Origin: Agathobaculum massiliense
GTDB taxonomy: Bacteria > Bacillota > Clostridia > Oscillospirales > Butyricicoccaceae
Reading direction: 5' to 3'
Assembly: GCF_900291975.1 (NCBI RefSeq)
Contig: NZ_OMPN01000001.1
Location: 1,674,001 to 1,738,000 of the forward strand
DNA length: 64,000 nt
The first letter of the stretch is position 1. Every line of letters begins with the position of its first letter. Shown here piece after piece: positions 1-64,000 of the stretch. The translations under genes were made by a program, and so were the position numbers. A model generated the notes under the pieces. The model had not been told where the DNA came from. It saw only the letters and a list, made by a program, of their open reading frames with translations, and did no database searches.

Positions 1-1
1 G

Positions 2-358
2 CGGTATCCGGACCTTTCCCCGCTCAGCCGCCAGCTGGGGCGCATCGCGGAGGAGCTTTCCATCTTTGAAAAGCAGAACGTGTTCCGCTTGCCGGACCAC
101 CGCACGCAGGCGGTCTATCTGCGCGGCTGCGAGCAGCTCGCCAACGCCCTGCTGCAGGAGCTGACCGCGCTGTGCGCCATGGATGAAAAGGGTCGCCTGT
201 CTCCGGAAAACGCGGAAAAGCTGTCCGCGCTCGGCCTGCATGTGCCGGATACGCTGCCCGCGCCGCCGCAAAGCGACGCGGATGTGGTGGGCAATTACCA
301 CCTGTCCGGCCTGCTTCAGGCCTACCACTACCTGAGCGAATTCAACCTCATGGAATGA
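2..358 (+). CDS. 3' end of an unrecognised protein (partial)
   Basis: The frame is open from the first bases of the window to a TGA at 356-358, so only the last ~118 residues are present. The fragment is largely helical and charged, with no motif I can name; it ends in NYHLSGLLQAYHYLSEFNLME. A GTG at 80 is internal rather than a likely start, because the frame continues upstream without a stop. It is followed after 72 bp by the transporter gene at 431 on the same strand. I cannot assign a function. Confidence 0.6.
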   Translation, partial: RYPDLSPLSRQLGRIAEELSIFEKQNVFRLPDHRTQAVYLRGCEQLANALLQELTALCAMDEKGRLSPENAEKLSALGLHVPDTLPAPPQSDADVVGNYHLSGLLQAYHYLSEFNLME

Positions 359-430
359 GCCGTCCCAGGGTCGGGCATCCGGCATGGGGCAACAGAGAAA
401 GAAATGTAGTAAGGGAGTTTAAAACAACAC

Positions 431-1804
431 ATGGAAAAGAAAAAGAGAAGCAGTTTTTCCAGCCGCATCGGCTTTGTGCTCGCCGCGGCCGGCTCGGCGG
501 TGGGGCTGGGCAACATCTGGCGCTTCCCCTATCTTGCGGCAAAGTATGGCGGCGGCATCTTTCTGCTGGTCTACCTAATCCTGGCGGTCACGTTCGGCTT
601 TGCGCTGATGATCACCGAAATCGCGATCGGCCGCCGCACCGGCCTGTCCTGCATCGGCGCGTACAAGGCGCTGGACAAGCGGTTCTCCGGCCTCGGCTGG
701 CTCGCCTCGCTCGTGCCGGTTATCATCACGCCGTACTACTGCGTCATCGGCGGCTGGGTCATCAAGTATTTTGCCGATTATCTGTCCGGAAGCGGCAGCC
801 TGCTGGCTGAAAGCGCCTACTTTGACCGCTTTATCGGCTTTGCCGGCGAGGGGCTGTTCGCCACCCCGCTGCCCTGGTTCCTCCTTTATGTGCTGCTGAC
901 CGCGGTGGTCGTGCTGCTCGGCGTGGAGAAGGGCATTGAGAAGGTGTCCAAGTTCATGATGCCCGTGCTGGTCATCCTGTCTATCATCGTGGCTGTGTTC
1001 TCGCTGACCATGGAGGGCGCACTGGAAGGCCTCAAGTTCTATATCGTACCGGATTTCAGCAACTTTTCCGGCAAAACCGTGCTGGCGGCCATGGGGCAGA
1101 TGTTCTATTCCATGTCGCTGGCCATGGGCATTATGATTACCTACGGCTCCTATATGCCGAAAGAGTCCAACTTAGAGCGCTCGGTCGGCCAGATCGAGAT
1201 CTTCGACACCGCGATCGCCTTTATCGCGGGTCTGATGATCGTACCGGCGGTGGTGGCGTTCAACGGCGGCGACCCATCCGGCATCAACGCCGGCCCCGGC
1301 CTGATGTTCGGAACGCTGCCGCAGGTATTTGAACGCATGTGGATGGGCCATCTGATTGGCGGCGTGTTCTTTCTGCTGGTGCTGTTCGCGGCGCTGACCT
1401 CGTCCATTTCCCTGATGGAGACCGTCGTCTCCATCGTGTGCGACAAGCTGCACTGGAAGCGCCGGCCGGCCACGGTCGCCGTGACCCTGTTCGTACTGCT
1501 GCTCGGCCTGCCCTCCTGCCTGGGGTACGGCCCGCTGGCTTCGGTCCAGATCCTCGGCATGGCGTTCCTCGACTTTTTCGACTTTATCTCCAACTCGGTA
1601 CTCATGCCGATCGTGGCGTTCTTCACCTGCCTGCTGGTCGGCTGGGTGGTCGGCACCAAAACCGTGTCCGACGAGGTGGAAAAGAACTTCCCGTTCCACC
1701 GCAAGCGCCTGTTTGAGATCATGGTCCGCTGGGTCGCCCCTATCCTGGTGGTCTGCATCCTGGTTGGGCAGCTGCTCGATGTGACGGGCATCATGAAGCT
1801 GTAA
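431..1804 (+). CDS. Sodium-dependent transporter, NSS/SNF family
   Basis: A 457-residue polytopic membrane protein of the neurotransmitter:sodium symporter family, which couples uptake of amino acids or related amines to Na+ at the cytoplasmic membrane. The N-terminus carries the family signature: a basic cytoplasmic stretch, then GSAVGLGNIWRFPYLAAKYGG in TM1, where Na+ and substrate bind. About eleven hydrophobic segments follow, and length matches bacterial family members. The ATG at 431 follows an AAGGGAG ribosome site. A strong terminator lies directly after the stop, so the gene appears to end its transcription unit. The substrate cannot be predicted from sequence alone. Confidence 0.93.
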   Translation: MEKKKRSSFSSRIGFVLAAAGSAVGLGNIWRFPYLAAKYGGGIFLLVYLILAVTFGFALMITEIAIGRRTGLSCIGAYKALDKRFSGLGWLASLVPVIITPYYCVIGGWVIKYFADYLSGSGSLLAESAYFDRFIGFAGEGLFATPLPWFLLYVLLTAVVVLLGVEKGIEKVSKFMMPVLVILSIIVAVFSLTMEGALEGLKFYIVPDFSNFSGKTVLAAMGQMFYSMSLAMGIMITYGSYMPKESNLERSVGQIEIFDTAIAFIAGLMIVPAVVAFNGGDPSGINAGPGLMFGTLPQVFERMWMGHLIGGVFFLLVLFAALTSSISLMETVVSIVCDKLHWKRRPATVAVTLFVLLLGLPSCLGYGPLASVQILGMAFLDFFDFISNSVLMPIVAFFTCLLVGWVVGTKTVSDEVEKNFPFHRKRLFEIMVRWVAPILVVCILVGQLLDVTGIMKL

Positions 1805-1806
1805 AG

Positions 1807-1850
1807 CAAAAAACCAGGCTTCCTGCTAATGCAGGAAGCCTGGTTTTTTG
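1807..1850. terminator. Bidirectional intrinsic terminator
   Basis: Perfect stem AACCAGGCTTCCTGC / GCAGGAAGCCTGGTT with a 4-nt loop, flanked by A6 on the left and T6 on the right. It lies between the convergent NSS transporter and the acetyltransferase and can serve both. Confidence 0.92.
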
Positions 1851-2489
1851 CTATCCCAGCCACTCCGCCGGACAGCGCAGCAGCTCTTCCAAGTAACAAA
1901 AGAACAAATGACAGTGATACCCGTCCGCCGCCGCGTGATGGATCTGCAGCGTAAACGGCAGTACGGTTTCGCCGCCGGACGCGGTCAGCCTGCCCCATAC
2001 AATGAACGGGCGCAGGAAGATGCGGTCGTCTTTCATCCGGAAAGAAACCTCAGTATAGGAAAACCACGGCACGCAGGAAAGCAGCACGGCGTTTTCCCGC
2101 GGCGCCGTACGCAGCCCTTGCATATGGAAACGCCGGATATCCTGCACCATCGCGGCATAAAAATCAGGGAATCGGTGCGTATATGCCGTACACAGGCTGT
2201 CCATCCGCCCCGTCTCCTCGGACAGCACGGTGTATTCCGGATGCACGGTGTCAAAGCGTCCCAGCCGCCCCGCGCTGTCATAGCCGAGCCGGAACTCTGG
2301 CCGGCTGTTCACGGCCGCCGCCACCGCCCAGGTAAACGCCGGAAAAAAGCGCAGGCCGCTTTCCTTTGTGTACCGGCGGAACGCGGTGACGCAAAGCTCC
2401 CGCGTCAGGCTGTAAACGCAGCCCGCCTGCATGAAATGCGTAAAGGTATCCCGCTGCTCCCAGCCTTGCAGGTCGATTGGATGGAACAT
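1851..2489 (-). CDS. Chloramphenicol acetyltransferase-family protein
   Basis: A 212-residue member of the CAT superfamily of trimeric acyl-CoA-dependent acetyltransferases. The C-terminal part carries HHAAADGYH, an exact match to the HHxxxDG catalytic motif (first His is the general base). The N-terminal FHPIDLQGWEQRDTFTHF matches the usual CAT opening. The ATG at 2489 follows GGGGGCGG; a longer frame reaching 2540 has no ribosome site and would overlap the promoter. Whether chloramphenicol is the substrate is unknown: many gut Clostridia carry housekeeping CAT-like proteins without resistance. The gene stands alone, with a terminator on either side. Confidence 0.88.
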   Translation of the reverse strand: MFHPIDLQGWEQRDTFTHFMQAGCVYSLTRELCVTAFRRYTKESGLRFFPAFTWAVAAAVNSRPEFRLGYDSAGRLGRFDTVHPEYTVLSEETGRMDSLCTAYTHRFPDFYAAMVQDIRRFHMQGLRTAPRENAVLLSCVPWFSYTEVSFRMKDDRIFLRPFIVWGRLTASGGETVLPFTLQIHHAAADGYHCHLFFCYLEELLRCPAEWLG

Positions 2490-2510
2490 ATTTCCGCCCC
2501 CTTTTCCCCC

Positions 2511-2540
2511 ATTATAGCACAGCCGCGCCCCCTGCGGCAA
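2511..2540 (-). promoter_or_regulatory. Promoter of the CAT-like gene
   Basis: On the minus strand TTGCCG, 18 bp, TATAAT, ending 21 bp before the ATG. The -35 box abuts the T-tract of the nagA terminator. Confidence 0.6.
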
Positions 2541-2571
2541 AAAAAGCAGGCCGGACCTGTAGGGTCCGGCC
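2539..2571 (-). terminator. Terminator of the nagB-nagA operon
   Basis: Minus-strand stem GGCCGGACC / GGTCCGGCC with a 5-nt loop, followed by TGC and T7. Confidence 0.85.
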
Positions 2572-2604
2572 CGCTTCGGCAGGGAGGTGATATTGTCTGT
2601 TTTG

Positions 2605-3714
2605 TCAGATCAGCTGGCCGCGCAGGAGCAGTGTGTGGACGTTCAACTCGTCGTCCAGCAGCAAAACATTCGCGAGCTTGCCCGGCTCGAGCGAGCCATA
2701 ATCGTGCTGCACGCCGATCGCGCGGGCCGGATTGGTCGAGGCAGAACGGATGGCCTGCCCCAGTGGTATGCCCATTTTGACCGCGCTGCGCACACAGTCG
2801 AGCAGGTTGGTGGCCGAGCCGGCGATCGTACCGTCATGCAGCGTCGCGCGGTTGCCGCGCACGGTGACCGCCTGCCCGCCGAGCGAGTACTCGCCATCCT
2901 CCAGGCCGGTGGCCATCATGCTGTCCGAAATCAGCATAACGCGGTTCCAGAACATTTTGAACGTCGCGCGCACCACGGCCGGATGGATATGCACCCCGTC
3001 CGCGATCAGCTCGACCGCGACCTCGTCGTTATCGGCCGCGGCACCGATAACGCCGGGCGCGCGGTGCGACAGGGGCGGCATTGCGTTATACAGGTGAGTG
3101 ACCTGCCGCGCGCCGCGGCGAAACGCCTCGCACGCGGTATCGTAATCCGCCTCGGTGTGGGCGATGGACAGGCGCACCTCGCCCGCCAGCGCCTCGATGG
3201 TTTCCATCGCGCCCGGCAGCTCGGGCGCGAGGTCGCACAGCTTGAACAGCCCGTTCGCCTTTTTCTGCAGGCGGCGGAACATATCCGCGTCCGGCGCGTG
3301 CAGGTAGGCCGCGTTCTGGGCGCCCTTTTTGGCCTCCGAAATGAACGGCCCCTCCATATTGATGCCCACTAAAGCGGCGTTCCTGCTCTCCGTGCGGTAG
3401 CTCGCGGCAGCCTCCGCGATCACGGAAAGCTTATCCTCCGGATAGGTCATGGTCGCCGGACAGATAGCTGCGACGCCGTTCTGCGCCTGGTATCTGGCGA
3501 TCGCGGAGATCGCCTCATGCGTCCCGTCGCAGAAGTCATAGCCCACGCAGCCGTGGAAATGCAGGTCCACCAGACCCGGCACCGCGTACAGACCGCCCAT
3601 ATCGACCGCCTCCGCCGTTGGCTCGGCGGCGGATATCCGGTCGCCCGAAATGGTCAGGCTGCCCGTGCGGAACGAGCCGTCCGGCTGGTATACCTTCAGA
3701 TTTTTAAACTCCAT
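2605..3714 (-). CDS. nagA: N-acetylglucosamine-6-phosphate deacetylase
   Basis: A 369-residue amidohydrolase that removes acetate from GlcNAc-6-P to give glucosamine-6-P in the cytoplasm. Visible marks: the metal-binding VDLHFHG motif near residue 50, ICPATMTYP, HLYNAMPPLSHR with its conserved histidine, and a catalytic Asp in LISDSMMATG. Length is normal for the family. Start ATG follows AGAAGGGAAAGT. It lies 18 bp downstream of nagB on the same strand, so the two are almost certainly co-transcribed, and the PTS EIICB further upstream would supply GlcNAc-6-P. Confidence 0.95.
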   Translation of the reverse strand: MEFKNLKVYQPDGSFRTGSLTISGDRISAAEPTAEAVDMGGLYAVPGLVDLHFHGCVGYDFCDGTHEAISAIARYQAQNGVAAICPATMTYPEDKLSVIAEAAASYRTESRNAALVGINMEGPFISEAKKGAQNAAYLHAPDADMFRRLQKKANGLFKLCDLAPELPGAMETIEALAGEVRLSIAHTEADYDTACEAFRRGARQVTHLYNAMPPLSHRAPGVIGAAADNDEVAVELIADGVHIHPAVVRATFKMFWNRVMLISDSMMATGLEDGEYSLGGQAVTVRGNRATLHDGTIAGSATNLLDCVRSAVKMGIPLGQAIRSASTNPARAIGVQHDYGSLEPGKLANVLLLDDELNVHTLLLRGQLI

Positions 3715-3732
3715 ACTTTCCCTTCTTTTCCT

Positions 3733-4470
3733 TTACAGCAGATCCCCGCACTTGGACAGCGCCGCTTCGTCCGCAACCACGGATACGTCGGTGTGGAGCT
3801 GCAGGATAGTCGCCGGCACGCGCGGCGTAACCGGCCCAAAAAACGCCTGGCGCACGATATCCGCCTTATTCTCTCCGGAAACGACGATCACTATGCGGCG
3901 CGCGAGCATGATGGTCTGCACGCCCATGGTATACGCCTGACGCGGCACATCGTCCGCGGAGGCGAAAAAGCGCTTGTTTGCCTCGATGGTGGACTCGGTC
4001 AGGTCGACGCAGTGCGTACCCTTGGAAAAGAACTCATCCGGCTCGTTAAAGCCGATATGTCCGTTCAGGCCCATGCCCAGCAGCTGCAGGTCGATCCCGC
4101 CGGCCGCTCGGATCGCCGCGTCGTAACGCGCGCACTCGCGCTCCGCATCGAGCTGAGCGCCATCCGGCAGGTTGATGCGCTCCGCCGGCACATTGATGGC
4201 GTCGAAAAAGTTTTTGTGCATAAAATAGTGGTAACTCTGGTCATGATCCGCGGTCAGGCCGCGGTATTCGTCCAGATTGAACGTGGTACAGGCGCCGAAA
4301 TCCACGTCGCCCTTATTATACCACTTGATCAACTGCTCGTAAATGCCAATCGGGGAAGAGCCGGTCGCCAGGCCGAGTACCGAATCCGGCTTGAGGATGA
4401 CCTGCGCCGAAATAATGTTGGCCGCCTTACGGCTCATATCGTTATAGTCCTTTGCGCGAATGATTTTCAT
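3733..4470 (-). CDS. nagB: Glucosamine-6-phosphate deaminase
   Basis: A 245-residue NagB-type isomerase/deaminase converting glucosamine-6-P to fructose-6-P plus ammonia, the last step feeding amino sugar into glycolysis. Conserved features: LATGSSPIGIYEQLI phosphate-binding loop near the N-terminus, FNLDEYRGL with the catalytic Asp, and the LGMGLNGHIGFNEP active-site segment with the catalytic His. I chose the ATG at 4470 because GGAGAGG sits 8 bp upstream; a GTG at 4479 has no room for one. It is first in the nagB-nagA operon. Confidence 0.95.
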   Translation of the reverse strand: MKIIRAKDYNDMSRKAANIISAQVILKPDSVLGLATGSSPIGIYEQLIKWYNKGDVDFGACTTFNLDEYRGLTADHDQSYHYFMHKNFFDAINVPAERINLPDGAQLDAERECARYDAAIRAAGGIDLQLLGMGLNGHIGFNEPDEFFSKGTHCVDLTESTIEANKRFFASADDVPRQAYTMGVQTIMLARRIVIVVSGENKADIVRQAFFGPVTPRVPATILQLHTDVSVVADEAALSKCGDLL

Positions 4471-4505
4471 ATCCAGCACCTCTCCAACAAATAATAGATT
4501 ATTTT

Positions 4506-4511
4506 ATTATA
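4506..4511 (-). promoter_or_regulatory. Likely -10 box for nagB-nagA
   Basis: Minus-strand TATAAT in an AT-rich stretch 35 bp before the nagB start. No good -35 box is visible, so an activator or a weak promoter is possible. Confidence 0.4.
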
Positions 4512-4661
4512 TCACAGCGGCGCGTTCCCATTAAGCGGTGCGCCGCCGGTCGCTGGGCTGATTTCACGGCCGCAGCACAGGGACAGGCACTGCCCGCCCG
4601 CAGAACGAATGCACACTGCCCATCCCTGCACGGGATGGCCCTGCCTGCGCTTGGAAAGCAG

Positions 4662-4686
4662 GGAGGCGGGCTGTCCGCCCGCCTCC
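4662..4686 (-). terminator. GC-rich hairpin after the PTS EIICB gene
   Basis: Stem GGAGGCGGGC / GCCCGCCTCC with a 5-nt loop, 38 bp past the EIICB stop. The following minus-strand sequence has only a short T run, so termination is plausible but not certain. Confidence 0.45.
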
Positions 4687-4723
4687 CCGTTGCGCGGAGC
4701 GCAAATCCATGGGTTTTCTGTTT

Positions 4724-6235
4724 TTACAGCATCTTGTGCATCTCGTCGGCTACGAATTGCACCTTGGTACCCACAATGACCTGTACCGAGGTCTTGGACG
4801 GACGCATGACGCCCGCCACCCCCGCGGATTTGATCTTCTTTTCATCCACCAGCGTGTAGTCCTTGATTTCAACGCGCAGGCGGGTGATGCAGTTATCCAG
4901 CGAGGTGATGTTGTCCTTGCCGCCGAGTCCCTCCAGCACGGTGGCAGCGATGGCGGTAAAGTCATTGTTCGCCAGGGTCGCGCCCGCGTCCTGCGCGGCG
5001 GTATCGTCGTCGTCATCCTCACGGCCCGGGGTCTTGAGGTTGAACTTGCTGATTGCGATGCGGAACACGATATAGAACACAACGAACGCCGCGATGCCCA
5101 GCGGGATAATCAGCAGGGTCTTGGCCGCCGCAGGCAGAGAAGCGGAGAATACCAGGTCGGTCAGGCCCGCGGAGAACGAGAAGCCTGCGCGGAAGCCGAG
5201 CGCCACGGTGACGAACGCGAAAATGCCGTACAGCAGCGCATAAACAACGTACAGGGCGGGAGCCAGGAACATGAACGCGAACTCAAACGGCTCGGTAACG
5301 CCGCAGATGAACGCACAGAGCGCTGCGGAGCCGACCAGACCGATCGCGATCTTCTTCTTGTTACTCTTGGCGCAGTGAACCATTGCCAGGGCCGCGCCCG
5401 GGATACCGAACATCATGCAGGGGAAGAAGCCGGACATATACATGCCGAGGCTCCAGGTGATCGGCGCATTGGTCAGGCTCATATCGCCGGTGACCTTGCC
5501 GGCCCAGAAGTTCTGCAGGTCGCCCAGGCCGATGGTATCGAACCAGAACACGTTGTTGAGCGCGTGGTGCAGGCCGGTGGGAATAAGAAGGCGGTTAAAG
5601 AATGCGTACAGGCCGGCGCCAACTGCATCCAGGCTGACGATCGCCTCGCCCAAGGCAACCAGTGCGCCGAATACGATCGGCCATACGAACAGCAGGATTG
5701 CCGCAACCACAATGGATACGACAGCGGTTACAATAGCGACGCAGCGCTTGCCCGAGAAGAACGACAGCCAATCAGGCAGTTTGGTATCCTTGAACCGGTT
5801 ATAGCAGGCCGCGCCAAGCAGGCCGGCAATGATGCCGATGAACGGGTTCTCAATCTTGCCGAACGCCAGCATCGCATCCTCGTTGTTCGCGATCGACGGC
5901 ATGATGACCGTAACGACCGCGGTGTTCAGCAGCTTGGTGATCATCAGCCAGGATACCAGACCGGCAAGACCCGCCGTACCGTCCTTATCCTTGGCCATAC
6001 CGACCGCAACGCCGATGGCGAACAGCCAGTGCATGTTGTCAATGAGCGCGCCGCCCGCCTTAATCAGGAAGAAGCCGATCGTGTATGCCGCGCCGCTGGC
6101 GACATAACCATTGACCTCGCCCGCCATGGCAGCGGGAGCGAGCGCGTAGCCAATCCCCATCAGGATGCCGCAGATCGGTAGGCACGATACCGGCAGCATC
6201 AGGGCTTTGCCCAGTCTCTGCAAATACTTTAACAT
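4724..6235 (-). CDS. nagE: PTS transporter subunit EIICB, glucose/N-acetylglucosamine type
   Basis: A 503-residue membrane permease that imports and phosphorylates a hexose. The EIIC part (about 1-385) has roughly ten hydrophobic segments, the PTGLHHALN motif and the substrate-site GVTEPFEF motif. A linker rich in Asp (about 390-410) leads to the EIIB domain with the phosphorylated cysteine in DNCITRLR at about residue 449. GlcNAc specificity is inferred from the neighbouring nagB-nagA; the sequence alone only says glucose superfamily. EIIA is a separate gene at 6674. ATG follows GAGGAGGGG. Confidence 0.92.
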   Translation of the reverse strand: MLKYLQRLGKALMLPVSCLPICGILMGIGYALAPAAMAGEVNGYVASGAAYTIGFFLIKAGGALIDNMHWLFAIGVAVGMAKDKDGTAGLAGLVSWLMITKLLNTAVVTVIMPSIANNEDAMLAFGKIENPFIGIIAGLLGAACYNRFKDTKLPDWLSFFSGKRCVAIVTAVVSIVVAAILLFVWPIVFGALVALGEAIVSLDAVGAGLYAFFNRLLIPTGLHHALNNVFWFDTIGLGDLQNFWAGKVTGDMSLTNAPITWSLGMYMSGFFPCMMFGIPGAALAMVHCAKSNKKKIAIGLVGSAALCAFICGVTEPFEFAFMFLAPALYVVYALLYGIFAFVTVALGFRAGFSFSAGLTDLVFSASLPAAAKTLLIIPLGIAAFVVFYIVFRIAISKFNLKTPGREDDDDDTAAQDAGATLANNDFTAIAATVLEGLGGKDNITSLDNCITRLRVEIKDYTLVDEKKIKSAGVAGVMRPSKTSVQVIVGTKVQFVADEMHKML

Positions 6236-6293
6236 AGGATTTTCCCCTCCTCATTTCTTTCAGGCCTTTCTTTATCCGGCCCTATGTAGTGCC

Positions 6294-6326
6294 GCGCGCC
6301 TTACCGAGCCGAACGGCAAGGCGCGC
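6294..6326 (-). promoter_or_regulatory. Intercistronic stem-loop between ptsH and EIICB
   Basis: Arms GCGCGCCTT / AAGGCGCGC with a 15-nt loop. There is no T-tract, so an mRNA-processing or partial polarity element is more likely than a full terminator. Confidence 0.45.
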
Positions 6327-6363
6327 ATTATTCCACTGCCCCTCGGGGCAAAATGAAAACCTC

Positions 6364-6621
6364 TTACAGGTTTGCCTTGAGGAACGCCTCGATCGCTTCC
6401 GCGGCCGCATCCTCGTCCGGCCCCTCGATCGTGACCTTGAGCGGATCCCCCTTCTTGGCGCCCATGCTCATCACACCCATAATGCGCTTTGCGTCAACCT
6501 CTTTCTTCGGGGAGGCAACCATGATTTTGGACTGGAACTTCGCAGCCTCTTTCACCAGCATGCCGGCCGGACGCGCGTGGATGCCGAGCTCGTCGGTAAT
6601 CGTGTATTCAATGGTTTTCAT
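6364..6621 (-). CDS. ptsH: HPr-family phosphocarrier lacking the regulatory serine
   Basis: An 85-residue HPr that passes phosphate from Enzyme I to EIIA. His15 is present in GIHARPAG, so phosphotransfer should work. The residue at position 46, normally the serine phosphorylated by HPr kinase in Firmicutes (consensus KSIMGVMS), is arginine here (KRIMGVMS; codon CGC). It should therefore be unable to act as P-Ser-HPr co-repressor with CcpA. It lies between EIIA and EIICB, 52 bp after EIIA, suggesting a pathway-dedicated paralogue beside a canonical HPr elsewhere in the genome. Confidence 0.93.
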   Translation of the reverse strand: MKTIEYTITDELGIHARPAGMLVKEAAKFQSKIMVASPKKEVDAKRIMGVMSMGAKKGDPLKVTIEGPDEDAAAEAIEAFLKANL

Positions 6622-6673
6622 AGGGATGACTTCCTTTCCTGAATAATATTTGAATTTTTGAGGGTAAACTGGT

Positions 6674-7168
6674 TTATTTTGCCTGCAGCGTCAGCAGCAC
6701 GTCTCCGGCCGCGACCGGTCCAGTCTTTTCCGTCTTTACAGCGGCGAATCGGTCCGTGTTGCAGATAATGACAGGCGTGACCGTTTCATAGCCCGCGGCC
6801 TTGACCGCCTCGGGGTCGAATTCGATCAGCAGATCGCCTTTTTTGACCCTGTCGCCCGCCTTGCAGCACGCCTTGTAGTGCTGGCCGTTGAGCTGGACCG
6901 TGTCAATGCCGACGTGGATCAGCACCTCGGCCCCGTCCGCCGTGGTCATGCTCACCGCATGGCCGGTGTCGAACATCACGTCGATCGTGCCGTCCGCGGG
7001 CGCCGTTACGCGGCCTTCGGCCGGCAGGATGGCCGCGCCCTGCCCGAGGATGCCCTGCGCAAACGTCGGGTCAGGTACCTCCTCCAGCGGGACGACCGTT
7101 CCCGCCATCGGCGCGGCGATCGAGATGCCGGCGGAACCGCCGAACAATCCCTTGAGTTTCCCAAACAT
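6674..7168 (-). CDS. crr: PTS glucose-type EIIA protein
   Basis: A 164-residue EIIA(Glc)-family protein, the cytoplasmic phosphate relay between HPr and EIIB. The fold markers are ISIAAPMAGTVVPLEEVPDP at the N-terminus, GRVTAPADGTI and the active-site histidine in VLIHVGIDTVQLNG. The start at 7168 (MFGKLKGLFGG) has AAAGGGTG upstream; a longer frame to 7210 runs into the leader and is unlikely. It is the first gene of the crr-ptsH-EIICB operon, which is preceded by an antitermination leader. Confidence 0.93.
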   Translation of the reverse strand: MFGKLKGLFGGSAGISIAAPMAGTVVPLEEVPDPTFAQGILGQGAAILPAEGRVTAPADGTIDVMFDTGHAVSMTTADGAEVLIHVGIDTVQLNGQHYKACCKAGDRVKKGDLLIEFDPEAVKAAGYETVTPVIICNTDRFAAVKTEKTGPVAAGDVLLTLQAK

Positions 7169-7232
7169 ACAATCACACCCTTTTTCGACGAGTATGTCCT
7201 CCTGATGCAAAAAGTATCCAAAAACGAAAAAG

Positions 7233-7293
7233 AACCAAATTTCGCCGCAGTAACACAGTCTTACCTAAAAGACAAACTACGAGAAATTTGGTT
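7233..7293 (-). terminator. Conditional terminator in the EIIA leader
   Basis: Minus-strand arms AACCAAATTTC / GAAATTTGGTT, then CTTTTTCGTTTTT. The upstream arm overlaps the last bases of the RAT element, so the two structures exclude each other. Confidence 0.88.
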
Positions 7294-7318
7294 TTGCCCG
7301 CCGGAGCGGTAACAATCC
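7290..7318 (-). promoter_or_regulatory. RAT: RNA antiterminator target for a BglG/LicT-type protein
   Basis: The minus-strand transcript reads GGATTGTTACCG, a short loop, then CGGGCAAAACC, a very close match to the ribonucleic antiterminator consensus recognised by SacY/LicT/GlcT proteins. It sits between the promoter and the terminator, and the licT-like gene lies just upstream at 7497-8336. Confidence 0.9.
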
Positions 7319-7353
7319 AATCATTCAGAGGACATTGTTTACTTGTTGAGTGT

Positions 7354-7382
7354 ATTGTAACAAATTGTTCACAATTTTGCAA
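7354..7382 (-). promoter_or_regulatory. Promoter of the EIIA-HPr-EIICB operon
   Basis: Minus-strand TTGCAA, 17 bp, TACAAT. Transcription would start just upstream of the RAT. Confidence 0.75.
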
Positions 7383-7461
7383 GCCCGATTTGCACGGCAA
7401 ACTATCCGAAAATGTCATCCTTTTTTTGTGAGTTCATACCAATAAAATCGGTTTCACCAAC

Positions 7462-7488
7462 AAAAAAGGAGGCCTTTCTTTGGCCTCC
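7462..7488 (-). terminator. Terminator of cutC-licT
   Basis: Minus-strand stem GGAGGCC / GGCCTCC with a 7-nt loop followed by T6. It isolates the antiterminator gene from the PTS operon downstream. Confidence 0.85.
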
Positions 7489-7496
7489 CGCTTGCT

Positions 7497-8336
7497 TTAG
7501 CCAGCATTTTTATCCATCACGCGCGCGATATGTATGGTGAGGTAAAGCAGCTCGTTCTGTCCGGAGGCGAAGCCCTTTTCCCGCTTGACGTAGGCGCACA
7601 CCTTTTGCGCGGAGGCGAACGCGCGGGGGTATTTATACCGCACGACGCCGAGCAGGTCCGCGTCCTCATCCCCGTACTGCTGGCCGCTCACGATGCGCCG
7701 CGCGAAAAACTTCAGGTGCGTCACAAAGCGGTAATAGTCGATCGAATCGCAGTCCGGCTCAAAGCCGTAAGCGCTCCGCACGATGCGGAACACCTCCTGC
7801 ATGAGATAGGTCATATCGTACACGTCGCGGATCTCGCCGCCCACCTGCGCGTTGACAAAGTGCATGGCGATAAAGCCCGCCTCGTCCTCGGTGAATTCTA
7901 CGCCCGTTTCCTCACGGACGATCTCATTGGCCTTGCTGCCCACCTGGTATTCATCCTTGTAGAACTGCCGGATATCCCACAGCAGGGGATTGGGCAGGCG
8001 GATGCCCTCCTTATACCGGTGGATAGCGGCCGAGATATGGTCGGGCAGGGTGACATAAATACTGTCCGACAGCTCTTTCCCCAGCGCGATCTTGGCATGG
8101 TTGATAATGCGCTCGCTCATCAGGAAGTGCGGAAGCGGGATGCTGGTGATGAGCTGCTGAAACCGGTCTGAAAGCTGGTCCGAGTGCAGCGTGAAGCGTT
8201 TTTCCACCTGCGCGGCCGGCGCCTCGTCCCCCGCGCGCCGGCCAAAGCCCAGCCCACGCCCCATCAGCACGGTTTCCGCGCCGTTTTCGTCCAGCGCCAC
8301 AACCACGTTATTGTTCAGTACCTTTTCAATCCGCAT
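7497..8336 (-). CDS. licT: BglG/LicT-family transcription antiterminator
   Basis: A 279-residue RNA-binding antiterminator with an N-terminal CAT RNA-binding domain (RIEKVLNNNVVVALDENGAETVLMGRGLGFG region, about 1-55), PRD1 (about 65-170) and PRD2 (about 172-275). PTS-phosphorylated histidines are represented by DHISAAIHR and AMHFVNAQ in PRD1 and by VTHLKFF and TIHIARV in PRD2. It should bind the RAT at 7290-7318 and allow transcription of the PTS genes when substrate is present. ATG at 8336 follows AGGGGG; 10 bp separate it from cutC, so they form one transcript. The specific sub-family (LicT or GlcT) is not certain. Confidence 0.92.
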   Translation of the reverse strand: MRIEKVLNNNVVVALDENGAETVLMGRGLGFGRRAGDEAPAAQVEKRFTLHSDQLSDRFQQLITSIPLPHFLMSERIINHAKIALGKELSDSIYVTLPDHISAAIHRYKEGIRLPNPLLWDIRQFYKDEYQVGSKANEIVREETGVEFTEDEAGFIAMHFVNAQVGGEIRDVYDMTYLMQEVFRIVRSAYGFEPDCDSIDYYRFVTHLKFFARRIVSGQQYGDEDADLLGVVRYKYPRAFASAQKVCAYVKREKGFASGQNELLYLTIHIARVMDKNAG

Positions 8337-8346
8337 GGCTTTCCCC

Positions 8347-9102
8347 CTATTCTGCGCCGCAAAGCGCGTCCAGCGCGCATCGCGCGGCGCGGACAGCCGC
8401 CTCATCGCACCGCCAGACCTCGAATTCGCTGATGCCGGGCAGCCCCATCGGCACCCCCTCGCGCCGGTAGGTCATGCGGCTGTTTTCTGTCCGCTTGGCG
8501 GACAGGTGGAACGCGTCCGCCCCTGTCATCGGCTGCAGCGCGCGGATCACGTCCGCGTTCACGCCCGCGCCGACCAGGATCTGCGGCCGGCCGCCGCTCC
8601 TCCCGACCAGCTCGCGCAGCAGCGCCGCGCCCTCGGTGCAGCTTGCCTGCCGGCCGGAAGTCAGGATGGTGTCCACGCCCAGACGCCGCGCCGCCGCGAG
8701 CGCCTCAAATGGGTCGCGGCACACGTCGAACGCGCGGTGCAGCGTGATCCCGCAGCCGCCCGCCAGCGCGATCAGCTCCGCCATGCGCGGCTCGTCCAGC
8801 GTTCCGTCCGCCCGAAGCACGCCGATCACGACCCCATCCGCCCCCAGCGCGGCAAAGCGCCTGACCTGCCGCCGCAGCAGCTCGAACTCCTCCTCCGAAT
8901 ACAGGAAATCCCCGAACCGCGGCCGCAGCAGCACGCGGATCGGGATATCCACCCGCCTGCGCACCATGCGGAATAGGTCCTCATCCGGCGAGGTGCCGCC
9001 GATCACCAGGTTCGCGCACAGCTCGAGCCGCATCGCGCCGCCGCGCGCCGCGCTGACCGCGGATTCGACCGAATCCACGCATACCTCCAGCACCCGTGCC
9101 AT
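8347..9102 (-). CDS. cutC: CutC family protein (copper homeostasis)
   Basis: A 251-residue TIM-barrel protein of the CutC family, historically linked to copper tolerance but of unsettled biochemical function. Family hallmarks are LEVCVDSVESAVSAARGGA and RLELCANLVIGGTSP near the N-terminus, IRVLLRPRFGDF, the HRAFD segment and ILTSGRQ. Length is normal. It has its own promoter and precedes the antiterminator gene by 10 bp. In many Firmicutes cutC sits by sugar-catabolic genes, as here. Confidence 0.9.
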   Translation of the reverse strand: MARVLEVCVDSVESAVSAARGGAMRLELCANLVIGGTSPDEDLFRMVRRRVDIPIRVLLRPRFGDFLYSEEEFELLRRQVRRFAALGADGVVIGVLRADGTLDEPRMAELIALAGGCGITLHRAFDVCRDPFEALAAARRLGVDTILTSGRQASCTEGAALLRELVGRSGGRPQILVGAGVNADVIRALQPMTGADAFHLSAKRTENSRMTYRREGVPMGLPGISEFEVWRCDEAAVRAARCALDALCGAE

Positions 9103-9177
9103 GTCCCATCCCTCCCTTTATCAGGGCGCTTCCCGCCCGATTGCGCCGCGCCCCGTCCGGCGCAGCTATTTGCTTTC

Positions 9178-9206
9178 AGTATACCATGCGCCGCAGCCGC
9201 GGTCAA
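9178..9206 (-). promoter_or_regulatory. Promoter of cutC-licT
   Basis: Minus-strand TTGACC, 17 bp, TATACT; a near-consensus sigma-A promoter facing away from the trkA promoter. Confidence 0.8.
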
Positions 9207-9240
9207 CGCCGCCGCGGCGCGCAATATCTTCGGAAAGATA

Positions 9241-9269
9241 TTGTCTTTTTGCCGGTAAAACGGTATAAT
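9241..9269 (+). promoter_or_regulatory. Promoter of trkA-trkH
   Basis: TTGTCT, 17 bp, TATAAT, 48 bp before the trkA start. Confidence 0.8.
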
Positions 9270-9316
9270 CGCTATGGGCATTAAGAAAATATTAAGATTC
9301 GTATCGGAGGCGCATT

Positions 9317-10690
9317 ATGCGTATCATTATTGTAGGCTGTGGCAAGGTCGGCTCAGCTTTGGCCGAGCACCTTTCCAGCGAGGGGCATGACCTGACGCTC
9401 ATCGACCTGTCCGAGCGACGGCTGGAGGACCTGACCACCTCGCTTGACGTGGCCTCAGTCAAAGGCAGCGGCACCAGCTACCATGTGCTGCAAAGCGCCG
9501 GCATCGAGGACTGCGACCTGCTGATCGCCGTAACCGCACATGACGAGATCAACCTGCTCTCCTGCCTGATCGCGCGCAAGGCATCGGGCTGCCATACCAT
9601 CGCGCGCGTGCGCGATCCGGAATATGTTTCCGAGGTCGGCTTTATCCGCGATGAACTTGGCCTGTCCATGGTCATCAATCCGGAGTTATCCACGGCGCGG
9701 GTCGTTTCCCGCCTGATCCGTTTCCCCTCCGCAATCGGCGTGAGCACGTTTGCCAAGGGGCGTATCGAGCTGCTGGACATCCGCCTCCCGTCCGGCTCCC
9801 GTCTGGCGGGCATGCCGGTCTGCGAGATCAACGTCTCGCTGCATACCCATGTGCTGCTGTGCATGGTTCGGCGGGCGGGTACCACCTTTATCCCCAAGGG
9901 CGACTTTATCCTGCAGGCGGGCGACGATATCACGATCATTATTCCCCCAAACGAGCAGGTCTATTTCTTTGAAAAGATCGGCGTGCCGCACAGCCATATC
10001 GGCTCGGCCATGCTGGTGGGTGGCGGAAAAATATCGTTTTTCCTGGCCGGCATACTGCTCAACTCGGGCATTTCGGTCAAGATCATCGAAAACCGGCTCG
10101 ACCGCTGCGAGATGCTGTCCGAGCTGCTGCCCGGCGCGACCATCATCCACGGCGACGGCACCGACCGCGACCTGCTCGACGAGGAGGGGCTGGCCACCTG
10201 CGGCGCCTTTATCGCCCTGACCGGCATGGACGAGGAAAACATCCTGCTCGCGCTGCATGCGGGCCGCCATTCCAAGGCCAAGCTGTTCACTAAGATCAAC
10301 CGCGTCAATTTCGAGGAGGTCATCGAAAGCCTGCCCATCGGCGCCATCATCCGCCCTAAGCAGACGACCGCCGACCTCATCAGCCAGTACACCCGCGCGA
10401 TGCAGAATTCCATGGGCTCCAATGTGGAAACGCTGCACGAGCTGCGCGGCGCGGAGGCGCTCGAATTCCGCGTGGCCGCGCACGACCTGACCGGCGTGCC
10501 GCTGCAGGACATGCCCATCCGGCCCGACGTGCTGCTGTGCTGCATCAACCGCCGCGGCAAGCGGATCATCCCGCGCGGCCAGGACATACTGCAGGAGGGG
10601 GACACAGTCATCGTCGTTTCCACCCGCGAGGGCATGAACGACCTGCAGGATATCTTTCTGCCCCGTGAAACGGAGGAACAGAGGCCATGA
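9317..10690 (+). CDS. trkA: Trk potassium uptake regulator TrkA
   Basis: A 457-residue cytosolic gating subunit with two tandem RCK units, each with a Rossmann NAD(H)/nucleotide domain and a TrkA-C domain. The first opens with RIIIVGCGKVGSALAEHLSS and the second with AMLVGGGKISFFLAGIL at about residue 230. It binds the TrkH channel and controls K+ uptake in response to nucleotides. The ATG at 9317 has CGGAGGCG upstream. Its stop overlaps the trkH start by 4 bp (ATGA), implying translational coupling. Confidence 0.95.
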   Translation: MRIIIVGCGKVGSALAEHLSSEGHDLTLIDLSERRLEDLTTSLDVASVKGSGTSYHVLQSAGIEDCDLLIAVTAHDEINLLSCLIARKASGCHTIARVRDPEYVSEVGFIRDELGLSMVINPELSTARVVSRLIRFPSAIGVSTFAKGRIELLDIRLPSGSRLAGMPVCEINVSLHTHVLLCMVRRAGTTFIPKGDFILQAGDDITIIIPPNEQVYFFEKIGVPHSHIGSAMLVGGGKISFFLAGILLNSGISVKIIENRLDRCEMLSELLPGATIIHGDGTDRDLLDEEGLATCGAFIALTGMDEENILLALHAGRHSKAKLFTKINRVNFEEVIESLPIGAIIRPKQTTADLISQYTRAMQNSMGSNVETLHELRGAEALEFRVAAHDLTGVPLQDMPIRPDVLLCCINRRGKRIIPRGQDILQEGDTVIVVSTREGMNDLQDIFLPRETEEQRP

Positions 10691-12132
10691 ATCACGCTAT
10701 GGTGTGCTACCTGGTCGGCTGGATGTTGAGTGTGGAGGGCGGCATCCTGCTGCTGCCCATGCTGACAGCAGTTATCTACCAGGAACCGATCGCGTTCGCC
10801 TATTTGGCCGTGTCCGCGCTCTGTCTGGTCTTTTCCTGCCTGTTTACCCGCTGCAAGCCCAAGAACACCCGCTTTTACGCGCGGGAGGGCTTTGTCACCG
10901 TATCGCTGTGCTGGATCGTACTCGCGCTGACCGGCGCGCTCCCGTTCTGGCTCAGCGGCGAGATCCCCTCCTATGTGGACGCGCTTTTTGAAAGCATCTC
11001 CGGCTTCACCACAACCGGCGCGACCATCCTTGGCGATGTGGAGGCGCTGTCGCACGCCTCGCTTCTTTGGCGCAGCCTGACCCACTGGGTCGGCGGCATG
11101 GGCGTGCTGGTGTTCATGCTGGCCGTGCTCCCGCTCGCAGGCGGGCAGACGATCTACCTGATGCGAGCGGAAAGCCCCGGTCCATCGGTAAACAAGCTGT
11201 CGCCCCACCTGCGCGACACCGCGTTCATCCTGTACGCGATCTACCTGGGTATGACCGTTCTGGAAATCGTGCTGCTGCTGCTCGGCGGCATGCCGCTGTT
11301 CGATGCCGTCAATACTGCTCTGGCAACGGCCGGCACGGGCGGCTTCGGCATCTGGAACAACTCCATGGCGCATTACAGCGGCTATTACCTGCAGGCCGTG
11401 GTCACGCTGTTTATGATCCTGTTCGGCGTAAATTTCAACATCTATTTCCTGATCCTGACGCGCCGCTGGAAGCAGGCGCTCCGGATCGAGGAGCTGCGCG
11501 TTTACCTTGGCGTAATTGCCGCCTCCGCCCTGCTGATCGCGTGCAACGTCCGTCATCTGTTCGGCGGCTTTTTTGACAGCCTGCACCACGCGCTGTTCCA
11601 GGTCGCCTCCATCATCACGACCACCGGCTTCGCCACGGTGGACTTCAACCAGTGGCCCGCGTTCAGCAAGTGCATCCTGGTGCTGCTCATGTTCATCGGC
11701 GCCTGCGCCGGCTCCACCGGCGGCGGCATCAAATGCTCGCGTGTCCTGCTGATGTGCAAAAGCATCAAAAAGGAGATGCAGTTCCTGATCCATCCGCGCT
11801 CGGTGCGCGTCAATAAGATGGACGGCCGGCGCGTGCAGCATGAGGTTATGCGCTCGGTCAATGTATTCCTGATCGCCTATCTGATCATTTTTATCCTGTC
11901 CACTCTCGCGCTGTGCCTTTCCAGCCAAGACCTTGTCACAAATTTTACCGCGGTCGCGGCCACGCTCAACAACGTCGGCCCTGGCCTGGAGCTGGTCGGT
12001 CCGTCTTCCAATTTCGGCTTTTTCGACCCGCTCAGCAAGATCGTGCTGATGTTCAACATGCTGGCGGGACGCTTGGAGCTGTTCCCCATGCTGCTGCTGT
12101 TTGCGCCGGATACCTGGCGCAGAAACCGCTGA
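10687..12132 (+). CDS. trkH: Potassium channel subunit TrkH
   Basis: A 481-residue integral membrane K+ translocating subunit of the TrkH/KtrB superfamily. Selectivity-filter loops are visible: SISGFTTTGATIL in the first repeat, ATAGTGGFGIWNNS in the second, ASIITTTGFATVDF in the third and TLNNVGPGLELVG in the fourth. SCAGSTGGGIK-like ACAGSTGGGIKCSR is also conserved. It overlaps trkA by 4 bp and ends just before a strong bidirectional terminator. Confidence 0.95.
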   Translation: MNHAMVCYLVGWMLSVEGGILLLPMLTAVIYQEPIAFAYLAVSALCLVFSCLFTRCKPKNTRFYAREGFVTVSLCWIVLALTGALPFWLSGEIPSYVDALFESISGFTTTGATILGDVEALSHASLLWRSLTHWVGGMGVLVFMLAVLPLAGGQTIYLMRAESPGPSVNKLSPHLRDTAFILYAIYLGMTVLEIVLLLLGGMPLFDAVNTALATAGTGGFGIWNNSMAHYSGYYLQAVVTLFMILFGVNFNIYFLILTRRWKQALRIEELRVYLGVIAASALLIACNVRHLFGGFFDSLHHALFQVASIITTTGFATVDFNQWPAFSKCILVLLMFIGACAGSTGGGIKCSRVLLMCKSIKKEMQFLIHPRSVRVNKMDGRRVQHEVMRSVNVFLIAYLIIFILSTLALCLSSQDLVTNFTAVAATLNNVGPGLELVGPSSNFGFFDPLSKIVLMFNMLAGRLELFPMLLLFAPDTWRRNR

Positions 12133-12152
12133 CGCGGCGCCGTACAAACGCG

Positions 12153-12184
12153 AAAAACCCCCGAAGCCTACTTCGGGGGTTTTT
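12153..12184. terminator. Bidirectional terminator between trkH and pgm
   Basis: Stem ACCCCCGAAG / CTTCGGGGGT, 4-nt loop, with A-tract left and T-tract right. Confidence 0.92.
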
Positions 12185-12200
12185 CAGCGGATCCCGCTGT

Positions 12201-13928
12201 TCAGCGGACGATCTCCTTTGCCGCGGCGGAGAGTGCCTCCACCTTTTCGGCGGCCGCCGCCTTGCTGTCGCCCTTGGCCATGATATAGACCTTGACCTTA
12301 GGTTCGGTGCCGGACGGACGGATGATAAATGTCGTTCCGCCCTCCAGTTCGTAATACATGACGTTCTGGCCTTTCAGCTCCATCTGCTCCGCGCTGCCGT
12401 CCGCCATGCGGGTGCGGATGCCGGACATATAATCGCGGGTGTACTCCACCTGATGCGTGCCGATCCTGCCGAGCGGCTTTTCGCGCAACTCTGCCATCAG
12501 TTCTTTCATGCGCGTCAAGCCGGAAACGCCGGGCATGGTGATGGAAACCGTCTTTTCGCAGTAATAGCCGTATTTTTCGTACATTTCCTCCATCGCGTCG
12601 TACAGGGTCTTGCCCTGCGTGCGGTAATAGGCCGCCATCTCCGCGATCAGCATGGAGGCGGTCACGGCGTCCTTGTCGCGCGCGTAGTCGCCCGCGAGAT
12701 AGCCGTAGGACTCCTCAAACGCAAAGAGGTACTTGTGCGAGCCGGTCTTTTCAAACTGCTTGATCTTTTCGGCCAGGAATTTGAAGCCCGTGAACGTATC
12801 AAAGCACGCCACGCCGTTCTTTTCCGCCGCTGCGCGTGCCATCTCAGTCGTCACGATCGACTTGAGCACCGCCGGATGCGCGGGCATGGTGTTCGTCAGC
12901 TTGCGGGCGGTGATGATGTAATCGATCAGCAGCACGCCCACCTGGTTGCCCGAAAGGGTGACATAATCGCCGGTCTTGTCCTTGAGCACAATGCCGGTAC
13001 GGTCGGCGTCCGGATCCGTGCCGATAATGAGGTCGACATCGTTCCGCCGCGCCAGCTCGATCGCCAGGTTGAAGCCTTCCTTGTATTCCGGATTGGGGTT
13101 TTTAACCGTCGGGAAGTCCCCGTCGATCTTCATCTGCTCCGGCTCGCAGATGATATGCTTATAGCCCAGCCGGCGCAGGATCTCCGGCACCAGGCGGTAG
13201 CCCGCGCCGTGGAACGGGGTGTAGACCAGCTTAAACTCATCCGCGACCTGCTTTACACAGTCCGGATTGACTGCGACCTTGAGCACCTCGTTGAGATATG
13301 CCTCGTCCGTTTCCCTGCCCAGAATGCGGATCATGCCGCTTTCCACAAATGCGCCGTAGTCGCCCGTGCGCACGCCGCTGAAAATATCGGTCGCCGCCAT
13401 TTCCTTGGCGACCACGTCGGCCTCCGCGGGGGGCAGCTGCGCGCCATCCTCCCAATACACCTTATAACCGTTGTATTCCTTAGGATTGTGGGATGCGGTG
13501 ATATTGATGCCCGCGATGCAGCCGTAATGGCGGATCGCAAAAGAAAGCTCTGGGGTCGGACGAAGCTCGTCGAACAGCAGGGTCTTGATGCCGCTCGCCG
13601 CAAGGATGCAGGCCGACTGTTTGGCAAATTCAGGCGAAAAATGGCGGCTGTCGTACGCGATCGCAACACCGCGGTCCATGGCGGCTTTTCCGTTGGATAC
13701 GATCAGGTTGGCCAAGCCCTGAGCGGCCTGTCCCACGGTAAAACGGTTCATGCGGTTGAGGCCTACGCCAAGCACGCCGCGCAGGCCGGCTGTTCCAAAG
13801 GACAGCGGGGCAAAAAAGCGGCTTTCGATCTCTTCCTTATTTTCCTGAACGGACTGAAGCTCCGCGCGCTCGTTCTCAGTAAGCGCCGGATTCTCCAGCC
13901 AACGTTTGTATTCTGCAATATAGTCCAT
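12201..13928 (-). CDS. pgm: Phosphoglucomutase/phosphomannomutase (alpha-D-phosphohexomutase)
   Basis: A 575-residue phospho-sugar mutase interconverting hexose 1- and 6-phosphates. It shows the catalytic phosphoserine loop NITASHNPKEYNGYK at about residue 145, the metal loop IGTDPDADRTGI, the sugar loop FEESYGYL and the C-terminal phosphate-binding RPSGTEPKVKVY. Start ATG at 13928 has AGGTGAT upstream; an open frame extending to 14087 lacks a ribosome site. The length and N-terminal FGTAGLRGVLG match the long Firmicutes form. It would feed glucose-1-P to cell-wall and surface-glycan precursors. Confidence 0.94.
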   Translation of the reverse strand: MDYIAEYKRWLENPALTENERAELQSVQENKEEIESRFFAPLSFGTAGLRGVLGVGLNRMNRFTVGQAAQGLANLIVSNGKAAMDRGVAIAYDSRHFSPEFAKQSACILAASGIKTLLFDELRPTPELSFAIRHYGCIAGINITASHNPKEYNGYKVYWEDGAQLPPAEADVVAKEMAATDIFSGVRTGDYGAFVESGMIRILGRETDEAYLNEVLKVAVNPDCVKQVADEFKLVYTPFHGAGYRLVPEILRRLGYKHIICEPEQMKIDGDFPTVKNPNPEYKEGFNLAIELARRNDVDLIIGTDPDADRTGIVLKDKTGDYVTLSGNQVGVLLIDYIITARKLTNTMPAHPAVLKSIVTTEMARAAAEKNGVACFDTFTGFKFLAEKIKQFEKTGSHKYLFAFEESYGYLAGDYARDKDAVTASMLIAEMAAYYRTQGKTLYDAMEEMYEKYGYYCEKTVSITMPGVSGLTRMKELMAELREKPLGRIGTHQVEYTRDYMSGIRTRMADGSAEQMELKGQNVMYYELEGGTTFIIRPSGTEPKVKVYIMAKGDSKAAAAEKVEALSAAAKEIVR

Positions 13929-13965
13929 TGGTATCACCTCATCCTGTAATTTGGCCAAAGCCACT

Positions 13966-13994
13966 ATATAAATTATACAATATCTATCTGTCAA
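13966..13994 (-). promoter_or_regulatory. Promoter of pgm
   Basis: Minus-strand TTGACA, 17 bp, TTATAT. A TATAAT also lies inside the spacer, but at the wrong distance. Confidence 0.6.
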
Positions 13995-14225
13995 TGCAAG
14001 GGCTTTTGTGCGAATTCGTGAAAAGCACCTGATACTCCGGCACTTATATACAAATATAAATATGCATTTTTGTGTATATTGTTTCATTGCAGTAAGGTTT
14101 TACAAACAAAACAAAAATCAGGGAAAAATTTATTTGGCATCTATGGTTATTCATTGCCTTTCCTGCATATAAGGAAAATATGCTTCAATTTTCCATTTTT
14201 ATAAAATGTTTATTTTAGAGGGTAT
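13995..14225. other. AT-rich intergenic region before silent cassette A
   Basis: About 230 bp of low-GC sequence unlike the coding neighbours. I see no ribosome site leading into cassette A and no RNA gene. An ATG at 14206 opens in frame with cassette A but has no Shine-Dalgarno sequence. Confidence 0.5.
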
Positions 14226-14280
14226 TTTTGACCGCATTCCGGCAATTTCCTCTATATTATGTGCAGTATCGCGCCATCAG
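14226..14280 (+). repeat. 55-bp upstream flank shared by cassettes A and D
   Basis: It matches the reverse complement of 38175-38229 at 51 of 55 positions, ending in GCCATCAG. Sequences further upstream in the two places are unrelated. It includes TTGAC and TATATT boxes at a poor 19-bp spacing. Confidence 0.8.
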
Positions 14281-14351
14281 AAAAAGGTTCTCGCACTGGT
14301 GCTGGCGTTCGCATGCGCGTTCACCATGTTTGCCGGTGCGGCGTTCACGGA
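14281..14351 (+). repeat. 71-bp recombination-candidate block, copy A
   Basis: Starts AAAAAGGTTCTCGCACTGG and encodes the signal-peptide core. Present six times in the window; preceded here by GCCATCAG at 14273-14280. Confidence 0.85.
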
Positions 14352-17300
14352 CGAGGCCGATATCCAGGCCAAGGACGCCGTGAACATGCTGACGGCGCTG
14401 GGCGTAATCGAGGGCGACCCCGATGGCTCCTTCCGTCCGGACGCAACCGTTACCCGTGCGGAAATGGCGAAGATGATCTTCGTTGTCCGCAACAACTCCA
14501 TTGACGACTCGGCTTACGAGAACAACTCCTCTAAGCTGACCGACATCAACAGCCACTGGGCCAAGGGCTACATCAAGTTCTGCGAGTCCCAGGGCATCAT
14601 CGCCGGCTACGGCGACAACACCTTCAAGCCCGACGCGACCGTAACCGGCGTGGAGGCTGCGAAGATGCTGCTCGTTCTGGCAGGCTACGACGCTGACAAG
14701 GCTGGTCTGGTAGGCCACAACTGGTCCACCAACACCCTGCGTTACGCTGGCTCCGCCGGCCTGCTGGACGACGTCAACTCCGGCCTGGAGCAGGGCCTGC
14801 CGCGTCAGTACGCCGCGCAGATGATCGCAAATACGCTGGACACCAACCGCGTGAAGTGGTCCACCGACTCCGATTCCTTTGACGACATCCTCAACGGCGG
14901 CGTCAAGGAAACTGTCGGCTCCGCTTACATGGGCCTGTCCTACGACTACGGCACCCTGACCTCGATCGAGACCGACTCCCTGACGATCAAGATCGATGCT
15001 GACTACGACTCTGATAACTACCACAACTCCGACCGTAACTACAGCAACGGCGACCTGGTCAACTTCACCAAGGTTTCCGAGGACTACACCTCCCTGCTGG
15101 GCCAGAAGGTCAAGGTCATGTTCAAGGATGGCAAGACCAACAATGTCCTCGGCGTTTACGCGGTTTCCGACAACACCGTTTACAACACCCTGATGAAGAA
15201 TGTTGAGCTGGACGGCCAGAAGCTGAAGTTTGAAGGTTCTTCCTACTCTGTGGACAGCACCAAGTCGATCGACCTGACCTTTGTCGGCATTGACGGCGTT
15301 GAAACCGACACGGTTGCGTACACCTACTTTGACAAGGATGCTGCTGCGAATGAGCACGACACCAATGGCAACACCTCCTTGGCTGAGGTAACCTTTGTTG
15401 ACTCCGACGGCAACAACAAGATCGACACCGCGATCGTATTTGAGAAGATCGGCGGCGAAGTGACCAACGTTGCTTCCGACAAGATCACCTTTGCCGGCAA
15501 GTCCTACAAGTTTGCCGATGAAATCATCGATGAAGAGCTGGAAGCGGACGATTACGCGGTAATGTCCTACAGCATGTACGAGGACTGCAAGGAAATCGTC
15601 AAGGCTGACATTGTCACCGACGAGCTGGAGGGCAGCAAGAACAAGACCTCGGATAACGGCAACTACAGCCAGTACGAGATCGCCGGCACCTGGTATAACA
15701 TCGACACCACGGACAGCGACACCGGCTATGAGAACGTATCCGTAGGCGACACCGTTAAGGCGTATGTTGCCAACGGCGTTATCCTGAACGTTGACACCGA
15801 CGACGGCACGGGCGCAATCCCGACCAATGTCGCGGTTGTTGTCGGTAACGGCAGCGGCTCGACCACCCTGTACGGCGATCAGGTCAAGCTGCGTTACTTC
15901 GACGGCACGCTCAAGACTGTCACGATCGACAGTGATAACAGCATCGCAGGCAACGACACTCAGCTCGGCCGTGCGTACAAGGTTTCCGGCAGCGACAGCG
16001 CTACCAAGCTGGAAGAGCTGAAGAACCAGAAGTACAACGGCTACCTGGCGCTGGTCTATGGCAGCGAAGACGCTAAGAACGTTGCACTGGGCAGCAACAA
16101 CACGATTGCCGGCAAGCGCGTCGCGGACGACGCTGTGATCGTTGTTTGGGACGAGAACGGCTCCTCCAAGACCATCACCGGCAAGCAGTTCAACAACCTG
16201 ACCTCCTCCGCTGATCTGGTAACCACCAAGGGCGCTGGCGCGGTATTCACCAAGGATTACAACGGTCTGGACCGTGTCCGCTTGGCCTCTGTTGAGGTTA
16301 AGTCTGGTTCTACCATTGGCGATATCTCCGGCACCTCCAACGATAACTACGGCTACATCACCGCGGACGCGGTTGAGCGCAGCAACGGCGACGTCACCTA
16401 CACCCTGTGGAACGGCTCCGAGAACCTGACCGTTAAGGAAGAGAACGGCACCGCGAGCGACCGCGCCAAGGGTACCGTGATTGGTTACGGCAGCATCGAT
16501 GCTGACGGCTACATCCAGGATGTTGACGACAGCTACGGCCTGCTCAAGAGCGTAAGCAACACCACGCCGAGCCAGAGCAACCTGGCGGTAGGCGCGAACA
16601 AGGCTTCCACCACCCGCTCCATCTCGGTTGGCGACAACCAGCTGAACGTCACCGCGGACACCAAGGTGCTCGTGATTGACTCCAGCGAGGACGACGACGC
16701 GATCGGCCAGGAATACATCTACGGCACGACCACGCTGCGCAAGGCTGACAAGGATGTTAACGACGATTACATGAACAACGTTGCATATATCCTTGACGAG
16801 GCTGTGGTTGATGGCGAGGCTGATCTTGAGCTCCTGATCATCGACAACACCGGCAAGTTCGATTGGATCGACGATGGCAGCAGCGACGATGAGGAAGAGG
16901 AAGAAGAGGGCGGTTCTTCTACCAAGGATAACATTACGGTTACCACTGATGCTTCTCTGGCAGTTGATAAAGTCCTGACCTCTATCGATGGCTCCGGCAA
17001 CCTGACCATTGCTCTGCCTGCACCGACCGGCGCGGCTTCTGTAACTGCAGATATTACCGTTAAGGTTGATGGTATCAACGCTACGGCTGCCGAGGGTTCG
17101 ATTACCGTCGATCAGAAGACCTGGACTGTTACCGGCAAGAACCTGAGCGACAAGAATAAGATCACGGTTGACGTGAAGAACTACAAGGTAGTTATGACGG
17201 TCGCTGAGGGTGCTCTGACACTGTCTGATGTTCCGGCTAAACCGGTTGATGGAACGGCTGAGGCTGCTTTGCCTACAACTGCTCCGACAACCACTCAGGC

Positions 17301-17517
17301 CGGCTTGGGTACGATTAGCGCTGTAACTTGGGCTGAAACCACGGATAATGGTACGCCTAACCAGGTTGATAGCACGGATGTTTGGACTGCAACGTTCACC
17401 ATTGCAGCAGATAACGGCTACCAGTTTGTGAACGGCGGCACTTACACTTTGGGCGGAGCGACAGTAACTGCGACCACAACTCAGTTAACGGTTGTATTTA
17501 CGTTCACCATTGATTAA
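14281..17517 (+). CDS. Silent S-layer (SLH) cassette A
   Basis: A 1078-codon open frame for an S-layer-type protein without its own start region. From the 71-bp block it encodes a signal-peptide core (KKVLALVLAFACAFTMFAGA), then three SLH modules (about residues 25-185) that bind pyruvylated cell-wall polymer, a conserved central region including LLGQKVKVMFKDGKTNN, a long Asp/Gly/Thr-rich body, a DDEEEEEEGG linker and a C-terminal Ig-like domain. It would be exported and form or join the surface layer. The only upstream in-frame ATG (14206) has no ribosome site. The C-terminal segment uses more AT-rich codons than the SLH part, a sign of mosaicism. Terminator and T1 gene follow, convergent. 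Confidence 0.82.
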   Translation, partial: KKVLALVLAFACAFTMFAGAAFTDEADIQAKDAVNMLTALGVIEGDPDGSFRPDATVTRAEMAKMIFVVRNNSIDDSAYENNSSKLTDINSHWAKGYIKFCESQGIIAGYGDNTFKPDATVTGVEAAKMLLVLAGYDADKAGLVGHNWSTNTLRYAGSAGLLDDVNSGLEQGLPRQYAAQMIANTLDTNRVKWSTDSDSFDDILNGGVKETVGSAYMGLSYDYGTLTSIETDSLTIKIDADYDSDNYHNSDRNYSNGDLVNFTKVSEDYTSLLGQKVKVMFKDGKTNNVLGVYAVSDNTVYNTLMKNVELDGQKLKFEGSSYSVDSTKSIDLTFVGIDGVETDTVAYTYFDKDAAANEHDTNGNTSLAEVTFVDSDGNNKIDTAIVFEKIGGEVTNVASDKITFAGKSYKFADEIIDEELEADDYAVMSYSMYEDCKEIVKADIVTDELEGSKNKTSDNGNYSQYEIAGTWYNIDTTDSDTGYENVSVGDTVKAYVANGVILNVDTDDGTGAIPTNVAVVVGNGSGSTTLYGDQVKLRYFDGTLKTVTIDSDNSIAGNDTQLGRAYKVSGSDSATKLEELKNQKYNGYLALVYGSEDAKNVALGSNNTIAGKRVADDAVIVVWDENGSSKTITGKQFNNLTSSADLVTTKGAGAVFTKDYNGLDRVRLASVEVKSGSTIGDISGTSNDNYGYITADAVERSNGDVTYTLWNGSENLTVKEENGTASDRAKGTVIGYGSIDADGYIQDVDDSYGLLKSVSNTTPSQSNLAVGANKASTTRSISVGDNQLNVTADTKVLVIDSSEDDDAIGQEYIYGTTTLRKADKDVNDDYMNNVAYILDEAVVDGEADLELLIIDNTGKFDWIDDGSSDDEEEEEEGGSSTKDNITVTTDASLAVDKVLTSIDGSGNLTIALPAPTGAASVTADITVKVDGINATAAEGSITVDQKTWTVTGKNLSDKNKITVDVKNYKVVMTVAEGALTLSDVPAKPVDGTAEAALPTTAPTTTQAGLGTISAVTWAETTDNGTPNQVDSTDVWTATFTIAADNGYQFVNGGTYTLGGATVTATTTQLTVVFTFTID

Positions 17518-17540
17518 GGTATTCGCTACAATCCGTATGG

Positions 17541-17574
17541 AAAGGGGCTTCTCTCATATGAGAGGAGCCCCTTT
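17541..17574. terminator. Bidirectional terminator between cassette A and T1
   Basis: Long stem AAAGGGGCT ... AGCCCCTTTT with an inner CTCTCATATGAGAG palindrome. Confidence 0.88.
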
Positions 17575-17584
17575 TGTTTCAAGT

Positions 17585-18205
17585 TTACTTGAACACGATA
17601 TACCGATACGGATTTGCCACACTGTCCTCCGTGTTGGTGCAGTTGAGCATGCCTTTCACCTCAAAGCCCGTGGAGGTGACAACTAAATGATATGCTGCGA
17701 TATCTGGCATTGCAAGCTCCATGCGCTGGGGATTATCTACGTTGCCAATCCATCTGGCGTTTGCAACCAGCACGGCTTTGGGTTGGTAGCCTAAGCGGAT
17801 TGCTTGCGTATTCTTTTCACCGTTGCCGTTATAGCTGCCAAGATAAATCTCGCATTTCTGTGCCTCCACCTCGGTCAGACGGGTATCCAGTGCGGAAACA
17901 GCCGCTTCCCGCGCCTCGCTTTCGGTATTAAGCGACGTCTGGGTTGCTTTTGCGTCCAGTTCGGCGGCAAGCTCCTCTGAGAGCATCTCCCGATCGATCG
18001 TGTCCCCGAACGTATCCACCACGATGCCCTCCACACGCGCCTCCAGCCGTGAAGCCTCGTCGCAGATTCCGTTCACCGCCTGCCGCAGCTCCTCCGGACT
18101 GCTGTCGAATCGCGCTTTCAGCTCGTTTGCCGGCAGGCTCGGCTGGTCGGGCAGGTCGGTGATTTTGTGCTGGAACGCTGTGATTTTATGATCGCTGAAT
18201 GACAT
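17585..18205 (-). CDS. Tail-fibre-like protein T1 (constant N-terminus, variable C-terminus)
   Basis: A 206-residue protein without signal peptide or membrane segment. Residues 1-90 (SFSDHKITAFQHKITDLPDQ onward) are almost identical in all six T genes of the window and resemble N-terminal parts of phage tail-fibre or baseplate-associated proteins. A short coiled-coil-like stretch follows (about 92-120). The C-terminal ~88 residues have the pattern YxGxYxGxG...LGYxPKAV...STGFEV...YRYIVFK seen at the tips of phage tail fibres, but differ strongly from the other T proteins. ATG follows AAAAGGAGG. It is convergent with cassette A and divergent from T2. Function unknown. Confidence 0.8.
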   Translation of the reverse strand: MSFSDHKITAFQHKITDLPDQPSLPANELKARFDSSPEELRQAVNGICDEASRLEARVEGIVVDTFGDTIDREMLSEELAAELDAKATQTSLNTESEAREAAVSALDTRLTEVEAQKCEIYLGSYNGNGEKNTQAIRLGYQPKAVLVANARWIGNVDNPQRMELAMPDIAAYHLVVTSTGFEVKGMLNCTNTEDSVANPYRYIVFK

Positions 18206-18780
18206 GAAAAACCTCCTTTTGTTTGGGGCGGCCGGAGCTCCCCCTCGCGCGCGTTCCTCTGACCACGCGGGCGCGCGCGTGAGGGGTTCCCCGCCCGCCG
18301 TTTGCACCGACACGGGAAAGTAAGCGTCTACCAGAATAGCAGAAACGGGAAAAAGCGCAAGGGCAAATACTTGCCCTTGCGCTTTCCGTTTTTTGGGCTA
18401 TTATAACGGTTGCTTACTTTCCCCGCATGAAAAACCAGACGGGGCGGCTCCGCCCCACGCGCGCCCGCGCGCGCTGTCCAAGGAACGCGCGCGGGCGGCA
18501 CCGACAAAAAGGAGGAAACCATGTCTTTTTCTGACCACAAGATCACGCAATTCACACACAAAATCACCGACCTGCCCGACCAGCCGAGCCTGCCGGCAAA
18601 CGAGCTGAAAGCGCGGTTCGACAGCAGTCCGGAGGAGCTGCGGCAGGCGGTGAACGGAATCTGCGACGAGGCTTCGCGGCTGGAGGCGCGTGTGGAGGGC
18701 ATCGTAGTGGACACGTTCGGGGACACGATCGATCGGGAGATGCTCTCAGAGGAGCTTGCCGCCGAGCTGGACGCGAAAGC
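17940..18780. repeat. 0.8-kb T-centre repeat, copy 1
   Basis: Near-identical to 33768-34558 and 44428-45267, all in the same orientation. Each copy contains the first ~250 bp of a leftward T gene, the divergent promoter region, and the first ~250 bp of a rightward T gene, so the copy is also internally an inverted repeat. Confidence 0.9.
18314..18423. promoter_or_regulatory. Symmetric divergent promoter of T1/T2
   Basis: Outer arms GGGAAAGTAAGC / GCTTACTTTCCC lie 110 bp apart. At the centre is a 15-bp perfect palindrome, AAAGCGCAAGGGCAA, ATAC loop, complement (18352-18385). Each inner arm supplies a -35: rightward TTGCGC, 16 bp, TATTAT (18377-18404); leftward TTGCGC, 16 bp, TATTCT (18333-18360). 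Both transcripts would begin with the same GCTTACTTTCCC. Long GC stems follow in both leaders, e.g. CCCGCGCGCG / CGCGCGCGGG at 18464-18495. The palindrome could also be an operator. Confidence 0.65.
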
Positions 18781-19174
18781 CGAACAAACCGCGCTTACCG
18801 GCGTTGACAGCCGTCTGCAGTCCGCAGAAGCTACCCTGCAGGCGCACACCGCGCAGCTTGCACAAAAAGCGGAGGTGTATTTCGGCACCTACACCGGTGA
18901 CGGCGCCGCCAGCCGTTTGATCAATATTGGTTTTACGCCAAAAGCCGTGATGGTGATGTGCGGCGGATATGCGACTTATTCCAAGGGTAGCCAGACCCAC
19001 TGGTACGGCGGCCTGGCGCTGGCGGGAAAGCCGGTGAAAGCATCGGACGGCAGGTCGGTATTGAACATCGAGGCGGGTGGTTTCCGCGTTTACACGGAGA
19101 GCACGCAGGTTTTTGCCGACTATGTCATGTCGAATACGGCAGAGCGGTCTTATCACTACATAGCCGTGAAGTAA
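18521..19174 (+). CDS. Tail-fibre-like protein T2
   Basis: A 217-residue T protein. The constant part (1-90) differs from the leftward copies at only a few residues (QFTHK instead of AFQHK), and this difference is kept in all three rightward copies. A coiled-coil-like stalk (TGVDSRLQSAEATLQAHTAQ) joins it to a C-terminal ~100-residue tip with YFGTYTGDG, INIGFTPKAVMV, GGFRVY and YHYIAVK. The ATG has AAAAAGGAGGAAACC upstream. It ends 6 bp before the terminator shared with cassette B. No export signal is visible. Confidence 0.8.
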   Translation: MSFSDHKITQFTHKITDLPDQPSLPANELKARFDSSPEELRQAVNGICDEASRLEARVEGIVVDTFGDTIDREMLSEELAAELDAKAEQTALTGVDSRLQSAEATLQAHTAQLAQKAEVYFGTYTGDGAASRLINIGFTPKAVMVMCGGYATYSKGSQTHWYGGLALAGKPVKASDGRSVLNIEAGGFRVYTESTQVFADYVMSNTAERSYHYIAVK

Positions 19175-19180
19175 AAAGGG

Positions 19181-19208
19181 AAAACCCCTCTCGAAAGAGA
19201 GGGGTTTT
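19181..19208. terminator. Bidirectional terminator between T2 and cassette B
   Basis: AAAACCCCTCTC / GAGAGGGGTTTT with a 4-nt loop. Confidence 0.9.
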
Positions 19209-19235
19209 CAAGTTAAATTTGCTTCAAGCTGCGCA

Positions 19236-22200
19236 TTAAGCTACAGTGATATCCAAGGTGTAAACCCAAGAAGTAGCAGTATGCGTGCCAGCAACCCAAC
19301 CGCCAGCCGGAGCAGCGGGAGCGGCACCCAGAACATGGTTAGCATCTGCTGCTGTAATAGTCAGGGTAGCGGTTGCGATATCGTTTTGCTCAATCGTGCC
19401 CTCAGTAGCCCCGTTATTTGTCTTTTCAACAACAGAAACCGCAGCACTCAGGCCAGTTGTCATACCAGTCACCGTATAACCACCGTTAACAGTGGCTGCG
19501 GGGTCGCTGGCCGTCGGAAGACCAGTCAAAGTACCAAGCGCAGTGATGGTCTGCGCTGCCACCGAGAACTCTACGGTCTTGGTAGCGCCGCCAACCGTCA
19601 GTTCCAGAACGTAATCGCCTTTATCCGCGCCATTCAGAGTAACCGTGGTGCTCTGTGCAGCAGCGTCGTTATTGGTGGGCAGAGTAAAAGCAGCACCAGC
19701 GGTGAACTTGGAGCTAACCAGATTGGTCTTGGACGAATCGCCCTTCGCATAGATGATGTAAGACGGACGCTTACCTACTGCATTCTCATATACGATATCG
19801 AGGTTTGCAACAGTAGTATCGCCAAAGGTCCAGCTCGGCTTGAACTCAAGGCTGGTGATCTTCTCGCCGGTAGACGGGGTCGTGTTGCCAGCAGCCGTAA
19901 AGGTCGCGGTAACATTGCCTGCGCCGGTAACGATCAGCGAATCAAACAGGTTGTATTCGCCGCCCTTGACAGACAGGGTAACCGTACCGTCGTTGTCGTT
20001 AGTCTCGATATCGGCAACATTGGTCAGCGTCAGCGTGCCATCCTTGTCAGCGTAGAACGAAAGCTGCATGATCGCGCCTTCGTAAGCCGCGCCCTCGTCG
20101 GTGTCGTTCGTGCGGGTGTTCAGCCACTGTACGTCAGACAGGCCGGAGATAGAGGGCAGCGTGTAAGCGCCATAGCGCTTGCCGGCGATCTCGTTAACGT
20201 CGATTACAATAACCTCGCCGCCGTATACCAGCAGGTTGGTCGCGTAGTAGGTAGTGCCGTTAACCTTCTGGCTATTCGCCTTGGTTGCAACGCCATCTTC
20301 CAAGCCGGTGCCAGCCTTGGAGTCAACGTACAGAACAGTGCTGTAATCATCCAGATCCTCATACGGGAGGTTAATCGTGCTGGATTCGATCGTGGTGCCC
20401 TTGGAGTTAACAGAGGTGATGGAACCAGCCGTTACACCAGAGGTGATCGCAACAGCGTCGGTCATGACCTTGTTGCCATCCTCATCATTGATCGCGGTGT
20501 AGCCAACGATAGTACCCTTGGTGAAGTCGTTCTCGCGGGACTTTTCAGCTACAACCTCAACGTTTTCAGCGCCGGTCCAAACGGTGAACTTGATGTTGCC
20601 GTTGGAGAGCTTAACAGCGTCCTTGGTGATGAAGCCGTAGTTCGCATTCGAAGAAATATTGTCGAATGTAGTACCCAGAGAACCGTTGCCGTTGAACTCA
20701 ACAGCGATAACGGAAGCGCGGTTCAGGCCGTCCACGTCGGAGGTGAAGTAGCCCAGAGTAGCCTGATACAGGTTGTTGGAGCTGCCATCGACATCGAGCG
20801 TACCGTCGCTTACCAGCGCCTTGAGCTGCTTGCCGGTGATGTGCTTGATGTCAGCCTTGGTCGTGTTGGCCGGCGTACCGTGGCTGTCCGTCGTCCAAAC
20901 GATAACGTCTGCGCTGTCAGAAATGCGGTCAGTGTCGACCTTATCGCCAGCGGTATCCAGATCCTCCTTGCCCTCGTAGGTGAAATCACCGTAGAAGTCA
21001 GCGGTGGAGGCAAGGGCAATCAGCTCATAGGTGCTGCCGGACTTGCTGTACTCGTAGAACTGGCCGGGAACAATAGCGGTACCCTTATCGCCGTTCTGCT
21101 GCGTAAAGTAGGTGTTCTTCAGGTTGATGGTCGCCTTGTCGCCGTTCGGGAACATGACGCGCGCCTGATCGTTGGACAGGCCGTCCTGGCCAACATAGGA
21201 CACGAACAGAACGTCGGTCAGCTTGTCGGAACCAGCGGAGGTCTTGTCAGCGTAGAACAGAATGCCGTTTACGGCAACATATTCTGCCTCAACACCCGGC
21301 TTTACGTTGGTGTTGATGTCCTTGTTGGAGGAATCGGTTTCATTGAACCACTCGTCGCCGATCTGGTACTGCTTCCAGCCGGTCTTATCCTTGGTGGCCT
21401 CAACAGTGCCGGTCGCCTTGGAGGCTACGACGATATCGTTGTTGTCGTTGTACAGGTTCTTGGTGATAATGACCCAGTCGTCCTTCTCAACGTCCTCGTC
21501 GATCGTGTCTTCGGAGAACTTGTAGGTTTTGCTGCCCGCGATGATCTGCGAGGAAGCGACATAGGTAACCTTGGCAACGTCTACCGTCTTGATGTAAGCG
21601 GTATCGATCTTGTTGTTGTCATCGGTGTCGATCAGGGTGATCACGTCCGCCGACTGCTGATCCTTGAACGCGCCAGCCTTCCAGTTTTCGTTCAGCTCTT
21701 CGCCGTCACGGATTACAGTCACGCCGTCGGTTTCAACCGAGTAGCTCTCGTCGTCAATGACGATCTTGCCGGCGTCGACGCTGATCTCGTTCTGATTGAC
21801 CGTGACAACACTGTTGTCGTCGATCGGGTAAACGCCGAGAACAGAGTTGTTCTTGCCGTCCTTGAACAGAACCTTGACCTTCTGGCCCAGCAGGCTCGAG
21901 TAGTCGGTGTCAACCTTGACAAAATGCTCGTCGTCGCTGTCGCTGTCGGTGCGGTCAGAAGAGGACATCTGGATATCGAGGTCGGAGCCGTCGATGCTGA
22001 TCAGCGTACCAACGTTGGTCCACAGATCCATCCACTTGCGGCCAACGGAGATCGAAGAGCCGCCCAGAGCGAGGCCGTCCTCGGAATCGTTGACGAAATC
22101 CTCAACGATTTCGGAGTAGCGGACAGCGGTCATATCCAGCGCGTTGGCGAGGATCTGCGCCGCGTCCTGACGGGTGCAGGCGCCGGTGATGGAAGAGTTA

Positions 22201-22697
22201 ACGTCGTTCAGCAGGCGGTTGGTGGTTGCCAGGGTGACGGTGTTGGTCAGCCACTTGGTGCCGGTCAGACCAGCCTTGTCCGCGCGGTAGCCGCCCAGAA
22301 CGAGCGCCATCTTGAGCGCTTCGCCGGTGGTTACGTTGCCGTCCGGATCGAACTGGGTCGCGGTCTTGCCCGCAACGATGCCGGTATTCTGCAGGTACTT
22401 GATGTAGCCCTGATACCAGCTGTCGGTCAGGTCGGTGAACGAAGTCGGGTTGTTCGCATGAGCGGAAGCGTCGTCGTTGCCGCCGTTGCGGATGACATAA
22501 ATCATCTTGGCAAACTCAGCGCGGGTGACGTCTCCCTCAGGATTGAAGCTGCCGTCGCTGTAGCCATTGATAATGTTCAGCTCCGTCAGCAGGTCCACGG
22601 CTTCTGCGTTGACAATGTCCGCCTCGTCCGTGAACGCCGCACCGGCAAACATGGTGAACGCGCATGCGAACGCCAGCACCAGTGCGAGAACCTTTTT
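19236..22697 (-). CDS. Silent S-layer (SLH) cassette B, divergent type
   Basis: A 1153-codon open frame. It shares the signal-peptide block exactly with the other cassettes, then diverges: its SLH modules (AVDLLTELNIINGYSDGSFNPEGDVTRAEFAKMI and following) differ clearly from A, C, D, E and F. The middle again has LLGQKVKVLFKDGKNN. The C-terminus holds Ig-like repeats. Reading back from the block in frame gives CAG CAT TGC TAA, a stop immediately upstream, so it cannot be translated from an upstream ATG; a GTG at 22679 has no ribosome site and would lose the basic signal-peptide start. It would be expressed only after fusion to another leader. Confidence 0.82.
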   Translation of the reverse strand, partial: KKVLALVLAFACAFTMFAGAAFTDEADIVNAEAVDLLTELNIINGYSDGSFNPEGDVTRAEFAKMIYVIRNGGNDDASAHANNPTSFTDLTDSWYQGYIKYLQNTGIVAGKTATQFDPDGNVTTGEALKMALVLGGYRADKAGLTGTKWLTNTVTLATTNRLLNDVNSSITGACTRQDAAQILANALDMTAVRYSEIVEDFVNDSEDGLALGGSSISVGRKWMDLWTNVGTLISIDGSDLDIQMSSSDRTDSDSDDEHFVKVDTDYSSLLGQKVKVLFKDGKNNSVLGVYPIDDNSVVTVNQNEISVDAGKIVIDDESYSVETDGVTVIRDGEELNENWKAGAFKDQQSADVITLIDTDDNNKIDTAYIKTVDVAKVTYVASSQIIAGSKTYKFSEDTIDEDVEKDDWVIITKNLYNDNNDIVVASKATGTVEATKDKTGWKQYQIGDEWFNETDSSNKDINTNVKPGVEAEYVAVNGILFYADKTSAGSDKLTDVLFVSYVGQDGLSNDQARVMFPNGDKATINLKNTYFTQQNGDKGTAIVPGQFYEYSKSGSTYELIALASTADFYGDFTYEGKEDLDTAGDKVDTDRISDSADVIVWTTDSHGTPANTTKADIKHITGKQLKALVSDGTLDVDGSSNNLYQATLGYFTSDVDGLNRASVIAVEFNGNGSLGTTFDNISSNANYGFITKDAVKLSNGNIKFTVWTGAENVEVVAEKSRENDFTKGTIVGYTAINDEDGNKVMTDAVAITSGVTAGSITSVNSKGTTIESSTINLPYEDLDDYSTVLYVDSKAGTGLEDGVATKANSQKVNGTTYYATNLLVYGGEVIVIDVNEIAGKRYGAYTLPSISGLSDVQWLNTRTNDTDEGAAYEGAIMQLSFYADKDGTLTLTNVADIETNDNDGTVTLSVKGGEYNLFDSLIVTGAGNVTATFTAAGNTTPSTGEKITSLEFKPSWTFGDTTVANLDIVYENAVGKRPSYIIYAKGDSSKTNLVSSKFTAGAAFTLPTNNDAAAQSTTVTLNGADKGDYVLELTVGGATKTVEFSVAAQTITALGTLTGLPTASDPAATVNGGYTVTGMTTGLSAAVSVVEKTNNGATEGTIEQNDIATATLTITAADANHVLGAAPAAPAGGWVAGTHTATSWVYTLDITVA
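22627..22697 (-). repeat. 71-bp recombination-candidate block, copy B
   Basis: Identical to copies A, C and E although the rest of cassette B is divergent. GCCATCAG occupies 22698-22705. Confidence 0.88.
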
Positions 22698-22866
22698 CTG
22701 ATGGCATTAAAAATAATTTTTTGATGTTTTTTGATGCCGCATTATAGCACGGATCGGTCATAATTGCAACTATTATTTTTATTTTTGATTTTGAACTTCC
22801 TGGATTATATTTCCATGTCTTAACAGTCGGAATTTGAGTATTCATTCATGCAAAAGAATAATTATA

Positions 22867-22903
22867 AAAATACGCCCCTCTTTTATAAGAGGGGCGTATT
22901 TTA
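22867..22903 (-). terminator. Terminator of the decarboxylase-darA-holB-ricT operon
   Basis: AAAATACGCCCCTC / GAGGGGCGTATTTT hairpin overlapping the ricT stop codon. Confidence 0.88.
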
Positions 22904-23995
22904 TTCTTCTACAGGCTTCTCTTCGTGATACGCCTGCGCTTCCCCACCGGAGGATTTCCTGCGGCGGCGTCCACCGCGTCTGCGACGGCGCTTGGGGGCG
23001 TCGCCGGTTGCGCCTTCGGCAGCCGAAGCGCTTTCCGGCGCGGCAGGCTCTGCCGCTGAGGGTGCGCGTTCGGGCTTGCCCGGCTGAGCGGACTGCTCTG
23101 CGCGCGGCGGACGGACAGATTCGGCTTCCTCCCGCCTGCGGCGCTCCTCGGCCAGCGCGGCGATGTTCTGCCGGTTGCGGCAGGCGCCCTTCACCACGCA
23201 GCAATCTGCGCACTGGAACTCGGTCAGGGAATGCTCCGGACTGTCGTCCAGCTGCACCTTGCAGGTGCCGCGCAGCATTTGCGTGGAAATGACCTTTCCT
23301 CGCCCCTCCGGCGTATCCACCACGCTGCCCTGCTTGGGCGTGACCTTTTGCAGCTCGGCATAGGCTTCGTGCTCATATTTGAGACAGCACATCAGCCGCC
23401 CGCAGGTGCCGGATATTTTGGCAGGGTTAAGCGACAGGTTTTGATCCTTGGCCATATTGATCGAAACCGGATGGAAGTCCTCCAGATAAGAGGAGCAGCA
23501 CAGCTCGCGGCCGCAGGTGCCCAAGCCGCCGATCATCTTCGCTTCATCGCGCACGCCGATCTGCCGCAGCTCGATACGGGTGCGGAATACGCTGGCCAGA
23601 TCCTTGACCAGCTCGCGGAAGTCCACGCGGCCATCTGCCGTAAAATAAAACAGCATTTTGTTCATATCAAAGGTACATTCGACCGTGACCAGGTTCATGT
23701 CCAGCCCGCGTTCCTCGATCTTGCGCTTGCAGACGATAAACGCCTCGTCCGCGCGCTTTTTATTCCGCTCGAGCGTTTTTCGGTCCGCGTCGGTCGCCAC
23801 GCGCAGCATGCGTTTGAGCGGCTGCACAACCGTCTGGTCAGGTACGTCGGTGTTCGCCTGCACGCACTCGCCGTACTCCAGGCCGCGCGCGGTTTCCACG
23901 ATCACGCCCGTCCCTGTCTCCACAGGGATGTCCTGCGGGTCAAAATAATACATCTTTCCGTTTGGCTTGAAACGGACTCCGATAATTGTAGTCAA
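22901..23995 (-). CDS. ricT: PSP1-domain protein RicT/YaaT
   Basis: A 364-residue member of the RicT (YaaT) family, part of the Y-complex that in Bacillus subtilis promotes RNase Y-dependent mRNA maturation. Conserved features: TTIIGVRFKPNGKMYYF start, IELRQIGVRDEAKMIGGLG and the cysteine set CGRELCCSSY and CGRLMCCLKYEH that helps bind Fe-S clusters in the RicAFT complex. I chose TTG at 23995 with GGAGG upstream; an ATG at 24040 lies inside holB. The C-terminal ~85 residues are an unusual tail rich in Ala/Glu/Pro ending in RRRRRGGRRRR, not found in the ~275-residue Bacillus protein, and suggest RNA binding. Confidence 0.88.
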   Translation of the reverse strand: MTTIIGVRFKPNGKMYYFDPQDIPVETGTGVIVETARGLEYGECVQANTDVPDQTVVQPLKRMLRVATDADRKTLERNKKRADEAFIVCKRKIEERGLDMNLVTVECTFDMNKMLFYFTADGRVDFRELVKDLASVFRTRIELRQIGVRDEAKMIGGLGTCGRELCCSSYLEDFHPVSINMAKDQNLSLNPAKISGTCGRLMCCLKYEHEAYAELQKVTPKQGSVVDTPEGRGKVISTQMLRGTCKVQLDDSPEHSLTEFQCADCCVVKGACRNRQNIAALAEERRRREEAESVRPPRAEQSAQPGKPERAPSAAEPAAPESASAAEGATGDAPKRRRRRGGRRRRKSSGGEAQAYHEEKPVEE

Positions 23996-24014
23996 AAGCT
24001 GATATCCTCCTATA

Positions 24015-24893
24015 TTATAGAAAGCAGATGCGGTATACATCGCTTGTCAGCGCACAGGTCACTGCCGCCGCCGCGGCGTTGCGGCCGATCCGACCGATCA
24101 GCTCTCCAATCCAGTCATATACCGCCAGCAGGCGGCTGGCGGGTACCGTCCGTGCCAGAGCGCGCGCTTCGGTTTCCAGCGCGGGCTGCAAAGGCGGCTG
24201 CGGCAGGGCTTTGGCGAAAAACACAGCGTCGCGCAACGCGGCCTGCAGAATGCCCAGCACACCCATCAGCGTCCGGCGCGGCGTTTTTTCGAGCGCCAGC
24301 GCGGCCAGCATCATCCGCTCCTCGCGCTGCGCGGCCACAGCGGTCAGATACGGCGCGAGCAGCGCGGCCGCCTCCCCATCCGAAACCGCTGCGCCGGCCG
24401 GCGCGAGCGCGAATTTCGTGCAGCGGGAACGCACGGTCTGCAGCAGAGCGTCCGGCTGTTCGGCGGCCAGGATGAAAAATGCATAGCCCGGCGGCTCCTC
24501 CAGCTCCTTGAGCAGTGCGTTCTGCGCCATGGGGTTGAGGTTCTGCGCGTGGCAGATCACAGTCACGCGCCGCGCCCCGTCATTGGGGACGATCGCGTTT
24601 TCCGCCTTAATGCGGCGCGCGAGATCGACCTTCAGCTCCTCGTCGCCCGCATCGATCATCATCAGGTCGGGATGCACGCCCTGCTCCACCTTGCGGCAGG
24701 ACAGGCAGGTCCCGCAGGGCCTCGGCCCACCGCTCTCGCACAGGATCGCGGCGGCTAGGACGCAGGAAAGCGTCTTCAGCCCGTCGGGATCGTCGCCGGA
24801 AAGCAGGACGGTCTGCGGGAAACGGCCGGACAGCGCGTTCCGCAGGCTGCTTTTGAGCGCCGTGTTGCCCGGCAGACTGTCAAACGAGATCAA
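24015..24893 (-). CDS. holB: DNA polymerase III delta' subunit
   Basis: A 292-residue clamp-loader subunit. It carries the zinc-binding cysteine cluster CESGGPRPCGTCLSC near residue 55, a degenerate P-loop region (LLSGDDPDGLKT) as is normal for delta', and the sensor segment AQNALLKELEEPP followed by VRSRC. The C-terminal collar part is Ala-rich and less conserved. It overlaps darA by 4 bp and is followed by ricT, the standard Firmicutes order. Confidence 0.93.
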   Translation of the reverse strand: MISFDSLPGNTALKSSLRNALSGRFPQTVLLSGDDPDGLKTLSCVLAAAILCESGGPRPCGTCLSCRKVEQGVHPDLMMIDAGDEELKVDLARRIKAENAIVPNDGARRVTVICHAQNLNPMAQNALLKELEEPPGYAFFILAAEQPDALLQTVRSRCTKFALAPAGAAVSDGEAAALLAPYLTAVAAQREERMMLAALALEKTPRRTLMGVLGILQAALRDAVFFAKALPQPPLQPALETEARALARTVPASRLLAVYDWIGELIGRIGRNAAAAAVTCALTSDVYRICFL

Positions 24894-25213
24894 AGCTTTT
24901 CAAACCGCTCGACATGCAGCACGAACACGGTCGCGCCGCCGACCTCGACCTGTACGGGCGTGGATGGGAAAAAGCCCATGCCCAGCTCGGCGGTGGTCGG
25001 GATGATCTGCTTGCGCGAGGAGGAATGCTCGCGGATGATGTCGAAGCAGGCGTCCAGCCTGGATTCCTCCAGTCCGATCAGGATGGTGACGTTGCCGGCC
25101 TTGAGGAAGCCGCCGGTCGTCGCCAGCTTGGTGATGGAAAAGCCCGCTTTCATCAGGCTGTTGATTACGTCCTGTGCATCATCATAATTGATGATCGCAA
25201 GTACCATTTTCAT
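24890..25213 (-). CDS. darA: Cyclic-di-AMP receptor DarA (PII-like)
   Basis: A 107-residue PII-like protein of the DarA/PstA/YaaQ family that binds c-di-AMP as a trimer. Family marks: KMVLAIINYDDAQDVINSLMKAGFSITKLATTGGFL with the nucleotide-site TTGGFLKAGNVTILIG loop, and GMGFFPSTPVQVEVGGATVFVL near the C-terminus. Length is right. It overlaps both neighbours by 4 bp (decarboxylase upstream, holB downstream), so the four genes are translationally coupled. Confidence 0.94.
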   Translation of the reverse strand: MKMVLAIINYDDAQDVINSLMKAGFSITKLATTGGFLKAGNVTILIGLEESRLDACFDIIREHSSSRKQIIPTTAELGMGFFPSTPVQVEVGGATVFVLHVERFEKL

Positions 25214-26679
25214 AAAAGGTGTCCCCCTTTTCCGCTCTGCTGCGAGATAACCACGGTGATTTCTTCTATTTCATTGTACCATCTTTCCCGAATAAGTTCA
25301 ATGTGCGCCCGTGTAATTTTCTCCCCCGGCCACAGCAGCGGCACGCCGGGAGGATAGGGCGTGACCGGCCGCGCGCAGACCAGCCCCTCGGCCGCAGCGG
25401 GCGCGACGCGGCCGGTGTGCGAAAACCACGCCTGCCGCACGGGCATGACGCGCGCAGCGGGCGGGAAGGGCGCGGCCGCCAAGGGAAGCGGCTCCTCCCG
25501 TCGCCGGCCGGACAGGCAGCGCAGGCCGCGGCGCAGGCGGTAGATCGAGGCGCCGGTATCCGCGCCGGTCAGAATGAACACGGCGTTGCGGTCGTCCGCC
25601 ATCTCACAGGCCACGCCGTATTCGCTCCAAAGCATGTCGGCCAGGCGACGGCCGGTGATATCCGTACCCGCGGTGCAGACCGTCAGGCGGCAGGGGTCGA
25701 GCGCGGGGAAATCGCTCTCGGCCAACGGTGTGAAGCGGGTGCGGCGCGCGATATAATCCCGCAGGTCGCCGCAGGTTTCCGCCGCGCGGCGGTAGGCGGC
25801 TCGGCCCGGGCCTTCGGTGTAGGCGCGCGCCAGGTCGATGGACGCCATGATCGGGTATGACGGGCTGGAAGTGCCGAACAGCGCGGTATTTTCGCGCAGC
25901 GCGCGCTTATCCGCGCCCGCGCCGGCCAGAAGGACCGCCCCCTGCCCCAGACAGGGCAGCGTTTTGTGCATGGAGAGCACCGCCATGTCCGCGCCCTCCG
26001 CGACCGGCGCGGGCAGGCCGAGCGCCGGAAAATGCGCGCCGTGCGCCCCGTCGACCAGCAGAAGCCTGCCGTATGCGCGGCACAGATCCGCGAACGCCGG
26101 TATCGCGCGGCACACGCCGTAATAGGTGGGAGAGGTGAGCAGCACGGCGCGGATCTCCGGATGGTCGAGCAGCGCCCGCTCGGCCGCGTCCACGGGCAGC
26201 GCGCCCGACACCGCGAACGGCTCGATAAGCGGCGCGGAGATAAAATGCGGTGTGATATCCAGCAGCGCGCAGGCGTAGCAGACCGACTTGTGGCATTCGC
26301 GGTCCAGCAGCACGCTGCCGCCCTCCCCCACGGCGGCCGCAAGCATGGCGAGGACGCCCTGGGTCGAGCCGCCGGTCAGAAAAAAGCAGTCGTCCACGCC
26401 GAAATAGCGCGCCGCGGCGACCTCGGCGTCGCGGATCGGCCCGTCGCCCAGGTACAGGTTGCCCGTGCCGTAGGTTTCGGTGAAATCGATGGCGAATATC
26501 TCCGCATAGCTGTTGAACAGCGGCTCGCCCTTATGCCCCGGCATATGGAAGCGCGCGGAATCGCCGGTCGCAAGCAGCTGGAGCGCGTGGAACAGCGGCG
26601 CGCCCGTGAACGGCATCAGCCGGTTGATCTGGCGGTGGGTGAGCTGCGGCGCCCGGGCTCTTTTTTTGTGATGGAACAT
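25210..26679 (-). CDS. Orn/Lys/Arg decarboxylase-family PLP enzyme
   Basis: A 489-residue PLP-dependent decarboxylase of the YaaO/SpeA-like group found before darA-holB in many Firmicutes. Visible: RFHMPGHKG near the N-terminus, YGTGNLYLGDGPIRDAE, FFLTGGSTQG, LLVDGAHGAHF with the PLP-binding Asp, and the Schiff-base lysine in SMHKTLPCLGQGA. The C-terminal decarboxylase domain ends with PYPPGVPLLWPGE. The substrate (arginine, lysine or ornithine) cannot be told. ATG at 26679 has AAAGGGGG; an open frame extends to 26796 without a ribosome site. Confidence 0.9.
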   Translation of the reverse strand: MFHHKKRARAPQLTHRQINRLMPFTGAPLFHALQLLATGDSARFHMPGHKGEPLFNSYAEIFAIDFTETYGTGNLYLGDGPIRDAEVAAARYFGVDDCFFLTGGSTQGVLAMLAAAVGEGGSVLLDRECHKSVCYACALLDITPHFISAPLIEPFAVSGALPVDAAERALLDHPEIRAVLLTSPTYYGVCRAIPAFADLCRAYGRLLLVDGAHGAHFPALGLPAPVAEGADMAVLSMHKTLPCLGQGAVLLAGAGADKRALRENTALFGTSSPSYPIMASIDLARAYTEGPGRAAYRRAAETCGDLRDYIARRTRFTPLAESDFPALDPCRLTVCTAGTDITGRRLADMLWSEYGVACEMADDRNAVFILTGADTGASIYRLRRGLRCLSGRRREEPLPLAAAPFPPAARVMPVRQAWFSHTGRVAPAAAEGLVCARPVTPYPPGVPLLWPGEKITRAHIELIRERWYNEIEEITVVISQQSGKGGHLL

Positions 26680-26728
26680 GGGCCGCGGCCCCCTTTCTCT
26701 GGCATGCCCACGCTTCTGGTATTTTGTT

Positions 26729-26758
26729 ATTATAGCATGCGCGCGGGGCGCTTGGCAA
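26729..26758 (-). promoter_or_regulatory. Promoter of the decarboxylase operon
   Basis: Minus-strand TTGCCA, 18 bp, TATAAT. Confidence 0.6.
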
Positions 26759-26856
26759 ATCCTTCCGCACACGCTCTGTCCATAATGTGCAGACATTCGT
26801 CTTTTTCAGATGGATTTTTGGGCTATATTCCCGTAGTAAATATCTTTCCCTTATAT

Positions 26857-26862
26857 TATAAT
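26857..26862 (+). promoter_or_regulatory. Likely -10 box for serC-serA
   Basis: TATAAT in an AT-rich stretch 62 bp before serC; the -35 region is poor. Confidence 0.45.
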
Positions 26863-26923
26863 GAATACTGCGTTCTTTTTTGGAACAGCATGTTGAAATT
26901 TGAAAGGCAGGTAACTATTCACT

Positions 26924-28015
26924 ATGGCTGACAATCGTATCTACAATTTCTCCGCAGGCCCGTCCATGCTTCCGGTACCCGTGCTTGAGCGCTGTGCCTC
27001 CGAAATGCTGAACTACAAGGGTTCCGGCATGTCCGTCATGGAGATGAGTCACCGCTCTAAAGTATATGACGCGATCATCAAGGAAACCGAGGCCGCGCTG
27101 CGCCGCGTACTCTCCATCCCGCAGAACTATCGGGTGCTGTTCCTGCAGGGCGGCGCGACGACCCAGTTCGCGGCCATCCCGATGAACCTGATGCGCACCG
27201 GCAAGGCGGATTACGCCATCACGGGCAACTTCGCCAACAACGCTTATAAGGAAGCGGTCAAATTCGGTGACATCCATGTCGCGTTCTCCTCCAAGGAGGG
27301 CAACTTCGACCGCGTGCCGACGCAGGGCGAGCTGGACATCCGTCCGGACGCGGATTACTTCTACATCTGCGCCAACAACACCATTTACGGCACCGAGTAC
27401 CAGTACGACCCCGAAACCCCGGCAGGCGTGCCGCTCGTGGCCGATATGTCGTCCAACATCCTCTCCAAGCCGGTGGACGTTTCCAAATACGGCGTAATCT
27501 ACGCGGGCGCGCAGAAGAACATGGGCCCCGCGGGCGTGACCGTGGTCATCGTGCGCGAGGACCTGCTAGGCCATTACCCGCTGGAGAAGTATCCGGTCAT
27601 GCTGGACTGGAAGACCATGGCGGATAAGGAATCCATGTACAACACGCCCCCCACCTACGGCATTTATGTGCTGGGCCTCGTGCTCGAGTGGGTCGAGCAG
27701 ATGGGCGGCGTCAAGGCGATGCAGGAGCTGGCGGCCAAGCGCAGCGGCATGCTGTACGACTACCTCGACGGCCAGGACTTCTACAAGGCGGTCGCGGAAA
27801 AGGCGTCCCGCAGCCACATGAACGTCACCTTCCGCACCGGAAACGACGAGCTGGACGCGAAATTTGCCAAGGAGTCCGCGGCAGCGGGCATGAGCAACCT
27901 CAAGGGCCACCGCTCGGTCGGCGGCATGCGCGCTTCCATCTACAACGCGATGCCGGTCGAGGGCGTGGAGCACCTGATCGACTTCATGAAGAAATTCGCG
28001 GCGGAAAACGCCTGA
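26924..28015 (+). CDS. serC: Phosphoserine aminotransferase
   Basis: A 363-residue PLP aminotransferase of serine biosynthesis (3-phosphohydroxypyruvate to phosphoserine; also relevant to pyridoxal synthesis). Hallmarks: IYNFSAGPSMLPVPVLE start, SVMEMSHRSK, LQGGATTQFA, and the PLP lysine in YAGAQKNMGPAGVTVV at about residue 195. The C-terminus has GHRSVGGMRASIYNAMP. ATG follows AAAGGCAGG. serA follows 58 bp later. Confidence 0.96.
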   Translation: MADNRIYNFSAGPSMLPVPVLERCASEMLNYKGSGMSVMEMSHRSKVYDAIIKETEAALRRVLSIPQNYRVLFLQGGATTQFAAIPMNLMRTGKADYAITGNFANNAYKEAVKFGDIHVAFSSKEGNFDRVPTQGELDIRPDADYFYICANNTIYGTEYQYDPETPAGVPLVADMSSNILSKPVDVSKYGVIYAGAQKNMGPAGVTVVIVREDLLGHYPLEKYPVMLDWKTMADKESMYNTPPTYGIYVLGLVLEWVEQMGGVKAMQELAAKRSGMLYDYLDGQDFYKAVAEKASRSHMNVTFRTGNDELDAKFAKESAAAGMSNLKGHRSVGGMRASIYNAMPVEGVEHLIDFMKKFAAENA

Positions 28016-28073
28016 TCCGCGGGCGCGCCCGCCGCGCCCGTCCATTCCAAAAGAGTAAAGGGGATTGATTCCT

Positions 28074-29225
28074 GTGTTTAACGTAAAGCTGTATAACAAA
28101 ATTTCCAAAATCGGCCTCGATCAGCTCGATCCGGCGGGCTATGCCTGCTCGGAGGATTTTGAGGACTATGACGCGGTCCTTGTCCGCTCGGCCAAGCTGC
28201 ACGACGTGCAGTTCCCCAAAAGCCTCAAGTGTATCGCGCGCGCGGGTGCGGGCGTGAACAACATCCCCCTCGACCGCTGCGCCGAAGAGGGCATCGTGGT
28301 GTTCAACACCCCTGGCGCGAACGCCAACGCGGTCAAGGAGCTGGTCATCTGCGCGCTGCTGCTCGCCTCCCGCAAGGTGGTGCAGGGCGCGAACTGGGTC
28401 AAGGGCCTTGCCGGCACGCCGGACATTGGCCCCGCCGCGGAAAAGGGCAAGGCGACCTACGCCGGCCCTGAGATCGCGGGCAAGCGCCTCGGCGTGATCG
28501 GACTGGGCGCGATCGGCGTCAAGGTGGCCAACGCCGCGGTCGGCCTGGATATGGAGGTCTGGGGCTACGACCCGTTCCTCTCGGTTGACGGCGCGCTCGC
28601 GCTGTCCCGTTCGGTCAAGCATGTGACCGAGCTGGACCAGATCTTCGCCAACTGCGATTATATCACCGTACACGTCCCGCTGCTCGCGGACACCCGCGGC
28701 ATCATCGGCGCGGAGGCGATCGCCAAGATGAAGGACGGCGTGCGCGTCGTCAACCTCGCCCGCGGCGAGCTGGTTGACGAGCAGGCCATGGCTGCCGCGC
28801 TCGAAAGCGGCAAAGTCGCGGCGTATGTGTCCGATTTCGCCTCTGACGCGATCCTTGCGCAGGAAAACGCGGTCACGCTGCCCCATCTCGGCGCCTCCAC
28901 GCCGGAGAGCGAGGACAATTGCGCGAAAATGGCGGTCAAGGAAATCGTGGACTACCTCGAAAAGGGAACCATCCGCAATTCGGTCAACTTCCCCAACCTC
29001 AAGGTGCCGTATGAGGGCGGCTACCGCATCTGCATGATCCACCGCAACATCCCGAACATGATCGCCTCCATCACCGCGGCGGTCAAGTGCAACATCGAGA
29101 ACATGGGCAACCGCTCCAGAGGCGACTACGCCTACACCATCGTGGACGCGGCCGAGCAGCCCACCGAAGCCAACCTCGAAGCCCTCCGCGCGATCGACGG
29201 AATGATCTCGGTGCGCACCATCTGA
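28074..29225 (+). CDS. serA: D-3-phosphoglycerate dehydrogenase
   Basis: A 383-residue NAD-dependent D-2-hydroxyacid dehydrogenase, the first step of serine synthesis. Residues show IARAGAGVNNIPLD, the Rossmann loop RLGVIGLGAIGVKVAN, the catalytic Arg in NLARGELVDE and a histidine in LPHLGASTPESEDN. The C-terminal ~75 residues form a short ACT-type domain (ICMIHRNIPNMIASI). I chose GTG at 28074, 10 bp after AAAGGGG; the TTG at 28065 is too close to that site. It forms an operon with serC. Confidence 0.94.
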   Translation: MFNVKLYNKISKIGLDQLDPAGYACSEDFEDYDAVLVRSAKLHDVQFPKSLKCIARAGAGVNNIPLDRCAEEGIVVFNTPGANANAVKELVICALLLASRKVVQGANWVKGLAGTPDIGPAAEKGKATYAGPEIAGKRLGVIGLGAIGVKVANAAVGLDMEVWGYDPFLSVDGALALSRSVKHVTELDQIFANCDYITVHVPLLADTRGIIGAEAIAKMKDGVRVVNLARGELVDEQAMAAALESGKVAAYVSDFASDAILAQENAVTLPHLGASTPESEDNCAKMAVKEIVDYLEKGTIRNSVNFPNLKVPYEGGYRICMIHRNIPNMIASITAAVKCNIENMGNRSRGDYAYTIVDAAEQPTEANLEALRAIDGMISVRTI

Positions 29226-29297
29226 ACGAAAAATCAAAAATGACCGCACGTTCACCGGCTCTAAAGCCGTGATTCCGGTCGAAACAGAGGAAATCAG

Positions 29298-29321
29298 CCC
29301 CCAAACCAGCCGGTTTGGGGG
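29298..29321 (+). terminator. Terminator of serC-serA
   Basis: CCCCCAAACC / GGTTTGGGGG stem with a 4-nt loop followed by TTTCC. It separates serA from the S-layer expression site. Confidence 0.75.
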
Positions 29322-29431
29322 TTTCCTGCTGCCGCCGGACGACAAAATGCGCCCTTTTCCGCCCTGCATCCGATCGCGCCCGCGTCCGCCGGATTGCCCC
29401 CGCGCGGCGGAGACGGGTGGAACACTTCCCC

Positions 29432-29459
29432 TTGACAAATCCAGTTTTATGGTTATTCT
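29432..29459 (+). promoter_or_regulatory. Upstream promoter P1 of the S-layer expression site
   Basis: TTGACA, 16 bp, TATTCT, about 285 bp before the ATG. The ~220-bp stretch between P1 and P2 shows no gene. Confidence 0.55.
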
Positions 29460-29657
29460 ATCCTCTGTATGATTTTTATGGAAAAAGACGGTATACCCCC
29501 CGGTACAGATGTTCGAGCGGGCGTCGTAACACAGCACGCGAAACGCGCATATCCATGCAGCGCGCTTACCTTATTATATATAATCCCGTAATTTTCGTAT
29601 TTTGTGACAGTCACGGATGCGTAATATTACCCGTTTGTTACACTTCACGCAATCTTC

Positions 29658-29686
29658 TTGACGCATTTATTCCCGCATGGTATGAT
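29658..29686 (+). promoter_or_regulatory. Proximal promoter P2 of the S-layer expression site
   Basis: TTGACG, 17 bp, TATGAT, giving a ~50-nt leader with AAAGGAGG at 29726-29733. It is the only promoter plus ribosome site I find in front of any of the six SLH cassettes. Confidence 0.82.
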
Positions 29687-29743
29687 TGTCAACGTAATAA
29701 GGGCGAGCAATCGCCTGAAAATTTTAAAGGAGGAAAAAACCCC

Positions 29744-32700
29744 ATGAAGAATCTCAAAAAGGTTCTCGCACTGGTGCTGGCGTTCGCATGCGCGTTCACC
29801 ATGTTTGCCGGTGCGGCGTTCACGGATGAGGCCGATATAAAGGCCAAGGATGCCGTGAACATGCTGACGGCGCTGGGCGTTATCGAGGGCGACCCCGATG
29901 GCTCCTTCCGTCCGGACGCAACCGTTACCCGTGCGGAAATGGCGAAGATGATCTTCGTTGTCCGCAACAACTCCATTGATGATTCGGCCTACGCGAACAA
30001 CTCTTCGAAGATGACCGACATCAACAGCCACTGGGCCAAGGGCTACATCAAGTTCTGCGAGTCCCAGGGCATCATCGCCGGCTACGGCGACAACACCTTC
30101 AAGCCCGACGCGACCGTAACCGGCGTGGAAGCTGCGAAGATGCTGCTCGTTCTGACCGGTTATGACGCAAACAAGGCTGGTCTGGTAGGCCACAACTGGT
30201 CCACCAACACCCTGAAGTATGCCGGTTCCGCCGGTATCCTGGACGACGTCAACTCCGGCCTGGAGCAGGGCCTGCCGCGTCAGTACGCCGCGCAGATGAT
30301 CTACAACACGCTGGAAGCCAACCGCGTGAAGTGGTCCGACGATTCCCAGTCCTTTGACGACGTCCTCAACGGCGGCATCAAGGAGACTGTCGGCTCCGCT
30401 TACATGGGCCTGTCCTACGACGTAGGCACCATGACCGAGATGAGCAAGGACTCCCTGACCATCAAGATCGACGGCAGCTATGATTCCGACAACTACCACC
30501 AGTCCAAGGATTACAAGACCGTTTCCTTCACCAAGGTAGGCTCGGATTACTCCAAGCTGCTCGGCCAGAAGGTCAAGGTCATGTTCAAGGACGGCAAGAC
30601 CAACAACGTCCTCGGCATCTACGCGATCTCTGACAACACCTCCTACACGGTTGCTGCAAACGGCACCGAGAAGGACGGCGACAAGGTCAAGTTCGGCGGC
30701 TCCTCCTACTCTGTTGAGTTCTACGGCGACGCGGACAACAAGACCATCTACGACTCCAACAAGGGCGACGCGATCGCTACCTACATCGACGGCCAGGTTG
30801 CTGAAGGCACCACGCTCGACGAGCTGGACAACAACAAGCTGAACCCGAACATGTACACGTTCGTCGATACCGACGGCAACGGCAAGATTGATACCCTGAA
30901 CGTTACCACCTACAACGTTGCCAAGGTATCCTACGCTTCTTCCGACAAGATCATTGCCAGCGGCAAGACCTACAAGACCGCGGATGAGAACATCGCGGAC
31001 GGTATCGCCAAGGACGACTGGGTCGTTATCACCGAGAACCTGTACAACGACAACAAGGATATTGTTAAGGCTGACATGTCCACCGGCACCCTGAACGGCC
31101 TGCGCGACAACCAGTCTGCTAACATCTTCTTTGACGGCGGCGACGTTTCCACGAGCAAGGTAACCTACAACGAGTACCGCGTGGGCGACGACTGGTTCAA
31201 GGGCGCTGCGAAGGTTCAGTCCACCGCAAGCGAATCCGACCTGAACACCGTTAAGGCTGGCAACGAGGTAGAGTATGTTGTTGTCAACAACATCATGTTC
31301 TATGTCAAGCGCGTTTCCGGCAAGGCGGACGGTAAGGTTGACGAAGTTGCGATGATCGTCAACAAGGGCACCACTGGCATCGACAACGAAGTCAAGCTGG
31401 CGTTCTTCGACGGCACCACCAAGACGGTTGAGGTCGACAGCGACAGCACGATCAAGTGGGATGACCTGAAGACCGGCACCGTTTACGGCTACGACGTATC
31501 CGGCGACGAGTACAGCTTCGAGGCCCTGAAGGATGGCGTTGCTGACAGCAAGTACGAGGAGTACTACGGCGACATGACCTACATGGGCTCGCAGCAGACC
31601 TCCGGCACGAACGCATTCAACTCTCTGGGCAAGTACACCATTGACGACGACGCAGAAGTCCTGCTGTTCCTGCCGAAGCGCACCACCAACATTGGCGACG
31701 ATGCTTCCGGCAACGATTCCAAGAAGATCTCCGGCAAGCAGTTCAAGGCTCTGGCTAACGGCAAGATCATTAACTCTTCTGAGATCTATGGCTTCTACGG
31801 CAGCATGAGCGGCATTGACCGCGTCGGCGCTATGGCTGTTGCAGTCAACAGCCTGGACGGCATCGTCAAGACCTGGAGCAACTACGGCTACATTGTTACC
31901 AAGCCCTACAAGGTAGACAACAGCACGATCGAGTACACCTTCTGGAACGGTTCTGAGAATGTAACGGTTCAGGAGGACAAGAACAGCACTTCCGACCGCG
32001 CGAAGGGCACCGTTATCGGCTACGATACGCTCACCGAGAAGGACGGCGTAAAGGTAATTGACGACGTGGATCATCTGACCGCTTCTGACATTACGTTCAC
32101 TGCTGTAACCAGCGTAAACGACAAGAAGGATACTGCGATCTTTGCGAAGCAGCCGGTTGGCGCAAGCCAGTCTGAGCTGGACAAGGTAAGCAGCAGCGAC
32201 GTATTCTACATCGACACCGATGCTGACAAGGATCTGGAGATCGGCGTAGAGGACGGCGAGATCAAGGAAGCGCAGAAGGTTGACGGCGACTACCTGGCGA
32301 ACGCTCTGGTAATCGGCAACGACGACGAGATCGAGCTGCTGATCATCGATCAGGGCGAGTATCTGGACAACGACGTTTACACGGTTGACACCACCGGTGG
32401 CGTTGTTGACGGCGAGGATGCGAACGCTTCTGACGTCAAGATCGGCTCCATCAATGACGTGGCAGTTGGCGAGTCCGTTGATATGGACGTGACCGTTACG
32501 ACCAAGAACATCAACAAGGGCACCTCTGTCCGCGTTTCCCTGAGCAACGCTGACGGCCTGACCGCTTCGGCTACCGATATCGACAGCGACGGCAAGTCCG
32601 TTGTGACCATCAAGGGCACCCCGAAGAAGGAAGGCACCGCTACGCTGAAGGTAACGGTTGACGGCAAGACTGTTGACAGTAACTTCACCATCAACAAGGA

Positions 32701-33358
32701 AGCGAGCAACGTTGTCCTGAAGACCAGCTACGACACCACGGACGACGCTACTTTCGGCACCGTTAAGACCTACACCGGTACGGTTGGCTACCAGAACGCC
32801 TGGATGCTTACCCCGGACGTAAAGGTTGTTGACAATCAGGGCACTGACAAGTCTGCTGACTTCACTGTGACCAAGAGCAACCTCTCTCTGATCACTGACA
32901 ACAACGCTGCGGCTAAGACCTTTACGGTAGCGACCAAGGCCACCACCAAGGTTGGCGATTACAAGATCGTTGTTACCCTGGGCGATCAGAAGACCGAGCA
33001 GGCGATCAAGGTTGTTACTGCTGTGGTTGCGGCTCCGACCGTTAACCTGACCAAGATTGCTAATGGTCAGAACCCGACCCAGGCGCAGGCTAGCTGCTCC
33101 AGCACGGGCGTTAACAGCGGCAACGTTGTAACCGAGTGGTACAAGGCTGCTGACACGACTGGCACCAAGATGGGCGATTCGGAAACTGTCGCTACCAGCG
33201 ATAAGGTTTCTGTAAAGGTTATCCTGACTGCTGCGGAAGGCTACACCTTCACCGGCGGCAGCTACGATACCGTTCAGCTCTTTAGCCAGACTGCTACCGC
33301 GACTATTGCTCCGGATGGCACCACCCTCACTCTGGTTGTGAATAATCAGACGGTTTAA
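29744..33358 (+). CDS. Expressed S-layer (SLH) protein, cassette C
   Basis: A 1204-residue exported surface protein, the only one of six paralogues with an ATG, a strong ribosome site and promoters. Signal peptide MKNLKKVLALVLAFACAFTM is followed by three SLH modules (about 30-190; repeats include SHWAKGYIKFCESQG and RPDATVTRAEMAKMIF) for non-covalent anchoring to cell-wall polymer. Then comes a long Asp/Lys/Thr-rich body with LLGQKVKVMFKDGKTNN, and C-terminal Ig-like domains (about 900-1204). Codon usage is strongly biased to GAC/AAG/GTT, as in highly expressed genes. Only the first four codons lie outside the shared 71-bp block. A bidirectional terminator and convergent T3 follow. Confidence 0.93.
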   Translation: MKNLKKVLALVLAFACAFTMFAGAAFTDEADIKAKDAVNMLTALGVIEGDPDGSFRPDATVTRAEMAKMIFVVRNNSIDDSAYANNSSKMTDINSHWAKGYIKFCESQGIIAGYGDNTFKPDATVTGVEAAKMLLVLTGYDANKAGLVGHNWSTNTLKYAGSAGILDDVNSGLEQGLPRQYAAQMIYNTLEANRVKWSDDSQSFDDVLNGGIKETVGSAYMGLSYDVGTMTEMSKDSLTIKIDGSYDSDNYHQSKDYKTVSFTKVGSDYSKLLGQKVKVMFKDGKTNNVLGIYAISDNTSYTVAANGTEKDGDKVKFGGSSYSVEFYGDADNKTIYDSNKGDAIATYIDGQVAEGTTLDELDNNKLNPNMYTFVDTDGNGKIDTLNVTTYNVAKVSYASSDKIIASGKTYKTADENIADGIAKDDWVVITENLYNDNKDIVKADMSTGTLNGLRDNQSANIFFDGGDVSTSKVTYNEYRVGDDWFKGAAKVQSTASESDLNTVKAGNEVEYVVVNNIMFYVKRVSGKADGKVDEVAMIVNKGTTGIDNEVKLAFFDGTTKTVEVDSDSTIKWDDLKTGTVYGYDVSGDEYSFEALKDGVADSKYEEYYGDMTYMGSQQTSGTNAFNSLGKYTIDDDAEVLLFLPKRTTNIGDDASGNDSKKISGKQFKALANGKIINSSEIYGFYGSMSGIDRVGAMAVAVNSLDGIVKTWSNYGYIVTKPYKVDNSTIEYTFWNGSENVTVQEDKNSTSDRAKGTVIGYDTLTEKDGVKVIDDVDHLTASDITFTAVTSVNDKKDTAIFAKQPVGASQSELDKVSSSDVFYIDTDADKDLEIGVEDGEIKEAQKVDGDYLANALVIGNDDEIELLIIDQGEYLDNDVYTVDTTGGVVDGEDANASDVKIGSINDVAVGESVDMDVTVTTKNINKGTSVRVSLSNADGLTASATDIDSDGKSVVTIKGTPKKEGTATLKVTVDGKTVDSNFTINKEASNVVLKTSYDTTDDATFGTVKTYTGTVGYQNAWMLTPDVKVVDNQGTDKSADFTVTKSNLSLITDNNAAAKTFTVATKATTKVGDYKIVVTLGDQKTEQAIKVVTAVVAAPTVNLTKIANGQNPTQAQASCSSTGVNSGNVVTEWYKAADTTGTKMGDSETVATSDKVSVKVILTAAEGYTFTGGSYDTVQLFSQTATATIAPDGTTLTLVVNNQTV
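29756..29826 (+). repeat. 71-bp recombination-candidate block, expressed copy C
   Basis: Same block as in the silent cassettes, but the left flank is ATGAAGAATCTC instead of GCCATCAG. The frame AAA AAG GTT is the same in all copies. Confidence 0.88.
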
Positions 33359-33369
33359 TCCGTATAACG

Positions 33370-33397
33370 AAAACCCCTCTCGAATGAGAGGGGTTTT
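33370..33397. terminator. Bidirectional terminator between cassette C and T3
   Basis: AAAACCCCTCTC / GAGAGGGGTTTT with a 4-nt loop. Confidence 0.9.
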
Positions 33398-33403
33398 CCC
33401 TTT

Positions 33404-34033
33404 TTACAGCCCAAAGGCGATGTAACCGTAGGTTTTTCCGGATTCGTTGGGGTTGTTGCTGCGGTTGATGCTCATACTATCCGATTCGGAGACGCGGAAG
33501 CCGTTTTCCGTCAGGTGGGACTCGGAAAGTTCCGGAGGGGAGCCACCGCAGAGCCTGTGACATACCGTTATCGTTTCCAGCATTTCAAAATTGCCTATCG
33601 TTGGCGCAAGTATGACCAGATACGGCTTAAAACCAAGGGAAATCAACCGGTTTTCCGTCCCGTCGCCGGTATAGGTGCCGTAAATGACCTGCGCCCTTTT
33701 TGGCATCGCCTGTTCCAGGCTGCTGACACGGTTTTTCAGCGCGGTGGTTTCACTGGTCAGCGCGGCCTGGGTTGCTTTTGCGTCCAGCTCGGCGGCAAGC
33801 TCGTCTGAGAGCATCTCCCGATCGATCGTGTCCCCGAACGTGTCCACCACGATGCCCTCCACACGCGCCTCCAGCCGTGAAGCCTCGTCGCAGATTCCGT
33901 TCACCGCCTGCCGCAGCTCCTCCGGACTGCTGTCGAACCGCGCTTTCAGCTCGTTTGCCGGCAGGCTCGGCTGGTCGGGCAGGTCGGTGATTTTGTGCTG
34001 GAACGCTGTGATTTTATGATCGCTGAATGACAT
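33404..34033 (-). CDS. Tail-fibre-like protein T3
   Basis: A 209-residue T protein paired with the expressed S-layer cassette C across a shared terminator. The constant N-terminal ~90 residues are followed by a stalk (TSETTALKNRVSSLEQAMPK) and a tip of about 95 residues with IYGTYTGDG, RLISLGFKPYLVIL, ENGFRVSES and YGYIAFGL. Its tip contains two cysteines (VCHRLCGG) not found in the others. The ATG at 34033 has AAAAGGAGG upstream. No signal peptide; function unknown. Confidence 0.8.
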   Translation of the reverse strand: MSFSDHKITAFQHKITDLPDQPSLPANELKARFDSSPEELRQAVNGICDEASRLEARVEGIVVDTFGDTIDREMLSDELAAELDAKATQAALTSETTALKNRVSSLEQAMPKRAQVIYGTYTGDGTENRLISLGFKPYLVILAPTIGNFEMLETITVCHRLCGGSPPELSESHLTENGFRVSESDSMSINRSNNPNESGKTYGYIAFGL

Positions 34034-34558
34034 GAAAAACCTCCTTTTGTTTGGGGCGGCCGGAGTTCCCCCTCGCGCGCGTTCCTCTGACCACGCGGGC
34101 GCGCGCGTGAGGGGTTCCCCGCCCGCCGTTTGCACCGACACGGGAAAGTAAGCGTCTATCAGAATAGCAGAAACGGGAAAAAGCGCAAGGGCAAATACTT
34201 GCCCTTGCGCTTTCCGTTTTTTGGGCTATTATAACGGTTGCTTACTTTCCCCGCATGAAAAACCAGACGGGGCGGCTCCGCCCCACGCGCGCCCGCGCGC
34301 GCTGTCCAAGGAACGCGCGCGGGCGGCACCGACAAAAAGGAGGAAACCATGTCTTTTTCTGACCACAAGATCACGCAATTCACACACAAAATCACCGACC
34401 TGCCCGACCAGCCGAGCCTGCCGGCAAACGAGCTGAAAGCGCGGTTCGACAGCAGTCCGGAGGAGCTGCGGCAGGCGGTGAACGGAATCTGCGACGAGGC
34501 TTCACGGCTGGAGGCGCGTGTGGAGGGCATCGTGGTGGATACGTTCGGGGACACGATT
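33768..34558. repeat. 0.8-kb T-centre repeat, copy 2
   Basis: Same structure as at 17940-18780. The right arm is shorter because T4 leaves the constant sequence at the GDTI codons. Confidence 0.9.
34142..34251. promoter_or_regulatory. Symmetric divergent promoter of T3/T4
   Basis: Same 110-bp element as copy 1, with the 15-bp palindrome at 34180-34213. Confidence 0.65.
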
Positions 34559-34879
34559 ACAGAAGAAATGCTGTCCGATGAGTTGGACGCAAACCTGATG
34601 CGGCGAAGCGACCTGTATTTCGGCACCTACACAGGCGATGGTGTGTATCCCCGCGAGATAACGCTGGGCTTTGCTCCCAAAATGGTGTTTATCATGCGCG
34701 CGGACGGAATGACCGGTTCCACCGGTTACACCTATCAGTTCCTTGCGTTTCCGGTCGAGGAGTCTGAACAACCGGACTATTGCCTGCTTACGCAAACCGG
34801 CTTTCGTCTGAACAGCCCCGGCGACAAGTCACGGATAAATGCCAAAGATATAAAATACGTCTATATCGCCTTAAAATGA
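34349..34879 (+). CDS. Tail-fibre-like protein T4 (short, no stalk)
   Basis: A 176-residue T protein. It departs from the constant region earlier than the others (GDTITEEMLSDELDANLMRR) and has no coiled-coil stalk, so the tip follows directly: LYFGTYTGDG, EITLGFAPKMVFIM, TQTGFRLNS and YVYIALK. It faces cassette D across a terminator. Ribosome site AAAAAGGAGG. It may represent a simplified or partly deleted variant; the frame is intact. Confidence 0.78.
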   Translation: MSFSDHKITQFTHKITDLPDQPSLPANELKARFDSSPEELRQAVNGICDEASRLEARVEGIVVDTFGDTITEEMLSDELDANLMRRSDLYFGTYTGDGVYPREITLGFAPKMVFIMRADGMTGSTGYTYQFLAFPVEESEQPDYCLLTQTGFRLNSPGDKSRINAKDIKYVYIALK

Positions 34880-34885
34880 AAAGGG

Positions 34886-34911
34886 AAAACCCCCTCGAAA
34901 GAGGGGGTTTT
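34886..34911. terminator. Bidirectional terminator between T4 and cassette D
   Basis: AAAACCCCCTC / GAGGGGGTTTT with a 4-nt loop. Confidence 0.9.
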
Positions 34912-34931
34912 CTCTTTTTGTTGTGAAAAAA

Positions 34932-37900
34932 TTACGCAACAACAGTGAACGTATAAGTTGCAGTTGCAATACCATTCGTTAAACTGAACGAGTCAGCATC
35001 AGCATTCGTGCCTGCCAGAGTCGGAGCTGCGGTAGCAGTAATTGCGTAGTCTGCATCCGGAGTAAAGGTAGCGGTGATTGTAACCTTTTCACCTGCAACC
35101 GGAGTGTAAACAGAGGTATCTGCGCTCGGACGATCGTTAGCCACAATTTTAAACGAAGCCTTCACATTAGTGGTTTCATTTTTCTTGAGCTTGCCAACGA
35201 TGGTATCCAGTACACCAGCCTTGACCTTACCAGCTTCGGTAAACGTTGTGGTGCTGTCGCTTGCAGTAACAGCATTCAGAGTGGCAACCGGCTTTGCAGT
35301 AACCTCAAAGGTATCTGTCAGCAGAACAGTATTGCCCGCCTTGATCTGAATATTATACGTGCCGATTGCGGTGGAAGTACCAACTGTTACAATGATTTCC
35401 TGCGTGCCGTTATTCTTTACAGCAAAGGTACCATCGCCAGAAGCAGTAATGTTGACGTTATCCTCAGAATTGATAGAGGTAGTAACATCGGCTGCATCTG
35501 CTGCATAGTTGGAAGCAGTCAAGGTGTACTTCAGAGTTGCCTCCGTACCCTTTGTGGTCGATGCATCGCCGGAAGTCTTCACAGCGGTCAGCTTGGGCGC
35601 ATTCACATCATCCAGCTCAAAGCCGTCGAACGCGCCGGTGGAGTCGATGACCAGAACCTCGATGTCTGCATCGTCGTCGCCAGTCTCATCCATGATCCAG
35701 AACGCATTGACCAGGTACTTGTCGTCTGCGCCATCCTTGTACTTGGAGCCCTCCGGCAGCTTGTCGCCGTAGGTGTACTCCAGGCCGATCTTCTTGTCGT
35801 CGTCCGCCTTGGAGTCAACCAGAAGAACCGTGGTGTCCGCGGTTACGTTGAACTGCGCGCCATAGATCGCAATGTACTTGGATACGCTGGCTTCGTTGCC
35901 GCCGCGGTACATCTCGCCCTGATTCAGAGTATCACCCTTGTTCACATCATCCGCAGCCTTGATTGTGCCGTAATCCTTAACGTCGTTGATGATGCCATCC
36001 TCGTCGATATCGGAGTAGCCGATCAGGGTACCCTTGGCGCGGGTATCCTTGGAGTAAGAAATGTCCTCGGTAACGGTCACGTTCTCAGAACCGGTCCAGA
36101 TGGTGTACTTAACGCCGCCGGAAGCCTTGACGCCCGCTGTTACGATGTAAGCGTAGTTGTCAGAGGACTCGCCGACCAAATCAGTGCTGCTGACCTTGAT
36201 CGCCGCCAGCTTAACGCGGTTCAGACCATCCGTTTCCTTGGTGAATACCGCGGTCGCAGGTGCATTCTTAACACCCTTCGCGTCCTCGCTCAGGGACTTG
36301 AACTGCTTGCCGTTGATCTGCTTGGAGCGGCCGAGCTCGGTGTACAGGATGATGACAGCGTCGTCAGCAACCTTTTCATTCGCGATTGTGTCGGTGTTGC
36401 CCGCGGTAGCGGTCAGCGTAGACGTATAATCGGTTTTGCCGTTGCCCAGCAGGGACAGATAGCCGTTGTACTTCTTGGAGTCGATTACTTCAAGCTTGCA
36501 GTCAGAATCCGAGCCGGAAACCTTGTAAGCGTTGCCGAGCTTGGGATTTACGCTGTCGTCAGACATGGTAACGGTCTTGGTGGTGCCGTTGAAAAAGCGC
36601 AGCTTCGCCTGATCGCCGTTGAGCGAATCAACATGGCTGGAAACGCCGACTACGACCGCGATGTCATCCGGAATCGCGCCGTTGCTGTCGTCCGCGCTGA
36701 TGTCGAGCGCGATGCCGTTGTAAACGTAAGCCTTAACGGTGTCGCCAGTATCAACATCGGCCTCGTCCTTTGCGTTGTACCAGGTGCCGTCCAGCTCATA
36801 CTGCCAGTAGCCGTCCTTCTCCTTGATGCCGGTCAGCTCGGTGGTCAGGATGTCCGCGCGGACGATGTCCTTGCAGTCCTCGTAGAGGTTCTTGGACATA
36901 ACTGCAAAGTCGTCCTTGACGATCTCTTCGTCAATGTTCTCATCGTCAAACTCATAGGACTCGCCAGCAAAGGTGATCTTGTCAGAGCCGACATAGGTGA
37001 CCTCGCCGCCGGTGTAGGTGGTGATGATCGCAGTGTCGATCTTGTTGTTGCTGTTGGTGTCAACAAAGACAACCTTGTTCATGGAAACCTTATTCAGGTT
37101 ATTGCCGTCTAACATGGCGGTGTCGTCGAAATCGGTGATGTCAGTCTTGGCAGCAGTAGCGCCATCCACGATGACGTCGATCTGAACGCCCTTAGCGGTG
37201 CTATCCATGTCCTCAACCGAGTAGGAAGAACCGCCGAACTTGATCTTTTCGCCGTCCATTTCGGTCTTGTTCAGGTAGGTTTCGTAAACCGTGTTGTCCG
37301 AGATCGCGTAAACGCCGAGGACATTGTTGGTCTTGCCATCCTTGAACATGACCTTGACCTTCTGGCCCAGCAGGTCGGAGTAGTCCGTGCCTACCTTGGA
37401 GAAAGTAACGTCCGTGTACTTCGTGGACTGATGGTAGTTATCAGAATCATAGCTGTCGTCGATCAAGACGGTCAGGGAGTCGCTGGTGATCGTGGTCAGG
37501 GTGCCGTAGTCGTAGGACAGGCCCATGTAAGCGGAGCCGACAGTCTCCTTGACGCCGCCGTTGAGGATGTCGTCAAAGGAGTCGGAATCGGTGGACCACT
37601 TCACGCGGTTGGTGTCCAGCGTATTTGCGATCATCTGCGCGGCGTACTGGCGCGGCAGGCCGGACTCCAGACCGGAGTTGACGTCGTCCAGGATACCGGC
37701 GGAGCCAGCGTAACGCAGGGTGTTGGTGGACCAGTCGTGGCCTACCAGACCAGCCTTGTCAGCGTCGTAGCCTGCCAGAACGAGCAGCATCTTCGCAGCC
37801 TCCACGCCGGTTACGGTCGCGTCGGGCTTGAAGGTGTTGTCGCCGTAGCCGGCGATGATGCCCTGGGACTCGCAGAACTTGATGTAGCCCTTGGCCCAGT

Positions 37901-38174
37901 GGCTGTTGATGTCGGTCAGCTTAGAGGAGTTGTTCTCGTAAGCCGAGTCGTCAATGGTGTTGTTGCGGACAACGAAGATCATCTTCGCCATTTCCGCACG
38001 GGTAACGGTTGCATCCGGACGGAAGGAGCCATCGGGGTCGCCCTCGATTACGCCCAGCGCCGTCAGCATGTTCACGGCGTCGGTGGCCTTAATGTCCGCC
38101 TCGTCCGTGAACGCCGCACCGGCAAACATGGTGAACGCGCATGCGAACGCCAGTACCAGTGCGAGAACCTTTTT
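34932..38174 (-). CDS. Silent S-layer (SLH) cassette D
   Basis: A 1080-codon open frame whose SLH region is nearly identical to A, C, E and F. The body shows the LLGQKVKVMFKDGKTNN motif, a conserved IWTGSENVTV element, a DDADIEVLVIDSTGAFDG segment and a C-terminal Ig-like domain. The frame extends upstream of the block to a TTG at 38216 with no ribosome site; an ATG nearby (in TTATGTGCAG) is in the wrong frame. It is in inverted orientation to C, 8.4 kb away, so a single inversion of module 2 would place it behind the active promoter. Confidence 0.82.
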   Translation of the reverse strand, partial: KKVLALVLAFACAFTMFAGAAFTDEADIKATDAVNMLTALGVIEGDPDGSFRPDATVTRAEMAKMIFVVRNNTIDDSAYENNSSKLTDINSHWAKGYIKFCESQGIIAGYGDNTFKPDATVTGVEAAKMLLVLAGYDADKAGLVGHDWSTNTLRYAGSAGILDDVNSGLESGLPRQYAAQMIANTLDTNRVKWSTDSDSFDDILNGGVKETVGSAYMGLSYDYGTLTTITSDSLTVLIDDSYDSDNYHQSTKYTDVTFSKVGTDYSDLLGQKVKVMFKDGKTNNVLGVYAISDNTVYETYLNKTEMDGEKIKFGGSSYSVEDMDSTAKGVQIDVIVDGATAAKTDITDFDDTAMLDGNNLNKVSMNKVVFVDTNSNNKIDTAIITTYTGGEVTYVGSDKITFAGESYEFDDENIDEEIVKDDFAVMSKNLYEDCKDIVRADILTTELTGIKEKDGYWQYELDGTWYNAKDEADVDTGDTVKAYVYNGIALDISADDSNGAIPDDIAVVVGVSSHVDSLNGDQAKLRFFNGTTKTVTMSDDSVNPKLGNAYKVSGSDSDCKLEVIDSKKYNGYLSLLGNGKTDYTSTLTATAGNTDTIANEKVADDAVIILYTELGRSKQINGKQFKSLSEDAKGVKNAPATAVFTKETDGLNRVKLAAIKVSSTDLVGESSDNYAYIVTAGVKASGGVKYTIWTGSENVTVTEDISYSKDTRAKGTLIGYSDIDEDGIINDVKDYGTIKAADDVNKGDTLNQGEMYRGGNEASVSKYIAIYGAQFNVTADTTVLLVDSKADDDKKIGLEYTYGDKLPEGSKYKDGADDKYLVNAFWIMDETGDDDADIEVLVIDSTGAFDGFELDDVNAPKLTAVKTSGDASTTKGTEATLKYTLTASNYAADAADVTTSINSEDNVNITASGDGTFAVKNNGTQEIIVTVGTSTAIGTYNIQIKAGNTVLLTDTFEVTAKPVATLNAVTASDSTTTFTEAGKVKAGVLDTIVGKLKKNETTNVKASFKIVANDRPSADTSVYTPVAGEKVTITATFTPDADYAITATAAPTLAGTNADADSFSLTNGIATATYTFTVVA
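38104..38174 (-). repeat. 71-bp recombination-candidate block, copy D
   Basis: One difference (GTA for GTG) from the A/B/C/E version, shared with copy F. Confidence 0.85.
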
Positions 38175-38229
38175 CTGATGGCGCGATACTGCACATAATA
38201 TAGAGGAAATTACCAAAATGCAGTCAAAA
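38175..38229 (-). repeat. 55-bp upstream flank shared with cassette A
   Basis: Counterpart of 14226-14280 (51 of 55 identical), beginning on the minus strand with TTTTGACTGCATT and ending GCCATCAG. Confidence 0.8.
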
Positions 38230-38373
38230 CTGTCTTAATAAAAAACTTTTCCGTGTTAGGGAAATTTTGGATAATCAATAATAAACAAAACAAACAGCCA
38301 AATTCGGCTTCCACGATTCAGAAAAAATTTTGCAATTATTTTGTGCAGAAACACTATTTCTGTTTTCCCCTGC

Positions 38374-38402
38374 TTGTACAAGGATACAAAATGCGGTATA
38401 CT
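38374..38402 (+). promoter_or_regulatory. Promoter of murT-gatD
   Basis: TTGTAC, 17 bp, TATACT, 35 bp before the murT start. Confidence 0.75.
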
Positions 38403-38437
38403 TTTATATATCATTTTACAAACAGAAAGGGCAGCTT

Positions 38438-39808
38438 ATGAAGCTCAAAACCAGGATAGCCGTTATAATATGCAAAGTATCCGGTGCGCTGCTGCGCAAA
38501 ATGGGACGCGGCGGGACCAACCTGCCCGGTAAGCTTGCATTGAAGATTGATAAAAATATTTTGGGAGAGCTATCGCAGAGTGTCAAAGTAACCGTTGTGA
38601 CCGGCACAAACGGCAAAACCACGACCTCCCGCATGATTGAACAGGCGTTTTCGGATGCAGGATTTCGATATTTTTCCAATAAATCCGGCGCAAATCTGTT
38701 GACCGGCATTATTGCGGTATTTGCTCAGTATTGTTCCCTTTCCGGAAAATGTCGGTATACCCATGCGCTGATTGAATGCGACGAGGCCGCGTTCCGGAAA
38801 GCAAGCGAATTCCTGCCGGTAGAATGCCTGGTAGTCAATAACATATTTCGGGATCAACTGGATCGGTACGGCGAGATCACCCATACGCTCAACGCTATTC
38901 GGGAAGGCATCACGCATATTCCGGACGCTGTGCTGTGCTTGAACGCGGATTGTTCGCTTACCGCCTCGCTGGCTGAAAAGATCCCTAACAGGGTGGTTTG
39001 GTTTGGCGTCAATGTGCCGATTTATACGCATGCGGCGCACGAGCTGTCAGACGCCCCCTACTGCATTCACTGCAAAACCGAGTATCAGTATGATTATGTG
39101 ACATACGGCCATCTGGGGGGGTTCCATTGCCCGAACTGCGGATATGGCAGAAAAACGCCGTCCATAGCGGTCACCCAGATATTGACGGCTGGTGCGGATG
39201 CCTCTGATATCGTGCTGGATATCTGCGGACGGGAGTACGACGTACATGTGAATCTGCCGGGCGGCTACAATATTTATAATGCCGCGGCCGCGGCCGCGGC
39301 CGCCAGTGTCGCCGGTATTGACGATGAGACGGCCGTCAGCGCATTGGGGCAATTTGAATGCGGCTTTGGCCGCGCAGAGCAGTTTACACTCGGCAAAGCA
39401 CAGGCACGGATGATGTTGGTCAAAAATCCGGCGGGCTTTAATCAGGTCATCAACCTGATCGCGCATGACGAAGGCAGCTATAAACTGGCGTTTCTTCTGA
39501 ATGACCGCTTTGCGGACGGAACGGATATCAGCTGGATTTGGGACGTTGATTTTGAGGCGCTGGCGGAACAGCAGGAACGGTTCACCCAGATCCTGGTTTC
39601 TGGCGTCCGTGCGGACGATATGGCGCTCCGCTTAAAATATGCCGGCTTCCGGACAGACAGACTGGAGGTCGTGCGGGAGTATGAGACCCTGCTGGATCGC
39701 GTGGGCGCGGATGAAACGCCAGCCTTTCTGATGCCGACCTATACGGCAATGTTCGACCTGCGCAATGAGATCAGCCGGCATACGGATATCAAGGCATTTT
39801 ATGAATAA
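38438..39808 (+). CDS. murT: Lipid II isoglutaminyl synthase, MurT subunit
   Basis: A 456-residue Mur-ligase-type protein that with GatD amidates D-Glu of lipid II. It carries the P-loop VVTGTNGKTTTSRMI at about residue 55, the RDQLDRYGE motif, a four-cysteine zinc ribbon (CIHCKTEY ... CPNCGYG) typical of MurT, and the C-terminal DUF1727 domain. ATG at 38438 follows AGAAAGGG. It is usually essential in Gram-positives. It lies with gatD between S-layer modules 2 and 3. Confidence 0.95.
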   Translation: MKLKTRIAVIICKVSGALLRKMGRGGTNLPGKLALKIDKNILGELSQSVKVTVVTGTNGKTTTSRMIEQAFSDAGFRYFSNKSGANLLTGIIAVFAQYCSLSGKCRYTHALIECDEAAFRKASEFLPVECLVVNNIFRDQLDRYGEITHTLNAIREGITHIPDAVLCLNADCSLTASLAEKIPNRVVWFGVNVPIYTHAAHELSDAPYCIHCKTEYQYDYVTYGHLGGFHCPNCGYGRKTPSIAVTQILTAGADASDIVLDICGREYDVHVNLPGGYNIYNAAAAAAAASVAGIDDETAVSALGQFECGFGRAEQFTLGKAQARMMLVKNPAGFNQVINLIAHDEGSYKLAFLLNDRFADGTDISWIWDVDFEALAEQQERFTQILVSGVRADDMALRLKYAGFRTDRLEVVREYETLLDRVGADETPAFLMPTYTAMFDLRNEISRHTDIKAFYE

Positions 39809-39823
39809 TGGAGGAGACGGGAA

Positions 39824-40564
39824 ATGGAACTGAATATCTGTCATTTATATCCGGATATCCTCAATCTTTACGGCGACCGTGGCAATATCATAACGATGAA
39901 AAGGCGCTTGGAAGCACGCGGTATGGCGGCTCATATAGAGGAATGCTCGATCGGGCAGCCTCTGGATATCGAGGCATACGATATCTTTTTTATCGGCGGC
40001 GGTCAGGATTTCGAGCAGGAGGTCCTTCTGCGTGATCTGGCGGGCGGCAAGGCGCGGGACATCCGTGCGGCGGTCGAGGATGAGAAGGTGTTTTTGGCGA
40101 TCTGCGGAGGCTATCAGATGCTGGGTCAGTATTATAAAACCTGGGACGGCAGTCAGATGGATTTTATCGGAGCAATCAATATCCATACCATAGGCGCCAA
40201 AGAGCGTATGATCGGCAATTATATGTTCCGCACAACGCCGGAAAGCAGCGGGACGATCGTGGTAGGGTTCGAAAACCATTCGGGTAAAACCTATCTGGGC
40301 GAAGATGTCGCGCCGCTGGGCATGGTGCTGAGCGGTTACGGCAACAACGGCGAGGATCAAACCGAAGGGGCGCGTTATAAAAATGTGTTCGCCACCTATT
40401 CGCATGGTTCGCTGCTTCCCAAAAATCCGGAGCTGTGTGATTTTATCCTGCAGAAGGCGATACAACGGAAATACGATGTTGTTCAGCCGCTATCCCCGTT
40501 GGATGATACGCTGGAAAATAATGCGCATGCATATATGCAGCAGCGCCTCAGCAGAAAAGCATAG
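39824..40564 (+). CDS. gatD: Lipid II isoglutaminyl synthase, GatD subunit
   Basis: A 246-residue class-I glutamine amidotransferase that supplies ammonia to MurT. The nucleophile is the Cys in LAICGGYQMLG at about residue 94, and the catalytic His is in TYSHGSLLPKNP. The N-terminus ICHLYPDILNLYGDRGNI is typical. It follows murT by 15 bp with GGAGACGGGAA upstream, forming an operon ended by a strong terminator. Confidence 0.95.
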   Translation: MELNICHLYPDILNLYGDRGNIITMKRRLEARGMAAHIEECSIGQPLDIEAYDIFFIGGGQDFEQEVLLRDLAGGKARDIRAAVEDEKVFLAICGGYQMLGQYYKTWDGSQMDFIGAINIHTIGAKERMIGNYMFRTTPESSGTIVVGFENHSGKTYLGEDVAPLGMVLSGYGNNGEDQTEGARYKNVFATYSHGSLLPKNPELCDFILQKAIQRKYDVVQPLSPLDDTLENNAHAYMQQRLSRKA

Positions 40565-40577
40565 AGAGAGTTCGGTG

Positions 40578-40605
40578 CGGCCTCCCATAAAAGGGAGGCC
40601 GTTTT
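40578..40605 (+). terminator. Terminator of murT-gatD
   Basis: CGGCCTCCC / GGGAGGCCG stem with a 6-nt loop, then TTTT. It also blocks readthrough into silent cassette E. Confidence 0.88.
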
Positions 40606-40787
40606 GTATGTTATAGACAAATTTCTTTTCTTACTTTTGGAGGGCTCATTTGTGCCAAACAGGCGCAACCCGCATAGGCGGCTTTTGCGGATAAAAAATA
40701 GAGGCTTTTAAAAAAGTTTGTCCATTTAGTTATTTTATACGGAAAATCAAATAACAGAAGGGTTTTTGTTATATAATCCGCCATCAG

Positions 40788-40858
40788 AAAAAGGTTCTCG
40801 CACTGGTGCTGGCGTTCGCATGCGCGTTCACCATGTTTGCCGGTGCGGCGTTCACGGA
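40788..40858 (+). repeat. 71-bp recombination-candidate block, copy E
   Basis: Preceded by GCCATCAG at 40780-40787. Confidence 0.85.
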
Positions 40859-43800
40859 CGAGGCGGACATTAAGGCCACCGACGCCGTGAACATGCTGAC
40901 GGCGCTGGGCGTAATCGAGGGCGACCCCGATGGCTCCTTCCGTCCGGATGCAACCGTTACCCGTGCGGAAATGGCGAAGATGATCTTCGTTGTCCGCAAC
41001 AACACCATTGACGACTCGGCTTACGAGAACAACTCCTCTAAGCTGACCGACATCAACAGCCACTGGGCCAAGGGCTACATCAAGTTCTGCGAGTCCCAGG
41101 GCATCATCGCCGGCTACGGCGACAACACCTTCAAGCCCGACGCGACCGTAACCGGCGTGGAGGCTGCGAAGATGCTGCTCGTTCTGGCAGGCTACGACGC
41201 TGACAAGGCTGGTCTGGTAGGCCACAACTGGTCCACCAACACCCTGAAGTATGCTGGCTCCGCCGGCCTGCTGGACGACGTCAACTCCGGCCTGGAGCAG
41301 GGCCTGCCGCGTCAGTACGCCGCGCAGATGATCTACAACACGCTGGACACCAACCGTGTCAAGTGGTCCAACGATTCTCAGTCTTTTGACGACATCCTCA
41401 ACGGCGGCGTCAAGGAGACCGTTGGTAAGGCTTACATGGGCCTGTCCTCGGATGTCGGTACCCTGATCTCCATCGATCGTGACTCCCTGACCATCAAGCT
41501 GGACGAAAGCTACGATTCCGACAACTACCACAAGATCGCCCGATACGACGATGTGACCTTTACCAAGGTTTCTGAGGACTACACCAGCCTGCTGGGCCAG
41601 AAGGTCAAGGTCATGTTCAAGGATGAAAAGACCAACAACGTTCTGGGCGTCTATTCCATCTCGGACAACACGGTTTACACCACCCTGATGAATGGCGTTG
41701 AAAAGGACGGCGCTAAGATTAAGTTCGGCGGCAAGTCCTACTCGATCGACGGCACCAAGATCGCCACTACCTTTATCAGCGTAGACGGCGCGCAGGCGGA
41801 AAAGGCTCAGTCTCTTGACTATTTCGACAAGGGCGCTGCACTCAACGAAAATGAGTCCAACGGCAACCTGTCCACCGACGAGGTAACTTTCGTCGATGCG
41901 AACGGCAACGGCAAGATCGATACCGCTATCGTATTCGAGAAGCTGGTCGGCGAAGTGACTTACGTTTCTTCCGATAAGATCACCGCTGGTTCCAAGACCT
42001 ACAAGTTCGAGGACGAAAACATCGACGAGGACATCGAGCAGGACGACTGGGCGGTTGTTTCCGCGAACCTGTATGAGGACTGCAAGGATGTTGTCAAGGC
42101 TGATATCATCAGCACCACACTGGACGGCTCCCGCGACAAGAATGACAAGATCAACGGCGACTACAAGCAGTATAAGCTGGACGGCACCTGGTACAACATT
42201 TCCGACGAAAACGCTTCGGATGTTTCCAACGGCGACTCCGTCAAGGCTTATGTTGTCAATGGCGTGATCGTTAAGATCAAGTCCGACGACGGCAAAGGCG
42301 GCTTCCCGACCAACGTTGCGGTCGTAGTCAGCAACGGCACGATCAACGGCGATCAGGTCCGTATCCGCTACTTCGACGGCACCTCCAAGCTGGTTACCAT
42401 CTCCGACAACACCAAGGTCACCCTGGGTTCCAGCTCGGCTGGTAAGGCTTACAAGGTTTCCGGCTCGGATACTTCGATGAAGTTCGAGGCGATCGACACC
42501 ATCAAGTACAATGGCTACCTCTATGTTGGTACCGGCACGGCCGATCCGAGCAATGATAAGGTAACCGTAAGCACTAAGGACTATACCGTGGATGATTCCG
42601 CCGCGGTTATCCTGTATGACGGCAACGGCCGCTCCAAGATGCTGACCGGCAAGCAGTATAACGCGCTGAATACCAATGATTTGGCTACCTCTAAGGAAGC
42701 CGGCGCGGTATTCACGAAGGACAAGAACGGTCTCAACCGTGCGATGATGATCACTGTCAAGACCGACGATATGACCATCAGCGGCGAGTCTTTCGACAAC
42801 TACGCATATGTTGTCACCAACAACGGCCAGAACAAGGACGGCAATGCTTCCTACACGATCTGGACGACTGACAACGAGTATGTTGACGTTATCGAAGAGA
42901 ACGCGACTGCTCGCGCTAAGGGTACGCTGATCGGCTACTCCGCGATCAACTCCGACAACGTTATCAGCGACGTAAGCGAGGTCGCCAAGATCGCAGATGT
43001 TGATACCTCCAAGCAGACTGCGGTTAAGGGTACGGCATCTTTCGGTAATGACGGTACCGTTTACTATGGCGGCAACCAGAGCACGGACACCAAGTTCATC
43101 AGCGTTAATAACAAGAAGTTCAACGTAACCGCGGACACCGCTGTCCTGTTCGTTGACTCCGCTGCAGACGAAGATAAGCAGATCGGCGTTGACTTCGTCT
43201 ACGGCACGTCTGCGATGGCCAAGGCTGAGAAGTACATTGACAGCAACGATCAGACTGCTTACTCCTCCAACGTGATGTTCCAGGTTGACGAAAACGGCAA
43301 CGATGATGTTGACCTGAAGGTTCTGGTTGTTGATACCACTGGCGCGTTCGACGGCAAGAGCCACGAGAGCGGCGATGACAGCGGCGAAACTCAGGAGAAG
43401 GGCGACTACAGCACCAAGTATGCTGAAATCTCTGTTGAGGATAAGGATATCATCACTGGCGCAGGCTCCAAGTACGTTTCTGGCGATAAGGAAGTTCATG
43501 TCCAGTTGACGGTCGAAGGCGATTTCGCGGAAGCTACTGCTAAAGCATCTATCGATGTGGATGGATACAAAACCACGCAGAACATTACCCTGAAGCCGGG
43601 CAACACTGCTGACATTGTTATTGCTGATGTGGATACTGCTGATGCTAAGGTTTCCGTTAACATTACGGATATCACCTTCACCAAGGTAAACGTGGGTGTA
43701 GCGGCGGTAGAGACTGCTAATCTGAAGCAGGACAGTGCCACGGCTACTACTAAGGACATGGCTGTGACCGCTGTGGCGGCCGCGGCAAAAGCGAAAGACG

Positions 43801-44012
43801 AGACGGTTACCATTACTGTAACGGGCACGAACATCGATAATGGTGGAACGGCTGCTAAGTATGAGTTGACGCTGTCCAACGGCACCAAGCTCCAGAATAA
43901 GGCTGGCGGCTCTACAACCGAAATCACTTTTGAGTATACTGTGACAGAAAACGATATCAAGGCAGGCAAGGCGATTACCCTGACTGCTACTGAGATTAAG
44001 GATGTTCAGTAA
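40788..44012 (+). CDS. Silent S-layer (SLH) cassette E
   Basis: A 1074-codon open frame: signal-peptide core, three SLH modules nearly identical to A, the LLGQKVKVMFKDEKTNN region, and a body ending in a SGDDSGETQEKGDY linker and an Ig-like C-terminal domain. Reading upstream in frame from the block there is a TAA at 40750-40752 with no ATG, GTG or TTG in between. The first possible start is an internal GTG at 40806 with no ribosome site. The ~170 bp between the gatD terminator and the block show no promoter leading to a start codon. Same orientation as C, so it needs a prior flip of module 3 to be reached by inversion. Confidence 0.82.
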   Translation, partial: KKVLALVLAFACAFTMFAGAAFTDEADIKATDAVNMLTALGVIEGDPDGSFRPDATVTRAEMAKMIFVVRNNTIDDSAYENNSSKLTDINSHWAKGYIKFCESQGIIAGYGDNTFKPDATVTGVEAAKMLLVLAGYDADKAGLVGHNWSTNTLKYAGSAGLLDDVNSGLEQGLPRQYAAQMIYNTLDTNRVKWSNDSQSFDDILNGGVKETVGKAYMGLSSDVGTLISIDRDSLTIKLDESYDSDNYHKIARYDDVTFTKVSEDYTSLLGQKVKVMFKDEKTNNVLGVYSISDNTVYTTLMNGVEKDGAKIKFGGKSYSIDGTKIATTFISVDGAQAEKAQSLDYFDKGAALNENESNGNLSTDEVTFVDANGNGKIDTAIVFEKLVGEVTYVSSDKITAGSKTYKFEDENIDEDIEQDDWAVVSANLYEDCKDVVKADIISTTLDGSRDKNDKINGDYKQYKLDGTWYNISDENASDVSNGDSVKAYVVNGVIVKIKSDDGKGGFPTNVAVVVSNGTINGDQVRIRYFDGTSKLVTISDNTKVTLGSSSAGKAYKVSGSDTSMKFEAIDTIKYNGYLYVGTGTADPSNDKVTVSTKDYTVDDSAAVILYDGNGRSKMLTGKQYNALNTNDLATSKEAGAVFTKDKNGLNRAMMITVKTDDMTISGESFDNYAYVVTNNGQNKDGNASYTIWTTDNEYVDVIEENATARAKGTLIGYSAINSDNVISDVSEVAKIADVDTSKQTAVKGTASFGNDGTVYYGGNQSTDTKFISVNNKKFNVTADTAVLFVDSAADEDKQIGVDFVYGTSAMAKAEKYIDSNDQTAYSSNVMFQVDENGNDDVDLKVLVVDTTGAFDGKSHESGDDSGETQEKGDYSTKYAEISVEDKDIITGAGSKYVSGDKEVHVQLTVEGDFAEATAKASIDVDGYKTTQNITLKPGNTADIVIADVDTADAKVSVNITDITFTKVNVGVAAVETANLKQDSATATTKDMAVTAVAAAAKAKDETVTITVTGTNIDNGGTAAKYELTLSNGTKLQNKAGGSTTEITFEYTVTENDIKAGKAITLTATEIKDVQ

Positions 44013-44027
44013 TCTTTAAAGGTGGAA

Positions 44028-44057
44028 AAAACCCCCTCGGAATTTCGAGGGGGTTTT
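44028..44057. terminator. Bidirectional terminator between cassette E and T5
   Basis: AAAACCCCCTCG / CGAGGGGGTTTT with a 6-nt loop. Confidence 0.9.
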
Positions 44058-44059
44058 CC

Positions 44060-44692
44060 CTATTTCAGCGCAACATACCGGAATGGACCATTGGCCGAAA
44101 GGTTCATATAGCGGCTTACCTGAAAACCGGTACTTGTGATCGAAACATATGGCGACGCCGCATCCTCCACCGCGATATGTGCCAGTGTTGCGCCGTAACC
44201 GGCAATATTGCTCGCGTTGCTCGAGGAAATAATAACCGCTTTCGGCTGAAAGCCGAGAGAAACGGTTTTCGTATTACTATGGCTGTAATCCCCGTCCCAG
44301 CTTCCGGCATAACTGCCGCAGTAAATTTCACATTTCTGTGCGGTCAGTGTTTCGTTAGCCGTTAAACGGTCGGCAAGGGCCTTATCCGATTGGACACGCG
44401 CTCCCGCTTCATCAGAGAGCGCGGCCTGGGTCGCTTTCGCGTCCAGCTCGGCGGCAAGCTCCTCTGAGAGCATCTCCCGATCGATCGTGTCCCCGAACGT
44501 GTCCACCACGATACCCTCCACACGCGCCTCCAGCCGTGAAGCCTCGTCGCAGATTCCGTTCACCGCCTGCCGCAGCTCCTCCGGACTGCTGTCGAATCGC
44601 GCTTTCAGCTCGTTTGCCGGCAGGCTCGGCTGGTCGGGCAGGTCTGTGATTTTGTGCTGGAACGCTGTGATTTTATGATCGCTGAATGACAT
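44060..44692 (-). CDS. Tail-fibre-like protein T5
   Basis: A 210-residue T protein. The constant N-terminus is followed by a heptad-like stalk (SDEAGARVQSDKALADRLTA) and a tip with IYCGSYAGSWDG, KTVSLGFQPKAVII, ITSTGFQVSRY and FRYVALK. The tip resembles T1 more than the other copies (QKCEIY, STGF). ATG at 44692 has AAAAGGAGG. Convergent with cassette E. Confidence 0.8.
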   Translation of the reverse strand: MSFSDHKITAFQHKITDLPDQPSLPANELKARFDSSPEELRQAVNGICDEASRLEARVEGIVVDTFGDTIDREMLSEELAAELDAKATQAALSDEAGARVQSDKALADRLTANETLTAQKCEIYCGSYAGSWDGDYSHSNTKTVSLGFQPKAVIISSSNASNIAGYGATLAHIAVEDAASPYVSITSTGFQVSRYMNLSANGPFRYVALK

Positions 44693-45267
44693 GAAAAACC
44701 TCCTTTTGTTTGGGGCGGCCGGAGTTCCCCCTCGCGCGCGTTCCTCTGACCACGCGGGCGCGCGCGTGAGGGGTTCCCCGCCCGCCGTTTGCACCGGCAC
44801 GGGAAAGTAAGCGTCTACCAGAATAGCAGAAACGGGAAAAAGCGCAAGGGCAAATACTTGCCCTTGCGCTTTCCGTTTTTTGGGCTATTATAACGGTTGC
44901 TTACTTTCCCCGCATGAAAAACCAGACGGGGCGGCTCCGCCCCACGCGCGCCCGCGCGCGCTGTCCAAGGAACGCGCGCGGGCGGCACCGACAAAAAGGA
45001 GGAAACCATGTCTTTTTCTGACCACAAGATCACGCAATTCACACACAAAATCACCGACCTGCCCGACCAGCCGAGCCTGCCGGCAAACGAGCTGAAAGCG
45101 CGGTTCGACAGCAGTCCGGAGGAGCTGCGGCAGGCGGTGAACGGAATCTGCGACGAGGCTTCACGGCTGGAGGCGCGTGTGGAGGGCATCGTGGTGGACA
45201 CGTTCGGGGACACGATCGATCGGGAGATGCTCTCAGAGGAGCTTGCCGCCGAGCTGGATGAGAAAGC
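44428..45267. repeat. 0.8-kb T-centre repeat, copy 3
   Basis: Same structure as copies 1 and 2, with a few scattered base changes. Confidence 0.9.
44801..44910. promoter_or_regulatory. Symmetric divergent promoter of T5/T6
   Basis: Third copy of the 110-bp element; 15-bp palindrome at 44839-44872. Confidence 0.65.
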
Positions 45268-45616
45268 AACCCAGGCCGGACTCGCCGCCGAGCAGCAGGC
45301 CCGCGAAGCGCTTTCCGGACGGGTCCGCGCGCTGGAGAACGCGGTGCCGCAGAAAAGCGAGATGTATTTCGGCACCTACACCGGAACCGGCAGCTATCCG
45401 CGCACCCTGTCGATCGGGTTCACACCCAAGGCGGTCATTATCGGCCATAAGGACGGCCTGATCGCGGACGAAACCGCGGTTTACAGCACCTTGATGCTGC
45501 AAGGCTACAAAACAGATTACTGTGGCATTGTTTCCAACGGTTTTACGCTGTATGAGTACAAATACAGCAAGCTCAACTACAACGGCGCGCAGTTTTACTA
45601 CATCGCGTTCCGGTAA
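45008..45616 (+). CDS. Tail-fibre-like protein T6
   Basis: A 202-residue T protein. Constant N-terminus, stalk (AAEQQAREALSGRVRALENA) and a tip with MYFGTYTGTG, LSIGFTPKAVIIG, SNGFTLYEY and FYYIAFR. It ends just before the terminator shared with cassette F. The tip is Tyr-rich, as in many receptor-binding domains. Confidence 0.8.
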   Translation: MSFSDHKITQFTHKITDLPDQPSLPANELKARFDSSPEELRQAVNGICDEASRLEARVEGIVVDTFGDTIDREMLSEELAAELDEKATQAGLAAEQQAREALSGRVRALENAVPQKSEMYFGTYTGTGSYPRTLSIGFTPKAVIIGHKDGLIADETAVYSTLMLQGYKTDYCGIVSNGFTLYEYKYSKLNYNGAQFYYIAFR

Positions 45617-45627
45617 AAGGAAAAGGG

Positions 45628-45656
45628 AAAACCCCCGAGGAATCCTCGGGGGTTTT
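45628..45656. terminator. Bidirectional terminator between T6 and cassette F
   Basis: AAAACCCCCGAGG / CCTCGGGGGTTTT with a 3-nt loop. Confidence 0.9.
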
Positions 45657-45683
45657 CGTTGCTGCCTTAAAATTGAAACAGAT

Positions 45684-48600
45684 TTAAGACAGAGTAACCA
45701 CAGGGCTGGTATACACTACAGTCAGCGTAGCGCCATCATCAGATACGGTCGCATCGTCAACCGTCCAGCTGGTAGCAGTTGCACCGGTGTAGTCACCAGC
45801 GAACTTAAAGTTAGCCTTAGCAGTGTAGGTCACAGTTACTTCAACAGTGTAGCCAATACCGGTTGTCGTCGGCAACTTATCATAGTTGTAATAAGTGTTG
45901 CCATTCAGCTTGTAGCTAACTGCAGCCGTTGCATTAGTAGTATCCGTTGCCGTGAACAAGTCGTTAAAGGATGCAGCGGAATTCCAAGAAGTATTAGTGG
46001 TCAGATCCTTAGCAGTAACAGTCGCACCAGAGATCTCGGAAGTTTCAATTGCCTTATTAACAACCGTAATGGTAGCAGAGGCATCGAACTCGTTCTCCGT
46101 ACCCTTGCCAACCGTAAAGGTCAGGGTAATTACGTCGTCAACCGTTGCAACCGGCACATTGGTCATGGACAGCGTGGTGGAACCGTTTGCCGCAACCTTG
46201 GTGCTGGCAGTTAAAGCCATGCCGGTCAAAGAAGTACCCTTGGAGCTGATCGCGTTCTTCAACTCAACTGTAGTGTTCGCCGGAACATTCTTGGTCGTCA
46301 GCGTGAGAGAAACAGGCTGCGCGGAAGCATCATACTCCTGGGTCACATTTGCAATCGAGCCGGACCAGGTCGTGGTATCGTAAGTTTCCTTGAGTGCGTC
46401 AGCGTACTTGCCGCGGAACTGGTTGTCGCCAGACTCAACGACCAGCACTTCCAGATCGTCGCTGTCCTTGATCAGGTACAGGGCGTTGGCAATGTATCTG
46501 TCGCCGCTGGTGATCATCGCGCCGTCCGCATCGTCATACCACTTGGTAGCCTTGCGGATCGAGCCGGTCGAAGAACCAGTCTTCGCGTCGGTATCGATGT
46601 AGAATACCACGGTGTCAGCGGTTACGTCGCGCTCGTAATTCTGAACAGCGGAGCCATCCCAGCCAGCGATCTGAACCGTGGTCTGCTTGCTGTTCACATC
46701 GGTGATAGCGCCCAGACCGAAGTTGGTCTCGCCCAGCTTGTACAGATGTACGTCGTCGATGTAACGCTTGTCGGCATCCTCACCGTCGAGGGACTTATAG
46801 CCGATCAGGGTGTTCTTCTTGCGGTCACCGGTCTTGGCGTTCTTCTCGTAAACCGTTACGGCCTCGTCAGCGCCCTCGAGCAGCACGTTGTAGGAAACCT
46901 CGTTCGTGCCGGATTCCTTCGCGTCGGACAGGATGTAGCCGTAGAAGTCGTTGGAAGTGGTGGTTTCGGGCAGCTTGTCGACCTCAACAGCAATCGCCGC
47001 AACGCGGGTCAGGCCGTTTACGTCAGCGGTGAAGTAAGCCGCATCGCCCTCATAAGTGACAGCGGAGCTTTCCAGCGCCTTGAGCTGCTTGCCGGTGATG
47101 ACCTTGGAGTCATTGCCGGTATCCTTGCCGTTATCCTCGAACAGGATAACCTTGGCAGTGTCGTCAATCTTCTTGCCGCCCAGAGCATCAGCCTTAGCGG
47201 TGTACGAAGCGGTGCCGACATAGGTGTAATCGCCGTAGTAATCGTCTTCCGTGGACAGACCCTCGAAAGAGTACTCGCCGCCGGAGATGCTGTACTCATA
47301 CAGCGCGCCGACCTTCAGGGAAGCATACTTGATCGTGCTGTCATCGTCAACGTCAACAACCTTGGTAGTGTCGTTGAAGAACTGCAGCTTGACCTGATTG
47401 CCGCCAATGCCGGCATCCTTGTTAACGACCATCGCAATGTCGGTCACATCAGCCAGAGAGCCGTTGCCCGAAGAGCGCTTGATCTTCCATGCAACGCCGT
47501 TTACAACAACAGCCTCGACCTCGTCGCCCGCCTTAACGGTGCTGATATCGGTACGGCTGTCCTTGTCGGTTGCGCCATTGTACCACTCGTCGCCGATTTG
47601 GTACTCATGATACTTAACGCCAGTACCCTTGTTTGCGTTGTAGTTCTCGGAAGTGCTGTCCTTCTTCAGGCCGTCCAGCTTGCCGGTGATAACGTCAGCC
47701 TTGGCAACGCGGGTGCAGTCGTTGTAGCGGTCGTAGGAGATAATCGCCCAGTCGTCCGCCTTGAGGTCGTCGTCGATGTTCTCTTCGTCGAACTCATAGC
47801 TCTTGCCGGCAACTACCTTGGAGGAGGTAACAGAGGTGACCTCAGCCGCGGCGTAGTCGGTGATGATAACGGAGTCGAAGCGGCCGTTGCCGTCGGAATC
47901 GACGAACTGCATTACCGCAGAGGAGGTATCCCAATCGTCGAACAGCTCTTCAGCCTCAAAGCCGTACTTGCTGTTGGCAGCAGTGTACTTGACACCCGCC
48001 TGAGAGGTGAAGCTCTTGGAGGTACTCGAAGAGGCGCCATCCTCACCGGTTACGGCAGTTTCCTTGCCCTCGATGTCAGTGTAGTAAACATCGATGTAGT
48101 CATTGCCGTAAGCGTTCTCGATCGAGTAGGACTTGCCGCCGAACTTGACCTTATCGCCATCGGACTCTACTTCAGAAGCGTTAACGGCGTAGGCTTCGTT
48201 GTCGGAAACCGCATAAACGCCGAGGACGTTGTTGGTCTTGCCGTCCTTGAACATGACCTTAACCTTCTGGCCCAGCAGGCTGGAGTAATCCTCCTTCACC
48301 TTGGTGAAGTTGGTAGCGTACGGATTGCTGCCGGAGTAAACCTTATCGCTCTCCGCCTCGTCGATACCGGTCAGGGTGAGGGAGTCCTTGCTGACAGTAG
48401 TCAGGATACCAACAGACTTGGTCAGACCCATGTAAGCGTAGCCAACGGTCTCCTTGTAGCCATTGCCGAGGTTGTCGTCAAAGGAGTCGGAGTCGGTGGA
48501 CCACTTGACACGGTTGGTGTCCAGCGTGTTGTAGATCATCTGCGCGGCGTACTGACGCGGCAGGCCGGACTCCAGACCGGAGTTGACGTCGTCCAGGATA

Positions 48601-49079
48601 CCGGCGGAACCGGCATACTTCAGGGTGTTGGTGGACCAGTTGTGACCGGTCAGGCCAGCCTTGTCAGCGTCATAACCGGTCAGAACGAGCAGCATCTTCG
48701 CAGCTTCCACGCCGGTTACGGTCGCGTCGGGCTTGAAGGTGTTGTCGCCGTAGCCGGCGATGATGCCCTGGGACTCGCAGAACTTGATGTAGCCCTTGGC
48801 CCAGTGGCTGTTGATGTCGGTCATCTTCGAAGAGTTGTTCGCGTAGGCCGAATCATCAATGGAGTTGTTGCGGACAACGAAGATCATCTTCGCCATTTCC
48901 GCACGGGTAACGGTTGCATCCGGACGGAAGGAGCCATCGGGGTCGCCCTCGATTACGCCCAGCGCCGTCAGCATGTTCACGGCGTCGGTGGCCTTAATGT
49001 CCGCCTCGTCCGTGAACGCCGCACCGGCAAACATGGTGAACGCGCATGCGAACGCCAGTACCAGTGCGAGAACCTTTTT
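45684..49079 (-). CDS. Silent S-layer (SLH) cassette F
   Basis: A 1131-codon open frame with the common signal core, three SLH modules closest to C (SAYANNSSKMTDINSHW), LLGQKVKVMFKDGKTNN and a distinct body with a Ser/Thr-rich insert near residue 360, then Ig-like C-terminal domains. Upstream in frame the codons run TAA GGG GAA AAT CAG GAA CAG GCC CGC CAT CAG, so a stop precedes the block and no start codon intervenes. The first in-frame ATG is inside the signal peptide (49034). It is inverted relative to C and could be activated by a 19-kb inversion. Confidence 0.82.
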   Translation of the reverse strand, partial: KKVLALVLAFACAFTMFAGAAFTDEADIKATDAVNMLTALGVIEGDPDGSFRPDATVTRAEMAKMIFVVRNNSIDDSAYANNSSKMTDINSHWAKGYIKFCESQGIIAGYGDNTFKPDATVTGVEAAKMLLVLTGYDADKAGLTGHNWSTNTLKYAGSAGILDDVNSGLESGLPRQYAAQMIYNTLDTNRVKWSTDSDSFDDNLGNGYKETVGYAYMGLTKSVGILTTVSKDSLTLTGIDEAESDKVYSGSNPYATNFTKVKEDYSSLLGQKVKVMFKDGKTNNVLGVYAVSDNEAYAVNASEVESDGDKVKFGGKSYSIENAYGNDYIDVYYTDIEGKETAVTGEDGASSSTSKSFTSQAGVKYTAANSKYGFEAEELFDDWDTSSAVMQFVDSDGNGRFDSVIITDYAAAEVTSVTSSKVVAGKSYEFDEENIDDDLKADDWAIISYDRYNDCTRVAKADVITGKLDGLKKDSTSENYNANKGTGVKYHEYQIGDEWYNGATDKDSRTDISTVKAGDEVEAVVVNGVAWKIKRSSGNGSLADVTDIAMVVNKDAGIGGNQVKLQFFNDTTKVVDVDDDSTIKYASLKVGALYEYSISGGEYSFEGLSTEDDYYGDYTYVGTASYTAKADALGGKKIDDTAKVILFEDNGKDTGNDSKVITGKQLKALESSAVTYEGDAAYFTADVNGLTRVAAIAVEVDKLPETTTSNDFYGYILSDAKESGTNEVSYNVLLEGADEAVTVYEKNAKTGDRKKNTLIGYKSLDGEDADKRYIDDVHLYKLGETNFGLGAITDVNSKQTTVQIAGWDGSAVQNYERDVTADTVVFYIDTDAKTGSSTGSIRKATKWYDDADGAMITSGDRYIANALYLIKDSDDLEVLVVESGDNQFRGKYADALKETYDTTTWSGSIANVTQEYDASAQPVSLTLTTKNVPANTTVELKNAISSKGTSLTGMALTASTKVAANGSTTLSMTNVPVATVDDVITLTFTVGKGTENEFDASATITVVNKAIETSEISGATVTAKDLTTNTSWNSAASFNDLFTATDTTNATAAVSYKLNGNTYYNYDKLPTTTGIGYTVEVTVTYTAKANFKFAGDYTGATATSWTVDDATVSDDGATLTVVYTSPVVTLS
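49009..49079 (-). repeat. 71-bp recombination-candidate block, copy F
   Basis: Carries the same GTA variant as copy D; GCCATCAG at 49080-49087. Confidence 0.85.
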
Positions 49080-49239
49080 CTGATGGCGGGCCTGTTCCTG
49101 ATTTTCCCCTTAATCGCCCCGTTTTCGGCCAAATATCTTCTATTTTGCAACAAATCGAAAAAAACGCTTTTTCGCCGTTCCCCTGAAAACAGGAAAAGCT
49201 TTTTTCTCCTCCTCCCGCAGTTTCCGGCCGCTTTTTTAC

Positions 49240-49286
49240 AAAAAGACAGCCCTCCTGCCGCGTCAGTATCCACGGCAGAAAGGCTG
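49240..49286 (-). terminator. Terminator of the WG/SLH gene
   Basis: 14-bp stem (CAGCCTTTCTGCCG with its partner, two G-U pairs) followed on the minus strand by TCTTTTTG. Confidence 0.8.
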
Positions 49287-49303
49287 CTTTATTCACCTTT
49301 TAT

Positions 49304-51571
49304 TCAGAGCATCGTCAGCAGCTTGGCAAATTCCGCGCGGGTAAAATTACCCGCCGGCTGCAGCGTACCGTCCGCATAGCCCTTGACCAGTCCCTTTTGC
49401 ATGCACAACGCCACGGCGGCACGGTACTCCGGTGTGATCGTCTCCTGGTCGGAAATGGACGACAGGAGCTCGTCCGTTTCCGCCTCGTCCGGCAGCGCGC
49501 TACCTTTACCGACAAGCAGGTTCGCGAACACCTGCATGGCCTCCTCTCGGCTGATCAGGGCGGTAAAGTCAAGCTCCAGACCATCCAGCAGGCCTGCGGC
49601 CTGCATCGCGCTGACATCCTTTGCATACCAAGCGTCCGCGCTGACGCCCTCCAGCACCGTATCCGGCGTCTCGAGCGCCGCGCTCCGCGCGATGGTCGCA
49701 CACAGCTCTGCGCCTGTGAGCAGGTCGTCCGGCCGGAACAGCCCGTCCGCGTCGCCCTGCATAACGCCGTCCTGCTTGACCTGCTGAATATACTCCGCGG
49801 CCCAATGGCTGTTGGGAACGTCACGGAAGCCGGTCAGGCTGGTCTCGCGAATAAACGGCGTTTTCAGCGCCTGGTAGCATTCGCCCGACTGATCGACCGC
49901 CTCCTGCAGCTGCTCGAATGTGAGCAGGTAACTCTCGGTATAGGCGCGGCGCGTTTCGCTCTCATATTCATTATAATAATAGGTCACGCCCTTTGTGCTC
50001 ATGCGCGGGAAGCTGTACAGGTAAAACGCGTGCGTATCCGGCAGGAGCGCCTTGACCGTTTCCACATAGCCGCTCGAAAGAAGATCGTTCAGCCCATACT
50101 GCTCGCCCGTGCGGATATCAAACGCCAGGTTATTGTTCCAGACTGACGAGCCCGCGCCCTTTCCGCTGACGCAGTTCGCCCAAACCACCAGCACGGAACC
50201 CTCCAGCGACGCGCCGTAACCGCCTTCGAGCGCCTCATACTCCGCCGACACTGAGGGGCCTTCCAGGAAAAATTTGCGGATGGCCTCATTGATCTTCTTC
50301 TGCACATCGGCATCCGGCAGACCGGAGATCTCCGGAAAATCCACGTTCCAGCCATATTCGCTCCCATCCGCCTGATAGCCGAAAAAGCGCTCGTAATGCA
50401 CGGTGGTCGCCGTGATGCCCTTGCCGAGATCGAACGAGGTCGGCTGCTCGAACAGCGTCCGCCCGTCGGAAAGGTTAACATACTTCTGCTTTCCGTCCTG
50501 CGTGACGCGCACCACGTTCTCGCTGAGCAGCGTCGGATTTTCCGCATTCTTCAGGCTGGCGAAATAGCCGCCGTTCTTTTTGAAAAAGATCAGGCTCCCG
50601 TCCGAGGTCCCGTGCCATGCCAGGCCGTAGCGCAGCTCGTCAAAGCCGCCGACATAGCTAAGCGTGCGGTAGGCGATGTTGCCGTTGGCGTCCACCGCCG
50701 CGGCCGAGCCGTCCTCGCTACGCGCCGCGTACAGCCCGTCCCCCATATAGGACAGGTAATAGTAGGTCGGCGGGGTGAGCAGCTTGCCTGTGGTGTCCAT
50801 CAGCCCCCAACGGTTGGCCTGGCGGACCATGGCGACGCCACCGTGGAATTCCGAGATCGTGTTATACAGGAAATCCGTGATATAGCTGCCGCTTTCCAGA
50901 GAATACAGCGCCTGATTGGTCCCGTCGGAAAGCACAACCGTATCTGTGCCGAAAATGGTCATATAGGACGGGGTGATATGATGCTCCAGCGTGTAAAGGG
51001 TCTGCCCCTGCGTGTCGATGGCAAGGTAGGCGCCATCGGTCGTGCGCACCAGCGCGCGGCCGTTCAGGAAAACGCCTGCGTCGCTGTATTCCCCTTCAAA
51101 GGCCGCCGTACCATCCTGCCTGACGTAGGAATACAGGCCGGAGGCCGGGCTTTTGCAGAGCAGCAGGCCATCCGAAAAGAAATCCAGCGCGCCCGCGTAG
51201 GAGCCGACCAGCTCCCCCTGCAGGGTGTAGTAGACGCTGTGGTCGGCGTAGCGGTACGCCACCATATCTTCGGAAAAATCGACCGACACCGGCGACGCGG
51301 TATAAGGGATAACCAGTCTCCCCTCCCGATCGATCACCGCGGTCTGCCACTTTTCATCCTCGACCGCGGCCAGGCCGCAGTCCGCGAACTCGCCCGCCTG
51401 CGCATAGGCGAACGAGAGTACGGTCCTGCCCTCTTCGTCCAGATAGCCGGATCGGCTCACGCCGTCGATATCCGTGCGGGTCACGGGGAAGATCGTGCCC
51501 GCCGCCGCGGCTCCTATCACCATGATACACGCCACAAACAGGGCGGAAATTGTTTTTTTGAGCATAGTCAT
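49304..51571 (-). CDS. Surface protein with WG-type repeats, DUF3298-like domain and C-terminal SLH
   Basis: A 755-residue exported protein. Signal peptide (LKKTISALFVACIMVIGAAAA), then WG-type beta repeats over about 30-340 (GYLDEEGRTVLSFAYAQAG, WQTAVIDREGRLVIPY, RWGLMDTTGKLLTPP), a DUF3298/RsiV-like domain (about 390-560; FPEISGLPDADVQKKINEAI), and three SLH modules from about 585 (NSHWAAEYIQQVKQDGV; QGDADGLFRPDDLLTGAEL; KGYADGTLQPAGNFTRAEF). It is anchored by its C-terminus, unlike the A-F family. I chose the second of three ATGs because AAGGATGG lies at a sensible distance. Role unknown; wall-bound sensing or binding is a guess. Confidence 0.85.
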   Translation of the reverse strand: MTMLKKTISALFVACIMVIGAAAAGTIFPVTRTDIDGVSRSGYLDEEGRTVLSFAYAQAGEFADCGLAAVEDEKWQTAVIDREGRLVIPYTASPVSVDFSEDMVAYRYADHSVYYTLQGELVGSYAGALDFFSDGLLLCKSPASGLYSYVRQDGTAAFEGEYSDAGVFLNGRALVRTTDGAYLAIDTQGQTLYTLEHHITPSYMTIFGTDTVVLSDGTNQALYSLESGSYITDFLYNTISEFHGGVAMVRQANRWGLMDTTGKLLTPPTYYYLSYMGDGLYAARSEDGSAAAVDANGNIAYRTLSYVGGFDELRYGLAWHGTSDGSLIFFKKNGGYFASLKNAENPTLLSENVVRVTQDGKQKYVNLSDGRTLFEQPTSFDLGKGITATTVHYERFFGYQADGSEYGWNVDFPEISGLPDADVQKKINEAIRKFFLEGPSVSAEYEALEGGYGASLEGSVLVVWANCVSGKGAGSSVWNNNLAFDIRTGEQYGLNDLLSSGYVETVKALLPDTHAFYLYSFPRMSTKGVTYYYNEYESETRRAYTESYLLTFEQLQEAVDQSGECYQALKTPFIRETSLTGFRDVPNSHWAAEYIQQVKQDGVMQGDADGLFRPDDLLTGAELCATIARSAALETPDTVLEGVSADAWYAKDVSAMQAAGLLDGLELDFTALISREEAMQVFANLLVGKGSALPDEAETDELLSSISDQETITPEYRAAVALCMQKGLVKGYADGTLQPAGNFTRAEFAKLLTML

Positions 51572-51599
51572 TTCCATCCTTGGATATTATCGTAATTAA

Positions 51600-51628
51600 A
51601 TTATAGCGTTTCCTCCCATTTCTCACAA
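51600..51628 (-). promoter_or_regulatory. Promoter of the WG/SLH gene
   Basis: Minus-strand TTGTGA, 17 bp, TATAAT. Confidence 0.75.
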
Positions 51629-51831
51629 TAGCAGGCGGAAAAGTGTAACAATCGTGACATAAGCGGGTATAATGTTACAGGTTTGTTGCAATGCGGCCGT
51701 TTTTTCTTTACATCGATATGGCAAGGGATTAAAATAATTCCAGAGTATAAGGCTCCACTGCCCCATCCGCGCGGTCTTTCGCGGCTCCAACGTAGTGCCT
51801 GCCTTTGACCGCTTCAGAGAGGAGAAAAGCC

Positions 51832-52770
51832 ATGCCCATAATCTCGATCGTGGTCCCCTGCTATAACGAGGAGGAGGCGCTGCCCCTGTTCTATCAGGAG
51901 GCAACCCGTGTTGCCGGGGAAATGTCAGGGATCGATTTTGAATTCGTATTCATCGACGACGGTTCGCGCGATAATACCCTGTCCGTGCTGCGCCGCCTTG
52001 CCGCGGCGGACAGACGCGTGCGGTTCGTATCGTTTTCACGCAATTTCGGTAAGGAGGCCGGCATGCTCGCCGGTCTGGAGGCCGCGACGGGCGATTACGT
52101 CGCCCTGATGGACGCGGACCTGCAGGACCCGCCCGCCCTGCTGCCCGAGCTGTATCGCGCGGTCACCGAGGAGGGCTACGACTGCGCCGCCACCCGCCGC
52201 ACCACCCGCGCAGGCGAGCCTCCCATCCGGTCGTTTTTCGCGCGCCTGTTTTACCGGCTGATCCATAAAATATCCGACGCGGACATCGTGGACGGCGCGC
52301 GCGATTACCGCCTGATGCGGCGCGCCGTGGTGGACGCGATCCTGTCCATGCGCGAGTACAACCGTTTTTCCAAGGGAATATTCGGCTGGGTGGGCTTCCG
52401 CACCAAATGGATCCCGTTCGTCAACGTCGAGCGTGTGGCCGGCGAAACCAAGTGGTCGTTCTGGAAGCTGTTCCGCTATTCGCTGGAGGGGATCGTGGCT
52501 TTCTCGACCGTGCCGCTCGCGCTCGCATCCGTGCTGGGCGTGCTGCTGTGCCTGATCGCGTTCGTGTTCATCCTGGTGGTGCTGGTCAAGACGCTGGCGT
52601 TCGGCGATCCGGTCGGCGGCTGGCCGAGCATGATATGTGTCATTCTGTTCCTCGGCGGCGTGCAGCTTCTGTGCATCGGCATCCTCGGTCAGTACCTCTC
52701 CAAAACCTATCTGGAAACCAAGCGACGGCCGATCTATCTGGTGCGCGAAACGGAGGAAGGCATCAAATGA
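51832..52770 (+). CDS. Family 2 glycosyltransferase (GtrB/DPM1-like)
   Basis: A 312-residue enzyme that transfers a sugar from a nucleotide donor to a polyprenyl phosphate at the membrane. The GT-A domain has SIVVPCYNEEEALPLFY, FIDDGSRDNT and the metal-binding DADLQDPP. Two C-terminal membrane helices (about 225-290) match the GtrB/bactoprenol glucosyltransferase type. ATG at 51832 follows AGAGAGGAG. It overlaps the GtrA-like gene by 4 bp, so the two likely make and flip a lipid-linked sugar for decorating wall polymer or surface protein. Confidence 0.92.
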   Translation: MPIISIVVPCYNEEEALPLFYQEATRVAGEMSGIDFEFVFIDDGSRDNTLSVLRRLAAADRRVRFVSFSRNFGKEAGMLAGLEAATGDYVALMDADLQDPPALLPELYRAVTEEGYDCAATRRTTRAGEPPIRSFFARLFYRLIHKISDADIVDGARDYRLMRRAVVDAILSMREYNRFSKGIFGWVGFRTKWIPFVNVERVAGETKWSFWKLFRYSLEGIVAFSTVPLALASVLGVLLCLIAFVFILVVLVKTLAFGDPVGGWPSMICVILFLGGVQLLCIGILGQYLSKTYLETKRRPIYLVRETEEGIK

Positions 52771-53180
52771 GCAGGCTGTCCGGCATTATTGACCAAAAGC
52801 TCGCCAGATTCCTGATTGTGGGCGTGGTCAACACGCTGGTCGGCACGGCGATCATGTTCGGGCTGTACAACCTTGCCCACTGCTCCTACTGGGTGTCAAG
52901 CGCGGCCAATTACCTGCTGACCAGCATCCTGAGCTTTTTCCTCAATAAATACTTTACCTTCCAGAGCAGCGAAAGGAGCGCGGGGGAGATCGTCCGCTTC
53001 GCGCTCAACATCGCGGCATGCTATCTTTTGGCCTACGGCATCGCCAAGCCGCTGTGCCGCGCACTCCTGTCCGGCGTGGCCGCGGGCGTGCGGGACAACG
53101 TCTCCATGTTCGCGGGCATGTGCCTGTTTACCGGCTTCAACTACCTTGGGCAGCGGTTTTTTGCGTTCCGCGGGAAATAA
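52767..53180 (+). CDS. GtrA-family membrane protein (lipid-linked sugar flippase)
   Basis: A 137-residue protein with four predicted membrane helices. GtrA-family marks include RFLIVGVVNTLVGTAIMFGLY, NYLLTSILSFFLNKYFTF with the conserved Asn-Lys-Tyr-Phe, and a C-terminal NYLGQRFFAFR. GtrA-like proteins are thought to flip polyprenyl-phosphate sugars outward. The start overlaps the glycosyltransferase stop (ATGA). A longer same-frame reading from 52407 lies inside the GT gene and is not real. Confidence 0.92.
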   Translation: MSRLSGIIDQKLARFLIVGVVNTLVGTAIMFGLYNLAHCSYWVSSAANYLLTSILSFFLNKYFTFQSSERSAGEIVRFALNIAACYLLAYGIAKPLCRALLSGVAAGVRDNVSMFAGMCLFTGFNYLGQRFFAFRGK

Positions 53181-53255
53181 GCTTGCAATCCGGCCCGTAT
53201 TGTGCTACCTTTTTTATAAAGGAGGTCCGCCACGGCGGGCATACCGGTTTCATCC

Positions 53256-53305
53256 AGAGAGGGAGCCGGAAAGGCCCTTCTCTGAGAAAAAGAGGAGGGT
53301 TTTTT
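53256..53305 (+). promoter_or_regulatory. Attenuator-like leader of the small SLH gene
   Basis: Three segments can pair in two exclusive ways. CCCTTCTCT (53275-53283) can pair with AGAGGAGGG (53291-53299), forming a 9-bp stem followed directly by T6 and burying the ribosome site. Alternatively it pairs with AGAGAGGG (53256-53263), freeing the ribosome site. Further short stems lie upstream from about 53220. I do not recognise a known riboswitch class. Confidence 0.55.
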
Positions 53306-54256
53306 GTGAAAAAATGTTTGCTTTCCCTGATTCTGGCCGTGTCTCTGTGCATGGGGTTAACCGTTCCGGCGTTTGCCGCACAGGCTGGGGACACCACGCT
53401 GACCGATATCCACGGCTGGCAGTACACGCTGTCCCAGCCGATCATCGGCACGGAAACCATGCAGGACGTTATTGGGGGAGACGAGTTTACCGTGCTTCTC
53501 GTTCCTGCCGGCACGGTGCTGACGGTGGATGCGCCGCGCGGCTTCTGTGTCAGCACCTATGATGCAACAAGGGGCTGGATCACCACATTTGATCTCCACA
53601 TCAATACGCTTGCGCTGGAAACCGGCAAGACAGTGATGTGTGTCCAGGACAACGGCGGTGCGTATGCCGGCGAGCAGCGAACCGCTTTCCGCGCCGTGGA
53701 GCAGGGCGGCTCCACGACCCAGCCCGCACAGGACACGGAAACCGATACCGGCTTTTCCGACGTAAAGAGCGGCGCCTACTACGCGGACGCAGTTGCCTGG
53801 GCTGTTGAGCAGGGCATCACCACCGGCACCAGCGACACCACCTTCTCGCCCGAGGAGCTTTGCACCCGCGGCCAGATCATCACTTTCCTGTGGCGCGCGG
53901 CGGGTTCGCCCGAACCGGAAAGCATGGCGGGATATTTTGCCGACGTTTCGAAGGACAGCTATTATTTCAAGGCTACGCAGTGGGCAAATGAGCAGGATAT
54001 GACCACCGGAATCGGCTTTGATCCGGACTATTCCTGCACCCGCGCGGATGCGGTGGACTTCATGTGGAAAATGGACGGCAAGCCGGAATCGGCCGCGCCC
54101 GCCGCTTTCACCGACGTTCCGGACTACTATACGGACGCGGTGGCTTGGGCGGTTGAGCAGGGCGTCACCACCGGCACCAGCGATACCACATTCTCCCCGT
54201 CCGATACCTGCACCCGAGGCCAGATCGTCACCTTCCTGTACCGCGCATTCGCATAA
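53306..54256 (+). CDS. Small exported protein with three C-terminal SLH modules
   Basis: A 316-residue protein. Signal peptide (KKCLLSLILAVSLCMGLTVPAFA) is cleaved after AFA. The N-terminal ~120 residues form an unassigned beta-rich domain (TDIHGWQYTLSQPIIGTETM). Three SLH modules follow a Thr/Gln linker (about 155-316), each with a VAWAVEQGxTTGTSDTTFSP-type repeat; the first and third are nearly identical at DNA level, pointing to recent internal duplication. GTG start at 53306, with the ribosome site AGAGGAGGG inside a leader hairpin. A terminator follows. Confidence 0.88.
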   Translation: MKKCLLSLILAVSLCMGLTVPAFAAQAGDTTLTDIHGWQYTLSQPIIGTETMQDVIGGDEFTVLLVPAGTVLTVDAPRGFCVSTYDATRGWITTFDLHINTLALETGKTVMCVQDNGGAYAGEQRTAFRAVEQGGSTTQPAQDTETDTGFSDVKSGAYYADAVAWAVEQGITTGTSDTTFSPEELCTRGQIITFLWRAAGSPEPESMAGYFADVSKDSYYFKATQWANEQDMTTGIGFDPDYSCTRADAVDFMWKMDGKPESAAPAAFTDVPDYYTDAVAWAVEQGVTTGTSDTTFSPSDTCTRGQIVTFLYRAFA

Positions 54257-54263
54257 AGCAAAC

Positions 54264-54293
54264 GTAAAAAGCGGCCATAAGGCCGCTTTTTAC
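54264..54293. terminator. Bidirectional terminator between the small SLH gene and the recombinase
   Basis: GTAAAAAGCGGCC / GGCCGCTTTTTAC with a 4-nt loop. Confidence 0.92.
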
Positions 54294-54296
54294 GCT

Positions 54297-55352
54297 TTAC
54301 TGCAGCACGATCGCGGGCGTCGCGCCCTTGGCGATCGAGATCTTCTCCACATAGGGAACATGCGCGTAAACGTTCGCCGTGGTCGCGATATCCGCGTGGC
54401 CCAGCCATTCCTGGATCTGCTTGAGCGAAAAGCCCTGCTGGAGCAGGATGGTCGCAACCGAATGGCGCAGGTCGTGGAAGCGGATGCGCGGCAGCGCCGC
54501 CTTACGGCATACCCGCTCGAATTCGCGCGAAATATAGTCCGGCCGGAGGGGCGAACCGTCCTCATGGCAGCAGACATAGTCGGTCTTGCAGTATTTTTTG
54601 CCGTACCGCTTGCGGTTTTCGTTCTGGCGGCGGCGCAGGTCGCTCAGATAGCGCTTGAGTGAGTCGGAAAGCGGCAGGGTGCGGTAGCTGGACTTGGTCT
54701 TGACGCTGTCCGCGTAAATGACCCGCCCGCCCGACTGCACCGCCGTATGGTTGATGACCATGGTGCGGGCGCGCAGGTCGATCGCGCTCCAGCGCAGGCC
54801 CGCGCATTCGCTGCGGCGCAGGCCGTAGGTGGCCGCCAGCACGAACGCCGCCTCGGCCGGCGAGTGCAGCGCTGCGGCCAGGAATACGTTGATCTGCGTG
54901 CGGTTGTACACCTGCCCACGGTATTTGTAGCGCTTGGGCAGCATCACGTTGTCCGACGGGTTGAGCGGGATGATCTGCAGCGCGACCGCGTATTTCAGGC
55001 ACTTGTGCATGATGGAGTGGAATTTGACGATCGAGGTCGGCGATAGGCCCTGCGAAAACTTCAGGTTGACAAAGTCCTGGAAATCCATCGGCCGCGCGGT
55101 GGCGAGCGTGGTGCCGCGCGCGGTGAAGAACGGCCGGATGTGCTTTTCAAACGCGTAGCGGTAGCCGTCCATCGTGTTTTCGCGGACCTGCGTTTTCATC
55201 TGGTCGAGCCACTGGTCCATAAAATCCACGAAAGAGGTTTTGGCCTCCTCCGAATAGCGCAGCCGCATCAGGTCCTCTGGACGCAGCATGAAGTGGATGT
55301 AACCGTCCTCCTCATAAATATGCGGCATACCCATAACAGGTGACATGTCCAT
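54297..55352 (-). CDS. Tyrosine recombinase (integrase family)
   Basis: A 351-residue site-specific recombinase. Residues 38-130 form a SAM-like core-binding domain; the catalytic domain has Arg179 (TYGLRRSECAGLRW), Lys220 (VKTKSSYR), His293 and Arg296 (FHDLRHS), His319 (WLGH) and the nucleophile Tyr329 (ANVYAHV), so the active set is complete. No excisionase, phage gene or attachment repeat is visible next to it. It stands alone among SLH genes, about 5 kb from silent cassette F, and is a candidate for the S-layer inversions. An unrelated integrated element is the alternative. Confidence 0.9.
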   Translation of the reverse strand: MDMSPVMGMPHIYEEDGYIHFMLRPEDLMRLRYSEEAKTSFVDFMDQWLDQMKTQVRENTMDGYRYAFEKHIRPFFTARGTTLATARPMDFQDFVNLKFSQGLSPTSIVKFHSIMHKCLKYAVALQIIPLNPSDNVMLPKRYKYRGQVYNRTQINVFLAAALHSPAEAAFVLAATYGLRRSECAGLRWSAIDLRARTMVINHTAVQSGGRVIYADSVKTKSSYRTLPLSDSLKRYLSDLRRRQNENRKRYGKKYCKTDYVCCHEDGSPLRPDYISREFERVCRKAALPRIRFHDLRHSVATILLQQGFSLKQIQEWLGHADIATTANVYAHVPYVEKISIAKGATPAIVLQ

Positions 55353-55576
55353 CTTGATAAATCCCCTTTCCGCTTTTTTGATTGGATTTTATTTTATCAC
55401 AAAAATTCGTATTTCGTCGAATTTTGTCGGTTTATTATGGATTAAGGGGCAGATGCTTCCATTTATGTATGATTTTTACATTGTTTAGGGTTCGGCCGCG
55501 TTTTCAAAAAATAACAGTACACAAACATTTCTTTTAATGGTAAAATAGGAATAACAATACCGAAGAGGTGATCGCT
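55353..55576. other. AT-rich spacer between recombinase and large SLH gene
   Basis: About 220 bp with divergent gene starts on both sides. It must hold two promoters; a TAAAAT box precedes the rightward gene, but no confident pair of boxes can be assigned. No perfect inverted repeats were seen. Confidence 0.4.
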
Positions 55577-58150
55577 GTGAAAAGACTGATATCCGCAGTG
55601 CTGGCGGCCGCCATGCTGCTGTGCATGCTGCCGGCCGCGCTTGCTGCGTCCGATATCGAAAACCACTGGGCAAAAACCTATCTGACCGAGCTGCACGAGC
55701 TGGAGATCATCAACCCGTCCTCGTCCGGCCAGTACACGCCGGACCAGCCGATCGCCCGCTGGGAATTCATGCGCTATATCAACCGAGCGTTTGACTTCAC
55801 CGAAAAAGCGTCCATCAGCTTTACCGACGTACCCTCCGGCTCCGCTTATTACGACATCGTCGCCACCGCTGTCTATTACGGCTATATCAACGGCGTGGGC
55901 AACAACAAAATGGACCCGCAGGGTACGCTTACGCGCGAGCAGGCCGCAACCATCCTGGGCCGCCTGCACAAGTATACGCCGGACGCCGATCCGGACGACA
56001 TGACGTTTTCGGACAAATCCGCGGTGAGCAGCTATGCCCGCGCATACGTCGCCGAGGCGGTCGCGCTCAAGTACATCAACGGCTATCCCAACGGCACCTT
56101 TAAGCCGCAGGGTACCATCACCCGCGGCGAGATCGCCAAGATCCTATATTATTTTCTCGGCACCTCCCTGCATAAGGAGGGCGGCAGCTACACTGGCGCG
56201 GATCTGGACAGCGTTACCGACAACGTCTCCATCACCCGGCCCTGCACCCTGTCCAACGCAACCATCGACGGCAACCTCTATATCACCGAGGGGGTTGGTG
56301 CCGGAAGCGTGACCCTGCAGAATGTCACGGTGGAGGGCAGGATCATCGTCTCCGGCGGCTCGGTCGTGCTGAACGGCGTGTCCGCGCTCGACCTGACCGT
56401 TTCCAGCCCCTGCGACCAGACGCTCTCCGTCACCTGCTCGGGCAACACCAGCATCGCGCATACTGAGGTGCAGTCGGACGCCATGCTGTATGAAAGCGGC
56501 CTGGGCATCAGCGCAGGCGGCCTCTCCGATCTGGACGTCAACGGCGAAAACCTTTCGCTGACGCTGGACGCCGCACTCTGGGACGTCAACGTCAAGCAGG
56601 CCTGCACCATCCTCACGACCGGCAGCACCACGATCGACAGCCTGACCGCGGACGGCAAGGTCACGCTCACCGGCGGCGGCTCGGTACAGAAGGCCGCGCT
56701 CAACGTCAGCGGGTGCGACCTGGTGATGGAGCCCTCCACTGTCGAGCTGGCCAGCGGCGTGACCGCGACCATCGCCGGAGAGAGCGTGCAGTCCTCCAAC
56801 AGCATTTCCATCTCCCCCGCCGCGCTGACGTTCGACGCCGGCAACGCGGATTCCATCGCCCATTCCTATGACTTTACCTTCAACGCGGATAAGGACGACC
56901 TGGTCCGCATCACCGTGGATGGCGACACGCTCACGCTCGGCGAGGATTACAACCTGCTGACCGATAAAAACGGCATCCGCATTTACAAGACCTATCTCAC
57001 CACGCTCGAGGCCGGCACCTATACGGCCAAGCTCACGTTCTCGGACCGCTCGACCGCCGCGCTCACTATCATCACGAGCAATTCCGGCCAGATGGCGGTC
57101 AGCCCTTCGCAAATCACGTTTGACAAATACGAGGAATCCGCGGGCTACGCCAATGTGCCGCTCACGGTCTCCACACCGGCCGGCGTGACGCTCAGCAGCA
57201 TCAAGCTCGGCAGCACAGTACTCGAACGCGGCACGGACTACACCTACAACACCTCCACCGGCCAGGTGGTGCTGATGGCCGAAACGCTCGCCAAAAAGAG
57301 CAAGGGTTCGTACACCATCAGCTTCGTACCCAGCAAGGGTTCGACCACCACCTGCTCTCTGACCATCACGGACTCCAAGCCGGTCAACAAGATCGCGCCG
57401 GAGGAGGTCGATTTTGACGCGAACACCAGCTCCGGCGGCTACCGCGATATCGCCGTCACCCTGACGCCCGCCAACGGCGCGGAGCTGCGCAGGATCCGCT
57501 GCAATAACAAGGAGCTGGAGGAGGACTGGCAGTATAAGGTCAGCGGCAACCAGGTCACGCTGAACAAATCCGCGATTTCCGAATTTGCGGAAAAGGGCGC
57601 GTCCTATGCGGATTTCACCTTCGTCATGTCGAACGGCCAGAACCCCACGCTCCGCGTCAACTATGTCACCACCTATGCGCTGACCGCGAGCGTCGTGGAC
57701 GACCTCGGCCTGCCGATCGAGGGCGCGTCCGTCACCTTTACGCCTGCGGACTCCGCCACCGGCACGGCCACCCAGACCGCCACCACAGACGAGGACGGCA
57801 AAGCCACCGTATACGTCAAGCGCGGCTCCTATACGCTGACCGCGGCGCATGAGCGCTTTACCGAATCGATCTCGCAGACAACGAGCGTATCCTCCTCCCG
57901 CACGGTCAAGATGACCGGCGAGATACTGGAAAACGTGCAGGTTGTCGTCACCAACAAATACGGCGCCATGCTGTCGGGCGCGGTCGTTTCGATCGGCGGC
58001 AAGGCGGCCACCACCGGCGCGGACGGCGTTGCCTCGTTCAGCCTCCGCCGCGACAATTATGTCATCCAGGTCTCCTGCAGCGGCTATACCACAACGACCA
58101 AACCCATCACAGTCACCGGCAGTATCCGCACACAGGTGCAGCTTGAGTGA
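55577..58150 (+). CDS. Large surface protein: N-terminal SLH, X2-like and carboxypeptidase-regulatory-like domains
   Basis: An 857-residue exported protein. Signal peptide KRLISAVLAAAMLLCMLPAALA, then three SLH modules (about 25-195; ENHWAKTYLTELHELEI, VYYGYINGVGNNKMDPQGTLTREQAATIL, ALKYINGYPNGTFKPQGTITRGEIAKIL). A beta-helix-like stretch follows (about 205-400), then three X2-like domains of about 90 residues (e.g. TLSSIKLGSTVLERGTDYTY) and two carboxypeptidase-regulatory-like repeats at the C-terminus (EGASVTFTPAD; SGAVVSIGGKAATTG). GTG at 55577 follows AGAGGTGAT. Probably a wall-bound binding or adhesive protein; no catalytic motif seen. Confidence 0.88.
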   Translation: MKRLISAVLAAAMLLCMLPAALAASDIENHWAKTYLTELHELEIINPSSSGQYTPDQPIARWEFMRYINRAFDFTEKASISFTDVPSGSAYYDIVATAVYYGYINGVGNNKMDPQGTLTREQAATILGRLHKYTPDADPDDMTFSDKSAVSSYARAYVAEAVALKYINGYPNGTFKPQGTITRGEIAKILYYFLGTSLHKEGGSYTGADLDSVTDNVSITRPCTLSNATIDGNLYITEGVGAGSVTLQNVTVEGRIIVSGGSVVLNGVSALDLTVSSPCDQTLSVTCSGNTSIAHTEVQSDAMLYESGLGISAGGLSDLDVNGENLSLTLDAALWDVNVKQACTILTTGSTTIDSLTADGKVTLTGGGSVQKAALNVSGCDLVMEPSTVELASGVTATIAGESVQSSNSISISPAALTFDAGNADSIAHSYDFTFNADKDDLVRITVDGDTLTLGEDYNLLTDKNGIRIYKTYLTTLEAGTYTAKLTFSDRSTAALTIITSNSGQMAVSPSQITFDKYEESAGYANVPLTVSTPAGVTLSSIKLGSTVLERGTDYTYNTSTGQVVLMAETLAKKSKGSYTISFVPSKGSTTTCSLTITDSKPVNKIAPEEVDFDANTSSGGYRDIAVTLTPANGAELRRIRCNNKELEEDWQYKVSGNQVTLNKSAISEFAEKGASYADFTFVMSNGQNPTLRVNYVTTYALTASVVDDLGLPIEGASVTFTPADSATGTATQTATTDEDGKATVYVKRGSYTLTAAHERFTESISQTTSVSSSRTVKMTGEILENVQVVVTNKYGAMLSGAVVSIGGKAATTGADGVASFSLRRDNYVIQVSCSGYTTTTKPITVTGSIRTQVQLE

Positions 58151-58168
58151 CGGCTATACCGGAACAAC

Positions 58169-58199
58169 AACGCCGCCCGGCGCAGGCTGGGCGGCGTTT
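58169..58199 (+). terminator. Terminator of the large SLH gene
   Basis: AACGCCGCCC / GGGCGGCGTT with a 10-nt loop, then TTTGTT. Confidence 0.82.
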
Positions 58200-58213
58200 G
58201 TTATTTCCCAAAA

Positions 58214-58240
58214 CGAAAGGCCGGTTTATCCGGCCTTTCG
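58214..58240 (-). terminator. Terminator of the ABC transporter operon
   Basis: CGAAAGGCCGG / CCGGCCTTTCG with a short loop; minus strand continues with TTTT. Confidence 0.75.
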
Positions 58241-58286
58241 TTTGTCCTGACAAGGGACTGGTATAAAGAGAAGAAAAGAAGTTCGT

Positions 58287-59117
58287 TTACCGGTAAAATG
58301 ATGGGAAATGGCGGTAGCTGCGGTCCTCCTCCAGATCATGCGAAAAAATCAGCTTAGCCTGGTATTCCCGCTCGAGCCTGCGCAGGCGTCTGACGCTTTT
58401 TTCATAGCCCAGACTGTCGTACAGGATGGTGGTCGGCCTGGTCGGCGGGCCGTAATTGAGGCGGCAGGAGCAGGCGTCGTTCGGAAACAGGTAGTTCCCG
58501 TTTTCCGCCTCCAACAGCAGCACCGCAACCGCCGGCGTGTGTCCGGACATCAGGAACAGCCGGACGCCTGGGAACAGCTCGACGTCCTCCTCAAGCAGGT
58601 GATAGGTAATCCCGCCCGCGGTGACGACGCTGCGCCAATAGGGGGAGGTGGTCTTCCGCTCCTCGTCATTGGTCAGTGCTGAGAGGCAGGCATACGCAAA
58701 ATCCTCTCGGGGTACATACACGTTCTGCGCTGCTTTGGTACCCTTGAAAAACTTGATGCCGCCTGCGTGGTCATAATGCATATGGGACAAAATAATACAG
58801 GAAATATCCGAAAGCTCGATGCCGTGCCTGGGTAATATCCGATCGACATAATCCTCCCGTTCCATGCGGGGCTGGAAATATTCCTTCCAGTAATCCGGAC
58901 GGGGGATGCCGTCTTCCCCGTCTGGGAAATCGCCAACATCATACAGGATATAGCCAGCCTCCGGATGGCGGATCAGGATAAACGACGCGGGAAACTCGGA
59001 GAACACGCTCTCCGTCCGCGGCTGGTGCGCGGTCGCCGGATTGGGTACCGCCACGTTAAAGGCCGGATCGTTCCAGATCGACCCATACCGGATGATGGCA
59101 AATTCAAGTCCTTTCAT
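58287..59117 (-). CDS. Metallo-beta-lactamase-fold hydrolase (AHL-lactonase-like)
   Basis: A 276-residue MBL-fold enzyme. It has the full metal set: SHMHYDHAGG (HxHxDH), His in MSGHTPAV, Asp in FPNDACS, and a C-terminal His in IFSHDLEE. The opening (ASFILIRHPEAGYILYDVGDFPD) and size are closest in style to N-acyl-homoserine-lactonase-like proteins, but the real substrate is unknown and may be a sugar lactone or ester handled by the adjacent transporter. ATG follows AAAGGAGC. It is the last gene of a five-gene operon. Confidence 0.88.
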   Translation of the reverse strand: MKGLEFAIIRYGSIWNDPAFNVAVPNPATAHQPRTESVFSEFPASFILIRHPEAGYILYDVGDFPDGEDGIPRPDYWKEYFQPRMEREDYVDRILPRHGIELSDISCIILSHMHYDHAGGIKFFKGTKAAQNVYVPREDFAYACLSALTNDEERKTTSPYWRSVVTAGGITYHLLEEDVELFPGVRLFLMSGHTPAVAVLLLEAENGNYLFPNDACSCRLNYGPPTRPTTILYDSLGYEKSVRRLRRLEREYQAKLIFSHDLEEDRSYRHFPSFYR

Positions 59118-59142
59118 TTGTTTTGCTCCTTTATGCAGGGGG

Positions 59143-60096
59143 TTAGTCGTCTTTCTTCATTCCGCTGAGCAGCAGGCCCACCAGGATGATTACACCTTGG
59201 ATGATATTCTGGTCCCCTGCGTCCATGTTGAGTACCGCGATCAGGCTGGACATGACCACCATGAACAGGCTGGCGAGTATGGTGCCGAAAATGCTGCCCT
59301 TGCCGCCGGTGAACGCCGCGCCGCCGAGCAGCGCGACCGCGATCGAGCGCGTCTGGTAGTCCTCGCCGAGCTGCAGGCTGGCGGTGCCGATATAGGCGGA
59401 TATCTGCAGCCCTGCAAGCGCGGCAAACAGGCCGCAGAGCACATAGCAGGTCAATTGTATCCGCACTGGATCAACGCCCGACTGGTACACTGCCATTGGA
59501 TTGACGCCGGTCGCCATGATATACCGTCCGATCGGCAGGAAACGCATGACCAGTATCACCACCGCCGCTATCACCAGCCAGACGATTGCGGCCATCGGTA
59601 TCTTTCCGGCAAAGCCGGTACCCAGAAAACGGAAGTTATCCGGAATCGAGCCTTTCGGCGAGCCGCCGCTGTACAGCAGCGTCACGCCCAGCAGCAGCGT
59701 GCTCATGCCCAATGTAACCACAAAGCTCGGCATATGCATGACCGCGCACAGGAAGCCGTTGACCAGACCCACCACCATGCCGATGCACAGGCATAACAGC
59801 GCGACCGGCACGGCGCGGGACGGGTCGTTCATCATCATCTGCGCGGCAACCACGTCGATCAGCACCATGACTGCCGCGACCGACAGATCCAGCCCGCCGA
59901 TCATCATAACGATGGTCTGGCCGATCGCGACCAGGATCATCGGCGCCGCCTGTCGGGTAAAGTCAAGCAGGTGCGCCGGCTTGACCGAGTTCGGGGACAC
60001 AAAGCCCAGTATCACCACCAGCAGGAGCAGGCCCCAGAAAATGATGGGAACGTTCAGCCTGGCAAAGCGGTCTTTCCATTTTATGCTTTTTTCCAT
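59143..60096 (-). CDS. ABC transporter permease, RbsC family (second)
   Basis: A 317-residue permease with about nine hydrophobic segments. RbsC/AraH-family signatures: IGQTIVMMIGGLDLSVAAVMVL, GLVNGFLCAVMHMPSFVVTLGM, and the ATPase-contacting VALLGGAAFTGGKGSIFGTIL. ATG at 60096 is preceded by GAGGGCGG; a GTG at 60111 overlapping the previous stop is the alternative start. Two different permeases in one operon imply a heterodimeric channel. Confidence 0.9.
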   Translation of the reverse strand: MEKSIKWKDRFARLNVPIIFWGLLLLVVILGFVSPNSVKPAHLLDFTRQAAPMILVAIGQTIVMMIGGLDLSVAAVMVLIDVVAAQMMMNDPSRAVPVALLCLCIGMVVGLVNGFLCAVMHMPSFVVTLGMSTLLLGVTLLYSGGSPKGSIPDNFRFLGTGFAGKIPMAAIVWLVIAAVVILVMRFLPIGRYIMATGVNPMAVYQSGVDPVRIQLTCYVLCGLFAALAGLQISAYIGTASLQLGEDYQTRSIAVALLGGAAFTGGKGSIFGTILASLFMVVMSSLIAVLNMDAGDQNIIQGVIILVGLLLSGMKKDD

Positions 60097-60107
60097 TTGC
60101 ACCGCCC

Positions 60108-61055
60108 TCACCCTTTCTGCTTATCCTTGATTGAGAATACCAGCACCGTGACCAGCAGGATTAAGCCCTTGAAAACATACTGATAATACGAGCTGACGCC
60201 GACCATGTTCAGGATATTGCTGATTCCGGTCAGGATAAAGGTCGAGGCCAACAGGCCCACGATATTGCCCTGGCCCCCGAACAGGCTCACGCCGCCCAGT
60301 ACGCACACGGTCACGGAATCCATACTGTAGGTCTCGCCCAGCGTGGCGTCGCCCGAGCCCATGCGCGCGGCGACGCAAATGCCGCCCACCGCCGCCAGGA
60401 CCGAGCACAGGATATGCGCCTGCATGCGCACCCGCCCGACCGGTATGCCGGAAAGTGCGGCGGTCGTCGGGTTGCCACCGACCGCATACAGATTCCGTCC
60501 CAGACGGCGGCTGCCCAGCAGCCAGACCAGCAGCGCGCCGGCCACCGCCCACAGCAGCACCGCGTGCGGGAAAATGCCGATCCGCCCGAACAGCAGATCC
60601 ATGAATTCATAGGGGATCGACCCGCCCGGTACGGGCCGGATTTTGAGCGCGACGCCGTTGACGATGCACATGGTGGACAGCGTCATGATAAACGGCGGGA
60701 TGCGCAGGCGCACGATGCCGAAGCCGTTGAACACACCGACCAGCGCGCCCGCGGCCAGCGTAAGGAGGATATTGAGCAGGATACCCGCCGCGCCGCCGGA
60801 CAGCTCCAGCGACATGATCGCGGTAGACATGCTGACCACCGCGCCGACCGACAGGTCAATGCCCGCCAGCAGTATGGTCAGCACCTGGCCGAGCGCCACG
60901 ATGCCAAGCCCCACCGCCTGCTCCATGATGTTGCCGAGGTTGATTCCGGTCAGGAAGCGCGGAGAGGATACCGCGCCCACCACCGCAACGGCCAGCAGGA
61001 TCGCGTAAACGATAAACAGATTGTCATGCCTTTTGATAAACGCACGCAGATTCAT
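60108..61055 (-). CDS. ABC transporter permease, RbsC family (first)
   Basis: A 315-residue permease with the same family marks: VALGQVLTILLAGIDLSVGAVVSM, GVFNGFGIVRLRIPPFIMTLS and VCVLGGVSLFGGQGNIVGLL. It overlaps the ATPase gene by 4 bp. It pairs with the second permease to form the membrane channel of a monosaccharide-type ABC importer. Confidence 0.92.
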   Translation of the reverse strand: MNLRAFIKRHDNLFIVYAILLAVAVVGAVSSPRFLTGINLGNIMEQAVGLGIVALGQVLTILLAGIDLSVGAVVSMSTAIMSLELSGGAAGILLNILLTLAAGALVGVFNGFGIVRLRIPPFIMTLSTMCIVNGVALKIRPVPGGSIPYEFMDLLFGRIGIFPHAVLLWAVAGALLVWLLGSRRLGRNLYAVGGNPTTAALSGIPVGRVRMQAHILCSVLAAVGGICVAARMGSGDATLGETYSMDSVTVCVLGGVSLFGGQGNIVGLLASTFILTGISNILNMVGVSSYYQYVFKGLILLVTVLVFSIKDKQKG

Positions 61056-62566
61056 ACCGCCGCCTCCTTCGCCACGCCCGTCGCAAGGCGCATCACGCTT
61101 TCCTCGGTCGCGTCCGCCGCTGCAAGCTCGCCGCTGATGCCGCCGCCGTAAACAACCAGGATGCGGTCGCTGACATTGAGCACCTCCATCAGGTCGCTTG
61201 ATACCATCACGACTGCGACCTGTTCCTCGCGCGCCAGCTTTTTGAGCAGCGTATAAATCTCGATCTTTGCCGCCACGTCGATGCCGCGCGTGGGCTCATG
61301 CACCAAAAGGACCTTGGGTGCGGGCGACAGGCATTTCCCGAGCAATACCTTCTGCTGGTTGCCGCCGGACAGCTTTCGCACCAGCTTGGCCGAGCTTTCC
61401 GCCTTAATGTTCATCAGCTCCATGTAGCGCTGCGTTTCCTGCCGTTCCGCCTGCACGGTGAGGAACGGTCCGGTCTTCAGCCTGCGGAATACCGGCAGGC
61501 TGATGTTGCGATAGATCGGCAGGTCCAGGCACAAGCCCTCGTTCTTCCGGTCATCGGTCAGGAAGGTGACGCCGTGCGCCATCGCCTCCCTGGTGCTGCG
61601 GATACGGACCTCCTGCCCGTCAATAAAGATTTTCCCCGCGGCCAGCCGGTGCAGCCCAAACAGCGCACGCAGCAGCTCCCGCTGTCCCTGTCCCTCCAGT
61701 CCGGTCACGCCGAGTATCTCTCCCGCGCGGACGGAAAAACTTGCCGGCCCCTTGCCGGGCGCAATCACCAGGCCTTCGGCCTGCAGCCGTACCTCTCCCG
61801 CCGCCTCGTCGCGCGGCGGGAAAATATTATCCAGCTTGCGGCCGACCATCAGGCTAACCACCTCGTCCTTTGTCGTCTCCTCCGTGCGCAGGGTCGCGGC
61901 CATAACACCGTCCTTGAGCACGGTAATACGGTCCGAGATATCAAACACCTCGTTTAGGCGGTGGGATATGTAAATGATCGTCCGTCCTTCGTCCCGCAGC
62001 CGACGCATGGCCGCGAACAGCGAGCTTACCTCTACCGGCGTGAGCGCCGCGGTCGGCTCGTCCATAATGATGATCTGGGTATCCAGCTCGATCGCTTTCA
62101 TGATCTCGACCATCTGCTGCTGCGCCACCGTCAGGCTGCACACCGGCGCATCCGGTTCCAGTTCCATGCGCATCATGCGGGACAGCTCCTCTGTACGCCG
62201 CCGCATGGCTGGAAAATCAAGGTTCCCACCCTTTTTCCGCAGTTGACGCCCTAAAAAGATATTTTCCGCGATGCTCATGTGCGGCACCAGATTAAATTCC
62301 TGATGGATGATGCTGACGCCCGCCTGCTGCGCCTGCAGCGTGCCGGTGAATTTGACCGGCTTGCCGTTCAGGTACAGCTCGCCCGACGTCGGCTGGTAGA
62401 CGCCGGAAAAAATACGCATCAGCGTGGATTTTCCGGCGCCGTTTTCCCCAACGAGGGTATGGATCTCGCCGGACGTACAGCTAAAGTTTACATGATCAAG
62501 CACCAGGTTATCGTAAAACGATTTGCAGATGTCCTTAGCTTCGAGAACCGTCTGTCGCAAATCCAT
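61052..62566 (-). CDS. Sugar ABC transporter ATP-binding protein (RbsA/MglA type)
   Basis: A 504-residue tandem ATPase. The first domain has Walker A VGENGAGKSTLM at about residue 38, signature LTVAQQQMVEI and Walker B IIIMDEPTAALT. The second has degenerate Walker A (TGLEGQGQREL), signature KLSGGNQQKVLLGK and LLVHEPTRGID. This arrangement is standard for ribose/galactose-type importers. ATG follows AGAGAGGGA, 18 bp after the binding-protein gene. Confidence 0.95.
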   Translation of the reverse strand: MDLRQTVLEAKDICKSFYDNLVLDHVNFSCTSGEIHTLVGENGAGKSTLMRIFSGVYQPTSGELYLNGKPVKFTGTLQAQQAGVSIIHQEFNLVPHMSIAENIFLGRQLRKKGGNLDFPAMRRRTEELSRMMRMELEPDAPVCSLTVAQQQMVEIMKAIELDTQIIIMDEPTAALTPVEVSSLFAAMRRLRDEGRTIIYISHRLNEVFDISDRITVLKDGVMAATLRTEETTKDEVVSLMVGRKLDNIFPPRDEAAGEVRLQAEGLVIAPGKGPASFSVRAGEILGVTGLEGQGQRELLRALFGLHRLAAGKIFIDGQEVRIRSTREAMAHGVTFLTDDRKNEGLCLDLPIYRNISLPVFRRLKTGPFLTVQAERQETQRYMELMNIKAESSAKLVRKLSGGNQQKVLLGKCLSPAPKVLLVHEPTRGIDVAAKIEIYTLLKKLAREEQVAVVMVSSDLMEVLNVSDRILVVYGGGISGELAAADATEESVMRLATGVAKEAAV

Positions 62567-62584
62567 TCCCTCTCTTCCTGTCAG

Positions 62585-63700
62585 TCACTCAAGATAGTAC
62601 TGGTCCGCTACCTCCTTGGGCATCTTGGTGTTGCACCAATAGGCATCCGAGTATTCCGGCCGGACATACTGGTCAATATCGGCGTCGGTAATCGTCGGCA
62701 CCGGAATATAGTTGTACTTTTCGATCGGCTCGCCGGCCAGCGCCTTGAGCGCGGCCTCAAGCGCGACCTCGCCCTGCCAAGCGGCATCGCTCGCCGCGAT
62801 GGACTTGAAGCCTTCGGACTGCGCTTCTTTCCACAGCTTGAGGAAACCGTTGCTGTCCTCGCCGGTCATCGGTACCAGCGGGCGTCCTGCCGCCTGGAAC
62901 GCTTCGATCGCGCCTTGCGTCATGGCACCGCCCTGCGACCATACGCCGTCAATATCCGGATAGGCCGCGAGCGCCTGCTCGGTCGCCTGCTTGCCCTTGT
63001 CATAGGCCCAGTCGGCATAATAGGTGGCGAGGATATTGATGTTCTTGCCGCCGTCCGGCAGCTCGTCCAGCGCTTTTTGCAGCCCTTGGTGGCGCATCTC
63101 GCCGACACCCGCGCCGGCCGTGCCGTCCAGAACGATGATGTTGCCCTTGCCATCCAGCTCATTGAGCAGCCATTTGCCCATAACATAGCCGAACTCGATC
63201 GCGTCCGTACCCACATAGCCGGTAAACGCACTCTCGTCCTCTACCTCGGAGTTGAAGACAATGACCGGTATGCCCTGGTCGATCGCTTTCCTGGTCACCG
63301 CGTTGGTGGCGGTCGTGGAGCCCGGCGCGACCAGCAGCGCATCGATGCCGCGCGCCATCAGGTCCTGAATATCGGATACCTGCTTGGAGGTATCGCCGCC
63401 CGCGTCCGTCGTATACAGGGTCACGCCCGCCTGCTCGGCCGCGTATTCCAGCTCGCGCACCATCTGCACGCGGAACGTGTTGACCACCGAGATGTTGGAA
63501 AAGCCAATGGTATACGGCCCGTCCTTCTTGAACTGCGAGGTATCCACCATGCCCTCGCCCACATCCGTGGTTTCGGCCTGGGCGTCACCCATATCCTCAT
63601 CGGTCTGGCCGCCTGTTGTCTGGCCGCCGTTACCGCAGGCGGTCAGGGTCAGCATGCCCGCCAGCAGCAGGCTCAGTAATGACAGCATTCTCTTTTTCAT
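62585..63700 (-). CDS. Sugar-type ABC transporter substrate-binding lipoprotein
   Basis: A 371-residue periplasmic-binding-type I lipoprotein. The lipobox is LTAC with Cys22, followed by a Gly/Thr/Gln linker. The binding domain begins at YTIGFSNISVVNTFRVQMVRELEYAA and includes DAGGDTSKQVSDIQDLMARGIDALLVAP and GEDSNGFLKLW, typical of the RbsB group. The ligand cannot be named. ATG follows AAGGAGG. It is first in the operon, as expected for the most abundant subunit. Confidence 0.93.
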   Translation of the reverse strand: MKKRMLSLLSLLLAGMLTLTACGNGGQTTGGQTDEDMGDAQAETTDVGEGMVDTSQFKKDGPYTIGFSNISVVNTFRVQMVRELEYAAEQAGVTLYTTDAGGDTSKQVSDIQDLMARGIDALLVAPGSTTATNAVTRKAIDQGIPVIVFNSEVEDESAFTGYVGTDAIEFGYVMGKWLLNELDGKGNIIVLDGTAGAGVGEMRHQGLQKALDELPDGGKNINILATYYADWAYDKGKQATEQALAAYPDIDGVWSQGGAMTQGAIEAFQAAGRPLVPMTGEDSNGFLKLWKEAQSEGFKSIAASDAAWQGEVALEAALKALAGEPIEKYNYIPVPTITDADIDQYVRPEYSDAYWCNTKMPKEVADQYYLE

Positions 63701-63759
63701 AATATTGCCTCCTTATCTCTTGTCTCTTTCTTCTCCGTCTCCTGTCGGATCGCAGTTTT

Positions 63760-63788
63760 AGTATAAGGGTCAGTTCCCCGCATGGAAA
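63760..63788 (-). promoter_or_regulatory. Promoter of the ABC transporter operon
   Basis: Minus-strand TTTCCA, 17 bp, TATACT, about 60 bp before the binding-protein start. Confidence 0.5.
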
Positions 63789-64000
63789 TGCACAAACTTA
63801 CGAGAAATTTTCGCAGCCCGCCCCACTAACAAAAAAATATCAGAAAAATTCGTACCTCCTCCATTTTCCGCATTATTTTTTCTACATTCCCCATTTATTT
63901 TTCGTATTTTTTGCAAATATACAACATTTTCCTACACAATGCACCCATGCGGAATTTGTTTCCAGTTGCAACAGCCTCCGGTTTCCGATATGATTTTTTA
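63789..64000. other. AT-rich non-coding end of the window
   Basis: No open frame, RNA gene or strong hairpin is seen in the last 210 bp; this is probably the upstream control region of the ABC operon and/or a divergent gene beyond the edge. Confidence 0.4.

Follow-up and report, generated by a model that had tools for sequence, protein, structure and literature searches.

A candidate single-expression-site S-layer switch with silent SLH cassettes and phage-fibre-like partner genes in Agathobaculum massiliense

The window analysed here, a stretch of 64,000 nucleotides from Agathobaculum massiliense, carries six SLH genes (A to F) in three mirror-image modules of the identical order SLH>, <T, T>, <SLH, each SLH gene lying tail-to-tail with a T gene (Table 1). 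This arrangement had been described in an earlier note on the same DNA, and we recovered the reading frames in the places proposed there, in the same order three times. SLH domains were detected in each of A, B and C, the only ones of the six SLH genes included in the Pfam scan, while D, E and F align with the remaining SLH genes. Genome-wide, the 5' DNA block of these genes gave six matches, all within the locus, and the SLH region gave 35, including other, more distant SLH proteins. The names serC, serA and decarboxylase used for genes between modules 1 and 2 are presumed identifications of ours; the segment that holds them, together with the leader, is flanked by the inverted blocks of B and C. 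No Rfam matches at gathering scores were obtained in the window.

Table 1. Features of the S-layer locus, with positions in the window.
Feature	Position	Strand	Remarks
Silent SLH cassette A	14281..17517	+	SLH domains (Pfam), junction, start-codon check
Silent SLH cassette B	19236..22697	-	SLH domains (Pfam); ~25 codons in common with others
SLH gene C, cassette at expression site	29744..33358	+	SLH domains (Pfam)
Silent SLH cassette D	34932..38174	-	junction, start-codon check
Silent SLH cassette E	40788..44012	+	junction, start-codon check
Silent SLH cassette F	45684..49079	-	junction, start-codon check
Junction box and start of shared block, A	14273..14306	+	
Junction box and start of shared block, B	22672..22705	-	
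Junction box and start of shared block, D	38149..38182	-	
Junction box and start of shared block, E	40780..40813	+	
Junction box and start of shared block, F	49054..49087	-	
Expression-site leader	29658..29755	+	promoter TTGACG-17-TATGAT, ribosome site AAAGGAGG, ATGAAGAATCTC
T gene, tail-to-tail with A	17585..18205	-	tail-fibre-like N-terminus
T gene, tail-to-tail with B	18521..19174	+	tail-fibre-like N-terminus
T gene, tail-to-tail with C	33404..34033	-	tail-fibre-like N-terminus
T gene, tail-to-tail with D	34349..34879	+	tail-fibre-like N-terminus
T gene, tail-to-tail with E	44060..44692	-	tail-fibre-like N-terminus
T gene, tail-to-tail with F	45008..45616	+	tail-fibre-like N-terminus
T-T core of module 1	18206..18520	no strand	with 15-bp hairpin
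T-T core of module 2	34034..34348	no strand	
T-T core of module 3	44693..45007	no strand	
Segment between modules 1 and 2	22706..29657		ricT, holB-like, decarboxylase-like, serC, serA
Segment between modules 2 and 3	38183..40779		murT-like, gatD-like
Tyrosine recombinase, candidate switching enzyme	54297..55352	-	5.2 kb from F

The silent cassettes start at one common junction, GCCATCAGAAAAAGGTTCTCGCACTGGTNCTGGC, for which a search of the window allowing up to 3 mismatches returned five perfect copies, one each at A, B, D, E and F, and none in shuffles; the flanks before the junction are mostly unrelated, and the exact pattern was not found in viral contigs. Beyond it, A, C, D, E and F have about 225 codons (~675 nt) in common, with a patchwork of 76-100% nucleotide identity per 25-codon bin, which corrects the earlier claim of five genes with almost the same signal and SLH region. 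Cassette B reaches 97-100% in the first 25 codons only and then drops sharply to 65-69%. Over the first 66 nt, identity within genomes is 97.3% (25 pairs; 94.2% at third positions) and between genomes 89.9% (326 pairs; 76.4% at third positions), and because these are more alike within than between genomes we infer concerted evolution of the 5' block. Upstream lies an 8-bp box with AT at -5/-4 in all 17 independent silent flanks, and the T-rich positions -19 and -14 are also conserved (0.9 and 0.7 bits). The box adjoins AAAAAGG; inspection, by eye only, revealed no clear inverted arms of a recombination site.

Relatives conserve the promoter TTGACG-17-TATGAT (29658-29686). Position 29432, at which the earlier note had placed it, had to be given up as the conserved promoter, being merely another scan hit outside the part matched by other genomes (from ~29677 on). 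Gene C has an in-frame ATG with AAAGGAGG upstream. B, E and F run into a stop in frame, 15-39 nt ahead of the block, before any start codon, and A and D have upstream a single in-frame ATG and a single TTG, respectively, neither with a Shine-Dalgarno-like sequence. The statement that only C has a promoter, ribosome site and ATG was thus borne out, the other five being without a usable start, and we regard these as silent because they lack the leader's promoter, ribosome site and first codons MKNL.

The T proteins turned out to be the "second variable family" suspected before, and all six carry the N-terminal module of the phage tail fibre family phrog_14469 (E 1.6e-10 to 7.4e-10), a module with 13 phage records. 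A single T protein as query found no viral relatives, the T alignment found six, and in 3/3 examined the viral relative is placed after a virion structural gene. Genome-wide, six matches to the T N-terminus were obtained, all in the S-layer modules and none in a phage structural module, and we therefore rejected the idea that the T genes are part of a resident prophage. No solved structure resembled T at E <= 0.001 (0 of the 531 matches listed). The T-T cores, which had gone unremarked in the earlier note, measure 315 bp, are 99.4% identical across the three modules and keep a single orientation; no promoters were found in the T-T core. Support for a strict coupling between SLH and T is weak (Mantel r 0.26, p 0.002, 21 pairs; with the T N-terminus taken into account, r 0.20, p 0.019), and when the six T genes of the window were re-paired, the actual pairing ranked 44 of 720. 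Between F and I. massiliensis the bodies are similar and the T proteins are not. The body of cassette D resembles the leader cassette of genome G012, with 74% identity over 860 aa, and the T gene beside D has as its nearest T C-terminus the one paired with that leader cassette. The T proteins probably derive from phage and serve in binding, and each tends to move together with an SLH body.

Comparison of genomes placed the locus in the Agathobaculum/Butyricicoccus group. Exactly one leader-bearing copy was observed in 17/25 genomes of the genus and two in none, silent copies starting at the same junction in 12/25, one copy only in 8/25 and no usable block in 5/25. Each of the 19 silent copies read has lost leader and start exactly. 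Beyond the genus the one-leader rule breaks down, with two leader-bearing copies in G035 and three in G028. Gene order around the modules varies between species: G013 has the neighbour genes in permuted order, and genes from the same neighbour set adjoin silent blocks in G007, G009, G012, G013 and G022. Eight draft contigs stop within ~130 bp of the junction; the second cassette of G012 is cut by a contig end and may or may not be silent. The single leader with promoterless cassettes, a pattern that recurs in the genus with one leader-bearing copy per genome (17/25), lends support to the former reading of the locus as a variable S-layer.

The strongest evidence for switching rests on sequence comparison of a single genome pair, the close relatives G024 and G011, treated here as separate species. 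The cassette found at the G024 leader matches one that is silent and inverted in G011, with 98.3% identity over 2712 bp, whereas past the first 100 bp its identity to G011's own leader cassette is 33-67%. In the first 5 kb of outer flank and in the spacer the two genomes are 98-100% identical. The search for rearrangement in related genomes, which had been suggested as a check, thus gave a positive answer. Identity falls to 80-92% (250-bp bins) in the gene end that precedes the leader, and searches of G024, partly without a positive control, recovered neither the body at the G011 leader nor the flank of the donor-like silent copy; because of both, horizontal exchange may have contributed. Within G011, cassettes X and Z are 87% alike in the first 100 bp and 58-67% over the next 500 bp (Z measured on G024's copy), and two other cassettes are 81% alike.

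A candidate enzyme is encoded near the locus. The tyrosine recombinase, counted at >= 56% identity, a limit chosen after the list was seen, occurs in 10/12 genomes with silent copies vs 0/8 with a single copy (Fisher p 0.0007); the 5/25 genomes without a usable block (G004, G010, G014, G020, G023) were left out, and several genomes are incomplete. The recombinase is present without the block in G004, G010 and G023, and it is missing from G007 and G015, which do have silent copies. Its gene ends 80 (G018) and 74 bp (G019) from a silent junction and lies beside silent copies in G012 as well; in G011, assuming a circular chromosome, it lies ~0.5 Mb away from the S-layer locus. A serA tree (21 rows, without G009, G010, G011 and G020; 6/18 inner branches starred, 8 open) gives no more than a hint that the correlation extends beyond one clade, and its support is weak; the evidence for a role in switching is correlative only.

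We propose, with a probability of roughly 0.85, that the locus is a single-expression-site S-layer switch resembling that of Campylobacter fetus, switching within one population being inferred, without reads or clones. One conserved leader (promoter, ribosome site, MKNL) would drive whichever SLH cassette joins it, and cassettes would recombine at the common 5' block beside the start codon. Since B, D and F run opposite to C, one inversion could put each under the leader, with predicted sizes of 7 kb for B (the leader moving with ricT, holB, serC and serA), 8.4 kb for D and 19.3 kb for F. Cassettes A and E, oriented like C, would need two inversions or gene conversion. This series of inversions is likewise inferred. 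Were direct repeats to recombine (A with C, C with E), holB or murT-gatD would be lost, genes that are commonly essential, so that loss of the cassette store would be selected against.

As to the enzyme, which can only be inferred, the tyrosine recombinase and RecA alone appear about as likely. That RecA-dependent homologous recombination suffices for the same switch, the recombinase being a bystander, comes close to an even chance: the ~675 nt common to five of six copies, with their patchwork of identity, would serve it, and two genomes have silent copies without the recombinase while in G011 the gene is far off. It does not account readily, however, for the co-occurrence of 10/12 vs 0/8, the recombinase beside silent copies in three genomes, or the conserved box outside the coding homology, nor for X and Z of G011 being alike in the first 100 bp only, though two other cassettes of that genome are 81% alike.

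Our evidence is all drawn from between genomes, and the cassettes might accordingly be an evolutionary reservoir exchanged between lineages, also horizontally, with no switching within a population. The divergence before the G024 leader and the missing G011 leader body fit such exchange, yet the moved cassette is as similar as its flank, the 5' block evolves in concert, leader and start are cut off exactly in every silent copy read, and contigs end at the junction, so we hold this explanation to be unlikely. Expression of all SLH proteins, via other starts or read-through, could invoke the upstream ATG of A, the TTG of D and GTG codons present in the shared block; but the former two lack a ribosome site, B, E and F have a stop and no start before the block, and the leader is single, which leaves this explanation barely tenable.

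The single-leader switch, our preferred reading, can be extended, tentatively and with the odds against it, to a two-gene switching unit in which an S-layer body is paired with a matched tail-fibre-like protein derived from phage, the ends of the unit being the conserved SLH start and the conserved T-T core. Coat and coat-fitted binding protein would then be changed together by a dedicated tyrosine recombinase, and essential genes between the modules would make store-shrinking deletions lethal. An immune role, as implied by the word "antigenic", is an inference.

The gut commensals of this genus are known as butyrate producers. If our reading is true, members of the genus have a coat-switching store like the one best known from C. 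fetus and, with two genes, from Lactobacillus acidophilus, and coat variation, phage escape and immune visibility become directly testable, because named, cultured strains carry the locus. Among the named relatives with silent copies are Agathobaculum butyriciproducens DSM 100391 and A. desmolans ATCC 43058. In C. difficile, phage use S-layer protein as a receptor (PMC12680318); a tail-fibre-like gene tail-to-tail with coat genes is therefore an unexplained, testable clue.

The C. fetus sap system has one promoter and several silent S-layer genes with a common 5' part; the promoter-bearing DNA, which includes the S-layer secretion genes, inverts, and switching is RecA-dependent. Our locus is alike in its one promoter and start, its several silent cassettes with a common 5' region and, for G024/G011 only, differing cassettes at the same expression site in relatives. 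In contrast to sap, the leader segment (22706-29743) holds no secretion genes but housekeeping genes (ricT, holB-like, decarboxylase-like, serC and serA); the coat is SLH-anchored, the cassettes lie tail-to-tail with phage-fibre-like T genes, the common block is as short as 25 codons, and a tyrosine recombinase is a candidate. The sap cluster, its promoter and phase variation are mentioned in PMC3887049.

As far as an excerpt of PMC7858073 (citing Boot 1996) tells, the active and silent S-layer genes slpA/slpB of L. acidophilus are swapped by chromosomal inversion. Two genes are involved there, and up to six cassettes here. The L. acidophilus S-layer is of another type than the SLH coat, and we know of no T-like partner of slpA/slpB. 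For vpma of Mycoplasma agalactiae, the section of PMC5634654 at hand describes one promoter, several silent surface genes and a switch by the Xer1 recombinase. Our locus likewise has a recombinase gene nearby, but vpma encodes lipoproteins rather than an S-layer, and the enzyme's part here is correlative. Xer1 is a tyrosine recombinase. Phase-variable surface proteins of gut bacteria are also known from Bacteroides S-layer operons of the BT1927 type (PMC12118408) and C. difficile cwpV (PMC2784873). One gene is turned on or off there via an invertible promoter or switch segment, whereas at the present locus bodies would be swapped at a fixed leader.

The 3.2-Mb source genome (G000) carries six SLH genes, A to F, with 1073 to 1199 codons counted from their shared 5' block. 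Reading frames and gene order confirm the earlier note's description of three mirror-image modules, each reading SLH>, <T, T>, <SLH, T being a gene with a phage tail-fibre-like N-terminus. SLH domains were found in A, B, and C, the three of the six that were submitted to the Pfam scan. The SLH 5' DNA block and the T N-terminus each gave six matches genome-wide, all at the S-layer locus; the SLH region gave 35 in total, more distant SLH proteins being encoded elsewhere. By eye, 12-bp inverted arms, GGGAAAGTAAGC/GCTTACTTTCCC, flank the hairpin in the core between the two T genes.

Coordinates of features in the window, unless a genome (G011) or a locus is named (L095, L102, and L106, cut from G011, G024, and G002)
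Feature	Position	Remark
T-T core	18206-18520	hairpin and arms alike in the three cores
T-T core	34034-34348	
T-T core	44693-45007	
15-bp hairpin with T tail	18352-18385	in T-T core
Promoter-like TTGACG-17-TATGAT	29658-29686	upstream of C
Non-cassette protein with SLH-like stretch	49304-51577	
Non-cassette protein with SLH-like stretch	53018-54256	
Tyrosine recombinase	54297-55352 (-)	
Non-cassette protein with SLH-like stretch	55568-58150	
Metallo-beta-lactamase-fold protein	58287-59117	best family N-acyl homoserine lactonase, below cut-off
serA in two frames	G011:C1:206965-208123	like the pre-leader gene in L095
Diverged end of pre-leader gene	L102:5001-5840	80-92% to L095; other flanks 98-100%
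T gene of G002	L106:3734-4348	adjoins murT, about 19 kb off the S-layer gene

Gene C starts with ATGAAGAATCTCAAA followed by AAGGTTCTC and is preceded by AAAGGAGG, while A, B, D, E, and F start with GCCATCAGAAA followed by AAGGTTCTC (five exact matches, none in shuffles). Reading upstream in frame, a stop was reached in B, E, and F without any start codon; a single ATG precedes A and a single TTG precedes D, both lacking a ribosome site. The claim that only C possesses promoter, ribosome site, and ATG is borne out. At positions -9 to -58, identity among the five silent flanks is 28-42%, except A vs D (92%).

Exactly one leader-bearing copy was present in 17 of 25 genomes of the genus and two in none, silent copies being detected in 12 of the 25, with one common start point across the genus. 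After exclusion of two of the 19 silent copies read, which had homologous flanks, positions -5/-4 were AT in all 17 remaining flanks, within an 8-bp box preceding AAAAAGG. Eight draft contigs (G007, G009, G013, G024, and G022, A. desmolans ATCC 43058) stop at most about 130 bp from this junction, as expected at a repeat. The rule is looser in other genera of the family, with the leader on two copies in G035 (L103, L104) and three in G028 (G028:C13, C14). Leaders of the 17 genomes and of Intestinibacillus massiliensis have promoter and ribosome site in common, together with a conserved element like CAATATTACACCCGTGTTAC farther upstream, perhaps an operator. A gene of about 935 codons, presumably O-antigen-ligase-like, precedes the leader in 11 of the 17 (in G011 split in two frames), is located on the unit's T side in G016 and G018 (Agathobaculum sp. 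Marseille-P7918), is directed away from the leader in G008 (Agathobaculum butyriciproducens DSM 100391), and was not found in G000, G012, and G002. The split frames of this gene and of serA in G011 are perhaps sequencing errors.

Different cassettes stand at the same leader in G011 (four cassettes; one contig, 4.0 Mb) and G024 (Butyricicoccus faecihominis DFI.6.109; at least three). Identity between the two genomes is 98-100% at flank positions 1-5000 and in the spacer that separates two silent copies, and the G024 leader cassette matches a silent inverted cassette of G011 at 98.3% over 2712 bp (body 99.4% over 647 aa), whereas the leader bodies differ, at 33-67% identity per 100-bp bin beyond the first. 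A simple inversion is disfavoured, since neither the G011 leader body nor the flank of the G011 silent copy was found in G024, more than one event is required to account for how the remaining pieces are ordered, and identity falls to 80-92% over about 1 kb ahead of the leader, the last 200 bp excepted. A weaker parallel is seen in G012 (Candidatus A. pullistercoris), whose leader cassette shares 74% identity over 860 aa with silent cassette D.

The candidate switching enzyme is the tyrosine recombinase, whose relatives (at least 56% identity) are present in 10 of the 12 genomes that have silent copies vs none of eight with one copy (Fisher p 0.0007), its gene ending 80 bp from a silent junction in G018, 74 bp in G019, and lying about 200 bp away in G012. 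Against this role count its absence among the matches in G007 and G015, its presence without the SLH block in G004, G010, and G023, and its distance in G011 of about 0.5 Mb, if the chromosome is circular. On a weak serA tree, the label of multiple copies with recombinase took eight changes (shuffled mean 6.6).

Sequence and gene order both bear signs of exchange. Identity over the first 66 nt is 97.3% for the 25 pairs within genomes vs 89.9% for the 326 pairs between them, and 94.2% vs 76.4% at third positions. B resembles the other cassettes over 25 codons, afterwards dropping to 65-69%. Rearranged order, which the earlier note proposed to look for in strain genomes, was found between species: the window reads <pgm-like [A-B] <ricT <holB <decarboxylase serC> serA> [C-D] murT> gatD> [E-F] <SLH-protein, vs <pgm-like murT> gatD> <serA <serC decarboxylase> holB> ricT> recombinase> SLH-protein in G013, along a single contig devoid of cassettes. 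RicT scored above the curated cut-off for its family; for holB, MurT, GatD, and the mutase the name is that of the best match, which stayed under the respective cut-off, and the names serC, serA, and decarboxylase are presumed. Inferred by hand, the difference would comprise two inversions ending at module positions and a further change for recombinase and SLH-protein. Silent blocks neighbour murT in G022; in G009 the neighbour is the SLH-protein, in G012 it is the recombinase, and in G007 and G013 it is the counterpart of the gene at 55568-58150 in the window.

All six T genes have ATG and ribosome site, and their proteins match phrog_14469 (tail fibre) through the N-terminus. A tblastn search yielded 13 records of phages (Bacillus phages, for example Page and Palmer), and relatives lie on six viral contigs, after a virion structural protein gene in all three checked. 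The structure model, confident only at about residues 90-176, gave six viral matches at E <= 0.001, none named tail fibre; two matches with that name had E values of 6.5e-3 and 8.3e-3, and TM-scores were low throughout. T was matched in 18 of 60 genomes, G000 counted. In 14 of the other 17 its tail-to-tail neighbour is an SLH gene of this family (G001 and G005 by coordinates; G027 and G033 left out; in G002 it lies apart, tail-to-tail with a presumably phosphofructokinase-like gene). Among the 60, G008, G011, G024, and G032 gave no T match though the SLH gene is present. SLH bodies and T C-termini co-vary weakly, and the partnership of the two families remains unexplained.

Among the matches listed for Agathobaculum or Butyricicoccus with S-layer, seen as titles and abstract openings with subscription literature mostly outside, none dealt with this subject, which does not prove absence in print. 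Though direct demonstration in a population is lacking, genome comparison gives good support for regarding the locus as a putative variant, spread across the genus, of the S-layer switch already known that works from a single expression site.
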